Virus record (IMG/VR): IMGVR_UViG_3300046616_000185
Location: 1 to 41,023 of that record
Origin: a virus
DNA length: 41,023 nt
Reading direction: 5' to 3' (one strand)
Of this stretch, positions 1 to 41,023 are shown piece by piece. Within the stretch, counting starts at the first letter, position 1, and each line of letters opens with the position of its first letter. The notes under the pieces are model-generated. The model saw only the letters and a program-made list of their open reading frames with translations. It had not been told where the DNA came from and made no database searches. The translations under genes and the position numbers were made by a program.

Positions 1-127
1 GTCGGCCCACGGGGATGTGTCGGACCCAACGCGCCGACCAGGGCGCCCCCATAGCGCGACTGGCGTGGGATCGTCGCCGACAAGGGGCGTGAACTCCCAC
101 AGCCGGTAGCACCGGTCAAGCCAGCGC
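1..127. repeat. Terminal direct repeat, left copy (circular-contig overlap)
   Basis: Bases 1-127 are identical to 40897-41023. An exact overlap of 127 bases with no divergence is what a k=127 de Bruijn graph assembler leaves when it closes a circle. A minus-strand gene reads straight across the junction, which supports a circular or circularly permuted molecule over a true terminal repeat. Confidence 0.93.
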
Positions 128-258
128 TGAGCTTTGCCCTGGGTCTCCCAGCGGAGGACACGGCCGTCGCCCAGCGAACACCAGTCGTTGAGCCTCATGT
201 CACGGATGCCGTACGTGCGCATGGTGACGAGCTGGACCTCATACCGCTCTTGGATCAT
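1..258 (-). CDS. Hypothetical protein, N-terminal part (gene crosses the circle junction)
   Basis: ATG at 256-258 overlaps the TGA of the gene before it as ATGA, a typical translational coupling. The frame stays open to base 1 and, on the closed circle, continues at 40896 down to a TGA at 40858-40860, giving 98 residues (MIQERYEVQLVTMRTYGIRD...). It is Trp/Arg-rich and has no membrane segment or recognised motif. It is the last gene of a four-gene unit whose members overlap by 1-4 bases. Two hairpins follow at 40779-40852. Function unknown; the coupled start and in-frame crossing make the gene call strong. Confidence 0.8.
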   Translation of the reverse strand, partial: MIQERYEVQLVTMRTYGIRDMRLNDWCSLGDGRVLRWETQGKAQRWLDRCYRLWEFTPLVGDDPTPVALWGRPGRRVGSDTSPWAD

Positions 259-464
259 GAGTGCCGCCCGCAGGCTGCGAGCCATTCCCGCGCGCCCTTG
301 CCGTTGCGGAACGTCAGCCGCTTTAGGGTGCCGCTTGCGTCGGGCAGCGAGCAGAAAGCTCCGCCCATGAGTTCGTCGGCGATGACGTAGGGGCGTAGTA
401 GGTCGGCGGCAGGGTCGATGGTGACCCGGTATCGCGCCGCTTGCGCTGTGCTCAGTGCGTTCAT
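255..464 (-). CDS. Hypothetical protein, 69 aa
   Basis: The start is the ATG at 462-464, which overlaps the TGA of the upstream gene (461-463) as ATGA. An upstream in-frame extension to 734 is open but Arg/Gly/His-rich, like a wrong-frame translation, so it was not used. The product begins MNALSTAQAARYRVTIDPAAD. Its residues around 20-55 read like a small domain, with hydrophobic stretches alternating with DELMGG. The stop overlaps the next start, so it belongs to the coupled cassette of four unknown genes. No function can be assigned. Confidence 0.75.
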   Translation of the reverse strand: MNALSTAQAARYRVTIDPAADLLRPYVIADELMGGAFCSLPDASGTLKRLTFRNGKGAREWLAACGRHS

Positions 465-754
465 AGACACCAGAGTTTCACGGTGATCGGGCCAGCGGTA
501 GATGCCCACGAGCCCCCACTCTCTTGGGTTGCTGTGACGCCGTCCGTGAGTAGGGAGTGCCGCAGCGGCCCCCAGTAGGCCGTCAGGACGCGCGCGAGCG
601 TCTCGGGGTCCTCCGACCCGTACGTGCACCTGATAGCGGCTGTGAGGGCGTCTGAGACCGCCTGTACGTCCTTCGCCACGCCTTCGCTGTCCTGGCAGGT
701 GCCGCCGCCCAGCGCGTGTCCGGCGATTCGCCATGTGTAACCAATGCTGCTCAT
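461..754 (-). CDS. Hypothetical protein, 97 aa
   Basis: ATG at 752-754 overlaps the TGA of the preceding gene by one base; the stop overlaps the next start. The product starts MSSIGYTWRIAGHALGGG. It has a hydrophilic middle (EGVAKDVQAVSDALTAAIRC) that is probably helical, followed by Trp/Leu residues near TAYWGPLRHSLL. It has no signal peptide, membrane segment or known motif. It is the second gene of the cassette that starts at 1164. Function unknown. Confidence 0.78.
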   Translation of the reverse strand: MSSIGYTWRIAGHALGGGTCQDSEGVAKDVQAVSDALTAAIRCTYGSEDPETLARVLTAYWGPLRHSLLTDGVTATQESGGSWASTAGPITVKLWCL

Positions 755-1164
755 CAGTTCAGCCTAGGCCGGAACTTCTGACGCTCGATGAACCGCCCTG
801 TGATGTCGTAATACGCCTGCGCGGCCGTGCGCCACGTGTTCCACGGTTCGTCGGCGGTCGGTGTGTACGCGTGCTCACGCTGGCGCCATTCCCACTCGTC
901 CCGCGCGAGTACCAGGCCCGTAACTCGGCCACGAGCAAGCACGATGAACCGTGATGCCTCTCTGGGTGCCACCAGGCGCGCCATGGTGGTCGCGTAGGCC
1001 CGTACGAGGGCGGAGGCTTCTCGGGCGCTGTAGGCGTAGTCATGGGCCAGCGCGCCAGGCCAGCGCGGGTGTTCAGCCCATGCCCATGAGCCGTGGCCCA
1101 GCGGTCCGGGTACGAAAAAGTACAGATCCGCTGTGGGGGTCGGCTCTATAAAGGGCATGATCAC
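754..1164 (-). CDS. Hypothetical protein, 136 aa; first gene of a four-gene cassette
   Basis: Starts at ATG 1164 (MIMPF; a second ATG two codons later is possible). There is no clear Shine-Dalgarno (SD) sequence. About 100 nt of untranslated leader separates it from a host-like promoter (TTGACT at 1290-1295, CTATGT at 1266-1271). The protein is rich in Trp and Arg (DEWEWRQREHAYTP) and ends in a basic tail; no domain is recognised. Its stop overlaps the next start. Having its own promoter and an upstream terminator separates this cassette from the early operon, so expression in the prophage is possible (inference). Confidence 0.78.
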   Translation of the reverse strand: MIMPFIEPTPTADLYFFVPGPLGHGSWAWAEHPRWPGALAHDYAYSAREASALVRAYATTMARLVAPREASRFIVLARGRVTGLVLARDEWEWRQREHAYTPTADEPWNTWRTAAQAYYDITGRFIERQKFRPRLN

Positions 1165-1265
1165 TAACCAGACGAAACGGACAGAGGCGTTAAGGAAGCG
1201 TAAACGCTCCGGACTTCAACATTCCGCTTCCGCTGACACTTTTGCAAAGTCTGTACACAGCACGC

Positions 1266-1295
1266 ACATAGCATGGCGGTAATTAATTGAGTCAA
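1266..1295 (-). promoter_or_regulatory. Predicted host sigma-A-type promoter for the 1164-to-40858 cassette
   Basis: On the minus strand TTGACT (1290-1295), an 18-bp AT-rich spacer and CTATGT (1266-1271) resemble the Streptomyces vegetative promoter (TTGACN, 16-18 bp, TAGPuPuT). It lies just after the terminator at 1317-1337, in a 179-bp non-coding gap. The gap also holds an inverted repeat (GGAAGCG ... CGCTTCC, about 1194-1236) in the leader. Confidence 0.5.
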
Positions 1296-1316
1296 GCAAC
1301 CTACTTGAGGGCAAAA

Positions 1317-1337
1317 GAAAGGGCCCCCGAAGGGGCC
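1317..1337 (-). terminator. Rho-independent terminator after the 63-aa gene
   Basis: On the minus strand GGCCCC-TTCG-GGGGCC is followed by CTTTCTTTT. It has a UUCG-type loop and a U-rich tail and begins six bases past the stop at 1344. It ends the early operon before the separate cassette at 1164. Confidence 0.85.
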
Positions 1338-1343
1338 TCATTC

Positions 1344-1535
1344 TCAGTTCTCGTAATGCATCTTCACTCGCTCGTCCGGCCGGTAGAGACTGCCACCGTG
1401 GCCGATCGGCAGGAACACCCACCCCGGCTCGCTGGCCTCCGCATCGCCGCCAACCTGAAAGAGCATGGTTCCTATCTCGACCCAGTCTCCGCGCTTCACG
1501 TTCTTCGCTGCCTTGGTCTTCGGTCGCTGCGTCAT
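1344..1535 (-). CDS. Hypothetical protein, 63 aa
   Basis: ATG start at 1535, three bases after the stop of the upstream gene. The start MTQRPKTKAAKNVKRGDWVEI is very basic for about 17 residues. A GDWVEIG...GWVFLP pattern follows that suggests a small beta-barrel or SH3-like fold. The early-region proteins at 11100-11387 and 11391-11747 have a similar 'x-G-D-x-V/I' opening, so this may be one of a loose family of small nucleic-acid-binding-like phage proteins (inference). Last gene of its operon. Confidence 0.75.
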   Translation of the reverse strand: MTQRPKTKAAKNVKRGDWVEIGTMLFQVGGDAEASEPGWVFLPIGHGGSLYRPDERVKMHYEN

Positions 1536-1538
1536 GTC

Positions 1539-1748
1539 CTACTCTCCGTCCGCATCGATTTCGCCATCCTCGCGCCGCCACGCGCTTACCTTGTCCGCCA
1601 TGCTTGCCCAAAACCAGCGAGCCGTGTCTTCCTGCATGCGGATGACTACCTCACCCCGGACCCGGTCTACCGCCTCAATGTCGACGGACCGATCGGCGTA
1701 GAAACGAACATTCCCGATTGACAGGATGTCGAACTTGATTTGCGGCAC
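1539..1748 (-). CDS. Hypothetical protein, 69 aa
   Basis: The GTG at 1746-1748 was chosen because GGGGAAG lies 5-7 bases before it and it follows the preceding stop directly; the longer in-frame ATG at 1805 would run into the upstream gene. The product (PQIKFDILSIGNVRFYADRS...) has a beta-rich first half and a helical, acidic second half ending EDGEIDADGE. No recognised domain. It sits in a tight run of small genes between two terminators. Confidence 0.75.
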   Translation of the reverse strand: MPQIKFDILSIGNVRFYADRSVDIEAVDRVRGEVVIRMQEDTARWFWASMADKVSAWRREDGEIDADGE

Positions 1749-1749
1749 G

Positions 1750-1995
1750 TTACTTCCCCTTACGGACGCTGGCCATACTGGACTGGAAACTACGCTTGCG
1801 CTCATCTTCGGGCATCATATCAAATTCGCTCTCCAGCGCTGCCCGCAGGAAATCGGCTGCGTAGTGCGGCACGCGAAGTACCTTGCGTACATTCCCGGTG
1901 GTCTGCACTTCGAGGCACATGACGAAGTTGCCATCCTCGCCCGTCTCGGTCGTGACAGCGACCACGCGCTTGATGTTCTCGGTGTGTACGAACAT
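1750..1995 (-). CDS. Hypothetical protein, 81 aa
   Basis: ATG at 1995 with a purine-rich SD (GGGAGGGAACC) just before it. MFVHTENIKRVVAVTTETGE is beta-like. The second half (VPHYAADFLRAALESEFDMM) is helical, and the C-terminus RKRSFQSSMASVRKGK is basic. No known domain. It is the first of three closely packed small genes after the 141-aa gene. Confidence 0.78.
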   Translation of the reverse strand: MFVHTENIKRVVAVTTETGEDGNFVMCLEVQTTGNVRKVLRVPHYAADFLRAALESEFDMMPEDERKRSFQSSMASVRKGK

Positions 1996-2050
1996 GGTTC
2001 CCTCCCTGCGCCCGGGGCCAGACTCGCGACCCTGGGCGCTTACGGTGCGG

Positions 2051-2476
2051 CTAGTGCTTGTTCGCCCGGAGAATGCTGGGCAGCGTCTGCGCTTCGCGGT
2101 ACGGGATACCCAGAAGGGTCGCTGCGTCTATGAACAACTTCTGTCGGGACCGCATGCGGCTGCCGTACGTGCCAGCGAAGCCAGTGTTCGGATGCGGCGC
2201 AGGCTTGCGGAGCTCGTGCGCCATCTCCCACGGGATTACGTGCGTGCCGCTGGATACGGTCACCGTGTTCTCAGCGTCCATCTTCGCGCGGACGGCCAGC
2301 GCAATCTGGCGCACACGTTCGAAGGTGGGGTCCGCCTCCCGGAAGACTCGCCAGCAGTACGCATCCGCGTGAGCCATGCGCTCGGTGAGGTACTGCGGGG
2401 TTGTGTACAGGGTGGCGTCGCCGTCCCGGACCTCTGACCAGAACTTCGTACCGGTGGTGGAAGTGACTACGTTCAT
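2051..2476 (-). CDS. Conserved-type hypothetical protein, 141 aa (paralogue of 16172-16606)
   Basis: The ATG at 2476 has GAAGGGG about 10 bases upstream. The N-terminal 45 residues match those of the gene at 16172-16606: both have a Y-L-T-E-x-M-A-H-A-D-A-x-C-W segment (residues about 27-41). The two genes also share their 5' leader (ACAACAACGAAGGGG) and the arrangement of operator plus TTGCGC -35 box, so gene and promoter were duplicated together. The C-terminal halves differ. No catalytic motif seen; function unknown. Likely CIR-regulated through 2541-2562. Confidence 0.82.
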   Translation of the reverse strand: MNVVTSTTGTKFWSEVRDGDATLYTTPQYLTERMAHADAYCWRVFREADPTFERVRQIALAVRAKMDAENTVTVSSGTHVIPWEMAHELRKPAPHPNTGFAGTYGSRMRSRQKLFIDAATLLGIPYREAQTLPSILRANKH

Positions 2477-2511
2477 CGTGTCCGCCCCTTCGTTGTTGTT
2501 GTGTGCCCAAC

Positions 2512-2541
2512 CTAGGGGCATGCGGAGCGCTCGCGCAACCC
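2512..2541 (-). promoter_or_regulatory. Predicted promoter of the 141-aa gene, abutting CIR-1
   Basis: On the minus strand TTGCGC follows the CIR after two bases (GG), then comes an 18-bp spacer and TAGGTT, a good Streptomyces -10. The CIR therefore touches the upstream edge of the -35 box. The same arrangement occurs at CIR-5 and CIR-6. Confidence 0.5.
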
Positions 2542-2562
2542 ACCTACGGAAATCCGTATGTG
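2541..2562. promoter_or_regulatory. CIR-1: conserved inverted-repeat operator (class I, next to -35)
   Basis: Core TACGGAAATCCGTA at 2545-2558, flanked by CACC and TGTG. One of eleven intergenic copies. The downstream half is the CACCTACGG variant shared with CIR-5 and CIR-6, all of which abut a TTGNNN -35 box. Confidence 0.85.
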
Positions 2563-2575
2563 ACCCAGCGCACAG

Positions 2576-2609
2576 AAAAACCCCCCGGCCGCTCTGACCA
2601 GGGGGTTTC
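2576..2609 (-). terminator. Rho-independent terminator after the lipoprotein gene
   Basis: On the minus strand an AAACCCCC arm and a GGGGGGTTTTT arm form a strong GC stem followed by a U run, 15-48 bases after the stop at 2624. It closes the 3692-to-2624 run before the CIR-1 promoter starts the next unit. Confidence 0.85.
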
Positions 2610-2623
2610 TCTGCGCTGTGTGC

Positions 2624-2806
2624 CTACCGCCTGCGGAAAGTCTTGCCCAGCGACACGCGCGGGCGGGCAGGCTTGCGAGGTGTGATCACGTGGTGCGTCA
2701 CGTGGTGGTGCACTGTCGTGGTGCAGTCACCTGTGTTATACGGGTCGGCCCCGCACGCGCTGAGTACCAGCACAGCGGGAATGGCGAGTAGGACGAGCTT
2801 ACGCAA
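2624..2806 (-). CDS. Small predicted lipoprotein, 60 aa, His-rich
   Basis: The TTG at 2804-2806 was chosen because GGAG lies 8 bases upstream and the peptide then begins as a clean lipoprotein signal: basic LRK, a hydrophobic stretch (LVLLAIPAVLV) and lipobox LSAC with Cys near residue 18. An upstream in-frame ATG (2845) would overlap the previous gene and spoil the signal. The mature part is short, with a His cluster (VHHHVTHHV) and a basic tail ending FRRR. Family knowledge: small phage lipoproteins, such as T5 Llp, can block superinfection from the membrane. That role here is only a guess; the His cluster could bind metal. Confidence 0.72.
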   Translation of the reverse strand: MRKLVLLAIPAVLVLSACGADPYNTGDCTTTVHHHVTHHVITPRKPARPRVSLGKTFRRR

Positions 2807-2819
2807 TTTCGAAACTCCG

Positions 2820-3149
2820 TTATCCGTTGCCCAGCGCGATATCAAACGCGTTGGAAACCTGCGGGTGGATTACCAGGAAGCGGCCTCCCTGGATATGCAA
2901 CCTGTCGCCCTCTATGTAGACCTGAATGTGTTCGTCCCAGCGCTTGCTAGGCCAGCGGAATTCAACCCGCGCGTTATTCGGTAGCGGCTGGTTCGTCCCG
3001 TCGCCGTAGTTCAGCACGAACGTATTCGTCTGCCCGACTTCTCCGCGCAACTCTTCGTTGAGTAGCTGCGCGTCCAACACCTTTCGGCGAAGGCTCTGCA
3101 ATTCTTCCTGCGCCCACTTGGGCAAGCGCTCTTCACGCGGGTCGCTCAC
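2820..3149 (-). CDS. Hypothetical protein, 109 aa, N-terminal coiled coil
   Basis: GTG at 3147-3149 overlaps the TGA of the upstream gene (GTGA). Residues about 8-45 (KWAQEELQSLRRKVLDAQLL) are strongly helical and heptad-like. The rest is beta-rich (NARVEFRWPSKRWDEHIQVYI). Proteins of this shape, helix first and then a small beta domain, are common in actinophage early regions without known function. No catalytic residues seen. Confidence 0.78.
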   Translation of the reverse strand: MSDPREERLPKWAQEELQSLRRKVLDAQLLNEELRGEVGQTNTFVLNYGDGTNQPLPNNARVEFRWPSKRWDEHIQVYIEGDRLHIQGGRFLVIHPQVSNAFDIALGNG

Positions 3150-3295
3150 TGCTGCGCCTCCGGAATTCCGGGCTCAAACGGCCCGTAGTACGCGCGGTAT
3201 TGGTTATTGTGCTCCCATTCGCGCGCCTCGTCCTCGCTGTGGACCACGCCCACGGCCCGCTCGTCTTCGTACCAGCCTTCAGTCAGCACGTACAC
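3146..3295 (-). CDS. Hypothetical protein, 49 aa
   Basis: Short gene with GTG at 3293-3295, SD GGTGGAGAG seven bases upstream, and a stop that overlaps the next start. The product (MYVLTEGWYEDERAVGVVHS...) is acidic and aromatic (WYEDE, EWEHNNQYRAYYGPFEPG). No domain recognised. It is the first gene downstream of the perfect palindrome CIR-2. Confidence 0.75.
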   Translation of the reverse strand: MYVLTEGWYEDERAVGVVHSEDEAREWEHNNQYRAYYGPFEPGIPEAQQ

Positions 3296-3324
3296 AGTCT
3301 CTCCACCCTATGAGTGATGCGGAG

Positions 3325-3346
3325 CACATACGGATATCCGTATGTG
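3325..3346. promoter_or_regulatory. CIR-2: conserved inverted-repeat operator (perfect palindrome)
   Basis: A perfect 22-bp palindrome around TACGGATATCCGTA; with flanking AG/CT the symmetry reaches 26 bp (3323-3348). It lies between two small genes in a 59-bp gap. No good -10/-35 pair follows, so it may act as a stoperator rather than a promoter operator. Confidence 0.88.
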
Positions 3347-3354
3347 CTCACACT

Positions 3355-3528
3355 TCAGAAGTCGTTACCTGCGAGGAACTCAGCCAGCCGCAGCACGTCA
3401 TCGGCGGACGCCTCTCCGACTAGGCCAGCCTGCCGAAGCAGCGCCGTAGCCACCCGATACACATCAGCCCGATCAGCTACTCCGCCGGTGGGGGTTGGAT
3501 CGTTCAGCGAAGCATCTACGCGCGCCAT
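3355..3528 (-). CDS. Hypothetical protein, 57 aa
   Basis: ATG at 3526-3528 overlaps the TGA of the upstream gene by one base (TGATG). The product starts MARVDASLNDPTPTGGVADR. The second half looks helical (DVYRVATALLRQAGLVG, then ADDVLRLAEFLAGNDF). No motif recognised. It is the last gene before the CIR-2 palindrome. Confidence 0.75.
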   Translation of the reverse strand: MARVDASLNDPTPTGGVADRADVYRVATALLRQAGLVGEASADDVLRLAEFLAGNDF

Positions 3529-3692
3529 CAGACACGGCCCTGAAACAGCTTGCGCACCAACGCGTTCGCGTCGACATACCCCAGGGTGACCGTGCTGATG
3601 GTCGCTCCCTGCGGGTTGCGGGTCTCAAACTCCGTGCCGCCTTCGGCCTTACGGGTGATCACGCTGTACCCGTTGCGCAGGTTGTACGTCAT
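3528..3692 (-). CDS. Hypothetical protein, 54 aa
   Basis: The ATG at 3690-3692 follows an excellent SD (AAGGAGAG, 8 bases upstream) and lies 36 nt downstream of early-promoter motif copy a. A longer in-frame reading up to 3911 crosses the promoter and was rejected. MTYNLRNGYSVITRKAEGG and the following residues look beta-rich; the C-terminus DANALVRKLFQGRV is helical. First gene of an early transcription unit ending at the terminator after 2624. Confidence 0.78.
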   Translation of the reverse strand: MTYNLRNGYSVITRKAEGGTEFETRNPQGATISTVTLGYVDANALVRKLFQGRV

Positions 3693-3728
3693 GAGAATCT
3701 CTCCTTTTCTCGGTCCGTGCTGGGGTAC

Positions 3729-3745
3729 TAGCGAGTCGGTTACCA
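3729..3745 (-). promoter_or_regulatory. Early-promoter-like motif, copy a
   Basis: Reads TGGTAACCGACTCGCTA on the minus strand, 36 nt before the ATG at 3692. The TAA in the motif is also the stop codon of the upstream HNH gene (3740-3742). One of nine copies with consensus GGTAWCCGACYCGCTAK. Confidence 0.75.
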
Positions 3746-3982
3746 GGGCTGCGCCAACCACTCCGCAAGGGTGAGCGCAGCCTTCGAAAGGTTGCAGTCG
3801 GCGCACGCAGGGACCACGTTCGACAAGATGTCTCGGCCCCCGCGCGACAGTGGCTGTATGTGGTCTAGGTGCTCCGCTGGCGCCTCGCAGTACACACAGC
3901 GCCCTCCCCATCGGGCGAACACATCAGCGCGCCTGTACGGGGCCTTACGGCGTCTCCGTGTGTGCAGGTACAGCGCCGTCAT
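3740..3982 (-). CDS. HNH endonuclease, C-terminal nuclease domain (80 aa)
   Basis: HNH motif visible: CVYC (first Cys pair), LDHIQPLSRGG (catalytic DH), and NVVPACADCNLSK (Asn plus second Cys pair). HNH proteins nick or cut DNA; free-standing ones in phage early regions are often homing-type. The ATG at 3982 has no SD and lies inside the preceding gene (3945-4277, one frame away). The complete protein at 10425-10847 has a zinc domain and an HNH domain in one chain, so these two genes look like the same protein split by a frame change. The stop is formed by promoter motif a. Confidence 0.8.
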   Translation of the reverse strand: MTALYLHTRRRRKAPYRRADVFARWGGRCVYCEAPAEHLDHIQPLSRGGRDILSNVVPACADCNLSKAALTLAEWLAQPW

Positions 3983-4277
3983 GTCGCTTGCGCCACTGGG
4001 TGAGGAAATCACGGGGGTCTGCCTTGCTCGTCTGTCGGTACGCGCGTACGCGCTCTGGATTGGCTCTTCGCCACTCGCGTACGTAGCCCTTGCGTCGCTG
4101 CGCATCCATCGCGCTGTACGCCTTTACGTGGTCCTGGTTGGCCGCCCGCCACGCTGCGCTCGCTGCACCGGTGCAGTCCCGGCAACGTGCTCTGCGTCCA
4201 TCGCGCGTACGAGCTTCCTTACCGAAGGCGGAGAGGGGCTTGACCTCTCCGCACTTCCGGCATTGCTTCGCACTCAC
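3945..4277 (-). CDS. Zinc-finger N-terminal half of a split HNH protein (110 aa)
   Basis: GTG at 4275-4277 overlaps the stop of the sigma-like gene (GTGA). It begins VSAKQCRKCGEVKPLSAFGK: a CxxC...CRDC zinc ribbon of the type found before HNH or endonuclease VII domains (compare CRLCGRGKP in 10425-10847). A helical basic linker follows (REWRRANPERVRAYRQ). It stops at 3945, 38 bases inside the HNH gene in the next frame. It may be a decayed fusion, a sequencing error or a site of programmed +1 shift; the sequence alone cannot decide. Confidence 0.72.
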   Translation of the reverse strand: MSAKQCRKCGEVKPLSAFGKEARTRDGRRARCRDCTGAASAAWRAANQDHVKAYSAMDAQRRKGYVREWRRANPERVRAYRQTSKADPRDFLTQWRKRHDGAVPAHTETP

Positions 4278-5386
4278 TTGCGCCCGGCAGGCTTGCGCAT
4301 CTCAGCGGCTGCGTCGGCCCACGCGGTCGCCTCTTCGAGGTTGCGCGCCACCATGGCTATGTAGTGCTTCGCGAACGACACGCGACCCGTCGAGCGCTGT
4401 TTCTTCACGGTGCCGGACGTCGTGTTGATGTACGCCGCGAGCCCCTCGACGTCGCACCCATCGCCCCACCCGAAATCTTCGGCGCCGTTGATGCCGAAGG
4501 AGTGAGCCAGAATGGCGCGCTGCTGAGCACTGATCTTGTCGAGCGCAGCGCGAACCATGCCGACCCGCGCAGCCCGCTCGTCGCGCAGCTCGTCAGACAC
4601 GTCCCGCAGGTCTTCGGCAAGGTCACCATCGGCGGCCGTCGACACAGCGGAGCGCAGGATGGCCATCGCGTCCAGCACGTAGCGCCGGGTCGTCGGGTCG
4701 CTGGGCACGCACACGGTGTCTTCCAGCATCTCAACCAGCGCGGGCAGATTGGCGGCGAACTCGCCCGGGGTCATGCGGCTGACACCCACGCGCGCATACC
4801 GGTTGAGCACGGCCAGCGCTTCCAGGGCGGCACCATGGCCAACCTTGGGCTGAACCTGCGGGATCTCGTCCGCCGGGGCCGCAAGCGTGTTGGCGAACGA
4901 GTAATTGTCGTCGTCGGCGAGGTTGGAAGGCTTGTCCATCGACACGTTGCCCATGAACGCGATACGCGCAGCCTGCGCACGATCGGCGCTGAGTCGCAGA
5001 CCCTTAGGCGGAACGGTCTGCGCAAGCTGCTCAGCCTTGTAGGGGTTGCCTTCGGCGGCGCCCAGCACCGACATGAACACCTTCACTGCGTCCTTGCCCA
5101 CACCCAGGTACCGGGCGGCGCGAACCTTGTCCTTCAGGGCGTCCACCATGGACGAGTAGAGGAAACCGATCACCTGGTCTATGTCGTCCCCCGTGACGCG
5201 GGGAAGTGCCAGGAACAGAGCCTCACGAGCGTCCTGCGCAAAGTCTTCGCGGTGGTCGCCGTCCAGCCTGCGCGCTGCCTGCGACGCGAGCCGGGATATG
5301 CGCCCGTCCATGTCGGCGATGACGGCCGTGAGGGCCGCAAGGTCGTTGCGCTGGGCGGCGCGAATGTGCTCGATGGTGAGAGACAT
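4274..5386 (-). CDS. Sigma-70-like regulatory protein, 370 aa (candidate early-promoter sigma factor or lysogeny repressor)
   Basis: ATG at 5386, GGAG eight bases upstream, 31 nt downstream of promoter motif b. Residues about 45-110 (REDFAQDAREALFLALPRV ... FLYSSMVDALKDKVRAARY) resemble sigma-70 region 2. Residues about 280-345 (ISAQQRAILAHSFGI ... LAAYINTTSGTVKKQR) resemble a region-4 helix-turn-helix. A 170-residue insert of unknown fold lies between. Two readings are possible: a phage sigma factor for the nine early motifs, or the repressor that binds the CIR sites. Its size of about 40 kDa is near the 42-kDa phiC31 repressor form, and the long upstream gap with degenerate CIR half-sites is what an autoregulated repressor would have. 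Not resolved from sequence. Confidence 0.75.
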   Translation of the reverse strand: MSLTIEHIRAAQRNDLAALTAVIADMDGRISRLASQAARRLDGDHREDFAQDAREALFLALPRVTGDDIDQVIGFLYSSMVDALKDKVRAARYLGVGKDAVKVFMSVLGAAEGNPYKAEQLAQTVPPKGLRLSADRAQAARIAFMGNVSMDKPSNLADDDNYSFANTLAAPADEIPQVQPKVGHGAALEALAVLNRYARVGVSRMTPGEFAANLPALVEMLEDTVCVPSDPTTRRYVLDAMAILRSAVSTAADGDLAEDLRDVSDELRDERAARVGMVRAALDKISAQQRAILAHSFGINGAEDFGWGDGCDVEGLAAYINTTSGTVKKQRSTGRVSFAKHYIAMVARNLEEATAWADAAAEMRKPAGRK

Positions 5387-5417
5387 GGTGGTACTCCGTT
5401 CGTTGGTGATGCGGCTC

Positions 5418-5434
5418 TAGCGAGTCGGTTACCA
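5418..5434 (-). promoter_or_regulatory. Early-promoter-like motif, copy b
   Basis: Reads TGGTAACCGACTCGCTA on the minus strand, 31 nt before the ATG of the sigma-like gene. It lies at the end of a gap of nearly 400 bp. Confidence 0.75.
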
Positions 5435-5828
5435 AGGCGGAGTACGGCCGGATTTGCGCAGCTCAAAGCACGTGAGGGCAGCGCGGGGAACCAGACGACT
5501 CCCACTTGGTGGGGTGTCTGCGTGGACGAGTGTCCGGCCGGATCACTCGTCGTTGCTGGGTGAACTCAACGCCGTTTTCCGTAGGTGGTCAACGGTCTTT
5601 CCGTAGGTGATTGCCTGTTAGACCAGCTACTAGCGGCGATCGTTGTAGGGGTTTCGAAGGCGAGACCTGGGTTCCTACCTACGAATGATCGGTACACCTA
5701 CTTCTGGCGCGCTAGCTTTGCTTCGATTCGCAGAGTTGATCACCAGCAAAGAAAGTTTGATCACAGGTACGACACGGACACACACCGTTACCAGTGCATG
5801 CCCGTGCCTCGCGCTACGCGTTCGTAAC
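5435..5828. other. Long non-coding gap between DNA polymerase and sigma-like gene
   Basis: About 394 bp with no convincing gene on either strand. It holds two tandem 22-bp units (5569-5590 and 5591-5612) each ending TTTCCGTAGGTG, a third degenerate half-site near 5676-5683, and a direct repeat TTGATCAC at 5736-5743 and 5757-5764. It is the longest gap in the early region and is a candidate control region for the sigma-like gene, or a replication origin. No obvious hairpin terminator was found after the polymerase stop. Confidence 0.6.
5569..5612. repeat. Two tandem 22-bp units carrying CIR half-sites
   Basis: Each unit begins CAACG and contains TTTCCGTAGGTG (5576-5587 and 5598-5609, exactly 22 bp apart). 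That 12-mer is the reverse complement of the CACCTACGGAAA half of class I CIR sites. The opposite halves are degraded. A further half-site, TACCTACG, lies at 5676-5683. Same-face half-sites two helical turns apart suggest a cooperative binding array. Confidence 0.65.
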
Positions 5829-7685
5829 TTAGAAATCGGCGCCGTACAGGCTGCCCCAGGACCGCCCGCCGATCTCTGCCTCTGCCTCGATCGGGACCCC
5901 GTACAGATCGAACGTCATGCAGTCCTGGATCGTCTTCGCGTAGTCCGCTGCCTCCGCCTTCGGCACACTCGCCAAAACCTCGTCATGGATCGGCAGGCGA
6001 AGCGCGTCGAGCACGCCAGCCTCTTCGAGGTTGATCAGGCTCTGACCCAGACAGTCGCGCGCAGCGCTCTGCACCCCGTAATTCACCACGGCGTAGGTGC
6101 GATCCCGGTCCAGCGGAAGCCTTCGGCCCGTCACGGACACATGAACCATGCCAGTCTCGTACGCCTCGCGCTGCCATGCGTTGGACATGCGCCGTACCTC
6201 CGGGTAGACCCTGTCATACGCTGCCATGGCCCGGCGGACGTCGTCGATGGGTGCTCCGGTCTGGCGAGCGGTCGTGGCAGCGCCACCCCCGTAGACCTTG
6301 CTGAAAGCAATCCCCTTCGAGATCTTCCGGTGCTTCGCTGTGAAGCCTTCGCCGAACACTAGGCGCGCCGTGAAGCTGTGGAGATCCTCGCCCTTAGTGA
6401 TGGCTTCTTTCATGCGCTTCACATCACCCAGCGCAGCGAGTACGCGCAGCTCGACCGCATTGAAGTCAGTGGAGACGATCACATGTCCCTCATCAGCGAG
6501 CAGCGCGCGCCGGATCATGGCATCGCCGGACGGCAGGGTTTGCAGCGCCGGACGAGTGATGGACATGCGTCCCGTGCGTGCCTGCATGCTGTTGATAAAG
6601 CTGTGCACCCTGCCCTCGGAGTCCATGGTGTCGAGGAACGTCTGGGTGTAGGCGCTGCGCCACTTGCCCGCCCGCTTGCTGCGGATGATGGCTTCGGCCA
6701 GCGGGTTAGGCCTGCGGGTACCCAGGGGCGCTCCGCTGTTCAGGTCAATGTCAGCGAAGCGATGCAAGACAGCCTTGTCGACCTTCAAGGCACCGGATGC
6801 TGTGCGCTCGTCGGGCAACCAGGTTTCACCCATGGCGCCGAGTGCCTCGCGGAGCTGCGCGGGTGCGTTGACGTTGGTTACGCCGTAGCGCTGGGCTTGC
6901 GCCTCAAACTGTGCTGCCTCTTGCGCAAGTTGGGTGTCGAGCGCCCGCGTGTACGGCACGTCAAGGACCATGCCCTTGCGCTGCATGATGGCGCAGATAC
7001 GGGCTATCTCATGCTCATAGGCGATGAGCCGGGGCCGCACATCAAGCGCTGCAAGCTCACGGTCCAGCGCCACATCAAGACGAGCCGTGAGCAACACATC
7101 AAGGCCTGCATACAGGAGGTAGGTCGGGTGATCCAGCGGGATACCGGCGAAGCCTGTTGCCTTGGTCAGTTTCAGCGATCGGAACACCGCCGTGAGGTCG
7201 CCCTGTGTGTCCGGCGCCGACGGGTCGACGTAGTACGCACTGAGAGGCTTGAGGGCGGTTCCTCGCCCACCTTCCTGCGGCTGTCGCGGGTCGACCAGAC
7301 CAGCTTTCAGGCGGGTGTCGATGGTGCGCGGAGCGAGCGACTCAATGCTGACGCCTGCATGGCGGTCGATGACTGCCCAGTCAAAGGGCGCGTTGTGAAT
7401 CTGAAACTTCCGGCCATGGCGCAGGGCCCACCGCGCAGCAGTCACGAAGGGCCCACCCAGCTCGTACAGGATCACCCACGCTGTGCGCCGATCGCCGAAC
7501 TGAATGGTGCGCAGGCGGTAACCGGGGGAGTAGATATCGAGACCCGTGGTTTCGGTATCCAGCGCGATCGGTCCCGCAGCGTTGGCGCGCATAAACCACT
7601 CTTGGAACTCGCTTAGATCCTCGCGCGTCTCGGGAACCTTGACGGTAACCGGCTCGCCTGCAATCTCGTACGGGTAGACCTTCAC
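5829..7685 (-). CDS. Family A (PolA-type) DNA polymerase with 3'-5' exonuclease, 618 aa
   Basis: Replicative phage polymerase. The GTG at 7683-7685 was chosen (AGAGAGG about 7 bases upstream); a longer frame to 8075 crosses CIR-3 and the primase gene. Exonuclease motifs: DTETTG (Asp43, Glu45), NAPFDW (Asp102), YAGLD (Tyr192, Asp196). Polymerase motifs: A STDFNAVEL (Asp about 407), B RKISKGIAFSKVYG (Arg453, Lys457), C IHDE (His567-Asp568). There is no 5'-3' exonuclease domain, as usual in phage versions. It follows the primase-helicase with CIR-3 between them, so the pair form the replication core and the polymerase may be separately repressed. Confidence 0.95.
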   Translation of the reverse strand: MKVYPYEIAGEPVTVKVPETREDLSEFQEWFMRANAAGPIALDTETTGLDIYSPGYRLRTIQFGDRRTAWVILYELGGPFVTAARWALRHGRKFQIHNAPFDWAVIDRHAGVSIESLAPRTIDTRLKAGLVDPRQPQEGGRGTALKPLSAYYVDPSAPDTQGDLTAVFRSLKLTKATGFAGIPLDHPTYLLYAGLDVLLTARLDVALDRELAALDVRPRLIAYEHEIARICAIMQRKGMVLDVPYTRALDTQLAQEAAQFEAQAQRYGVTNVNAPAQLREALGAMGETWLPDERTASGALKVDKAVLHRFADIDLNSGAPLGTRRPNPLAEAIIRSKRAGKWRSAYTQTFLDTMDSEGRVHSFINSMQARTGRMSITRPALQTLPSGDAMIRRALLADEGHVIVSTDFNAVELRVLAALGDVKRMKEAITKGEDLHSFTARLVFGEGFTAKHRKISKGIAFSKVYGGGAATTARQTGAPIDDVRRAMAAYDRVYPEVRRMSNAWQREAYETGMVHVSVTGRRLPLDRDRTYAVVNYGVQSAARDCLGQSLINLEEAGVLDALRLPIHDEVLASVPKAEAADYAKTIQDCMTFDLYGVPIEAEAEIGGRSWGSLYGADF

Positions 7686-7716
7686 AGCGGAGCCTCTCTG
7701 TTCAGCACAAAGGGGC

Positions 7717-7738
7717 CACATACGGATATCCGTACGTG
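7717..7738. promoter_or_regulatory. CIR-3: conserved inverted-repeat operator in a hairpin (class III)
   Basis: Core TACGGATATCCGTA, flanked by CACA and CGTG. GGGG/CCCC arms extend the inverted repeat over 7711-7744, so the operator is also the centre of a stable hairpin just after the primase-helicase stop and before the polymerase start. Confidence 0.87.
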
Positions 7739-7785
7739 ACCCCTTCGGGCATGCTTTGTGTCGCTGGTCGCCGATGGCGCCAGCC

Positions 7786-10230
7786 TTAGTCCTGAGCGAA
7801 GATGCCCGGACCCGTTGCCTTCGCGGGAGCGCTAGCGAGTCGGATACCGACCAGCGTGATCCCCTTGTTCGTCTTCTTTCGCGAGACCTGCCGCTCTTCC
7901 ATCGCGTCGTAGAAGCTGCGGCGTGTCCAGATTTCCTTGGACGGGAGTCCCTCGGCCTCACACCACTCGCGGTAGGCGTTGTACGCGTCCGCCCCGGGCA
8001 CGCTGTGCGACTCGTCCCGCTCGAATACCCCGGGGAAGAAACCGACCAGCGCGTCAGACGTTTCCCGATACTCACGGCTGGCCGCTGTGATGACCGTGGG
8101 ATCCTGCAACCCGTTGGCGTACCACTCGACGGCGCCCCGGACGGCCCACGCTGCGATGCCCTGCGCCTCTGCCCGCAGCTTGCTGTCTAGGTCGTGGTCC
8201 CGCTCATGGGGCGCAAAGAAGCGCTTGAACGGGATCATCTTGACTCGGCGCCACAAGCCGTCATCCTGCCCACGAAACTTAGGCTTGTGGTTGGTGGCCA
8301 GCATCAGCAGGAAGGACGGCTTGAATTCGAAGAACTCTTGACGCAGGAAGCGGGCGCTGACCATGTCCTTACCGGTGACCCGCTTTAGTACTGCCTCGCT
8401 CATGGGTTTGCCAGACTCGCCCTCCGAAGCCATGACCAGGCGCGCACCGCGCAGCGCAGCAATATCGTTCGGAATACCGCCGGACTGCTTTTCTTCGAAA
8501 GTCGCAAAGGGAGTTGTCTTCGTTACGTTGCCGAACACGCTGGACAGCGTCTCGGTGAATACGGATTTGCCGTTGGCGCCCTTGCCCCATAGCACAGCGA
8601 AACACTGCTCGTCGGTGCAGCCGGTTACGCCGTAGCCAACAAGGCGTTGCAGATAGGACGGCATCTCAGGCATGCCAGGCATGATCTCTTCGAGGAACGC
8701 TTCCCAGCGCGGAGCTTGCGCAGCAGCGTCATAGTCCAGAGCCAGGCAGTACGTGAGCATGTCTCGCTTTGCGTGCGGCCGGAGCGTCCCGGTGCGCAGC
8801 TCGACGGTGCCGTTACGGAAGCTCAGAAGATCCGGCCGGTTGTCGAAATCCTGCACAGCCACATACACACTCGGCACACTGCGCAGCTCGGTCATGAGTG
8901 CGTCTATGCGAGTCGTCATGGTGAAACCCTTGGACTCAGCGAGCTTGCCCGCCAGTACCAGGGCAGCGCCCATGCGGTGAATCTCTTGACGTACCTTCAC
9001 TTCGCTGCGCTCCCACGTGCGGCCGTTCCACACGTAGAAGCCAAGACCAGGGGCGTACTTGATGCGGCCGTCAGTCCAAGCAACCAGCGCGTGAGCGTTC
9101 ATCGCGTCAGACTCGCCGTAGCGCTCGATGAGCGAAGCCAGGATGCGCCCAGCCTCCGTGCCTTGGTCACGGCTGACTATGTCGGCGCCGGTAGCTTCGT
9201 TGAGTTCCTCGCTGACAGCTTCGCGGCGTACCTCTTCGGGCTTAGCTACGGGTCGAGCAGCCTTGACGGCGTTGTGCAGCGAGCCAGCGAAGCCAGCAGG
9301 GTCAAGCGCACGCCAATCAGTAAGGTCACCCTTGCTGGGCAGCACGGCGGGAAGCGGTAGCGCATGAACGTTGATGCCGTAAGGCTTGAGGCCAGCGGCC
9401 AACTTCTGGTTGAAGTCCTGCCCGGACTTGTCTGCGTCGCCGCAGGCGATTACCTGGGTGCCTCGCACGCCTTCGGCAATCTCTGCCAGCAACTCGGGCG
9501 AGCCAGCGAGCGCGGCACCCCTAACCATGACCACGTCGTAGCCCACCGCAACCGCTGTAAGCCCGTCTCCCGGCCCCTCAGTGATGAGCGTGACCCCGTA
9601 GCCACCCTGCCCGCGAAAGACGCCGTACTGGGCCCAGCGGTGCCCCTGAGGGTTGCTCAGCGACACCCAGCGCCCCGGACACTCGCCGCTGATGTCACGC
9701 CCTTGCAACCCGCGCACCGTGCCGTCAAAGTCACACAGGGGGACAACCAGGCGCGGGTATGCCAGGTACGCGCGACTCAGGTACGGGAAGGTGGCCCCGG
9801 TCTCGTCGTCGCTGAGCCCAAGCTCAAGATCCTCGAACATGGACGGAGTGAGCCCGAACCTGTCAGCGGCGTACTTCACAGCGCGATCGGCGTTGGCTGT
9901 CACGCTGCCCCGTAGGTGCTGGCCAGCAATGTCAACGTAGCTCTGTAGGCCAGCGATGTGGGCTATGCCGACCATGGCAGGGCGCTCCTTCGGAACGGTG
10001 GCACCTTCGCCTCCGGCGTTGAACATGTCCGGCCACGTGAGTCCAACCGCCTGAATCACAGCGCCCGTTGAACAACCCGCGCGGCAGGTGATCCGAACCT
10101 TGTTGTCATCCCCGCGCCACAGCCGAAGACTTGGCTTGCTGTCGGCGTGCGCCGGGCACAGTGCCAGGTACCCGCCGTCGTCGTGTTCGCTGACCCCCGT
10201 GAAGCGGTCGAGCATTTCAGTGAACTGCAT
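7786..10230 (-). CDS. DNA primase-helicase (CHC2-type zinc finger, TOPRIM-like, SF3 helicase), 814 aa
   Basis: The second ATG (10228-10230) was chosen because AGAGAGG lies 9 bases upstream; the first ATG (10239) touches it. Residues 25-53 hold a CHC2-like zinc site (CPAHAD, CRAGC). Around 215-270 a TOPRIM-like stretch (ITEGPGDGLTAVAVGYDVV ... GDADKSG) indicates primase activity. The C-terminal half has a D5_N/P4-type SF3 helicase: Walker A WGKGANGKS (about 548-556) and an ATNHKPKF motif near 645. It would unwind and prime at the fork for the adjacent polymerase. It lies 33 nt downstream of early motif d. Confidence 0.95.
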   Translation of the reverse strand: MQFTEMLDRFTGVSEHDDGGYLALCPAHADSKPSLRLWRGDDNKVRITCRAGCSTGAVIQAVGLTWPDMFNAGGEGATVPKERPAMVGIAHIAGLQSYVDIAGQHLRGSVTANADRAVKYAADRFGLTPSMFEDLELGLSDDETGATFPYLSRAYLAYPRLVVPLCDFDGTVRGLQGRDISGECPGRWVSLSNPQGHRWAQYGVFRGQGGYGVTLITEGPGDGLTAVAVGYDVVMVRGAALAGSPELLAEIAEGVRGTQVIACGDADKSGQDFNQKLAAGLKPYGINVHALPLPAVLPSKGDLTDWRALDPAGFAGSLHNAVKAARPVAKPEEVRREAVSEELNEATGADIVSRDQGTEAGRILASLIERYGESDAMNAHALVAWTDGRIKYAPGLGFYVWNGRTWERSEVKVRQEIHRMGAALVLAGKLAESKGFTMTTRIDALMTELRSVPSVYVAVQDFDNRPDLLSFRNGTVELRTGTLRPHAKRDMLTYCLALDYDAAAQAPRWEAFLEEIMPGMPEMPSYLQRLVGYGVTGCTDEQCFAVLWGKGANGKSVFTETLSSVFGNVTKTTPFATFEEKQSGGIPNDIAALRGARLVMASEGESGKPMSEAVLKRVTGKDMVSARFLRQEFFEFKPSFLLMLATNHKPKFRGQDDGLWRRVKMIPFKRFFAPHERDHDLDSKLRAEAQGIAAWAVRGAVEWYANGLQDPTVITAASREYRETSDALVGFFPGVFERDESHSVPGADAYNAYREWCEAEGLPSKEIWTRRSFYDAMEERQVSRKKTNKGITLVGIRLASAPAKATGPGIFAQD
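7833..7849 (-). promoter_or_regulatory. Early-promoter-like motif, copy c (inside the primase 3' end)
   Basis: Minus-strand GGTATCCGACTCGCTAG lies within the last codons of the primase-helicase, 147 nt before the polymerase GTG. It carries T in place of A at the fourth base, like copy h. Being within coding sequence it is less certain, but its position in front of the polymerase fits the pattern. Confidence 0.55.
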
Positions 10231-10263
10231 GTGCAGCATCCTCTCTGTCGTTCACGGGGGTTA

Positions 10264-10280
10264 TAGCGAGTCGGTTACCA
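10264..10280 (-). promoter_or_regulatory. Early-promoter-like motif, copy d
   Basis: TGGTAACCGACTCGCTA on the minus strand, 33 nt before the primase-helicase start. The TAA inside it is the stop codon of the 45-aa gene (10275-10277). Confidence 0.75.
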
Positions 10281-10412
10281 ACGCTCAGCGCGCCACAGCC
10301 TTGCTTCTTTGCGGCGTGCTATATGGCGCCACAGTCGCTTGTCTCGCTTGCGGTCGTAACACCCGCTGCATGCGCATGCCTCCCATCCCAGCGTCTGACT
10401 CTTGCGCAGCAT
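10275..10412 (-). CDS. Very small basic protein, 45 aa
   Basis: ATG at 10410-10412 with a good SD (GGGAGG, 6 bases upstream). The product MLRKSQTLGWEACACSGCYD... ends in an Arg/Trp-rich helix (RLWRHIARRKEARLWRAERW). Its CAC...C cysteines resemble a small zinc knuckle. It follows the HNH gene at 10425 by 12 bases, and its TGG-TAA end is built into promoter motif d. Function unknown. Too short for most gene finders; the SD is the main support. Confidence 0.62.
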   Translation of the reverse strand: MLRKSQTLGWEACACSGCYDRKRDKRLWRHIARRKEARLWRAERW

Positions 10413-10424
10413 GCTGACCTCCCG

Positions 10425-10847
10425 TCAGAAAGGCGGTTCGTACCCGAAGGTGAGCGACCACTCAGCGAGCGTCTTCGCGCCCTTACTCAGGTTGCATGGG
10501 GCGCATGCAGGCACGATGTTGTGCTCCGCATCCGCGCCGCCCTTGCTCAGCGGGTGGACGTGGTCTAGGTGCGTGGCCACGCCGTTGCAGTAGGCGCACT
10601 TGTGCTTCCAGCGAGCGAGGATGGCCGTACGGCTGTAGGGAACGTGTTCCACACCGTAGGACTCCGCGCGACGCCTGTGGGTTAGCTCATGCCGTTTGTC
10701 CGGCGGAAGCCTCCGGTAGAAATTCTTGATGTGCGCCTGCTGCTTCTTGCGGCGGCACGTCGAGCACGCTGTGCTTGGCTTCTGGGCCTTGCCAGCGAGG
10801 AACTGTTCGGCGGGCTTTCCCCGCCCGCATAGTCGGCATACGCGCAT
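10425..10847 (-). CDS. HNH endonuclease with N-terminal zinc ribbon, 140 aa
   Basis: ATG at 10845-10847 overlaps the stop of the upstream gene (TGATG). Residues 4-40 form a zinc ribbon (CRLC ... CSTC). Residues about 80-130 form the HNH site: CAYC, LDHVHPLSKGG and NIVPACAPCNLSK. This is the intact counterpart of the split pair at 3740-4277 (same HP/QPLSxGG and NLSK signature, same TLAEW end), so both probably come from one mobile family. Either homing or a general nicking role is possible. Confidence 0.88.
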   Translation of the reverse strand: MRVCRLCGRGKPAEQFLAGKAQKPSTACSTCRRKKQQAHIKNFYRRLPPDKRHELTHRRRAESYGVEHVPYSRTAILARWKHKCAYCNGVATHLDHVHPLSKGGADAEHNIVPACAPCNLSKGAKTLAEWSLTFGYEPPF

Positions 10848-11017
10848 CAGCGCACCCACCTAACGTTGGCGCCGTTGTCTATGGCCTGTCGGATGGCATC
10901 TGAGTAGTGCCCGTAGTCACGGCGTTTGGTTAGCCCGTGGACTAGGTACAGGGTTGTTCCTTTACCAGCGGCGCGTACGTCGCCTAGGGCGGGCGCTGAC
11001 TCAAGTGCGATACGCAA
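10847..11017 (-). CDS. Hypothetical protein, 56 aa, translated from a CIR-embedded SD
   Basis: The start is probably the TTG at 11015-11017, seven bases after GGAGG that is itself the downstream arm of CIR-4. The product (LRIALESAPALGDVRAAGKG...) has KGTTLYLVHGLTKR in the middle and ends NGANVRWVR. It may be a small alpha/beta protein. No recognised family. Its stop overlaps the HNH start. Confidence 0.65.
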   Translation of the reverse strand: MRIALESAPALGDVRAAGKGTTLYLVHGLTKRRDYGHYSDAIRQAIDNGANVRWVR

Positions 11018-11022
11018 TGGGT

Positions 11023-11044
11023 CACCTCCGGATATCCGTATGTG
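11023..11044. promoter_or_regulatory. CIR-4: operator overlapping a Shine-Dalgarno (class II)
   Basis: CACCTCCGGATATCC ... TATGTG. On the minus strand the downstream arm reads CCGGAGGTG, so GGAGG serves as the SD for the TTG at 11017. Same variant as CIR-10 and CIR-11. Confidence 0.85.
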
Positions 11045-11054
11045 GTCTGGCGCG

Positions 11055-11096
11055 AAAAGGGGCCAGCGAGCGCAGAGCGCAGCACTGACCCCCCTT
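11055..11096 (-). terminator. Terminator after the 95-aa gene
   Basis: On the minus strand AAGGGGGGTCAG and CTGGCCCCTTTT form a stem around an approximately 18-nt GC-rich loop, with a U-rich end. It starts four bases after the stop at 11100. Confidence 0.75.
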
Positions 11097-11099
11097 CTG

Positions 11100-11387
11100 T
11101 TAGGAACCCTGCGGAGCAAAGTCCGGGGTCACCAGGCGCACATGCTCCGCGCTGACCTCAACCGGCCGAAGCGTCTTACGGGCACCCAACCCCCACCCGC
11201 TGTCCCTGCCTGTGGGCTGGACGAGCAGCGTGGGTACCAGGCGTCCGCCAACAGACTTTGTCGTGACGTCCAGGACCACCGCATCAGTCATGCGGACTCG
11301 GTTAGCGTGCCGCGTAGCGAAGGTGATCAGGTCACCCGCGTAGAGTTCCTCGCCTGCGTAGTCCGTGACTACTCCTCGCTTGCCCAT
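11100..11387 (-). CDS. Hypothetical protein, 95 aa
   Basis: ATG at 11387, three bases after the preceding stop. GEELYAGDLITFATRHANRV followed by beta-rich segments (DAVVLDV, LVPTLLVQP) suggests a small SH3/Tudor-like barrel. Such proteins appear often in actinophage early regions, with no assigned function. It shares an 'x-AGD-x-I/V' opening with the next gene upstream. No catalytic residues. Confidence 0.78.
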   Translation of the reverse strand: MGKRGVVTDYAGEELYAGDLITFATRHANRVRMTDAVVLDVTTKSVGGRLVPTLLVQPTGRDSGWGLGARKTLRPVEVSAEHVRLVTPDFAPQGS

Positions 11388-11390
11388 GTG

Positions 11391-11747
11391 CTACGCCTGC
11401 CCCTTCGTAGAGTCGGCGACGAGCAGCGCGCGATGAGCAGCCTGGCGCAACTTCAGTTGCTGGTACGACGGAAGCTCGACGAACGCGCGCCCAAACATGG
11501 TCACGGCCAGCGTTCCCACCATTTGGTCGAGCCGGGGGATGATCTGCTTAATGTCGGTGACGGGCACGAGGGACACGTTTCCGTCAGCCTTGCGAATCAG
11601 GTACCGGGCGTGGCCGGGGGACTGATGCGGGCCGGACAGTACCTCAGCAGGCATTGCCATGCCACGATAGCGGACCTTGTCGCCAGCGCTTAGTGTGGCC
11701 ACGTTTTCTCTCCTAGGGTCACGTTCGGGCGTAAATATCCAAGCCAT
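11391..11747 (-). CDS. Hypothetical protein, 118 aa (two possible starts)
   Basis: The ATG at 11747 has GGAGAGAGG about 9 bases upstream. An in-frame GTG at 11702 has an even better SD (AGGAGAG) and would remove a hydrophilic 15-residue lead. From that GTG the protein opens VATLSAGDKVRYRGMAMP, an SH3-like beta start. The C-terminal half is helical (LPSYQQLKLRQAAHRALLVA). Function unknown. Two in-frame starts, each with its own SD, may give two isoforms. Confidence 0.75.
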   Translation of the reverse strand: MAWIFTPERDPRRENVATLSAGDKVRYRGMAMPAEVLSGPHQSPGHARYLIRKADGNVSLVPVTDIKQIIPRLDQMVGTLAVTMFGRAFVELPSYQQLKLRQAAHRALLVADSTKGQA

Positions 11748-11780
11748 CGGCGCAGCCTCTCTCCTAGCTTCGCTACTGCC

Positions 11781-11819
11781 TAAAGCCCGGAACCTCCGCG
11801 CAGTGCGGAAGTCCCGGGC
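11781..11819 (-). terminator. Terminator after the 83-aa gene
   Basis: On the minus strand GCCCGGGACTTCCGCAC pairs with GCGGAGGTTCCGGGC, followed by TTTAGG. A long stem, seven bases after the stop at 11826. Confidence 0.8.
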
Positions 11820-11825
11820 AATGGG

Positions 11826-12077
11826 TCAGTTGATGAGGTAAGGCGCTTCGCTCAGCGGCGCAGGCTCGTGCTCGTCCTCGTACACGCTGATGAGCTGAAT
11901 GTGCTTCGCGGTGTCGACCTTGCCAGCAAGCACGTTCGTCCGCTTGCCGGTAGCCACCACGCCGCGCAGATGCGCCACAGCGTTACGGGCCTGCGCCGTG
12001 CCACCAGCGATGACGAACGCAGAGACGAACTCGCCAGCCTTCGGCTCGTCGGTGCGGATAACCTCGTAAAGGGCCAT
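11826..12077 (-). CDS. Hypothetical protein, 83 aa
   Basis: ATG at 12077 with SD AGGAGAG 5-6 bases upstream, nine bases after the preceding stop. MALYEVIRTDEPKAGEFVSA, then an Ala-rich helix (GGTAQARNAVAHLRGVV) and a strand (HIQLISVYEDEHEP) give a ferredoxin-like beta-alpha-beta impression. No family recognised. Last gene of the unit that begins with the nuclease at 14207. Confidence 0.78.
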   Translation of the reverse strand: MALYEVIRTDEPKAGEFVSAFVIAGGTAQARNAVAHLRGVVATGKRTNVLAGKVDTAKHIQLISVYEDEHEPAPLSEAPYLIN

Positions 12078-12086
12078 GCGGCTCTC

Positions 12087-12272
12087 CTATGTGTATTCGG
12101 GGTCGCCCGAAGGCTCTGGGTCGTTCTGAAGGACACGGCGCCGGGCGCGCTCTGATAGCACGAACGGCCGGTAGTACGGGTGGAAGAGCCATAGCGGCCG
12201 TGCCAGCGACTCATCTGATGAGCGAGCCAGCACAGCCACCACGTTCACCCGCTGCATAGCATTCAGCGGCAC
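12087..12272 (-). CDS. Hypothetical protein, 61 aa
   Basis: The GTG at 12270-12272 has GGTAAGG six bases upstream, directly after the stop of the directionality factor. Product MPLNAMQRVNVVAVLARSSD...: one amphipathic stretch, then an aromatic segment (WLFHPYYRPFVLSERARRR) and an acidic tail. No motif recognised. Its stop is followed within ten bases by the next SD and start. Confidence 0.7.
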   Translation of the reverse strand: MPLNAMQRVNVVAVLARSSDESLARPLWLFHPYYRPFVLSERARRRVLQNDPEPSGDPEYT

Positions 12273-12280
12273 GGCTTGCC

Positions 12281-13009
12281 TTACCGCTCTTCGGCGATGG
12301 CGTCCGCGTAGCTACCGAGCACCGTGATGACAGGCTTGCGGTAGCTGACGTCAATGCCAGCCTTGTTGGTGTACTGCACGTGCTCCAGCTCCAGCCTGCA
12401 CAGCGCCTCGCCGTCGACCTGGTCCAGCGCGTCCTTCACTTCGTGGATCACCTCGGCCAGCGACCATGCCGTAGCTATCAGGCGACCGGCGCCCAGCTCG
12501 TAACCCAGCCCAGCGAGCCGGAAGGTGACGTTGATCGAGGGGGACGGACCCTTGGGCGGGCGGCGCTTCGCCAGGTCCTTGCGCTCAGACATGGTGCGCG
12601 GGCAGCCGCACGGCTCGCCCTTGTCGTCGGGCAGTAGCGAATACTCGCCGTCGCACTCGTGGGCCGGTCCGCCGATACCCCACAGAATGAGCTTGTCCTC
12701 AATGGCGTGGGAACCCGCGATGACGATCTCAACCGCCGGGGTCTCGGTGAGCACCTGAAGGTGCATTGCCTTGGTCGGATCGTACTCTTCGGCGGTTCCG
12801 CCCAGAAGTTCAGCGATGCTGTCCGCAACGGTCGGGTCGTCAGTCAGAACACGCCAATTGGCGAGGCTGACGGGATCCATCTTGCGGGTCTCTGGGTTGC
12901 GCACCGTCATGCCGGAACGGAACTGGAATACCGGCCGCTCATACTCGCGCTTCGCTTCGCGCTTCTTAGGCTTAGCGTCGGGGTCGGTGTCGAAAATGCG
13001 CAGGGCCAT
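12281..13009 (-). CDS. Recombination directionality factor, phiC31 Gp3-like, 242 aa
   Basis: In phages with large serine integrases, Gp3-type factors bind the integrase and switch it from attP x attB integration to attL x attR excision. The length (242 aa) matches phiC31 Gp3 (about 244). The family layout is recognisable: an early VxxxWRVLTDDPTVADSIAELLGG segment, a middle CxxP region (EPCGCPRTMSERKDLAKR), then a FRLAGLGYELGAGRL-type core and AWSLAEVIHEV. It lies in the early region, 26 kb from the integrase, so it is made only in lytic growth. Start ATG 13009. Identification is by family recollection, not by a search. Confidence 0.78.
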   Translation of the reverse strand: MALRIFDTDPDAKPKKREAKREYERPVFQFRSGMTVRNPETRKMDPVSLANWRVLTDDPTVADSIAELLGGTAEEYDPTKAMHLQVLTETPAVEIVIAGSHAIEDKLILWGIGGPAHECDGEYSLLPDDKGEPCGCPRTMSERKDLAKRRPPKGPSPSINVTFRLAGLGYELGAGRLIATAWSLAEVIHEVKDALDQVDGEALCRLELEHVQYTNKAGIDVSYRKPVITVLGSYADAIAEER

Positions 13010-13165
13010 GGGTTACCGCCGTATCTGTGAAGCGCTGTCGCGCGGGCTGTGAATTTGGAACGGGAACGGGCGGGAGTGCTGGCGCACTATGTGCCGTGTC
13101 GTTGAAGGCAAGTTGCGTGCACGCTTGACCCAGCGTCGACCGCCCGTCCCCCTTCGAAGAGGTGC
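13010..13165 (-). other. 156-nt leader between promoter motif e and the directionality factor
   Basis: No gene of useful length is seen on either strand. On the minus strand it runs from CGCTAGCACCTCTTCGAAGG to the SD-like GGCGGTAAC before the ATG. Motifs e and f share the same downstream bases (GCACCTCTTCGA), suggesting one was copied from the other. Confidence 0.5.
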
Positions 13166-13182
13166 TAGCGGGTCGGTTACCA
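13166..13182 (-). promoter_or_regulatory. Early-promoter-like motif, copy e
   Basis: Minus-strand TGGTAACCGACCCGCTA (C for T at base 12 of the copy). It begins four bases after the stop of the 58-aa gene and lies 156 nt before the directionality factor. Confidence 0.72.
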
Positions 13183-13185
13183 GCG

Positions 13186-13362
13186 CTACGCGCGGGTCCC
13201 TTTCTTGGCTCCCTGAATGGTGGTCAGCTTGTGGTGCAGCTTCGCGAGGATGGGCAGCGTCACATTGCCAGCTGCCCACAGCTCATAGGCGAGGCCCGAC
13301 AGTTCCTCCGCCGTCATGTGGACGCTGTACTCGTTCCTGCGCTTCGTGCGCCATACCTGCAT
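13186..13362 (-). CDS. Hypothetical protein, 58 aa
   Basis: ATG at 13360-13362, SD GGAGG eight bases upstream, two bases after the nuclease stop. A longer in-frame reading to 13455 lies inside the nuclease gene and was rejected. MQVWRTKRRNEYSVHMTAEE, then helix (LSGLAYELWAAGNVTLPILAKLHH in sequence with short breaks) and a basic tail KKGTRA. Possibly a small helper of the nuclease, given the tight spacing (inference). Confidence 0.72.
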   Translation of the reverse strand: MQVWRTKRRNEYSVHMTAEELSGLAYELWAAGNVTLPILAKLHHKLTTIQGAKKGTRA

Positions 13363-13364
13363 GG

Positions 13365-14207
13365 CTACGCCCTCCGCTGGGTGCCGGTAACGAGCGTGCC
13401 GTCCGTCGACCAGATGGGATCCCCGAGCACGGTCTTGGACACGCGGTTGACCCACTCGAAGGTTTCGCGCAGATGCAAGAAGTGAGCGAACACATCAGGC
13501 TTGCCATTCTCAGCGGCGATGCGTACGGGCTTGAACGCAGCCTGCTCCGGGGTGATGTGCAGGACCACAGCGCCGTCAAAGCTCGGCATAGCCTCGCGGG
13601 TACCGTCCGGGCTGATGATGTGCTCAGCGTGTGCGTAGGCACTCATCTGCAACGCGACGTCCGGGTAGGTGGCCTTGCTGGTCTTCCAGTCGGCCATCAC
13701 GAGGGCGGGCTCGCCATGCTTCGCAGGCTTGCCGTGCTCGTCGAGACGCAGGCGCAGGATGCCGTCGAAGGATCCGGCATAGCGGTGCTCGTCGGACCAG
13801 GCCACGTCTTCGGCGCGGACTAGCTCGGGCTGGACGTCGTCGAGGAACTCAGCAAAGTTGCGCTGATACGGCGCCATGTCGGGGTGGACACGGCCGGTGC
13901 GCTGGCCTCTGATCATCCGCTCGAAGAGATCGTGTGCGTCGCTGCCCACCTGGGAACGGCGCTTCGTGTAGCGGCTGGCAGCGCCCTTGATGTAATCGAC
14001 GGCACCCTTACGATCCCGCGCGGCCATTTCCTTGATGAAATCAATGGAGTCGACAGCGAGCTCGGCCGCTTCCTTGGCCTGCCAGTAGGCGAGGAAAGGC
14101 TTAGGCAGCATGCTGACCACGGAGGTCACGCCCGGGTACTTGATATCCGGGAAATCCTCGTTGAAGTAAAAGCGCCCGCCAGTCTTATGGACAGTGCGGA
14201 TGGCCAC
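13365..14207 (-). CDS. RecB/Cas4-like PD-(D/E)XK exonuclease, 280 aa
   Basis: The catalytic signature is readable: His92 (SDAHDLFE), Asp148 in YAGSFDG, DWKTSK (Asp173, Lys175) and the QMSAY motif (187-191). This fits the RecB-family single-domain nucleases that actinophages use in recombination or DNA end processing, and that are often annotated Cas4-like. Only one Cys pair-free region is seen, so an iron-sulphur cluster is unlikely. ATG at 14207, 38 nt downstream of promoter motif f. First gene of the unit that includes the directionality factor region. Confidence 0.85.
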   Translation of the reverse strand: MAIRTVHKTGGRFYFNEDFPDIKYPGVTSVVSMLPKPFLAYWQAKEAAELAVDSIDFIKEMAARDRKGAVDYIKGAASRYTKRRSQVGSDAHDLFERMIRGQRTGRVHPDMAPYQRNFAEFLDDVQPELVRAEDVAWSDEHRYAGSFDGILRLRLDEHGKPAKHGEPALVMADWKTSKATYPDVALQMSAYAHAEHIISPDGTREAMPSFDGAVVLHITPEQAAFKPVRIAAENGKPDVFAHFLHLRETFEWVNRVSKTVLGDPIWSTDGTLVTGTQRRA

Positions 14208-14245
14208 TGGGCCCCCTTCGGTTGGTGTGTCTGTCGAAGAGGTGC

Positions 14246-14262
14246 TAGCGGGTCGGTTACCG
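14246..14262 (-). promoter_or_regulatory. Early-promoter-like motif, copy f
   Basis: Minus-strand CGGTAACCGACCCGCTA, 38 nt before the nuclease start and directly downstream of the 93-bp inverted-repeat element. Copy i has the same neighbour. Confidence 0.75.
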
Positions 14263-14355
14263 GTGACGAAGTGACGATTTGAAGGTCACTTCTGGAATCC
14301 CTATAGAGCTTCTTATGTGATTGTGGAAGTTGGGTCTAAATCGTCACTTCGTCAC
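14263..14355. repeat. 93-bp inverted-repeat element, copy A
   Basis: Bounded by a perfect 18-bp inverted repeat: GTGACGAAGTGACGATTT (14263-14280) and its complement (14338-14355). Each arm contains GTGACG twice, 8 bp apart. The centre holds AATCCCTATAG and TTCTTATGTGATT. Copy B (38056-38148) is the same length and about 80% identical by hand alignment. Both stand directly upstream of an early motif. Possible roles: two-operator promoter, replication initiator array, or a structured RNA. Confidence 0.85.
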
Positions 14356-14447
14356 TTCAGGCAGGTCAGCGGGGGTGTTGCGCTGTCAGCCTTCGCGCTG
14401 TGCGTCACTGCTACCGCCCGGGGCTATGTACGGCCGCGTGAGGGCAC

Positions 14448-14485
14448 GAAAAAGCCCCGGTGGACCAGGGAGGCCTACCGGGGCT
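14448..14485 (-). terminator. Rho-independent terminator after the 153-aa gene
   Basis: On the minus strand AGCCCCGGT and ACCGGGGCT form a 9-bp stem followed by TTTTTCG. A textbook site, 27 bases after the stop at 14512. Confidence 0.9.
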
Positions 14486-14511
14486 GTGAGGGGCTGAGAC
14501 GGGCGTGCAGG

Positions 14512-14973
14512 CTACTGCATGAGGTCATCACGGGGGCGCAGCGAGTCGGGAGGGTTGTGGTACGCCCGGATCATCTCGTGCCGCAGCTCGTCAGCCTGGT
14601 TGGCCGAACCCTCGATGCCCATGCGGATGCCCTTGGGCGCTTTGTTGATCTCGGGGTCATTGAGACTGTCACGCTGCAACTCGGCGCGCGCCCGCAACTC
14701 CGTCAACGCCACCCGCAGACCCATAGCCACATACGGGACCAGGTCAGCGGGAATGGTGACGTCACCAGCGGGGACGGGGTCGACCCGGTCCGCTTCCTCA
14801 ACGAGCCGTGCAGCGTGCTTCCGCGCGTCCGCTGGGCTCATGTCTGAACGCAACGGCCGGTCACGATCCTGCGTGTCGTCGACCCAGCCGTTCACGGTGA
14901 CGTAGTTCTTGCCGCTGGACCTCCACCCCCGGACTTCGCCGATTCGGTAGCTGCGCTTTGCCTTGCGTGTCAT
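14512..14973 (-). CDS. Hypothetical protein, 153 aa
   Basis: ATG at 14973, SD AGGAGGGG seven bases upstream. The N-terminus is basic (MTRKAKRSYRIGEVRGWRSS) and followed by a beta-hairpin-like GKNYVTVNGWVDD. The middle (SDMSPADARKHAARLVEEADRV) is helical, and the C-terminus is hydrophilic. No recognised domain; it may bind nucleic acid. It stands alone between two terminators, downstream of the 347-aa gene. Confidence 0.8.
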   Translation of the reverse strand: MTRKAKRSYRIGEVRGWRSSGKNYVTVNGWVDDTQDRDRPLRSDMSPADARKHAARLVEEADRVDPVPAGDVTIPADLVPYVAMGLRVALTELRARAELQRDSLNDPEINKAPKGIRMGIEGSANQADELRHEMIRAYHNPPDSLRPRDDLMQ

Positions 14974-14994
14974 CTGAACCCCTCCTAGTGGGAA

Positions 14995-15022
14995 GGGGCC
15001 CCGGGATCGTTCCCAGGGCCCC
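14995..15022 (-). terminator. Terminator after the 347-aa gene
   Basis: GGGGCCCCGGGA (14995-15006) pairs with TCCCAGGGCCCC (15011-15022) with one mismatch. It has no U run on the minus strand, like the tail-less terminators reported in the phiC31 early region. Confidence 0.7.
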
Positions 15023-15035
15023 GTGTGATGGTGCG

Positions 15036-16079
15036 TCAGATAGTGGCCTTGATCATCGCGCGCAGGCCTTCGAGCGCGTTTTCCAGCTCCGTCCGAATCG
15101 CTTCCTTGGTCTCGGCGCTGGCAGCCTCGAAGTCATCGACGCTCGCGCTGCTGACGTCAGAGAGGATCTTCGCAGCTACCTGCCGGACGCGCTCGTCGGG
15201 GGTGCTCTCCGGGGTGCCTTCGCCCTCTCCTTCGCCGTTGCCTTCGCTGTCGCCCTCACCGGTGCTCTCACCGGCCGGAAGCGCCTTCTTGGCTTCGTAC
15301 TCCAGCCGCTTGCGCTCCGTGGTACCCAGAAGCGAGGCGCCGTAGATGTTGGCAACCCACTCAGAGGCAGGCTTGTCGTCGGGCTTGCCGGTAAGCACCT
15401 TCGCCATGATCTCGCGACGCTCAAGGGCAATCGGGGTGTCCTCGTCCAGCGAGCGCAGCCACTCGGCCCGCACGTCGCTGCGCTGGTCCTGCACGCTGCG
15501 CATGAGCTTCTTGAGCGCCGTCTTCGTGTCGTAGTTATCCTCGAAGTGCTCGCCAGCCTCGCGCAGCAGCGCGCCGGAAGCCTTCTTCGCCGGGTCGGTG
15601 TCGCCCATCAGGTCCGGCTGTCCGGCCTTGTTGGGGATGCGCAGCCACATGTCGAGACCGATCGCCGCAACGTCCTTCGCCAGCGTCGACGTCTTGAGAT
15701 GGGCCTTGACGCCGTCGGCGACCTTTTCGGCGCCCAGGGTGACAAGCTCCTGTACGCCTTCGTACTGGTCCCAGGTCTTGACGGGCACGCCCTCCACCAC
15801 GTCCTTCTTGACCACCTCAGCCTTCGGCGCAGGCTCCGCCGCAGGCTTCAACGGGTCAACCTTCGCGGTCCACGCGGCGCGCTTCTCGGTCTTGATCTTG
15901 ATGGAACCCTTGCCGCTCAGCGAGGAAATCAGCGACTCAGTTTCCGCGTGCAGTTCAGCCACCGCATCCGTGGTGTCGCTGCCGTCCGCCACCAGCGAAG
16001 CAGCGCGCTCGATATTCGCGTCGATCTGCTCGATTACGGCCGTTCCCTGGTCCGTGGTCACGTCGTTGCGGTCGTTCAT
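15036..16079 (-). CDS. Hypothetical early protein, 347 aa
   Basis: The ATG at 16079 was chosen because GGGAGAGAAC lies just upstream; an upstream ATG (16118) sits in the promoter hairpin. MNDRNDVTTDQGTAVIEQID opens a long acidic helical region (to about residue 60). A middle domain (about 100-200: TWDQYEGVQELVTLGAEKVA ... LDMWLRIPNKAG) contains conserved-looking aromatics. A low-complexity Gly/Glu linker (GEGDSEGNGEGEGEG, about 275-295) leads to a C-terminal helical tail. No enzyme motif. It is the largest unassigned early protein and has the strongest-looking promoter in the genome (TTGACA, 18 bp, TACCTT), next to CIR-5. Confidence 0.85.
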   Translation of the reverse strand: MNDRNDVTTDQGTAVIEQIDANIERAASLVADGSDTTDAVAELHAETESLISSLSGKGSIKIKTEKRAAWTAKVDPLKPAAEPAPKAEVVKKDVVEGVPVKTWDQYEGVQELVTLGAEKVADGVKAHLKTSTLAKDVAAIGLDMWLRIPNKAGQPDLMGDTDPAKKASGALLREAGEHFEDNYDTKTALKKLMRSVQDQRSDVRAEWLRSLDEDTPIALERREIMAKVLTGKPDDKPASEWVANIYGASLLGTTERKRLEYEAKKALPAGESTGEGDSEGNGEGEGEGTPESTPDERVRQVAAKILSDVSSASVDDFEAASAETKEAIRTELENALEGLRAMIKATI

Positions 16080-16108
16080 GATGTTCTCTCCCTGGTTGTT
16101 TTCGACTA

Positions 16109-16143
16109 ACAGGGGCAAGGTACCGAAGTGATCTTGCCCCTGT
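16109..16143 (-). terminator. Promoter-embedded hairpin upstream of the 347-aa gene
   Basis: ACAGGGGCAAG (16109-16119) and CTTGCCCCTGT (16133-16143) are perfect 11-bp complements. The -35 and -10 boxes lie in the two arms, so a transcript that starts here (about 16110) lacks the first arm. Only read-through RNA from upstream can fold the hairpin. Confidence 0.65.
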
Positions 16144-16146
16144 CAA
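16117..16146 (-). promoter_or_regulatory. Predicted promoter of the 347-aa gene (TTGACA-18-TACCTT)
   Basis: The -35 TTGACA (16141-16146) is a perfect consensus; the -10 TACCTT is at 16117-16122 with an 18-bp spacer. CIR-5 ends two bases upstream of the -35 box, so repressor there should block RNA polymerase. Confidence 0.65.
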
Positions 16147-16148
16147 CT

Positions 16149-16170
16149 CACCTACGGATTTCCGTATGTG
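16149..16170. promoter_or_regulatory. CIR-5: conserved inverted-repeat operator (class I)
   Basis: Core TACGGATTTCCGTA, flanked by CACC and TGTG; two bases from the TTGACA -35 box on the downstream side. Confidence 0.87.
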
Positions 16171-16171
16171 C

Positions 16172-16606
16172 TCAGGCGGTTTCGTTCCAACGCTTATTCA
16201 GGGCCCAATCAGCGAAGACGGGCCCGACGTAGTACCGGGCGTAACATGCCCCCTTGCCGTTGCTGACCATGATGTACTTCGCGCCCTTTACCGTGCTGGT
16301 GTGGATCTCCACGGTAAGCCCGTGCTCATACGCTGCCGACACGTGCCACGCCACATACTCGGCCGAGACGGCCCGGTACTCAAGCATGGTTGCGCCACCT
16401 CCGCGCGCTGTGTAGACCTCGTTCGGGTCAACCGTCACCTTGTTCATGTTTCCTCCGTGGAAGGCCAGCCAGCACTTCGCGTCGGCGTGCGCCATGGCCT
16501 CGGTCAGATACTCGGGGGACTCAAACAGGATGTCGAAACCGTCGGCGTAGCTGTTGCGGACCTGCGAGAAGTACTTACCGCACAGCTTCTTAACCTCGAT
16601 GAACAT
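16172..16606 (-). CDS. Hypothetical protein, 144 aa (paralogue of 2051-2476)
   Basis: ATG at 16606, SD GAAGGGGCGGG about 9 bases upstream. Residues about 30-47 (SPEYLTEAMAHADAKCW) match the 141-aa protein at 2051-2476, and the leaders and operator/promoter layout also match. The rest is different: a beta-rich C-terminal half (EYVAWHVSAAYEHGLTVEIH ... GKGACYARYYVG). A Cys-containing core is present but no catalytic set is clear. Function unknown; the shared N-terminal module may be a binding domain. Confidence 0.82.
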   Translation of the reverse strand: MFIEVKKLCGKYFSQVRNSYADGFDILFESPEYLTEAMAHADAKCWLAFHGGNMNKVTVDPNEVYTARGGGATMLEYRAVSAEYVAWHVSAAYEHGLTVEIHTSTVKGAKYIMVSNGKGACYARYYVGPVFADWALNKRWNETA

Positions 16607-16676
16607 CCTGCCCGCCCCTTCGTTGCCTCTGTTGTTGTGTCCTCATCTTGGGGTACGCAGGGCCGTCGGCGCAACC

Positions 16677-16698
16677 CACCTACGGATATCCGTATGTG
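16677..16698. promoter_or_regulatory. CIR-6: conserved inverted-repeat operator (class I)
   Basis: Core TACGGATATCCGTA, flanked by CACC and TGTG. As at CIR-1, GG and then TTGCGC follow on the minus strand. The surrounding bases GCGCAACC are identical at both sites. Confidence 0.87.
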
Positions 16699-16721
16699 CT
16701 CAGCGCGCCAGCGCAACGCAG

Positions 16722-16763
16722 AAAAGCCCCCGACCTGCACCTTTACAGTGCAAGCCGGGGGCT
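16722..16763 (-). terminator. Rho-independent terminator after the dNMP kinase
   Basis: On the minus strand AGCCCCCG and CGGGGGCT close a stem with an inner TGCAC/GTGCA helix, followed by TTTTCTG. It starts six bases after the kinase stop. Confidence 0.9.
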
Positions 16764-16768
16764 CGGGC

Positions 16769-17353
16769 CTAGAAGAGAATCGCGCGCTGGAGCGTCGCCA
16801 CGTCTTTGTCGTTGTAGATCACTGCGTCCGTCGGGTAGTTGTCTAGCTCTGTCTCGCTGGTGTGGACGACCATCGCCGCATGCTTGCCGTACTGGTGGTT
16901 TGGGTTGGCCATGTGCGCCAGCGGTCGGATGATCCGCACCATGCGGAAGCCACGAGCGCGCAACATGTCCGCCTCATTTTGGTAACGGACGTCGGTGACC
17001 ACCACGGGCAGGTTCCAACGCTCAGCGCCCGCAATCTTCCGCGAGGCGACGCGCACCCAGTAATCAGCGTCGAATTCCCGCTGTGTCTGCCCGATGCGCT
17101 GGAGCATGGCGCGCACCTCCGGGTAGTAATCCTTTGCGTACTCCCACCCAACGTCGTTCACGAGCGCGCTGAGCCGTACGTGGAGACGCTGTCCGATGAC
17201 TCGGCCCGCCGGTATGAGCGGGTCAATGCTCAGTGCCATCTCTTTCAGCGGGTCGGCGAAAGCGATGCGGGTATAGGCGCGCTCGCGCACCAAGAAAGCT
17301 GCGGCAGTGTCTTTGCCGGAACGGGCCTTGCCGATCAACGCGATGTTGTACAC
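16769..17353 (-). CDS. Deoxynucleoside monophosphate kinase, 194 aa
   Basis: The P-loop GKARSGKDT (residues 8-16) follows a short strand (MYNIALI), as in T4/phiC31-type dNMP kinases. Later segments RIAFADPLKEMA, QTQREFDADYWVRV and VVTDVRYQNEAD are typical of this family, which phosphorylates dNMPs to feed replication. GTG start at 17353. The only SD (AGGGAGGG) is locked in the stem of the hairpin at 17361-17391. First gene of the early region after the lysis genes, 38 nt from early motif g. Confidence 0.88.
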   Translation of the reverse strand: MYNIALIGKARSGKDTAAAFLVRERAYTRIAFADPLKEMALSIDPLIPAGRVIGQRLHVRLSALVNDVGWEYAKDYYPEVRAMLQRIGQTQREFDADYWVRVASRKIAGAERWNLPVVVTDVRYQNEADMLRARGFRMVRIIRPLAHMANPNHQYGKHAAMVVHTSETELDNYPTDAVIYNDKDVATLQRAILF

Positions 17354-17360
17354 GAAAAAA

Positions 17361-17391
17361 TCCCTCCCTCAGGGGTTACCTGGGGGAGGGA
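17361..17391 (-). terminator. Promoter-embedded hairpin with U run; sequesters the kinase SD
   Basis: On the minus strand TCCCTCCCCCAGG-TAACC-CCTGAGGGAGGGA is followed by TTTTTT and then the GTG start. It has a 12/13-bp stem. It is both an intrinsic terminator in form and a block to the SD. RNA started at motif g would begin in or near its first arm, so the full hairpin should form mainly in read-through RNA from the lysis genes. Confidence 0.8.
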
Positions 17392-17408
17392 TAGCGAGTC
17401 GGTTACCA
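17392..17408 (-). promoter_or_regulatory. Early-promoter-like motif, copy g
   Basis: TGGTAACCGACTCGCTA on the minus strand, between the lysis genes and the dNMP kinase and directly before the hairpin at 17361-17391. It marks the late/early boundary. Confidence 0.77.
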
Positions 17409-17411
17409 GCG

Positions 17412-17744
17412 CTACACGAGGGGCTGGGCCTCCGGCAGGGGAGACGCAGGGGCGGGCTCGGGCGCCGAAGGCTGCTCCGCAGTGACGTCAGACAGTGCCA
17501 TGTACGGGACGCCTAGATCCTCAGCCACGGCCGCAGTGTCAGCGACGAGCTTCTCGTAAGAAATGCCGTGCTTCGCGAGGTATCCGGACACGAAGGTGAG
17601 GACAGCAGTCACGCCGCCCTCAATGAGCCCGCGCACGTCGCTGGGCACGCTGTGGCTGAACACATGCGGAGCAGCGATACCCGCGATGATGGTGGACCCT
17701 GCCGCCGCAACAGTCGCCGCCGTTACCTTGCCGGAAATGGCCAT
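17412..17744 (-). CDS. Putative holin, two membrane segments, 110 aa
   Basis: ATG at 17744 with SD CAGGAG six bases upstream. Hydrophobic segments: residues about 9-28 (AATVAAAGSTIIAGIAAPHV) and 41-58 (GLIEGGVTAVLTFVSGYLA). The tail is a Pro/Ala-rich hydrophilic stretch. This layout and its place after the endolysin suggest a holin that makes the inner-membrane hole. Holins vary too much in sequence for proof. The next gene upstream is a second small membrane protein, so the two may act together. Confidence 0.7.
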   Translation of the reverse strand: MAISGKVTAATVAAAGSTIIAGIAAPHVFSHSVPSDVRGLIEGGVTAVLTFVSGYLAKHGISYEKLVADTAAVAEDLGVPYMALSDVTAEQPSAPEPAPASPLPEAQPLV

Positions 17745-17748
17745 TCGT

Positions 17749-18057
17749 TCACTCCTGATTTCTGCGCTCTAGGCGCGGGTGTGGGTCTGTCCGCTGGAAT
17801 GCGGATACAGCGTGCTCGGTGGTGTGCGACGCCTGCCATTCGCGTACCTCTGACAGGTCGTCGCGGAGTCCGTCTAGGCGCCCGTTCAGCTCACCGATGG
17901 CGCCGACTACTGCGTCCCGTGTGAGCGCTCCCTCTTCGCGCGCTGCACCACGAGATCTACGCGCAGCCAAGTAGGCAGGGCCGGTTGTAACCAGCGAAGC
18001 GCCAATGGCTCCAATGACCCACGCCATACCAGGGGCAATGCTCGTTCCTTCAATCAT
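17749..18057 (-). CDS. Small membrane protein with coiled coil, 102 aa (lysis cassette)
   Basis: ATG at 18057. Residues about 9-32 form one membrane segment (APGMAWVIGAIGASLVTTGP), followed by basic residues (AARRSRGAAREEG) and a helical coiled-coil-like stretch (GAIGELNGRLDGLRDDLSEV). One-membrane-segment proteins of this form beside actinophage endolysins are often called holin-like or annotated DUF2746. It could be an antiholin or second holin. It lies between endolysin and putative holin, 47 nt from motif h. Confidence 0.7.
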   Translation of the reverse strand: MIEGTSIAPGMAWVIGAIGASLVTTGPAYLAARRSRGAAREEGALTRDAVVGAIGELNGRLDGLRDDLSEVREWQASHTTEHAVSAFQRTDPHPRLERRNQE

Positions 18058-18081
18058 GGGAATGCCCTTGCGTTCGGGTGC

Positions 18082-18115
18082 CCGACCCGCTATCAGGGAC
18101 TAGATAGCGGGTCGG
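18082..18115 (-). terminator. Hairpin terminator overlapping early motif h, after the endolysin
   Basis: CCGACCCGCTATC (18082-18094) and GATAGCGGGTCGG (18103-18115) are perfect 13-bp complements with an 8-nt loop. No U run. The motif supplies the first arm, so RNA starting from the motif would lack that arm, as at 17361-17391. Confidence 0.75.
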
Positions 18116-18121
18116 ATACCG
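18105..18121 (-). promoter_or_regulatory. Early-promoter-like motif, copy h
   Basis: Minus-strand CGGTATCCGACCCGCTA, 47 nt before the 102-aa membrane protein. It shares the GGTATCC variant with copy c and is half of an inverted repeat. Confidence 0.65.
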
Positions 18122-18127
18122 GCCTGG

Positions 18128-18826
18128 TTACTTGATGCGCGCCTGAAGGGCCTTGACCGTCGCCTCAAGGGCGCTCAGCCGGACGGCGAGGCTCTGGACG
18201 GTAGGCGCGGGCGGGGAAGCAACCGGAGGCTTCACAGGGGCCGCAGGCGCCGTCTTAACGGGAGGCTTAGCGGGCGCCGGGCTGGCCCACGCACGGAGCG
18301 CAGCAGCATCCTTGAAATTGGCGACGTTGCGGTCGATGCCGCCCGCCCATGAGTACTGGTGGAACACCCACGAGTGCCTCACGGACGGCTTGCCAGCGGG
18401 ATGGTTCGGGTCGGCGATCCACAGACCGTCCATCGGCCCACCGTTGTCGCTGTCACGGTTGTGCCAGTAATCAGTGTTGCAGTACAGGACAACCTTGTGA
18501 TGCGGCGCCTTGGCCTTGACCCGCGCGATGAACGCGTCCCGCTCGCTCTGCGATACGCCACCGGTCTCCCAGTCAAACGCGAGGATATCGCCAGCGTGCA
18601 ACGCGACCTTGCTCAGGAAGTAATCGGCCTCCGCCGCGCCACCGTTCTTGCCGAAATGGTAGTGACCGACGACAAGGCCAGCGGAACGTGCGTGCACCAC
18701 CTGCCCGCTGTAACGAGGGTTGACGTACGAGGTCCCCTCAGTGGCCTTGACGAAGGCAAACGCCAGACCCTTGGTAGGGAACGCGACCGCCTGATATCCG
18801 GAAACGTCTACGCCGAGAACAGACAT
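18128..18826 (-). CDS. Endolysin, GH25 muramidase, 232 aa
   Basis: Cleaves the MurNAc-GlcNAc bond of peptidoglycan. The GH25 fold is clear: GVDVSGYQ (Asp7), KATEGTSYVNPRY, the catalytic DWE (Asp85-Glu87), then LYCNTDYWH and LWIADPN, and HQYSWAGGIDRN. A Pro/Ala-rich linker (about 183-210) leads to a C-terminal helix (QSLAVRLSALEATVKALQAR), a likely oligomerisation coil rather than a known wall-binding domain. No signal peptide, so it needs a holin, which the next two genes can supply. ATG at 18826, SD AAGGAGAAA. Confidence 0.93.
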   Translation of the reverse strand: MSVLGVDVSGYQAVAFPTKGLAFAFVKATEGTSYVNPRYSGQVVHARSAGLVVGHYHFGKNGGAAEADYFLSKVALHAGDILAFDWETGGVSQSERDAFIARVKAKAPHHKVVLYCNTDYWHNRDSDNGGPMDGLWIADPNHPAGKPSVRHSWVFHQYSWAGGIDRNVANFKDAAALRAWASPAPAKPPVKTAPAAPVKPPVASPPAPTVQSLAVRLSALEATVKALQARIK

Positions 18827-18838
18827 ACAGATTTCTCC

Positions 18839-19360
18839 TTACACGCTGATGAACTTGACAGAGAGCGAGCACCATGGGCCCGTTGCAGTGCTAACGGCAG
18901 TCTGGTTGTAGACGTAAACCTCGACGTAGTCCCCGATTGCCAGTGGAACTTGTACCGGCGCCGTAGGAATCCCGGTGTTGTGGTTGGTCATTGGGTTGAC
19001 TGCCGAACGCGAGCCGACAATTTCGGTCCCGTTCTTCGCCACGTACAGCGACAGGAGTCCGCCGGAGTTGCTGGCCACGGCGCCAGACCCGACAACCTCG
19101 TAGGTACCTGGGACCTGCGCTGTGTATCGACTCGTGTTGGTCGACGTCGAGTGCCCGCCGTAAGTGTCGATTACCTCCGTGTCGAGTAGCGCGGCTGTGT
19201 AGGTGGCCGCCGAAAGGGACTGTGACACGGACTGGTACCCGAAAAAGATCGGCGGACCGGCGAGGAATGCACTTGCGTCACGGACCTGTGTGTTCCACAG
19301 CGCAGACGTAAGGAAGTTGCCGGTTACCGCTGTGTACGAGACGGGCGGGAAAAGAGGCAA
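18839..19360 (-). CDS. Tail tip/fibre-type protein with C1q/TNF-like jelly roll, 173 aa
   Basis: Residues about 1-40 (FPPVSYTAVTGNFLTSALWN) form the short head segment common in actinophage minor tail proteins. Residues about 50-172 are a beta-sandwich of C1q/TNF type (NTSRYTAQVPGTYEVVGSGA, LLSLYVAKNGTEIVGS, AIGDYVEVYVYNQ). Such trimers often bind receptor or cap the tail tip. It overlaps no neighbour and sits between the long tail protein and the endolysin. The receptor role is inference. Confidence 0.78.
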   Translation of the reverse strand: MPLFPPVSYTAVTGNFLTSALWNTQVRDASAFLAGPPIFFGYQSVSQSLSAATYTAALLDTEVIDTYGGHSTSTNTSRYTAQVPGTYEVVGSGAVASNSGGLLSLYVAKNGTEIVGSRSAVNPMTNHNTGIPTAPVQVPLAIGDYVEVYVYNQTAVSTATGPWCSLSVKFISV

Positions 19361-19369
19361 GGCGGACTC

Positions 19370-22189
19370 CTAATAGGCGTAGGCAACCTGGTTGAATTGC
19401 TGTTGCACGTTGAATGCCCCTGGGTCAGTGACACCGGCCGGTAGCACTTCGCTTACGATCTCGCCAGCGCTGTGCGTGCGCGTCAGACTGCCCACCAGGG
19501 ACACAACGGCCGTGGACCAACCGGAAGTGCTGGCGTTCACCCCACCGACTAGCACTTGTTCGGCGTTGGGGGTTCCCTGCCCGACTACCAGGACCGTTCC
19601 GGCGGGTAGCTGTGCGCCCAGCGGGCTGAGGTTGTCGATGCTCCCACCAGCGTTCAGCGTGAGTGCCGTTGTGCCGCTCGGGTGGCTTCCACTCAGCGTC
19701 GAAAAGAGCGCGCCGAACTCCCCGTAAACGCGCGGGTCGACCGGGCTGCACTGCAACGTGACCCACGCTTCGTTGTTGCTGTCCATGTCCCACTGGATTT
19801 GCTCGACAAAGCAGTCGACAGACACCAGGGGAGCGCCGGGCGGGCGCCGGTTGATGCGCACCCGAGTGCCCAGCTCTAGGCCCAGCAGCACGGGCCACAG
19901 CGCCGTATTGGCCGACGGGTGCAGCTTGATGCTCTGCACGCGCGTAAGCGGCCCCTTGTACCGGGACACGAAGTAATGCGAAGCATCCTGGCACTCAAGC
20001 GCGCTCGTCGTGTTGAGAGTTCGCGTCATGGTGCGCGTGTAATAGCTCGCGATACTCGCGCTGTCCTTCGCCGGAAATATCTGCCCGGTCGACTGCTGCG
20101 TCACCTCAACCTCGTTGGCCAAGTGCGTGCTGTCAAAGTCGAGTTGCAGATCCTCGTACGGCAATTCGCCAGCGCCGTCGCCGAATGTCCATGCGGGCGT
20201 CAGAGCGTTGTACCGGTAGCCACGGCCCCGGAATGTGACGGTGCCATCGCCAGCGATGAAATGCTCACCATTCTCGGTGGTCGCCACGTTGTTCAGGACC
20301 GTCACGGGGTCGGATCCAGTTATGTCCGTAGCTGGGCCCATGGACGTCGTAAGGCTCGTGCCAACGTTGCTCGCGCCGGTATAACCCGCATAGCGCAAGA
20401 TCCGCGAGTATCGGGCACTTGCCGACTCACCCTGACACGCTGTGGACCACGCGCTGTATAGCCCGGCGATCTGCGTGGAATTCAGGTACGAGGGAACCTC
20501 AGCGGCGTAGGCAAGGTCCCCGTAGAACGTGTAATTGGCGTTGCGGGTAGGTGCGACCCAATATGCGCCGATGTTGTCATGCATGCCACCCAGCGGGATC
20601 ACGCCCGGGAGTGTGGTGCTGGTGACAGCGCCGTCGACCGCGATTTGCGCAGCCGTGCCATTCACGCCGAAGGCAACCAGGTGCCAATTTCCGTCAAGCG
20701 CTGATTTACCGCTGTCGAGGATCGTTTGCGAGCCGCCGAACACATCAGTCTTGAACTTGATACGCCCGTCCGTGTCGACGTACACGTGAACGGCGTTGCG
20801 AATACCGGGGACCGAGAACGAGTCACCGACACCGTTGTAGGAACTCCAGACATACGCGCCGTCAGTAGGTGCTGTGGCCCCCGCGTAGCGAAAGGCAATC
20901 ACGCGCGTCCAGCCGCTACCGGTCGAGACAGGCCCAGCGATTCCGGCGCCGTCGAGCGAAACCAGCGTGGCAGGGCCGAAGGCAGAGACACCGGCACTGA
21001 GCGGGCGCGCGTTGACGACAGTCTCATCCGTACCGAGGTAGGTGCCGGTTGTCGAGTTGCCGAACGTCCAATTGCCGCTACCGGCCTTGCTGTTGATCAG
21101 GCTCGCCGACGTCTGCGCACCCGTCGAGTCTTGGACGAACGTGGCCCCTGCCGCCTCATTGAGTCGGTAAACGAACCGAGGGTTGAGTGTGTTTAGTTCC
21201 TCCGCAAACACATGATCCAGCGTGACCTGTGACAGCAGCGCGAAGGCGTCCACGGCCGTGGGGGACACCTGGCCGTACGTGCCACCTTCCGCCCACTGGG
21301 TGGGCCATCGCTCCGTGAAGCCACTGAAGATGGGGTACCAGGTGCCGGGCGCTGTCCACGTGCTCGCTGCGGATGCCTGCTCAACCTGCCATGCGTCAGT
21401 TTCGATCACACATGCGCCCGGGGCCACGGCAGTCAGCCGCAGACCAACACGCATGCCGTAGATGTTGACCGTGGTCGGCGCCGTCGCTGTGACGGTTACC
21501 TGAGTCCAGCCGTTGACCGTCGAGCTACCGGTGAGCGTCGATGCACTGCCATTCGTGAACGAAAGGGCGCCAGCGGAGTCAGTGAAACCGATGATTGCGC
21601 CGACACCGGGGGAGACCCCGTCGGTAACGCAGCGGACGCGCGCCTGAAACGTGAACGTCTTACCGGGTCGAACGGACGGCGTGTCAGTGTAAGCGATGCG
21701 GCTATTCGAGCCTGCGCCGTTGGCTACAGAGAATCGGAAAGTATTGGTGCCTTGGAACGCCGACAGTGGGGTGGTCGGGTTGAAGATGAATCCGCCCGTG
21801 CCATCGGTCGACGACGATATGCCGAACGATGCCGGAATGGTGCCGGGGGTGAAACCTTCGCCGCCGGTTGCGACACGTGCATCGAGTAGATTCGCCGTAG
21901 GTGGCCACTGGGCACGGCGCCGGTAAGGCTGTAGGGGCAGGATCTTCCCGCCGTATGGTCCGCTGGCGTTGGTGGGGTCAAGCACGCCATCCTGCGAGCC
22001 TAGGACGATCTGGTACTCGCCAGCCTGAATCTGGTCCAGCTCATACTGTTTGCCACGTCTAGCGCTGGCCTGCGACAGCGTACGGTCAACCAGGTTCACC
22101 CATTTGGAAGTTGGGATCGAAGCGCCCGCAGCACTCCACGCGGGCCCCCAAAGTTCCTCAATCACGGGATAGTTGGGATTCAGTGCCAT
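19370..22189 (-). CDS. Large minor tail protein with LamG-like domain, 939 aa
   Basis: It follows the tape measure, the usual place of distal tail/baseplate genes. The N-terminal part (to about 300) is beta-rich with carbohydrate-module character (FTFQARVRC ... NGWTQVTVTATAP). Residues about 425-580 look like a concanavalin/LamG domain (WTRVIAFRYAG ... GRIKFKTDV ... NWHLVAFGVNGTAAQIAVDG). The C-terminal 300 residues resemble tail-hub/siphovirus ReqiPepy-type minor tail modules (VTVLNNVATTENGEHFIAGD). It probably contributes to host wall binding. ATG at 22189 with SD GGAGGG. CIR-7 lies just before it. Confidence 0.82.
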   Translation of the reverse strand: MALNPNYPVIEELWGPAWSAAGASIPTSKWVNLVDRTLSQASARRGKQYELDQIQAGEYQIVLGSQDGVLDPTNASGPYGGKILPLQPYRRRAQWPPTANLLDARVATGGEGFTPGTIPASFGISSSTDGTGGFIFNPTTPLSAFQGTNTFRFSVANGAGSNSRIAYTDTPSVRPGKTFTFQARVRCVTDGVSPGVGAIIGFTDSAGALSFTNGSASTLTGSSTVNGWTQVTVTATAPTTVNIYGMRVGLRLTAVAPGACVIETDAWQVEQASAASTWTAPGTWYPIFSGFTERWPTQWAEGGTYGQVSPTAVDAFALLSQVTLDHVFAEELNTLNPRFVYRLNEAAGATFVQDSTGAQTSASLINSKAGSGNWTFGNSTTGTYLGTDETVVNARPLSAGVSAFGPATLVSLDGAGIAGPVSTGSGWTRVIAFRYAGATAPTDGAYVWSSYNGVGDSFSVPGIRNAVHVYVDTDGRIKFKTDVFGGSQTILDSGKSALDGNWHLVAFGVNGTAAQIAVDGAVTSTTLPGVIPLGGMHDNIGAYWVAPTRNANYTFYGDLAYAAEVPSYLNSTQIAGLYSAWSTACQGESASARYSRILRYAGYTGASNVGTSLTTSMGPATDITGSDPVTVLNNVATTENGEHFIAGDGTVTFRGRGYRYNALTPAWTFGDGAGELPYEDLQLDFDSTHLANEVEVTQQSTGQIFPAKDSASIASYYTRTMTRTLNTTSALECQDASHYFVSRYKGPLTRVQSIKLHPSANTALWPVLLGLELGTRVRINRRPPGAPLVSVDCFVEQIQWDMDSNNEAWVTLQCSPVDPRVYGEFGALFSTLSGSHPSGTTALTLNAGGSIDNLSPLGAQLPAGTVLVVGQGTPNAEQVLVGGVNASTSGWSTAVVSLVGSLTRTHSAGEIVSEVLPAGVTDPGAFNVQQQFNQVAYAY

Positions 22190-22212
22190 TGGTTACCCTC
22201 CGAAGAGGGGAG

Positions 22213-22234
22213 CACATACGGAAATCCGTACGTG
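22213..22234. promoter_or_regulatory. CIR-7: conserved inverted-repeat operator in a hairpin (class III)
   Basis: Core TACGGAAATCCGTA inside a 34-bp near-perfect inverted repeat with GGGGAG/CTCCCC arms (22207-22240). It lies between the tape measure and the minor tail gene, in the middle of the late operon, where a stoperator or weak terminator would act. Confidence 0.87.
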
Positions 22235-22244
22235 CTCCCCATGA

Positions 22245-25200
22245 CTAGCGCTTAGCCTCGATCCACGTGCGGGAGTTGCGCCCGCCGAAGCGATACATTT
22301 CCCGCTGGATTACGTCCCGCAGGTCCTGGTCCGTGCGCACGGATCCATGAACCTCAATGTGCACCTGATGGACCACGGTCGCAGCAGTCGAGCCGACAGC
22401 CGAACCGCTCAGCGTGGGTGCGTCGGTACCACCCTGCACGGCGGACATGGCAAGACGCTGGGCAGCGCTCCGCGCATCGGCGTTCCCGCTGTCCATACCG
22501 TTCACCAGGCCAGCGACTACGAAGCGCCCGATTTCATGGAACAGACGCGAAGGGGAGTGGATACCCAACGCCTTCTTGATCTGCTTTTCCATGCTCTTGG
22601 CTATCTTCAACATCTGCTTATCGATGGCCTTTTCCTGGGACTGGAGTCCCGCAATCAGGCCCTTCGCAGCGTTGATGCCAGCGCCGTACATGCCGTCCGC
22701 GACGACCTTACCGGCGGAGTTCGCCGACGTACCGAGCTGCGTTTGCATCGTGTTGAGCTGTTGTAGCTGACCAGCGTTGGCGCCGAGTAGCGCTTGCGCG
22801 GTAGCGCCGCCCTGGTCGACACCGGCCGATGCAATCTGCTCAATCAGCGCCGACGAAAGTCCACGCTTCTTGAGTTCCTTTAGCTCGTTCGCGAACTGCG
22901 TTGCAGCCTGTACCTGGTTCTGCATGTTCGCTATGACGTCGCCAGCAGTGAGGGAAGCGCCGTCAGCCTGCGTCTGCATGACCACCGAAGCGCCCTGCAT
23001 GATGCCGCTGGCGATGCTGTCCCGCTCGTCGGTCCATTCCTTCTGAACGGCCTTCAGGCTGGCCTGCGCCGCCTTCAATCGCTTCGCGACGCTGTCACGC
23101 TGCTTAGCCAACTTCTCTAGCTGCACGCCCTCCCGCTTGACGTACGACTCAAGATGAGAGATGGCAGACATATGTGCCTTGATCCACCCGCTGTGACCCT
23201 TGCCAGCCTTTGTGCCCAGCATGTCAGCGAGCCGGTTCCGAGCCTGTATGAGCTGGGTCTCGGTTTTCTTGATTGCGCTTTTCACCTGCGCCTGCGAGCC
23301 GGTTAGCCCGTCAACCAGGCCCTGGTTTACCCAGATGCCAAGCTGTCGGAATACCTTGGACGGCGAGTTGATCCCAAGCTCACTCTTGAAGTGCCGCACC
23401 ATGCCCTTAGCGGTGCCGCGTACGGCGCCGTGAGCTAGGTGAGCATTCTGAGTGACACCCAGCGCGATACCCTCGGGGATTGCCGCGCCGACCTCATCAC
23501 GGAAAACCTTGGACGGGCTGTTGATGTGCAGGATTGATTTAGCCGTGTCCTTGAGGCCGCTGGCCACATTCTTGACAGCGTCCCACGCGGCGCCCGCCAT
23601 GCCTTCAATGCCGTCGATGAGTCCCTGTATCAGGGCCTTACCGGCGCTACTGAGCGCGGTTCCGAAATCGGCAGTGACGCTCTTGATTGTGTCCCAGATA
23701 TCGCTGAAAGCCTGCGAGACGAGCTTCTTTACGTCCTCCCATGCCTTACCCCAGTGGCCCGTTATGACGTCGGTGACCACCGCGATGAGGTTCATAATGT
23801 AGTGCATGCCGAACTGCGTCGCGCCAGAGATCACATCCCATGCGATTTTCACCGCACCTGAGATGAGGTCCCAATAGACTTTCATCGACGTCCACAGAAG
23901 CCCAAGTTGGACTTTGACTATGCTGTACCCGACCTTGACGTAGCGCTGAATTTCCTTCCATAGCAGCGCCCAGGTCTGCTTAATCTCCGTGCTGTGGGAC
24001 TTCCACCACGTAGTGAGATCCTTGAGCCGTGCCTTGAGCCACGTAAGGACGTTGGCGTTAAACCATTTCACCAACATCTGCACGGCCTTGACAGCGAAGG
24101 CCCAAGCAACGTGGAACGCGTTAAGCGTTGCCTTCCATGTGGCCTTGAATGCGTTGGCGACGGCCGGAATGTTCGTCTTGATCCAGCCCCACACTTGCTT
24201 CCAATGCACAATCAGCAGCGCGAGGCCAGCGACTAGCGCGACGATTCCGGCGACGATCCACGTAACTGGGTTGGCCAGCAGCGAGTCAGTGAAGGACCAC
24301 GATGCGATGGACGCAGCCGCAAGGCCGATAGTCACGGCGCCCAGCACGGCGCCGAACGTCTTCAGGTAGACGCTGTGTGCCTGAAGGAACGGGAGTCCCT
24401 TGGCCAGCACGCCGACAAACTTAGTGGCGTAGGGGAGTAGCTTTTGCCCAAGGGTGATTCCGATGGCCTCGACGCTGCCCTTGAATTCCGCCATGCGCTG
24501 GTTGAACGTCTTCTGAACGTCCGCCCAGCCCTCAATTTCCTTACCGCCGTCCTTGACGTGTTTGCCGATGCCATCAACGTTCTTTTTGAACGTGGACATG
24601 TGGCTACCGGTGAGCATGAGGGCGCCCATCATCGACTTAGTTCCGCCGACCATGGTGGACAGCGCGCCGATATACGTCTTCTTGGACCCGCTAGCCTTTT
24701 CTAGCTCACCCTTGAAATCCTTGGAACTCTTGGCAGCCTTTTGCAGGGTCTTGATGAACACATCGCCGCCGGGTCCCATCTTGTGCTTGATGGCGTCCGT
24801 GAGCGTGTCCAGCGTCGCAGCGAGACCCTTCTTACCCAGTTCCTTGGAAACCTCGTTGGCGTTGAGACCCAGCCCTTTCATGGTGGTCGCGGCCTTGGCC
24901 GACGGGTTAGACAACTGGCCGATCGTCTGCCGCAGGTAGGTAGCGGAAACGCGCGCATCCGTACCCTGTGACGTCATGGTGGCCATGGCGCCGAGCACTT
25001 CGTTTAGCTTGACGTGAGCGGCGGCAGCCACAGGGAGAATGCCGGACATGCTGCCCGCAAGGGCCTCAAGGTTGGTCTTGCCCTCAGCCTCCGTGCCAAC
25101 CAGCGCGTTCATCACGTCAGTCGTGTTCTGAGTGTTCTTCGCTGCGTCCGTGCTTTGCAGGTTGTATGCGTTCATGGCCGTGGTCACAGCGTCGGTCACC

Positions 25201-25643
25201 GTGGCCAAATCAGCGGCACCAACCTTGGCACCCTGCGCCGACACACGAAGCACGTCTAGCGCATTCTGTCCGTGGAAACCCGCCGACTCGACCATGTACA
25301 GGCCTGCGGTGAGATCCTTGGTCGACTCGCCGACCTTGCCCGCCATGGCCAGCACGCCGTCACCGACGAGTTTCATGTTCCTCGCTGACTCGCCAGCACC
25401 GGTGCGCACGCGCGTCATCTGCGTCTGAAAGTCGGCGGCCATGTGCACGGTCTTGACGGCAGCAACGCCAGCGGCCACGCCAATACCGAGCAACGCAGCC
25501 TTAGCCACGCCGCCCAGCTTGCGCATGTTCTTGCCACCATCGCGCTCAACGCTGGCAAGCTCAGTCTTGACACCCTTGGCCGTGGCCATAAAGCCAGTCG
25601 AGCGACCGAGGAATTCGATAAATACGGGAGGCAGAGCACCCAT
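22245..25643 (-). CDS. Tape measure protein, 1132 aa
   Basis: Sets tail length and is ejected with DNA. Typical features: very long, helical, Ala/Lys-rich; a TP901-like N-terminal core (residues about 70-380: VRTGAGESARNMKLVGDGVL, DALVGTEAEGKTNLEALAGS); a hydrophobic stretch near 440-480; and three copies of an (I/V)NSPSKVFR-type repeat (INSPSKVFRDEVG, INSPSKVFRQLG, IHSPSRLFHEIG), which recur in many actinophage tape measures. Roughly 1.5 A per residue predicts a tail of about 160-170 nm. ATG at 25643 with SD GGGAGG. Confidence 0.94.
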   Translation of the reverse strand: MGALPPVFIEFLGRSTGFMATAKGVKTELASVERDGGKNMRKLGGVAKAALLGIGVAAGVAAVKTVHMAADFQTQMTRVRTGAGESARNMKLVGDGVLAMAGKVGESTKDLTAGLYMVESAGFHGQNALDVLRVSAQGAKVGAADLATVTDAVTTAMNAYNLQSTDAAKNTQNTTDVMNALVGTEAEGKTNLEALAGSMSGILPVAAAAHVKLNEVLGAMATMTSQGTDARVSATYLRQTIGQLSNPSAKAATTMKGLGLNANEVSKELGKKGLAATLDTLTDAIKHKMGPGGDVFIKTLQKAAKSSKDFKGELEKASGSKKTYIGALSTMVGGTKSMMGALMLTGSHMSTFKKNVDGIGKHVKDGGKEIEGWADVQKTFNQRMAEFKGSVEAIGITLGQKLLPYATKFVGVLAKGLPFLQAHSVYLKTFGAVLGAVTIGLAAASIASWSFTDSLLANPVTWIVAGIVALVAGLALLIVHWKQVWGWIKTNIPAVANAFKATWKATLNAFHVAWAFAVKAVQMLVKWFNANVLTWLKARLKDLTTWWKSHSTEIKQTWALLWKEIQRYVKVGYSIVKVQLGLLWTSMKVYWDLISGAVKIAWDVISGATQFGMHYIMNLIAVVTDVITGHWGKAWEDVKKLVSQAFSDIWDTIKSVTADFGTALSSAGKALIQGLIDGIEGMAGAAWDAVKNVASGLKDTAKSILHINSPSKVFRDEVGAAIPEGIALGVTQNAHLAHGAVRGTAKGMVRHFKSELGINSPSKVFRQLGIWVNQGLVDGLTGSQAQVKSAIKKTETQLIQARNRLADMLGTKAGKGHSGWIKAHMSAISHLESYVKREGVQLEKLAKQRDSVAKRLKAAQASLKAVQKEWTDERDSIASGIMQGASVVMQTQADGASLTAGDVIANMQNQVQAATQFANELKELKKRGLSSALIEQIASAGVDQGGATAQALLGANAGQLQQLNTMQTQLGTSANSAGKVVADGMYGAGINAAKGLIAGLQSQEKAIDKQMLKIAKSMEKQIKKALGIHSPSRLFHEIGRFVVAGLVNGMDSGNADARSAAQRLAMSAVQGGTDAPTLSGSAVGSTAATVVHQVHIEVHGSVRTDQDLRDVIQREMYRFGGRNSRTWIEAKR

Positions 25644-25658
25644 AGTGAAGCTACCTCC

Positions 25659-26153
25659 CTATGCTTTCTTGCCGTTCACAGCGGCACCCCATGCTGCCTC
25701 GAAAATTCCATGAACCTTCGGGGTGGCCTTGTCAACGCCAGGCTTGAAATACGGGTTTGTTCCCTCAACGGTGGCCTTGTAGCGGTTCTGGTACCCGCCC
25801 CTACCGCCCGCCATAACGACTTGCGTCCACGTGCCGATACCCTGCGCACGGGCCCGGCGACTGGTCCGAATTGATCGGGCGAGACTGCCGGTCAACTGTC
25901 CGGGGCCACCGCCGCGCGGAACGTGGTCGGGTGTCCGCTCGATGCGAAAAGCAGGTGCGCCGGTTGCCTTATCCGGACCCTTGTGCGCCCACCGTGGACC
26001 ACCACGCATGCCGCCCTTAATGCGCGAGCGCGTGTAGGAAGTTGCCTTTTTCAACGCCACGCGTGTTGCCTCATTTGAAGCAACCTGCATTTCACCCAGC
26101 CTGGCGCCAACTTCCCCAACACCCTTGATTACTGCGCCGATTCCATCAGCCAT
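25659..26153 (-). CDS. Tail protein of HK97 gp10-like type (tentative), 164 aa
   Basis: ATG at 26151-26153 overlaps the end of the frameshifted tail chaperone. The N-terminal helix carries EVGARLGEMQVASNEATRVA; then a basic RSRIKGGMRGGPRWAHKGP segment and a GIGTWTQVVMAGGRGGYQN strand, ending with a Trp/Ala helix (HGIFEAAWGAAVNGKKA). The opening helix plus TRSRIK/R..G pattern recalls gp10-like tail-completion proteins, but these usually precede the major tail gene, so this assignment is weak. Confidence 0.55.
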   Translation of the reverse strand: MADGIGAVIKGVGEVGARLGEMQVASNEATRVALKKATSYTRSRIKGGMRGGPRWAHKGPDKATGAPAFRIERTPDHVPRGGGPGQLTGSLARSIRTSRRARAQGIGTWTQVVMAGGRGGYQNRYKATVEGTNPYFKPGVDKATPKVHGIFEAAWGAAVNGKKA

Positions 26154-26394
26154 TGGCGTTACGCTCCTCTACGATCTTGCGAGCCTTACCAACGGCGTCA
26201 TCAACGGCCAGCAACCAGTCAAGGGTCACAGCGGACTCACCGGAAAGCTCGGATGGGCGACAACGCAGCAGCGTGCACAGTCGCCACATCCGGTATTCCT
26301 CGGACGGGATTTCATCCGCTGTGTAGGTGCTCCCACTACCGTTGTGGGAAAGAGCCTCCGTTAGGCGACGGAGGCCACGGTAGGGGACGCTGGA
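26146..26394 (-). CDS. Tail assembly chaperone extension (-1 frame, expressed by programmed frameshift)
   Basis: This frame has no proper start. It opens after a TGA upstream of the slip and runs to TGA 26146-26148 (about 82 codons). It contains the T-part signature: DEIPSEEYRMWRLCTLLRCR ... LDWLLAVDDAVGKARKIVEE. It overlaps the G-part stop in the -1 frame and the next start. This is the standard siphovirus G-T arrangement. The slip must lie in 26361-26394, where TCCCCTA (26381-26387) is the best candidate. Confidence 0.78.
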   Translation of the reverse strand, partial: SSVPYRGLRRLTEALSHNGSGSTYTADEIPSEEYRMWRLCTLLRCRPSELSGESAVTLDWLLAVDDAVGKARKIVEERNANG

Positions 26395-26792
26395 TCAGGG
26401 CTCGGCTCAAAATCCGGGCTGAGCTGCGACAGGAACGGCGCTACAGCCTTACGCAGCGCGTCAAGGTCACGGCCCGGCAGATCCTGCACAGCGTCCACGT
26501 TCACGCCGAAGGCAAAGGACCAACCCGCGACGAGCGCGACCACCAGGGCGTCATTCAGCTCTTCGAGTAGGTCAAAGGCTTCGCCCAGACCCGCCGCAAT
26601 GGTGAGCTGCTCGTCAGGGGTTAGCTCGGTGCCTTCGCCCTGCGCCTGCGCGGTAGCAACGGCCGAAGCGAACTCCGGAAGTCCAGCTAGCTTGGTCTGA
26701 ATGCGCTTGATGGGCCTGCGCTGTCGCTCGGTGACATCGGCAACCTCGCGAAGGTCAGCGGTCGCGCCGGAAGGGAGAGTCAGATGAATCAT
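26361..26792 (-). CDS. Tail assembly chaperone (G part), 143 aa
   Basis: ATG at 26790-26792 overlaps the stop of the major tail gene. MIHLTLPSGATADLREVADV opens as in G-type chaperones, followed by helices (LLEELNDALVVALVAGWSF). It ends at TAA 26361 in the 0 frame, while the -1 frame carries the conserved T part. The G and GT products together guide tape-measure folding and major-tail polymerisation. Its position between major tail and tape measure is the standard one. Confidence 0.88.
   Translation of the reverse strand: MIHLTLPSGATADLREVADVTERQRRPIKRIQTKLAGLPEFASAVATAQAQGEGTELTPDEQLTIAAGLGEAFDLLEELNDALVVALVAGWSFAFGVNVDAVQDLPGRDLDALRKAVAPFLSQLSPDFEPSPDPASPTVASVA
26381..26387 (-). other. Candidate slippery sequence for the G-T frameshift
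   Basis: TCCCCTA on the minus strand, within the 34 bases where the -1 frame is open and the 0 frame has not yet stopped. A CCT-to-CCC re-pairing in the A site is easy; the P-site re-pairing is poor, so efficiency is uncertain. Confidence 0.45.
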
Positions 26793-27757
26793 CAGTTGTA
26801 CGTCCCGGTGGTCACAGCGTTCTGAACGGTTACCTTGATAGGCGAGTACCCGCCCGACGCACCTACGTCAGTGGAGTTGGCAAGGGCGGTCCACGTAATC
26901 GGAACCTCTATGTAGTCCTTGCCACGCGTGATGTCCGCAGCGCTGATAGAGCACTTGGTCATGTGGAGCTTGAGCTGAACGGCAGCCGCACCGGCACCGG
27001 CCGTGAAGTTAAAGTCAATCGACGGCTTGACCGTGGTCAGGTACTGCGTAAGCGCCGTGTCATCTTCCATGATGAGTGTGGCCTTACCGTCGACCTGAAC
27101 GGGGCCGCTCCACAGCGTTGAAGGCGCCTGCGTGCCGTCGACTGGGTTAATCACAGTGACGGAGCGCTTGATAGTGACTTCGCCGTCGAGCACACCAGCG
27201 CTGGTGACACCGGCAATCTGCACGACACCGGCCCAGCCAACCATGGGCGGGATGGCGGTAAAGGACGTGGTCGGCGCAGCCGCAGTGACAGACCCGAAAG
27301 TCGTGGTCTTCGCGCTGTACGTCAGGAGGCCATCAGCGGTGAACTTGAAACCAAGCTCAGAAAACTTAGCGCTGGGGTACTGCCGGTTACCGGCGACGTA
27401 GTTGTCATTCAGCGTGTACGTCTTCGGCTGGCCAGTGCCAGTGTTCAGCACGGAGAAAGTGTGAGTGAACGGGGCCGACGCGCCGGACGTGACAACATCA
27501 CCCAGGACACCAGCCAGCGGGAAACCGATCGTGTCCGGGAAGACATCGCCGTCGAAATCCAGCGAGCCGTTTAGGACTCCGGCCACCTGGTCGTAGACCT
27601 CAACGAAAGCGCCGCGATAGCCCTTGTCGTCGATGAGGGACTGATTGTCCTTCGGCGTAATGCTGGTGACGGGGATGAACTGAGTGGACGCAACCGGTGT
27701 ACCGGGCGTGGTTTCCTTGGCAATACCGAGGAACGAAAGGGCTGTTGCCTTGGGCAT
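26792..27757 (-). CDS. Major tail protein, 321 aa
   Basis: Start ATG 27755-27757 overlaps the previous stop. The early FLGIAKETTPGTPVAST, with its T-x-G-T-P segment, is typical of the tail-tube family. An IFPDTIGFPLAGVLGD-like central part, a VAGNRQYPSAKFSELGFKF segment and an Ig-like beta domain near the C-terminus (DYIEVPITWTALA) follow. It forms the hexameric rings of the tail tube. Gene order major tail, chaperone, tape measure supports this. Confidence 0.88.
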   Translation of the reverse strand: MPKATALSFLGIAKETTPGTPVASTQFIPVTSITPKDNQSLIDDKGYRGAFVEVYDQVAGVLNGSLDFDGDVFPDTIGFPLAGVLGDVVTSGASAPFTHTFSVLNTGTGQPKTYTLNDNYVAGNRQYPSAKFSELGFKFTADGLLTYSAKTTTFGSVTAAAPTTSFTAIPPMVGWAGVVQIAGVTSAGVLDGEVTIKRSVTVINPVDGTQAPSTLWSGPVQVDGKATLIMEDDTALTQYLTTVKPSIDFNFTAGAGAAAVQLKLHMTKCSISAADITRGKDYIEVPITWTALANSTDVGASGGYSPIKVTVQNAVTTGTYN

Positions 27758-27969
27758 TAGTTGCCTACCTCCGGGGTGTCAGTGGGCGCAGAGTCAGCGG
27801 GAGCCGCTACCGGCGCAGGATCGGGCAGGGGAGTGCGCTTGCCCGTAGCAGCGACGAAACGGCCGTCCCCAGGGTCAACGTCGAGCGTTACGCGGTCGCC
27901 CGGTAGGACTTCCAGCGCAAGCGATGGGTAATAGCGGACGTCATCGCCGCTGTATGTGAAGTCAGGCAT
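27757..27969 (-). CDS. Hypothetical structural-region protein, 70 aa
   Basis: The ATG at 27967-27969 (TGATG overlap, SD GAGG) was chosen over an upstream in-frame ATG. The product (MPDFTYSGDDVRYYPSLALE...) continues VLPGDRVTLDVDPGDGRFV and ends in a Pro/Ala/Asp tail (TPLPDPAPVAAPADSAPTD). Small proteins with this 'F-x-x-x-G-x-x-R-x-Y' start and Pro-rich tail lie before the major tail gene in many actinophages. Possibly a tail-associated protein; not proven. Confidence 0.7.
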   Translation of the reverse strand: MPDFTYSGDDVRYYPSLALEVLPGDRVTLDVDPGDGRFVAATGKRTPLPDPAPVAAPADSAPTDTPEVGN

Positions 27970-28436
27970 CAGATCCTCGTAACGCATTCAATTTCGACAG
28001 TTATGCAGGCGCGCTTACCGCCGTGCTCGCTGTCCCACTCGACCTCGGCTGTGTCGCCGGTCGGGGCGCTCTTGACGACGTGGCCGCCCAGCGTGATGTC
28101 CGTCCGCACGATGGCGATGACGGCGTTCGCTAGGTCCATGGCGCGCGAGTAGGCCACCTGCCCGCTGTCGCTTCCCCGGAACACGTCGATGACGACAGCG
28201 ACGGAATACGACTCATCGAGCCAGCCAGCGCCGCCACCGCCGACCATTGAGGCGACCTTCAGGCGCCTGCGCACTTCGCCGATTGCCACGATGTCATCAG
28301 GCTCGTTCGGGCCCGGCTGGTCGAAGCACACGAGCAGCGACGCGCGGACGTTGTTTGGATCGGGCGCGAGCCCAGCGGTGCACTGGTCGAAAAGCCACTG
28401 GCGGACCGCTGGCGCTGTGCTGGAAGGGATGCTCAT
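27969..28436 (-). CDS. Tail terminator/neck-type protein (tentative), 155 aa
   Basis: ATG at 28434-28436 overlaps the connector stop (ATGA). The first helix contains APAVRQWLFDQCTAGLAPDP; then LLVCFDQPGPNEPDDIVAIG, a strand SYSVAVVIDVFRGSD and a C-terminal strand ACITVEIECVTRI. Size, fold impression and location between the connector and major tail gene fit a tail-terminator or head-closure protein. No direct motif confirms it. Confidence 0.6.
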   Translation of the reverse strand: MSIPSSTAPAVRQWLFDQCTAGLAPDPNNVRASLLVCFDQPGPNEPDDIVAIGEVRRRLKVASMVGGGGAGWLDESYSVAVVIDVFRGSDSGQVAYSRAMDLANAVIAIVRTDITLGGHVVKSAPTGDTAEVEWDSEHGGKRACITVEIECVTRI

Positions 28437-29323
28437 GCGATACCCGGCCCCCTGTAATAGGCCTGCCACAGCTCCAGTACGCGCGACGGAATGGCGAACC
28501 CTGTGTGAACCATGGCTTCGCCGCCGTCGTAGGCTCCGCTGTTGAACTTGGGGCGCCCGCCGCCCTGTTGGGTCATCTGCCACAGGTGCCGGATCAGTTC
28601 AAGGGCGCCTAGGCGCACGGACCATGGGACTTGTCCCGCGCGACCCGCTGTGTACACGACCTTGATGTTCTTCGAGCCGAACGCGAACGTGGCAGCCTCG
28701 CCCCCGAACGTGCGGCGCGTGATCTGCCCAGTGTTGTAGTCCACGGTGAAACCGAAGGCGTTGGACTGGCCGCTCAGCGGTTGCTCAGTCAGCGGAAAGG
28801 CGCTCAGCCCGTAGTACTCCGTGATGCTGAGCACGCTCGACACCGGCGTGAACGCGGGCACAATGTGCTGGCTACCGCCGTCGAAATACTCGGTGTGAGT
28901 TTCTGGGATAAACGGGCCGCAATGGTTCCGGGCAATCTCAGCAGCAGCGAGGATGAAACCTTGTAGCTCGTCATCCTGCCGCGTATCCGCTGGATTGATG
29001 TTCAGATGGGCCTTGACGCTGGGGAGGTCGACGAGTTGCTCGATGCCCTGCGGGCGGACCTGAAACTGGGTCTCGCTGCGCCAGCCAACACCCGTGCCGG
29101 TAGCGGACCAGCGAGCGAGCCAGACCCCGGGCAGTCCTACGGACGGCACAACGGCCGTGTACGCCCCTGAGACGGGCCCGGACACCACGGGTGAGGTGAC
29201 GGCCCCGGAAGGGTCTGTAAGGGCCAGAGAGACGCTCACAGCCCCTTGCGGAGCATTGCCGCTGTCATCGAGCGGGCTCGCAGTGAGCGCAACATCCTGC
29301 CCAGCAAAGTAGATCAGCGGCAC
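28433..29323 (-). CDS. Head-tail connector with N-terminal Ig-like domain, 296 aa
   Basis: Residues about 1-90 are beta-rich (GQDVALTASPLDDSGNAPQG ... GPVSGAYTAVVPSVGLPGVW), an Ig/BIG-like domain. From about 95 a gp6/HK97-type adaptor begins: LVDLPSVKAHLNINPADTRQ DDELQ with helical bundle IAAAEIARNHCGPFIPE-like elements, ending in helix and strand GALELIRHLWQMTQQGG. It would attach to the portal ring. GTG start at 29323. The domain fusion is not rare in actinophages. Confidence 0.8.
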   Translation of the reverse strand: MPLIYFAGQDVALTASPLDDSGNAPQGAVSVSLALTDPSGAVTSPVVSGPVSGAYTAVVPSVGLPGVWLARWSATGTGVGWRSETQFQVRPQGIEQLVDLPSVKAHLNINPADTRQDDELQGFILAAAEIARNHCGPFIPETHTEYFDGGSQHIVPAFTPVSSVLSITEYYGLSAFPLTEQPLSGQSNAFGFTVDYNTGQITRRTFGGEAATFAFGSKNIKVVYTAGRAGQVPWSVRLGALELIRHLWQMTQQGGGRPKFNSGAYDGGEAMVHTGFAIPSRVLELWQAYYRGPGIA

Positions 29324-29330
29324 GGGTCAC

Positions 29331-29579
29331 CTACTCCGTATCAGCGGCTGGCTTAGCGGCTCGCTTAGGCTTGTTGGCCAGCGCATCGGCCACGGCGGAC
29401 ACAGCCTCGCTCAGAAGCTCCCTGGTGTTCTCGCTGAGTGGCTCCGGGTCAACCTTGTCTAGCTCACCGGCGACCCACGCGAGTTGCTCACGCACGCCAG
29501 CCTCACGAGCCTTGTCCTTACTCTGTTGCGCGTAGCCCAGCTCGACCACAAGGCCAGTGGCGTAGTTGATCGGGTTCAT
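29331..29579 (-). CDS. Hypothetical structural-region protein, 82 aa
   Basis: ATG at 29577-29579, SD GAGAGG. MNPINYATGLVVELGYAQQS is followed by highly charged helical sequence (KDKAREAGVREQLAWVAGEL) and a Lys/Ala tail (ANKPKRAAKPAADTE). Location directly after the capsid and CIR-8 and before the connector suggests a head-related or scaffold-like function, unproven. Confidence 0.72.
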   Translation of the reverse strand: MNPINYATGLVVELGYAQQSKDKAREAGVREQLAWVAGELDKVDPEPLSENTRELLSEAVSAVADALANKPKRAAKPAADTE

Positions 29580-29609
29580 GCGTTCCTCTCAGGTAGGGGA
29601 GGCGGGGGC

Positions 29610-29631
29610 CACATACGGATTTCCGTATGTG
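29610..29631. promoter_or_regulatory. CIR-8: conserved inverted-repeat operator in a hairpin (class III)
   Basis: Core TACGGATTTCCGTA within GGGGG/CCCCC arms (29605-29636), so the site could fold in RNA right after the capsid stop. Repressor binding and partial termination could both act here; capsid, the most abundant product, lies just upstream. Confidence 0.87.
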
Positions 29632-29657
29632 ACCCCCACCGTTAGATCAGCTCAGGT

Positions 29658-30995
29658 TTAGAAAACCGGAGCAACCAGGCCCGTACCGGAGATGACCGAA
29701 ATCGACTTGGGGTACCGCGCAGGCTGGAACGACATGTAGTTGTACAGGCGGACGAACACAGATAGCTGGTTCGCGTACGTCTGCGGGAATGCCTCCGCCT
29801 TAACGTTGCCCTCCCACGCCATCAGGTCCGCCATGCGAGCAACGATGATCTGATCCTGCGAGCCACCAACCGTGGTTGGGATGGTCGCGTCCACGAACAC
29901 AGGGAGACCCTGAATCGTGCCCACGTAGCCCTGCGCAGCGACCTCGCCCTGATTGCCAACGGCGTTCATCGGGGAGTTAGCCGACGGAGTAACCAGCGGA
30001 CGGCCCGTGGTGTCAGACGCAGCCAGCAGGTACGCCCAACGGCGCGGGTGCATGATGATCGTGTCCGGCGGCAGGAACCGGTTTGTGTGCACGGTCTGAA
30101 TCGCGTTCGCAATCTGCGAGTACAGAAGCGCGACAGTCGGCGAAGCCTGCGTGTAGGTAATCGCGTTCGTGCCAGCCAGCGTCAGAATTCCGGTCGGGTT
30201 ACCGCCGGATCCGGAACCGCTGAGAATCAGGGTGTTGTACTGCGTGGCGTACGCCGCAGCAAGGTCAGCGAGGATCACGTCATCGACGTTCAGCGGCGAC
30301 TGCTCTAGGAGCTGGAGCGAAACGGTCTGGCCACCCGCGATAGTCGTCACGGTGGACGAAATCGACGTGGTGGTCAGGTCGGTCTGCTGCACACCCGTGT
30401 TCTGAGTCGCCTGCACCGCAACGGCCGTGCCGGTCGAAACCTTCGGGACGTTGATCGAGTCAGTACCCGCAGGGAGCGCGCTGGTCGGGACCAGGTTGCC
30501 GGTAATGCGACCCGCGCGAGCGAGGCGGACGAACTCCTTCTCCAGCCACAGGGGCGGAACGAACTCGCCACCAGCGCCGTTAACCGTGGTCAGTGCACGC
30601 TGCTCGGACGCGCGGCCCTTGTTGTTGCGGACCAGACGATCCATAGCGGAAGCATCGCCATTCTGGCGCGCGTTCCACATGTCACGGAAATACGACTGGC
30701 CGTTCAGACCGGAACGGTAAATCTCTGGCTCCGAGGTGACAGAGACACCAGACGCCTTCGGCGCATAGCGCTTAGCCATCTCAGCCGCAGCGTCGTCGGC
30801 GCGAACCTGCGCGTCAAGCTCCGCGATGCGCTCGTCAAGGGCGCGGATCTCGGTCTCGCCAGCGTCAAACTCGGTGCGCTGCTCGTCGGTCATGCCGCCC
30901 TCAGCGGAGCGAGCCTCACCCAGAAGGGTGTCTAGCTTCTCGCGCTCAGCGCTGCGCTTCGTGACCAGGTCGGAAATGAGGGAACGCTTGTCCAT
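29658..30995 (-). CDS. Major capsid protein, HK97 fold with N-terminal delta domain, 445 aa
   Basis: Residues about 1-75 form a coiled-coil scaffold (delta) domain (LVTKRSAEREKLDTLLGEAR, ELDAQVRADD), normally removed by the protease encoded upstream. The rest shows the HK97-family pattern: EFVPPLWLEKEFVRLARAGR, then ISSTVTTIAGGQTVSLQLLE, PDTIIMHPRRWAYLLAASD and MAYDLMAWEGN-like C-terminal strands (RLYNYMSFQPARYPKS). It forms the icosahedral shell. ATG at 30995. The 165-bp leader upstream has tandem repeats and CIR-9. Confidence 0.95.
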   Translation of the reverse strand: MDKRSLISDLVTKRSAEREKLDTLLGEARSAEGGMTDEQRTEFDAGETEIRALDERIAELDAQVRADDAAAEMAKRYAPKASGVSVTSEPEIYRSGLNGQSYFRDMWNARQNGDASAMDRLVRNNKGRASEQRALTTVNGAGGEFVPPLWLEKEFVRLARAGRITGNLVPTSALPAGTDSINVPKVSTGTAVAVQATQNTGVQQTDLTTTSISSTVTTIAGGQTVSLQLLEQSPLNVDDVILADLAAAYATQYNTLILSGSGSGGNPTGILTLAGTNAITYTQASPTVALLYSQIANAIQTVHTNRFLPPDTIIMHPRRWAYLLAASDTTGRPLVTPSANSPMNAVGNQGEVAAQGYVGTIQGLPVFVDATIPTTVGGSQDQIIVARMADLMAWEGNVKAEAFPQTYANQLSVFVRLYNYMSFQPARYPKSISVISGTGLVAPVF

Positions 30996-31045
30996 TAGGG
31001 ACCTTTCCTAGGTTCGATTCTTGGGGAATCGCCCACCACTTGCGT

Positions 31046-31104
31046 TAGGTGGTGGCCTAGGTGGTGGCCCGTGTGGCAAGGGCTCCGGCGTAGGCTCCGG
31101 CGTA
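31046..31104. repeat. Two pairs of perfect 12-bp tandem duplications in the capsid leader
   Basis: TAGGTGGTGGCC occurs at 31046-31057 and 31058-31069; GGCTCCGGCGTA at 31081-31092 and 31093-31104. An upstream CCACCAC (31033-31039) can pair with either GGTGGTGG to form a hairpin. Two independent duplications of the same length in one leader are unusual. Confidence 0.85.
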
Positions 31105-31125
31105 AACCGGGCGGGCAGCGAGAGG

Positions 31126-31147
31126 CACGTACGGAAATCCGTATGTG
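31126..31147. promoter_or_regulatory. CIR-9: conserved inverted-repeat operator
   Basis: Core TACGGAAATCCGTA flanked by CACG and TGTG, 14 bases after the protease stop and 130 bases before the capsid ATG. No good -35/-10 pair is seen immediately next to it, so a stoperator role is more likely than a promoter. Confidence 0.87.
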
Positions 31148-31160
31148 GCCAACGCGAGGT

Positions 31161-31853
31161 TTAGAGATTCAGGGCGCGCAGACGCGCGTCATACAGCGAG
31201 AGATCCGCAGGCGTAACGGCAGGCGCCGGGGGTGCGATCGTGGCGGGGGAGTCGCTGAGCGACCGCATGAGCGCTTCCAACTGATCGCGCGTGATCGTGC
31301 CATCAGTCAGCGCGCTGCGCAGCGAGGTAAGCCCCTGCGTGTGCGGGTTGGCGCCGTAGTTGACGATAGAGACATCACCCTTGTTGAGGTTCACCTCGGT
31401 AATGTCGCGCTGCGTCCAGTCGGGTGACCATTCCTGGCGAGTCACGCGAAACGCGAAACTCATCTCGTCAAGGTCACCACGATCCATGGCGCTGCGAATG
31501 TCGCGCACCTGACCGTTGCCGGGATCTAGGTCAGCCTCGACGTGAAGACCCGTGGAATCCTCCGACAGGCGCATGGTGCCGCTCTTCGTGCGAGCCAGCG
31601 TCATGCCGTCATGGTTGAGCTTGAACGGGACATCAGCGCCCTCGGCCAACGTCTTACTGAAGGCACCCCGGCGGACGACCTCGGTGTAGTCACCTAGGAA
31701 GTCCTGCATTTCGTACGGGGTCTCGGTCACGGACGCGTAGCCCGTAAAGCGCAGCGTGCCGTTCGACTGCTCGCGCAGCTCCATACCCTCGAAAGGGCGC
31801 CGCCGGTCTTCACGGACATTGCGCCGTGAGTCACGGCTTGAAAAATCGGTCAT
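31161..31853 (-). CDS. Prohead protease, HK97 type (U35), 230 aa
   Basis: Processes the capsid delta domain. Catalytic residues can be placed: His81 (KLNHDG) and Ser132 (DEMSFAF). The flanking conserved segments RFTGYASVTETPYEM, RRGAFSKTL, DPGNGQVRDIRSAMDRG and GDVSIVNYGANPHT are all present. The N-terminal 20 residues are basic (SSRDSRRNVREDRRR). GTG/ATG start at 31851-31853 overlaps the portal stop. Confidence 0.92.
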   Translation of the reverse strand: MTDFSSRDSRRNVREDRRRPFEGMELREQSNGTLRFTGYASVTETPYEMQDFLGDYTEVVRRGAFSKTLAEGADVPFKLNHDGMTLARTKSGTMRLSEDSTGLHVEADLDPGNGQVRDIRSAMDRGDLDEMSFAFRVTRQEWSPDWTQRDITEVNLNKGDVSIVNYGANPHTQGLTSLRSALTDGTITRDQLEALMRSLSDSPATIAPPAPAVTPADLSLYDARLRALNL

Positions 31854-33100
31854 CAGAGTACGGCTCCCAACGCGTCGCTTTTCTGTGCACTCGGCGAAGC
31901 GCCGTTGTCCTTAGTGAGTTTCGGCGCCGATGAGTTCAGCGGGGCCGCGATATCGTCGCCACCGTCCACGGGCCCGTAATTCTCAAGCGCGCGAATTTCG
32001 TTGGTGGTGAGGATTCCGGCCGAACGGGCAGCGGAGTAAACCGCATACCGGCCCGCTGTATCCGTGCGCAGCAGCGCGTCAGCATTGAAACGGGCGCTCT
32101 GTGGGCGAGGCAGCATGGCCGACCAGGCGTCTTCGAAACGACCCAGCCACGCCGACAGCGAATAGGCGAGGAACCCTAGGCCCATCTGCTCAATGCCCGT
32201 GCCCCAAGAGGTTGTCTTGTCGACCTGGCCAAGCATGTGCGGCGGCACGCCAAACAACATGGCAATGTCGAGCGTCTGAGCGGCGCGCGTACCAAGGAAC
32301 TGTGCATCTTCCGGCGTGACGCTGATTGGCTTCCACTTGGCACCGCCGGTGAGCACGCCGACCGTGTGAGAGTTCTTCAACCCGCTGTGCGAGGCAGAGA
32401 AATTCTCTTTGATGTTGCGGGCGCGATCCCGGTCTAGGTCAGCCTCGATCTCGACAACGCCAGTCATGTGGGCGCCTTCGCCGAAGAAGCGTGCGCCGAA
32501 CTCCTCAGCTGCAAGGCCTAGGCCGATGGCCTGCCTGGCGTAGCTGATGACGCTTAGGCCCGTGGGGGACTCCGGGAAACCCATACCCATGATGTGCACA
32601 ATGTCGCCAGAGTCAGTGACTGGCTTACGGTCGACCTCATACCGGCGCCGTCCGAACGCATCGAACTCACAGGACACACGATCGGGGTGAAGCACCATCA
32701 GGCGCGAAGGGCGCCCGTAACTGTCCCGCGAGATCACCAGACAGTAGGCGTTCCCGCGCAGCAGCAGCGAAACCATCATCTGCACAAAGCCCTGACGCCG
32801 CGTAGGCAGACCGGGCGTGGCCCCTCCGCCGAACGGGTCAGCGACGATCGCGGGCGGTGGCTCGATGGTCTTCCGCAGCTCACCATCAGCCTTGACTGAG
32901 TCGAATGGCAGACCGCTGACAGCGTCAGACAGTAGGCGAACGCAGGCAGACACGGCGAGTAGCTGCATGGCCGTTTCGTCGTTGACTGCTACGCCCGCCG
33001 ACGTATACGCCGCGAGACTGCCATTACTCGGAATGGACCACGGGTCACCGGCGCCCGATGGGGCATAGAAGCGCTTTTCAGCGCGTGAGAAGACTCCCAT
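31853..33100 (-). CDS. Portal protein, HK97 family, 415 aa
   Basis: Forms the dodecameric DNA gate. Signatures: an N-terminal TAMQLLAVSACVRLLSDAVS helix, LLLRGNAYCLVISRDSYGRP, LMVLHPDRVSCEFD, the DIVHIMGMGFPESPTGLSVI block, FGEGAHMTGVVEIEADLDR and an LFGVPPHMLGQVDKTTSWGT segment. All are usual in PF04860-type portals. ATG at 33100 overlaps the stop of the previous small gene. Order terminase, portal, protease, capsid is standard. Confidence 0.93.
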   Translation of the reverse strand: MGVFSRAEKRFYAPSGAGDPWSIPSNGSLAAYTSAGVAVNDETAMQLLAVSACVRLLSDAVSGLPFDSVKADGELRKTIEPPPAIVADPFGGGATPGLPTRRQGFVQMMVSLLLRGNAYCLVISRDSYGRPSRLMVLHPDRVSCEFDAFGRRRYEVDRKPVTDSGDIVHIMGMGFPESPTGLSVISYARQAIGLGLAAEEFGARFFGEGAHMTGVVEIEADLDRDRARNIKENFSASHSGLKNSHTVGVLTGGAKWKPISVTPEDAQFLGTRAAQTLDIAMLFGVPPHMLGQVDKTTSWGTGIEQMGLGFLAYSLSAWLGRFEDAWSAMLPRPQSARFNADALLRTDTAGRYAVYSAARSAGILTTNEIRALENYGPVDGGDDIAAPLNSSAPKLTKDNGASPSAQKSDALGAVL

Positions 33101-33264
33101 TACTCATCAACCGCCCAGCCCACAACCAGAATCAGTGCGCCCAGCGCTGCCAGACCGGCCGTGGTACTCCAACGCCACGCGGCATCAACCAGCACAAAGG
33201 CGCCGACTAGGCCCAGCATGTTCGCCGCGAGTGAGCGGGATAGCTTGCCCGCTAGCTTTCTCAT
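33100..33264 (-). CDS. Small membrane protein between terminase and portal, 54 aa
   Basis: ATG at 33262-33264, SD GGGGGGAT six bases upstream; a longer frame to 33372 lies in the terminase and was rejected. A basic start (MRKLAGKLSRSLAAN) precedes two hydrophobic stretches (MLGLVGAFVLVDAAW and AGLAALGALILVVGWA). Positively charged N-terminus plus two short helices suggests membrane insertion. An unusual place for a membrane protein; function unknown. Confidence 0.72.
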   Translation of the reverse strand: MRKLAGKLSRSLAANMLGLVGAFVLVDAAWRWSTTAGLAALGALILVVGWAVDE

Positions 33265-33274
33265 GGGATCCCCC

Positions 33275-34795
33275 CTAAAGGTCTGCCCACGAAAAGAACT
33301 GGGGCTCCGGTACGGTTTCTGGTTCCTGGCACGCCCGTTCCAACGCCATGACAGCGGAAACGGCAAGGTCAATCTTTCGAGGCGAACCCTTAGCGTCCTT
33401 ACTCAGGCGCGAGCCGCGCGAATCCGTGCGCAGCACACAGTTCGACAGATGGCGCGCAAGACGCGGGTCGCCGCTATGAGTCAGCGTCTTGTTCATGACG
33501 GCCTCGTAATAGCGCTGCGTCGCCGGAACCATGCGGGCGGGGGACTGCGGGAACTCCACAATCGGGAGTCCCTCAGATTCAAGGATTTGGTACGTGCGTG
33601 CCCAGCGGAACGGGTCGCAGACAATCTCTCGCACCTGCCAGCGGCGGCATGCCTTACGGATCTCGTCTTCAACGTCGAAGATGGGCACTGACCAGTCTTG
33701 CCCGGCGTCCGTCGGTTTCTCCCACGCTGCGACTACGTCAATGTGTGGCTTGGCATCCTCGCCCTGCGGGCAGGTCACCACCACAAGCGCTGTGCTGTCG
33801 TTGTTGAACGACCCATCGAAGCCTAGGACCACCTCGGTACCCGGCTCGATGCTCTCAGCGTCGCCAGCGCACTCGTCCCAAGCACCTGCGGGCAGCCAGG
33901 CTTGCGCCGTCGACACCCACTGATTCATCCGTTTGGTTCGGTACTCCGCTTCCGGGGTGCGCAGCACGGAGGAATGGAAATCCTCTTCGCTGACAATGTC
34001 GTTGAAGCCCGGATTCGCCGCTGCCCATACCGCCGGGTCTTTGTGGTCGGCGCCTTCGGGCGCTCCCCACCACTCAAAGTAGAATGCGGGGTCTACGATT
34101 TCGCCCCGAATGATTTTCTCGCCGTATTGGTACATGCCGTAACACAGGCTGTCGCCGCCCGAGCTATCCGACTTCACGCCAGCGGTAGTGATGCCCACCA
34201 TCATCGGTTCGACACGGGCGCCAGACGCGAGGCTCATGACGTCCCAAAGCTCACGGGTGGGCTGCGCGTGGACCTCATCGGCGATCGTCAGATGCGGGTT
34301 TAGTCCCTCTTTGGTGAAGGCTTCCGCCGACAGCACGCGATACACAGACCCGGTCGCCGGTAGCTCGACAGCGTCCCGGTACACGCGGAAACTGTTAGCC
34401 ATCTCTGGCGCCATCTCAATCATCTTCTTGGCCGTGCCGAAAACGATGCGCGCCTGTTCCTTGTCAGCGGCGATCGAGTAGACCTCACCACCCCGGGGGC
34501 CGGACACCAGCCCGAAGATAGCCAAGGCTGCGCCGACAGCGCTCTTGCCGTTCTTACGGGGCATGCCCACGAGCGCTTGCCGGTGCTTGTAACGGCCATC
34601 AGGGCGCCGCGCGAGCAACCGGCCGAACAGTTGGCGCTGCCAGTCCCGGAAGACAAGCAACTCGCCGCTGGATCCGCCCACGGAGTCTTTGGTGATCCGT
34701 AGGAAACTCTGCGAAAAGTCAACAAAGTCCGCGCCGTCGCCGCGCTCTACAGCGTCAGCCGTGACCGGGGTCAGCAGATAGGGCGTGCTGCCCAC
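33275..34795 (-). CDS. terL: Terminase large subunit, 506 aa
   Basis: ATP-driven packaging motor and nuclease. Walker A GMPRKNGKS (residues 77-85), Walker B LTIADE (Asp173-Glu174), coupling region GITTAG (201-206) and the RNase-H-like nuclease start VVLGFDGSFN (Asp327). The N-terminal FRDWQRQLFGRLL adenine-binding Q motif is visible. Start GTG at 34795, seven bases after GGAGG that is the downstream arm of CIR-10. It follows the small subunit by 27 bases. Confidence 0.96.
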   Translation of the reverse strand: MGSTPYLLTPVTADAVERGDGADFVDFSQSFLRITKDSVGGSSGELLVFRDWQRQLFGRLLARRPDGRYKHRQALVGMPRKNGKSAVGAALAIFGLVSGPRGGEVYSIAADKEQARIVFGTAKKMIEMAPEMANSFRVYRDAVELPATGSVYRVLSAEAFTKEGLNPHLTIADEVHAQPTRELWDVMSLASGARVEPMMVGITTAGVKSDSSGGDSLCYGMYQYGEKIIRGEIVDPAFYFEWWGAPEGADHKDPAVWAAANPGFNDIVSEEDFHSSVLRTPEAEYRTKRMNQWVSTAQAWLPAGAWDECAGDAESIEPGTEVVLGFDGSFNNDSTALVVVTCPQGEDAKPHIDVVAAWEKPTDAGQDWSVPIFDVEDEIRKACRRWQVREIVCDPFRWARTYQILESEGLPIVEFPQSPARMVPATQRYYEAVMNKTLTHSGDPRLARHLSNCVLRTDSRGSRLSKDAKGSPRKIDLAVSAVMALERACQEPETVPEPQFFSWADL

Positions 34796-34800
34796 CAGGT

Positions 34801-34822
34801 CACCTCCGGATATCCGTATGTG
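34801..34822. promoter_or_regulatory. CIR-10: operator overlapping the terL Shine-Dalgarno (class II)
   Basis: CACCTCCGGATATCC ... TATGTG fills the whole gap between the small and large terminase genes. On the minus strand its end is CCGGAGGTG, so the SD of terL lies within the operator. Confidence 0.88.
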
Positions 34823-35287
34823 CTACGCCCCAGCCTTTTTGGCTAGGAAGTCTTCGAACGCGTTTCGCGCCTTCACCTCAGCGAGGCCCATACGCGTGCG
34901 ATCGGTAGGCGTCAGACCCAGCGCGCTGAATAGCTTCGCAATCTCGGTCTCAATGCTGCTGAGCATGCCGACCAGCGGGTTGGGGTAGGCGTAAGCCTTG
35001 TCCGTGAAGAGCACCATTTCGCTGCGCGAGAGTTGCTCTTTCATCTGCGCGCGTCGGTCGACCTTTTCGCAGAGCAATTCAAGGGTGGGTTTGTCGGTCT
35101 CAGCGAGCCAAACGGCACCCTCAACGACTCGCCGGTATATCTCAGCGCCGGACGGGCCCAAATGGGCGGGAACATCCGTAGCAACAGGCACCAGCGCTAC
35201 AGTGTCCGCTAGGGCCGGTAGTGACTGCTTTCCAGGGTTTCCGAGCTTCCGCTTACGCTCTAGTGGCTGCGGGGGAGGGCCGGGCAT
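34823..35287 (-). CDS. terS: Terminase small subunit, P27 family, 154 aa
   Basis: Recognises the packaging site. MPGPPPQPLERKRKLGNPGK is the typical P27 opening (basic residues followed by NPGK). ATDVPAHLGPSGAEIYRRVV, ETDKPTLELLCEKVDRRAQM and LGLTPTDRTRMG are the expected conserved blocks, the last being the very typical end motif. ATG at 35287 overlaps the end of the HNH gene by 35 bases, tying the two together. Confidence 0.93.
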   Translation of the reverse strand: MPGPPPQPLERKRKLGNPGKQSLPALADTVALVPVATDVPAHLGPSGAEIYRRVVEGAVWLAETDKPTLELLCEKVDRRAQMKEQLSRSEMVLFTDKAYAYPNPLVGMLSSIETEIAKLFSALGLTPTDRTRMGLAEVKARNAFEDFLAKKAGA

Positions 35288-35843
35288 CTACACGGGCCCC
35301 CTTCCTCACGTTGCATGCCAGGTGCGAGCACTGGACGTTGCCAGGCTCGTGGTTTCCGCCTCTCGACAGCGGGATTACGTGGTCAAGGCTCACGCTCATC
35401 GGGGCGGGCCAGCACAGCGACCGGTCAACCGGCGCATGGCACAGGCCACAAGTCCACCTGTCACGCTCGAATATCGACTCGCGCGTGAAGACCTCGTACC
35501 GGACGCCGAACTTCTCGGCACGACGCTTGTAACCACCTGCACGCGGGCGCCCACGGTCAAGGGCAGTCATCTGACACTTGCGCGAACAGAAGAGCGGACG
35601 CCGACCACGCTGGTTAGGTGCGGGCATTAGATACTCAGAGTCACACTCAGCGCACAAGGCCACCGGCTGAACGGTCGACCATTCCTCGAAGCGGCTGATT
35701 TGGTCCGCCTCGCGCTTGGCTACTTTCCGTCGCTTTTCGCCTGCGCGGCGCTGGCACCGGTCAGAGCAGTATTTCCGGTGTTTGTGGGCGCTTGGCTGCA
35801 TAACTACGCCGCAATGCGGGCAATTCTCGCTCAGGCCCCCCAC
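35253..35843 (-). CDS. HNH endonuclease next to terminase, 196 aa
   Basis: Two zinc sites (CPHCGVVM ... CSDRC and CAECDSEYL ... CSRKC) precede an HNH nuclease (CGLCHAPVD, SLDHVIPLSRGGNHEP, NVQCSHLACNVRKGA). Known: HNH proteins encoded next to terminase take part in cos cleavage and packaging (HK97, and many others). The GTG at 35841-35843 was chosen, with AAGG upstream; in-frame starts up to 35969 (for example ATG 35933) cannot be excluded. If cos lies in 35844-35997, the short start is right. Confidence 0.85.
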   Translation of the reverse strand: MGGLSENCPHCGVVMQPSAHKHRKYCSDRCQRRAGEKRRKVAKREADQISRFEEWSTVQPVALCAECDSEYLMPAPNQRGRRPLFCSRKCQMTALDRGRPRAGGYKRRAEKFGVRYEVFTRESIFERDRWTCGLCHAPVDRSLCWPAPMSVSLDHVIPLSRGGNHEPGNVQCSHLACNVRKGARVDARPSPAATRA

Positions 35844-35997
35844 CCCTCTAACCTTCGGAAATGTGCGGAGCCATGGGAGCTGGGTCCCCGCGATGATCTT
35901 CGCTGGACTTTTACCCACCCCCCGTCCTCGCATACATATGCAAGGTTGGATGCATGGCCATGCAGTCACAGCGAGGCAGGGAACACACCGCTAAGTT
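35844..35997. other. Gap between two HNH genes; candidate cos region
   Basis: 154 bp with no clear gene, between HNH and HNH/terminase genes. It contains runs such as CCCACCCCCCGTCC, a GGGTCCCCGCGATGATC segment and TGCATGGCCATGCA-like short palindromes. Packaging sites of phages with this gene order lie beside the terminase and the partner HNH gene. No cut site can be read from sequence alone. Confidence 0.35.
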
Positions 35998-36336
35998 CTA
36001 CAGAGAGTCACGCTTGCGGGCATTGCAGGCACGGCACAGCACACGCAGGTTGCTGCGCTCATGGGTGCCACCGTGGGCAAGCGGCACGATGTGATCAATG
36101 GTCAGATCGTGCGTCCTGTGGTCGGGCACGCCGTAGCCAGGACACCACCCACCGTGCACTGCTCTGTGCTCTGTCACTACCTGCTTAGCCACTGTTCGGT
36201 ATGCACTGGTGTACCCACGCTGGCTAGCACTACCACGCTGCTGCTCACGCTGGGCCATGTACTTAGCCTGGCATGCGGCACAGCGAGAAGGGTTGGTAGT
36301 CAGTCGCCTGCACACCAGACATGGGCGCCGAGCCAT
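35998..36336 (-). CDS. HNH endonuclease, 112 aa
   Basis: Zinc ribbon CLVCRRL ... CAAC at the N-terminus and a complete HNH site: DLTIDHIVPLAHGGTHERSN and LRVLCRACNARKRDSL. This is the compact type often found beside actinophage terminases. Start ATG 36336 (a GTG four codons earlier is possible). Two HNH genes in a row before the small terminase is uncommon; one may be the packaging partner and the other a homing-type gene. Confidence 0.88.
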   Translation of the reverse strand: MARRPCLVCRRLTTNPSRCAACQAKYMAQREQQRGSASQRGYTSAYRTVAKQVVTEHRAVHGGWCPGYGVPDHRTHDLTIDHIVPLAHGGTHERSNLRVLCRACNARKRDSL

Positions 36337-36338
36337 GG

Positions 36339-36641
36339 CTACTGCCACCCTTCCGGTAGCTCCTGTACAGGGTCGGGTACAGCCACAGGGGCGGGCTCCG
36401 GGGTGCAGGTGCAGTCAGGCAGCGCAGGACTAGAGGGGCCAGCGCATAGGGCCTGATGGACCAGGGAGCCTAGGTCAGCAGCGATGGCATGTGATCCGCA
36501 GGCGTATACGGGCACCGTGGTATTGGTGGCATCCGCCGATTCTCCGCCATGCTGGACAGGAATCGCTGCTAGCTCAGACTCCGTCGGTCGCCGAATCCAT
36601 CCGACTAAAGCTGAGCTACCGCATGCTCCGCAGGCTGGCAT
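36339..36641 (-). CDS. Hypothetical protein with Cys-rich start, 100 aa
   Basis: ATG at 36639-36641, three bases after the stop of the hydrolase gene. Opens MPACGACGSSALVGWIRRPT with a CxxC. Two more Cys lie in VYACGSH and PDCTCTP, which could complete a zinc site. The C-terminal third is Pro/Val/Glu-rich (EPAPVAVPDPVQELPEGWQ). No known domain. Probably a small structural zinc protein in the packaging region. Confidence 0.7.
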   Translation of the reverse strand: MPACGACGSSALVGWIRRPTESELAAIPVQHGGESADATNTTVPVYACGSHAIAADLGSLVHQALCAGPSSPALPDCTCTPEPAPVAVPDPVQELPEGWQ

Positions 36642-36644
36642 AGC

Positions 36645-37142
36645 TCACGCTCCAATCAGTCTGGCAAGGTCACCAGGTGCAACGTCGCCCGGAATTCGCC
36701 CGGGGAAAAGCTCAACGCCAGCGCGCCGGTAACACTCGTCGACGAGTTGGCTACAAATCATGTGGGAAGTGGTCGCTACATAGCGCTCAAGCCTGCGGCT
36801 GTGCAGCAAGCGAGCCTCTGCTATGGCGAGGTAATCCAGGAAACTGTATGGGGTGCCGAGGTACCACTTTGCAGCGGACGTGATTACGGCACGCTGGTTG
36901 TCAGTCAGCGGGAATGCCGACCAGGCGACACGCTTCCGGCCGTCCAGAGCCTCGCTCAGCAGCACGCGGGAGGCTCCGCCTGGTTGGGCCTGAATCACTT
37001 GGCCATCGCCCACGTAGATGAACGCATGCGTGAAGTAACTACCACTGCCTATGGCGCGCTGGCCAGCGGACACAGCGGCGCCAGTGAGCCCGCCAATGCG
37101 GCACAGACCGAAGTCACCAGGCGCGGGGGATTGCGTGCGCAT
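36645..37142 (-). CDS. Permuted NlpC/P60 (YiiX/YaeF-like) cysteine hydrolase, 165 aa
   Basis: The order of catalytic residues (His39 in YFTHAFIYVG, then Cys130 in HMICSQLVDECY) is that of the circularly permuted NlpC/P60 clade, which acts on peptidoglycan peptides or amide/ester bonds. The AKWYLGTPYSFLDYLAI segment is also typical. The ATG at 37142 was chosen because the GGAGG of CIR-11 lies five bases upstream. It may help DNA entry or host-wall turnover. No signal peptide. Confidence 0.78.
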   Translation of the reverse strand: MRTQSPAPGDFGLCRIGGLTGAAVSAGQRAIGSGSYFTHAFIYVGDGQVIQAQPGGASRVLLSEALDGRKRVAWSAFPLTDNQRAVITSAAKWYLGTPYSFLDYLAIAEARLLHSRRLERYVATTSHMICSQLVDECYRRAGVELFPGRIPGDVAPGDLARLIGA

Positions 37143-37144
37143 GG

Positions 37145-37166
37145 CACCTCCGGATATCCGTATGTG
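37145..37166. promoter_or_regulatory. CIR-11: operator overlapping a Shine-Dalgarno (class II)
   Basis: CACCTCCGGATATCC ... TATGTG, whose minus-strand end GGAGGTG is the SD for the hydrolase ATG at 37142. It stands between the tRNA cluster and the late operon. Confidence 0.87.
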
Positions 37167-37237
37167 GTGTGTCGCGAAAAGCGCTCCGCAGTCAGGGACT
37201 AGACCAGGCGTTTCCTGTTTGTGTGGCTGCGAAGCAG

Positions 37238-37311
37238 TGCGGGTAACAGGATTCGAACCTGTGACTTCCTGGTCCCAAACCAGGCGCCCTAACCAACTGG
37301 GCCATACCCAC
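37238..37311 (-). tRNA. tRNA-Pro (UGG)
   Basis: 74 nt cloverleaf: acceptor GTGGGTA/TACCCGC, anticodon stem CCTGG/CCAGG with loop TTTGGGA (anticodon TGG), and T loop GGTTCGAATCC. Discriminator A; no encoded CCA. Reads Pro CCA codons. Confidence 0.95.
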
Positions 37312-37325
37312 GCGCGCTTGCGCCG

Positions 37326-37408
37326 TCCGCTGAGAGGGATTCGAACCCCCATGCACTCACGTGCGGCAGGTTCTAAGCCTGCTGTGTCTACCGTTCCACC
37401 ATCAGCGG
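37326..37408 (-). tRNA. tRNA-Leu (UAG)
   Basis: 83 nt, class II with a long variable arm (CGCACGTGAGTGC). Acceptor CCGCTGA/TCAGCGG is perfect. Anticodon stem GCAGG/CCTGC with loop CTTAGAA gives TAG. Reads Leu CUA codons, which are rare in high-GC hosts. Confidence 0.95.
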
Positions 37409-37486
37409 GCAACCACTGCGCGGAATCCCCTTTAGCTCAGGGACCCGTCCACGTAGTGGTGCTGTACGGCCCCCGTAGGGACTGCG

Positions 37487-37558
37487 CTGGCACGGCTGGA
37501 TTCGAACCAGCAACTTCCGGATTAACAGTCCGGCGCTCTACCGTTGAGCTACACGCCA
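37487..37558 (-). tRNA. tRNA-Asn (GUU)
   Basis: 72 nt. Acceptor TGGCGTG/CGTGCCA, D arm TAGCTCAACGGTAGAGC, anticodon stem CCGGA/TCCGG with loop CTGTTAA (GTT), T arm CTGGTTCGAATCCAG. Discriminator G. Confidence 0.95.
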
Positions 37559-37815
37559 CTGGTAGCAGGCCATTCCGCTACGCGGCACCGCTACTTGGGG
37601 GGTGGTGGCATTTCCTGCGCGAACGCAGCCCCTTACCAAATTGGCGACCCGCCCGGACTGCCGCCTTTCACGGCGACGTGCACGCGCCCGGAACGGGAAG
37701 ATTTAGGGTTACTCGCCGCCCGTTCGGCACGATGACTAGTCGTGCGAAGCAGGGCCGGTTTCACCCAAGGCCACCCGTCATCTCCCGGTCAAGGGCACTT
37801 CGGGGTCTGCCTGCG
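37559..37815. other. 257-bp gap inside the tRNA cluster
   Basis: No gene or canonical tRNA found. It has one very stable UUCG hairpin on the minus strand (CTGCG-TTCG-CGCAG near 37625-37638) and a TTTGGTAAGG segment resembling a tRNA D arm, which may be a decayed tRNA. A stop-rich short frame is seen; nothing else is supported. Confidence 0.4.
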
Positions 37816-37900
37816 CGCCGCATCCAGGATTTGAACCAAGGACTTCCCCGCACCCATGGGCCCATGGTGGGGGCGCTCTACCAGACTGAGCTAATGCGGC
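37816..37900 (-). tRNA. tRNA-like gene with an enlarged anticodon arm (isotype unclear)
   Basis: 85 nt. Acceptor GCCGCAT/ATGCGGC and D arm TAGCTCAGTCTGGTAGAGC are intact. The anticodon arm (37846-37873) is 28 nt in place of 17 because it contains CCATGGGCCCATGG, a 14-bp palindrome. The T stem has a mismatch (CTTGG against CCTGG). It may be a decayed tRNA, a tRNA with an insertion, or one with an intron-like element. Loop readings could give CAT or GGG, so no isotype is assigned. Confidence 0.6.
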
Positions 37901-38029
37901 GTAGAGCCCTGGCGCTGCAACCGTGGGAGAGAGGCACGGGAGCACGCAGGGCCGTTCATGGGTCGGGTCCGCAGTCCGCCGTGTCGGTGACCCTTGATGC
38001 GCGGGAACAACCGGCCCATACCATATATC

Positions 38030-38046
38030 TAGCGAGTCGGTTACCA
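38030..38046 (-). promoter_or_regulatory. Early-promoter-like motif, copy i
   Basis: TGGTAACCGACTCGCTA on the minus strand, 129 nt upstream of the first tRNA and beside copy B of the 93-bp element. It probably drives the tRNA cluster. Confidence 0.73.
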
Positions 38047-38055
38047 AGCGGGGGA

Positions 38056-38148
38056 GTGACGAAGTGACGATTCGGAGTGCACTTCGGCAATCCCTATAGG
38101 TTTTCTTATGTGATTCTGAGAAGTAGGGGTAAAACGTCACTCCGTCAC
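38056..38148. repeat. 93-bp inverted-repeat element, copy B
   Basis: Same length as copy A and about 80% identical; arms GTGACGAAGTGACGATTC and an imperfect complement at 38131-38148. The central AATCCCTATAGG and TTCTTATGTGATT are conserved while positions between them vary, a sign of selection on specific blocks. The motif before the tRNA cluster stands 10 bp away. Confidence 0.83.
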
Positions 38149-38222
38149 TTTGGGCAGGTCAGAGGGTATGTGGATCTTGGGCGCTGAAAACAAAACGTCA
38201 CCGACCCTGCGCGCTGATACGC

Positions 38223-38262
38223 CACAGGGCGACCCCGGACACTCGCCCGTGATCGCCCTGTG
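38223..38262 (-). terminator. Hairpin terminator after the zinc-finger gene
   Basis: CACAGGGCGA and TCGCCCTGTG are perfect 10-bp complements around a 20-nt GC-rich loop, 21 bases after the stop at 38283. No U run. It ends the integrase unit before the 93-bp element. Confidence 0.7.
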
Positions 38263-38282
38263 ACCTAACGGTGTGACCTGGC

Positions 38283-38786
38283 TCACTCGCTTTGCAGATA
38301 CCGCACAGCGCGAACGGCCCGTTTCAACCCTTCGAGCCCGCCCAGCATGCGCACGTGGTCATCGCAGCTCCAGCAGATGCCGTGTCCCTCGACGTGCCCG
38401 CCGCAGATGGCGCACTTGTCCTTGCGCATGCCCGCGCGGTAGGCCGCTTGCGCTGCTGCTTTTTCCTCCGCTGGCGTGGCCGCTCTGATGTTGCGCATCA
38501 CCTCTGCCTTGCGCGCGTTTCGGCCCCGGTCCCAGCACGACATGCACGTCGCCACAGGGGCGTAGGGGGCGAACTCTCTGGTGGGCCTGCACTCGCCACA
38601 CACGGAGCACTCGACGGGCGGCAGGGACGCGCGGACGGCCTGCGCTGGGTCCTGCGCCCCTGCCTTGCGCTCCGCCCGGTACAGGGTCATGCACGCCCGG
38701 CACTGCCCGCTAGTCTCTTTGTGTACGTCGCCGTCGGCGAACTCGCTTCGCGGCTTGTCGTGCTGGCAAATCGTGCAGTGGATCAC
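38283..38786 (-). CDS. Multi-zinc-finger protein after integrase, 167 aa
   Basis: GTG at 38784-38786 overlaps the integrase stop (GTGA). Three CxxC...CxxC units: CTICQHDKP/CRAC, CSVCGECRP/CMSC and CAICGGHVEGHGICWSC. The last, followed by DDHVRMLGGLEGLKRAVR, somewhat recalls the endonuclease VII end (D-H-x-H, then a G-L pattern) but the full catalytic set is not evident. It could bind nucleic acid or assist recombination. Co-translation with the integrase supports a link; function not proven. Confidence 0.75.
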   Translation of the reverse strand: MIHCTICQHDKPRSEFADGDVHKETSGQCRACMTLYRAERKAGAQDPAQAVRASLPPVECSVCGECRPTREFAPYAPVATCMSCWDRGRNARKAEVMRNIRAATPAEEKAAAQAAYRAGMRKDKCAICGGHVEGHGICWSCDDHVRMLGGLEGLKRAVRAVRYLQSE

Positions 38787-40477
38787 TTGGCTACCGCTTC
38801 CATGTCGTAGTCGCCGAGCATTTCGACCAGGTCTTGGTCATCGCCGCCGGTCGCCCACTCGACTACGAGCCGGGGCCAGCGCTGTTTGGGGTGCAGCGTC
38901 ACGTGCAGGCCTACGTCGGCCAGCAAACGGCTGCGCGACCCCGGGGAGGCCTCCCACGCTTCGCCTAGCGTCCTGCCAGTGGGCTCTAGCACTTCCCGTA
39001 CGTCAGGGTCGTGCGCGGCCCTCAGAGCGGCGTACGTGGCTTCCAGTTCCTCGGCCATGGATTCCAGCGACGCGAGCATGAGCGGACCGGCCGTAGCCAT
39101 GCGCGCTGCCAGCCGTTCCGCTTGCTCTTGCGCCTCTGTCATTTGGTCGGACAGGTCGTTACCGCCTTCGAGTCGCACCACGTATTCAGCGAAGCCACCC
39201 CAGTGCGTGAGGAATTCCCTTTCGACGTGCGCGTCTAGCGTCTCGGCATAAATGGTCACGTGTCCGCCGTGGCACTTGTACAGGCGGACGCCCTTCCCGC
39301 TGGCTCCGCCGTTCAGCTTGCACCCCTTGTGGCACCACGCCATTCCGTGGCACTGAGGTGAGGCTCCGCGCGGTGCCCGTTCCTCGCCCTTGCCCAGCGC
39401 TGCGAGTCGCTCGCGTATGGCCTTGTGCTCAGCGGCGTTGATGATCGGTTCCGCGAATTGCACGGGCGTAACGCCGTCCTCCGCGAGCACCAAGGCGCCC
39501 TTGTAGTTGCGCTGCCCGCGAAGCGTGGGGGATTTGAGCAACCGGCGCCAACGGCTGTGGCCGAGCCCGACCATGTGCGCTGTGTTGGTGGCGGACCCGG
39601 ACCCATCCTCCGCGAGTAGGGCCGCAACCGCCTTACGAATGCGTGCCGCCTGGTCCTGGTCGATTTCGAGATATGCAGCGCCGTCGCGCCGAACGATCCG
39701 ATATCCGAAGGGTGCAGCGCCGGAAGACCATCGACCTTGCGCGCGACGGGTGGCGTGTCCTTCGCTGATTCGGGCGATGATCATGTCCCGTTCCCATTCG
39801 GCCAGCGCTGCGAGCACCGTGGCAATCATCCGCCCGCCCGACGTGGTGGTGTTCACCAGGTTGTCAGTGCTGGCCAGCCGCAGGCCGTGTGCCTCGCCCC
39901 ACCCGACCAGGCGGAGGAACTCGCTCACGCTGCGCGCGTACCGGTCGAGCTTCCACGCAACGACGACGTCCGGCCGGTCCCGCATGAGCTCCCGCATGCC
40001 CTTGCGGTCCTCCAGTGGCTTCGCGCCGGATACGCCAGCGTCTACGTACTCTGTGATGGTGACCTGGTCTAGGTCGAAACCGTTCGCGCCCAGCCAGCGC
40101 ATACAGGCTGCGCGCTGGGTGTCGACGCTGGCACTGTCGTCGCTGTCTCGGCTCAACCGCAGGTACAGGGCGATGTTCAGGTTTTTCTGGGTCATGTACC
40201 CAAGGCTATACCCGTTCACTCGAACAGATCCACCCTTGGGGACATGAGCCTTGGCAGCGTCCCAGCGCGACGGTTTGGGCCTGAAGGTCTGCCATCCGTC
40301 CGGCGCCGGGACCAGGTCGGCGCGCCACGCCACCCGGCATTGGTACAGCCACGCTACGGCGCCAGCGGGCTCGCCCCATTCAAGCGGCGCACCGCCCAGT
40401 GTACAGAAGCCGCCCATTACCTGGTCACGTATTCCCCAACCGTCCGGGGTCCTTGCAACTACGTATCTGCGATTCAT
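38783..40477 (-). CDS. int: Large serine integrase with an extra N-terminal domain, 564 aa
   Basis: Catalyses attP x attB integration through a serine. Catalytic domain: NIALYLRLSRDSD (Ser109 here), a WKLDRYARSVSEFLRL block, and the GRMIATVLAALAEWERDMII helix. Recombinase and zinc domains follow (CHGMAWCHKGC ... YKCHGGH), then a coiled coil. Normally Ser is near residue 10-15; here about 95 residues precede it. Those residues (MNRRYVVARTPDGWGIRDQV ...) look like a separate small phage protein fused in frame. The start ATG at 40477 lies seven bases after TATGAT, so the mRNA may be leaderless. An internal ATG at 40195 would give a normal 470-aa enzyme. Confidence 0.9.
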   Translation of the reverse strand: MNRRYVVARTPDGWGIRDQVMGGFCTLGGAPLEWGEPAGAVAWLYQCRVAWRADLVPAPDGWQTFRPKPSRWDAAKAHVPKGGSVRVNGYSLGYMTQKNLNIALYLRLSRDSDDSASVDTQRAACMRWLGANGFDLDQVTITEYVDAGVSGAKPLEDRKGMRELMRDRPDVVVAWKLDRYARSVSEFLRLVGWGEAHGLRLASTDNLVNTTTSGGRMIATVLAALAEWERDMIIARISEGHATRRAQGRWSSGAAPFGYRIVRRDGAAYLEIDQDQAARIRKAVAALLAEDGSGSATNTAHMVGLGHSRWRRLLKSPTLRGQRNYKGALVLAEDGVTPVQFAEPIINAAEHKAIRERLAALGKGEERAPRGASPQCHGMAWCHKGCKLNGGASGKGVRLYKCHGGHVTIYAETLDAHVEREFLTHWGGFAEYVVRLEGGNDLSDQMTEAQEQAERLAARMATAGPLMLASLESMAEELEATYAALRAAHDPDVREVLEPTGRTLGEAWEASPGSRSRLLADVGLHVTLHPKQRWPRLVVEWATGGDDQDLVEMLGDYDMEAVAK

Positions 40478-40485
40478 ACCCAAGA

Positions 40486-40514
40486 TCATATGGGCCCCGT
40501 GACCATGGTGTTAC
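40486..40514 (-). promoter_or_regulatory. Predicted integrase promoter (leaderless start)
   Basis: Minus-strand TAACAC, a 17-bp spacer and TATGAT (40486-40491) place the transcription start on the ATG at 40477 or very near it. The -10 is a near-perfect consensus; the -35 is poor. Confidence 0.45.
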
Positions 40515-40573
40515 CACTTTTGCCATCCCCCAGGGTGATTCGGTAACGGGCCGGAAATCCGTACTGTCCGGGC
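40490..40573. other. 84-bp divergent control region between integrase and the plus-strand gene; possible attP
   Basis: Holds the integrase -10 box, the weak CIR-like site and imperfect inverted repeats (GTTACC ... GGTAAC about 34 bp apart, within GGGCCCCGT ... ACGGGCC). Large serine integrases usually have attP directly upstream of int, as in phiC31. The crossover dinucleotide cannot be named without an integration junction. Confidence 0.35.
40550..40563. promoter_or_regulatory. Weak CIR-like site upstream of the plus-strand gene
   Basis: GCCGGAAATCCGTA matches the 14-bp CIR core in 12 of 14 positions (TAC replaced by GCC at the left end with C kept). The outer flanks do not match. It overlaps the -10-like TACTGT (40562-40567) of the plus-strand gene. 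Confidence 0.5.
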
Positions 40574-40768
40574 ATGGGAAAAAGCAAAGACGCGCCCCTC
40601 CCGCCGGGCAGCGTTCGGATAACCGGCTGCCTTGGTCGAGACGCCTCGCTTGAGTGCTGGCACGAGACTGCACGGCTGTACACAGTGATGCGCCTGCCAT
40701 TCCGGGTGGCCATCCGCACGTATGGGTTGGGGTGGTGCTTGTGGCGCGTTCCTGCGCCCCCCTACTAG
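40574..40768 (+). CDS. Hypothetical protein, 64 aa, plus strand, probably leaderless
   Basis: The only plus-strand gene proposed. ATG at 40574, six bases after TACTGT and with no SD, as for a leaderless mRNA. MGKSKDAPLPPGSVRITGCL is followed by a Trp/Arg-rich part (ARLYTVMRLPFRVAIRTYGL in order) and ends WRVPAPPY. No helix-turn-helix or other motif. Support: convergent terminators at 40779-40852, the CIR-like site over its promoter, and GC-rich third positions (about 75%). Against: a minus-strand frame of similar quality overlaps it. Could be a control or immunity protein; unproven. Confidence 0.4.
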   Translation: MGKSKDAPLPPGSVRITGCLGRDASLECWHETARLYTVMRLPFRVAIRTYGLGWCLWRVPAPPY

Positions 40769-40778
40769 ACACGACAAA

Positions 40779-40808
40779 GCCTCGATCGGCCGTCAGACCG
40801 ATCGAGGC
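40779..40808. terminator. Bidirectional-looking hairpin between convergent units
   Basis: GCCTCGATCGG and CCGATCGAGGC are perfect 11-bp complements with an 8-nt loop. On the minus strand a TTTGTCGT follows, so it can end the four-gene cassette. Confidence 0.82.
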
Positions 40809-40825
40809 TAGAGTCAGACCGTGAG

Positions 40826-40856
40826 CCCCCGGACACCACACATGTCCGGGGGTTTA
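40826..40856 (+). terminator. Terminator for the plus-strand gene
   Basis: CCCCCGGACA and TGTCCGGGGG form a 10-bp stem followed by TTTACT on the plus strand. It lies directly before the stop of the minus-strand cassette. Confidence 0.75.
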
Positions 40857-40857
40857 C

Positions 40858-41023
40858 TCATGCGCCGAACCTGCTGTCATTGACGGGCGTAGTGAAGTCG
40901 GCCCACGGGGATGTGTCGGACCCAACGCGCCGACCAGGGCGCCCCCATAGCGCGACTGGCGTGGGATCGTCGCCGACAAGGGGCGTGAACTCCCACAGCC
41001 GGTAGCACCGGTCAAGCCAGCGC
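40858..41023 (-). CDS. Hypothetical protein, C-terminal part (same gene as 1-258)
   Basis: This is the 3' end of the gene that starts at 258. Bases 40897-41023 repeat 1-127; bases 40858-40896 add the last 12 codons and the TGA. The terminator-like hairpin at 40826-40852 begins 6 bases after the stop. It appears as two pieces only because the circle was opened inside it. Confidence 0.8.
   Translation of the reverse strand, partial: RWLDRCYRLWEFTPLVGDDPTPVALWGRPGRRVGSDTSPWADFTTPVNDSRFGA
40897..41023. repeat. Terminal direct repeat, right copy (circular-contig overlap)
   Basis: Exact second copy of bases 1-127. Removing one copy gives a 40,896-bp circle. The copy lies inside a coding sequence, not at a cos-like or terminal-repeat-like site. 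Confidence 0.93.

Follow-up and report, generated by a model that had tools for sequence, protein, structure and literature searches.

Paired inverted-arm elements of phiC31-type Streptomyces phages as candidate replication origins

Phage P4 carries two cis sites, ori1 and crr, and its alpha protein binds repeats. In the SaPI origin, where the Rep protein is an SF3 primase-helicase, iterons are located on either side of an AT-rich region. In the record of the Streptococcus thermophilus phage Sfi21, the 3' end of the primase gene carries an annotated origin of 302 bp. The sole strong inverted pair in this origin consists of perfect 18-bp arms made of GTTAC units with an 8-bp period and has a span of 107 (score 18 versus 6-8 in shuffled sequences); the protein encoded beside it has SF3 (DUF5906) and Pox_D5 domains. 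PMC6356513, citing Foley et al. 1998, describes the 302-bp element as an independent origin that is activated by infection and acts as phage-encoded resistance. In the archaeal plasmid pRN1 the origin is a stem-loop of 100 bp (stem 21 nt, loop 58 nt), which lies 3' of the gene of an SF3 primase-helicase and is functional when relocated (PMC4234260). The P4 alpha protein is described in the same paper (PMC4234260).

The DNA analysed here (the window) is the whole 41,023-nucleotide stretch of IMG/VR record IMGVR_UViG_3300046616_000185, whose phiC31-type early genes, c repressor and serine integrase identify it as a phiC31-like Streptomyces phage. Positions 1-127 are identical to positions 40897-41023, thus the true length is approximately 40.9 kb, and the assembly is circular or terminally redundant with an arbitrary start point of the record. 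Late genes (terminase, portal, protease; within 15000-38000) share 35-39% identity with phiC31, less than most early genes (41-68%), which makes the genome a mosaic. The minus strand encodes a gp9a-type primase-helicase (7786..10239) with Toprim, D5_N, P4-family SF3 helicase and C-terminal Pox_D5 winged-helix domains, the gene 1 exonuclease (13365..14207), a homologue of the c repressor (15036..16118; Pfam Phage_Repressor_c) and the serine integrase (38783..40489). Four tRNA genes (Pro, Leu, Asn, Trp) occupy 37237-37900 at the head of the late region. A family of near-palindromic 22-37-bp repeats, matching in both orientations, has nine sites in the window (3313-3349, 7712-7743, 11016-11059, 16672-16703, 22209-22246, 29605-29636, 31126-31150, 34798-34822 and 37145-37181); these repeats are probably repressor operators of this phage. 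Two further stretches of about 100 bp, 2474-2571 and 16604-16706, form an imperfect repeat with 78% identity.

The initial annotation had described two elements of equal length (93 bp) and about 80% identity, not explained by any gene and each next to an early motif, and its coordinates were accurate: in self-comparison of the window the alignment gave 74 identical positions out of 93 (79.6%). The similarity extends beyond the elements (14245-14373 versus 38029-38166, 78%, E ~1e-25). Copy A (14263..14355, minus strand) is a candidate origin of replication, separated by 55 bp from gene 1, which it directly precedes throughout the phiC31 group as well; the c repressor gene is on its opposite side. 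It consists of a left arm (14263..14280; GTGACGAA GTGACGATTT, two GTGACG units with an 8-bp period), a 57-bp middle (14281..14337; 56% A+T, containing AATCCCTATAG and CTTATGTGATT) and a right arm (14338..14355), which is the exact reverse complement of the left one; the 18-bp inverted repeat (GTGACGAAGTGACGATTT) is perfect, as had been claimed. Copy B (38056..38148, minus strand), the second candidate origin, has the int/HNH genes on one side and the tRNA/late region on the other, with the integrase gene upstream. Between its arms 14 bp pair, one mismatch included, and a few bases further in also pair; its middle (38074..38130) is 54% A+T. These middles stand out from the window as a whole, which has 37% A+T, and AATCCCTATAG and TTCTTATGTGATT are retained in both copies. 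Both elements are intergenic: copy A is flanked by gene 1 (start at 14207) and an ORF at 14512-14973, copy B by tRNA-Trp (37815-37900) and an ORF at 38283-38786. A scan for inverted GTGACG-unit pairs 70-115 bp apart returned the two copies alone for the window, and nothing for ten shuffled versions of it.

With at most two mismatches, the early motif GGTAACCGACYCGCTAG occurs at nine places on the minus strand of the window. One (GGTAACCGACCCGCTAG, 14245..14261, minus strand) abuts copy A on the gene 1 side, another (GGTAACCGACTCGCTAG, 38029..38045, minus strand) lies on the tRNA/late side of copy B at a distance of 10 bp. At both copies the motif is separate from the element and, with respect to transcription, downstream of it. 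In self-comparison the elements matched only each other and the early motif. A CIR-like repressor operator was rejected as an explanation, since the elements, judged by the same comparison, lack the short palindromic repeat of the genome.

The window element resembles the Sfi21 origin in having perfect 18-bp arms, two short units per arm, an 8-bp period, an AT-rich middle and a cognate SF3/Pox_D5 protein. The repeated short units are arranged as inverted arms around the AT-rich middle, and the SF3 helicase with its C-terminal winged helix is encoded in the same genome. In contrast, the helicase gene of Sfi21 has a single copy at its 3' end, with GTTAC instead of GTGACG units and a longer span (107). 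Because the window element does not lie directly 3' of the helicase gene, we class it as a variant and not as a standard Sfi21-type member. The stem-loops of pRN1 and of the Bordetella phage BIP-1 are likewise about 100 bp (PMC4234260), and folding of the window element gave a stem-loop (single-strand folding z -7.2 for copy A and -2.5 for copy B). In these systems, however, the authors did not describe iterons, the primase is of the archaeo-eukaryotic and not of the Toprim type, and there is one copy (PMC4234260). By description, P4 is similar in having two cis sites and an alpha protein that, like gp9a, combines a Toprim primase, an SF3 helicase and a winged helix. The SaPI system shares the SF3 primase-helicase, the fold of gp9a matching that of the SaPI5 protein (7ola), and by description also the iterons on both sides of an AT-rich region, but has a single origin.

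The initial annotation had proposed a search for the element in other Streptomyces phages, and such a search did reveal the pair in phiC31, phiBT1 and others. A two-arm pattern matched 54 viral stretches, phiBT1 included, and many contigs contained two elements. In phiC31 one element (21668-21758) separates c from gene 1 and the other (40447-40537) separates int from tRNA-Thr; the arms are less perfect than those of the window. The pair occupies the same two places in phiBT1, Euratis and TG1, and the records of these four phages have no annotated feature at the element positions. Rowa, Shaeky, phiSASD1 and Dubu have non-GTGACG arms and a mutually similar element pair, again at the same two places. 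The pair was present at c/gene 1 and at int/tRNA in 9/9 named relatives checked at both sites (the phages listed above and AbbeyMikolon). A de novo search for inverted arms placed an element ahead of gene 1, at a distance of 50-120 bp, in most further relatives, but found none upstream of this gene in G063. Three genomes with GTGGTG-type arms (G059, G061, G074) have the gene 1 copy only, copy B being missing. The arm type (GTGACG, GTGTAG, GTGTYG and others) is common to both copies of one genome, and the copies mostly cluster by genome, with a mean identity of 73% within and 42% between genomes. In ten phages the distance between copies A and B was 0.41-0.50 of the circular genome, which means that forks may start at two nearly opposite points.

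No phage matched the copy A region in a near-identity search, and a more sensitive phage search returned Euratis only. The pattern matches in the genome collection were partly noise: many MAG contigs (Steroidobacter, Phycisphaerae, a betaproteobacterium) with dispersed GTGACG repeats appeared unrelated, several of 12 exact matches (L001, L006, L012) had no second arm, and L024 was a chance match within an ORF. One record (G051, IMGVR_UViG_3300046690_000279, 81716 bases; loci L188 and L196), about twice the usual length, contains four elements and two primase-helicase genes; either this is a fusion of two related phages, or the assembly is chimeric.

In distant phages with GTGACG arms a D5/SF3 primase-helicase gene has its stop codon 0-42 bp from the element (L018, L025, L030, L035, L040, L068, L093, L096, L148 and L170). 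Of the viral records that contain the element and reach 20 kb or more (36), 31 have a P4-family primase-helicase; the other five comprise a 20-kb fragment, a chance match within an ORF, L054, which has a Prim-Pol/DUF5906 gene 189 bp from the element, and two unexplained records. No known primase-helicase was found in the long element-bearing records G023 and G027. Among records chosen by terminase, the strict pattern occurred in 4/10 with a primase versus 1/15 without, that one being a fragment, and in four more of those with a primase the element is present but its arms are of another type. Relatives of gp9a were also collected irrespective of the element; one with inverted arms and the right span was detected 3' of the gene in 18/41 outside the phiC31 group and in 0/37 within the group, compared with 2/291 control stretches. 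These counts suggest that the usual place of the element is 3' of the helicase gene, and that the phiC31 group moved it. The type of the N-terminal primase varies among the element bearers, the D5/SF3 half is common to them, and the central TATAG box is present also in unrelated phages where the element is 3' of a gene. The 3' flanks of gp9a relatives (L335-L375) have many different arms (GTGGCG, GGACAC, GTTAC, GTGAAC) with periods of 8-11 bp, and represent a wide set of candidate origins, largely unmarked.

In a model of gp9a residues 361-817 (mean pLDDT 84) the sequence RKKTNKG (787-793; codons at 7861..7881, minus strand) is at the hairpin, or wing, of the winged helix, and the closest solved structures are SF3 primase-helicases including the SaPI5 protein. 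Residue 791, at the predicted tip of the wing, tracks arm type: in the phiC31 group it is Asn in 28/31 phages with GTGACG-like arms versus 0/14 with other arms, the arm classes being assigned by eye. The Fisher p-value of 4e-9 is too small, because the phylogenetic tips are related and not independent. The three exceptions are AbbeyMikolon, G035 and G081. Parsimony counted 8 changes for the arms, 10 for the residue and 11 jointly, showing that arm and residue changes coincide imperfectly. Rowa, G056, G086 and G088, all with GTGTAG arms, have the wing R-x-R-x-A-K-G-M in common; G077 also has GTGTAG arms, yet its wing is different. The wing RVRTS[RK]GQ is common to Shaeky, Shady and G089, which have GTGTCG arms. 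Asn791 as a universal rule was dropped, as distant element bearers do not have it.

On the basis of sequence comparison, we consider it highly probable that both copies are origin modules for replication, to which the gp9a primase-helicase of the phage itself binds. The suggestion of the initial annotation that a replication protein may use the element gained support from the association with D5/SF3 genes, from the match to the Sfi21 origin and from the arm type tracking a gp9a residue. We infer that gp9a would bind, melt and fire the module as an origin, and that both copies would be used. It would bind at the paired GTGACG units of the inverted arms, and the wing of its C-terminal winged helix would do at least part of the reading. 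Two SF3 helicase rings, assembled on the arms and facing one another, would melt the AT-richer middle with its TATAG boxes; the primase half of gp9a would then prime and the phage DNA polymerase would extend. In the phiC31 group the module would have shifted from a site just 3' of the primase-helicase gene to its position upstream of gene 1, and most members would have acquired a second module between int and the tRNA/late region.

It is possible, though rather doubtful, that copy A is the sole origin, and that the same protein uses copy B as an accessory site, similar to P4 crr or tying late transcription or packaging to replication; the probability of this version overlaps that of the origin reading, of which it is a part. 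The universal occurrence of copy A, the three genomes with only the gene 1 copy and the position of copy B at the head of the tRNA/late region are consistent with such a division of roles, but where both copies are present they have the same arms and anatomy, which makes their roles inseparable by sequence. An origin or partition-like site read by some phage protein other than gp9a appears quite unlikely: the primase-helicase is the common neighbour across distant lineages and Sfi21 offers a precedent, even if the arm-wing correlation may partly reflect shared ancestry and gp9a is the only early protein so tested.

A promoter framed by two operators, as the initial annotation had put forward, would make the element a transcription switch controlling gene 1 and the late region, with operators in the arms and a promoter in the middle. 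Both copies head operons beside the early motif and the TATAG boxes are conserved, but this reading is improbable because a scan for sigma-70-like promoters found none in either element region, the early motif is downstream of both copies, arm type tracks a primase-helicase residue, and the same element, TATAG box included, lies 3' of primase-helicase genes in unrelated phages. The good single-strand folds would also fit a structured RNA or a terminator. This is very improbable, as the fold consists of the inverted arms alone, a scan found no terminator-like site at the element, and the proposed check for RNA structure gave no match of copy A or B to any Rfam family. A miniature mobile element with terminal inverted repeats is hardly credible: although the element is short, non-coding, present in two copies and bounded in copy A by perfect 18-bp ends, its synteny across phages, the similarity running into the flanks and the lack of any transposase seen alongside argue against it. 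The homologous flanks and the syntenic instead of variable positions likewise argue against classing it as a miniature inverted-repeat transposable element.

To return to the proposed gp9a-bound origin module, its kind is already known, and what is new is the relocation, the duplication and the arm-wing correlation. In the open literature we found no description of the phiC31 replication origin, subscription papers being largely outside that search. Although phiC31 and phiBT1 are standard sources of genetic tools for Streptomyces, their records mark no origin. The element provides short origin candidates for the whole phage group and connects these with the Sfi21 and pRN1 origins. We put forward, as a tentative but quite possible proposal, that phiC31-type phages have two active, nearly opposite origins, and that the specificities of origin and initiator co-switch repeatedly by way of the gp9a wing tip, forming a readable protein-DNA code. 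The matched DNA sites and initiator sequences would be useful for studying how SF3 helicases recognize their origins.
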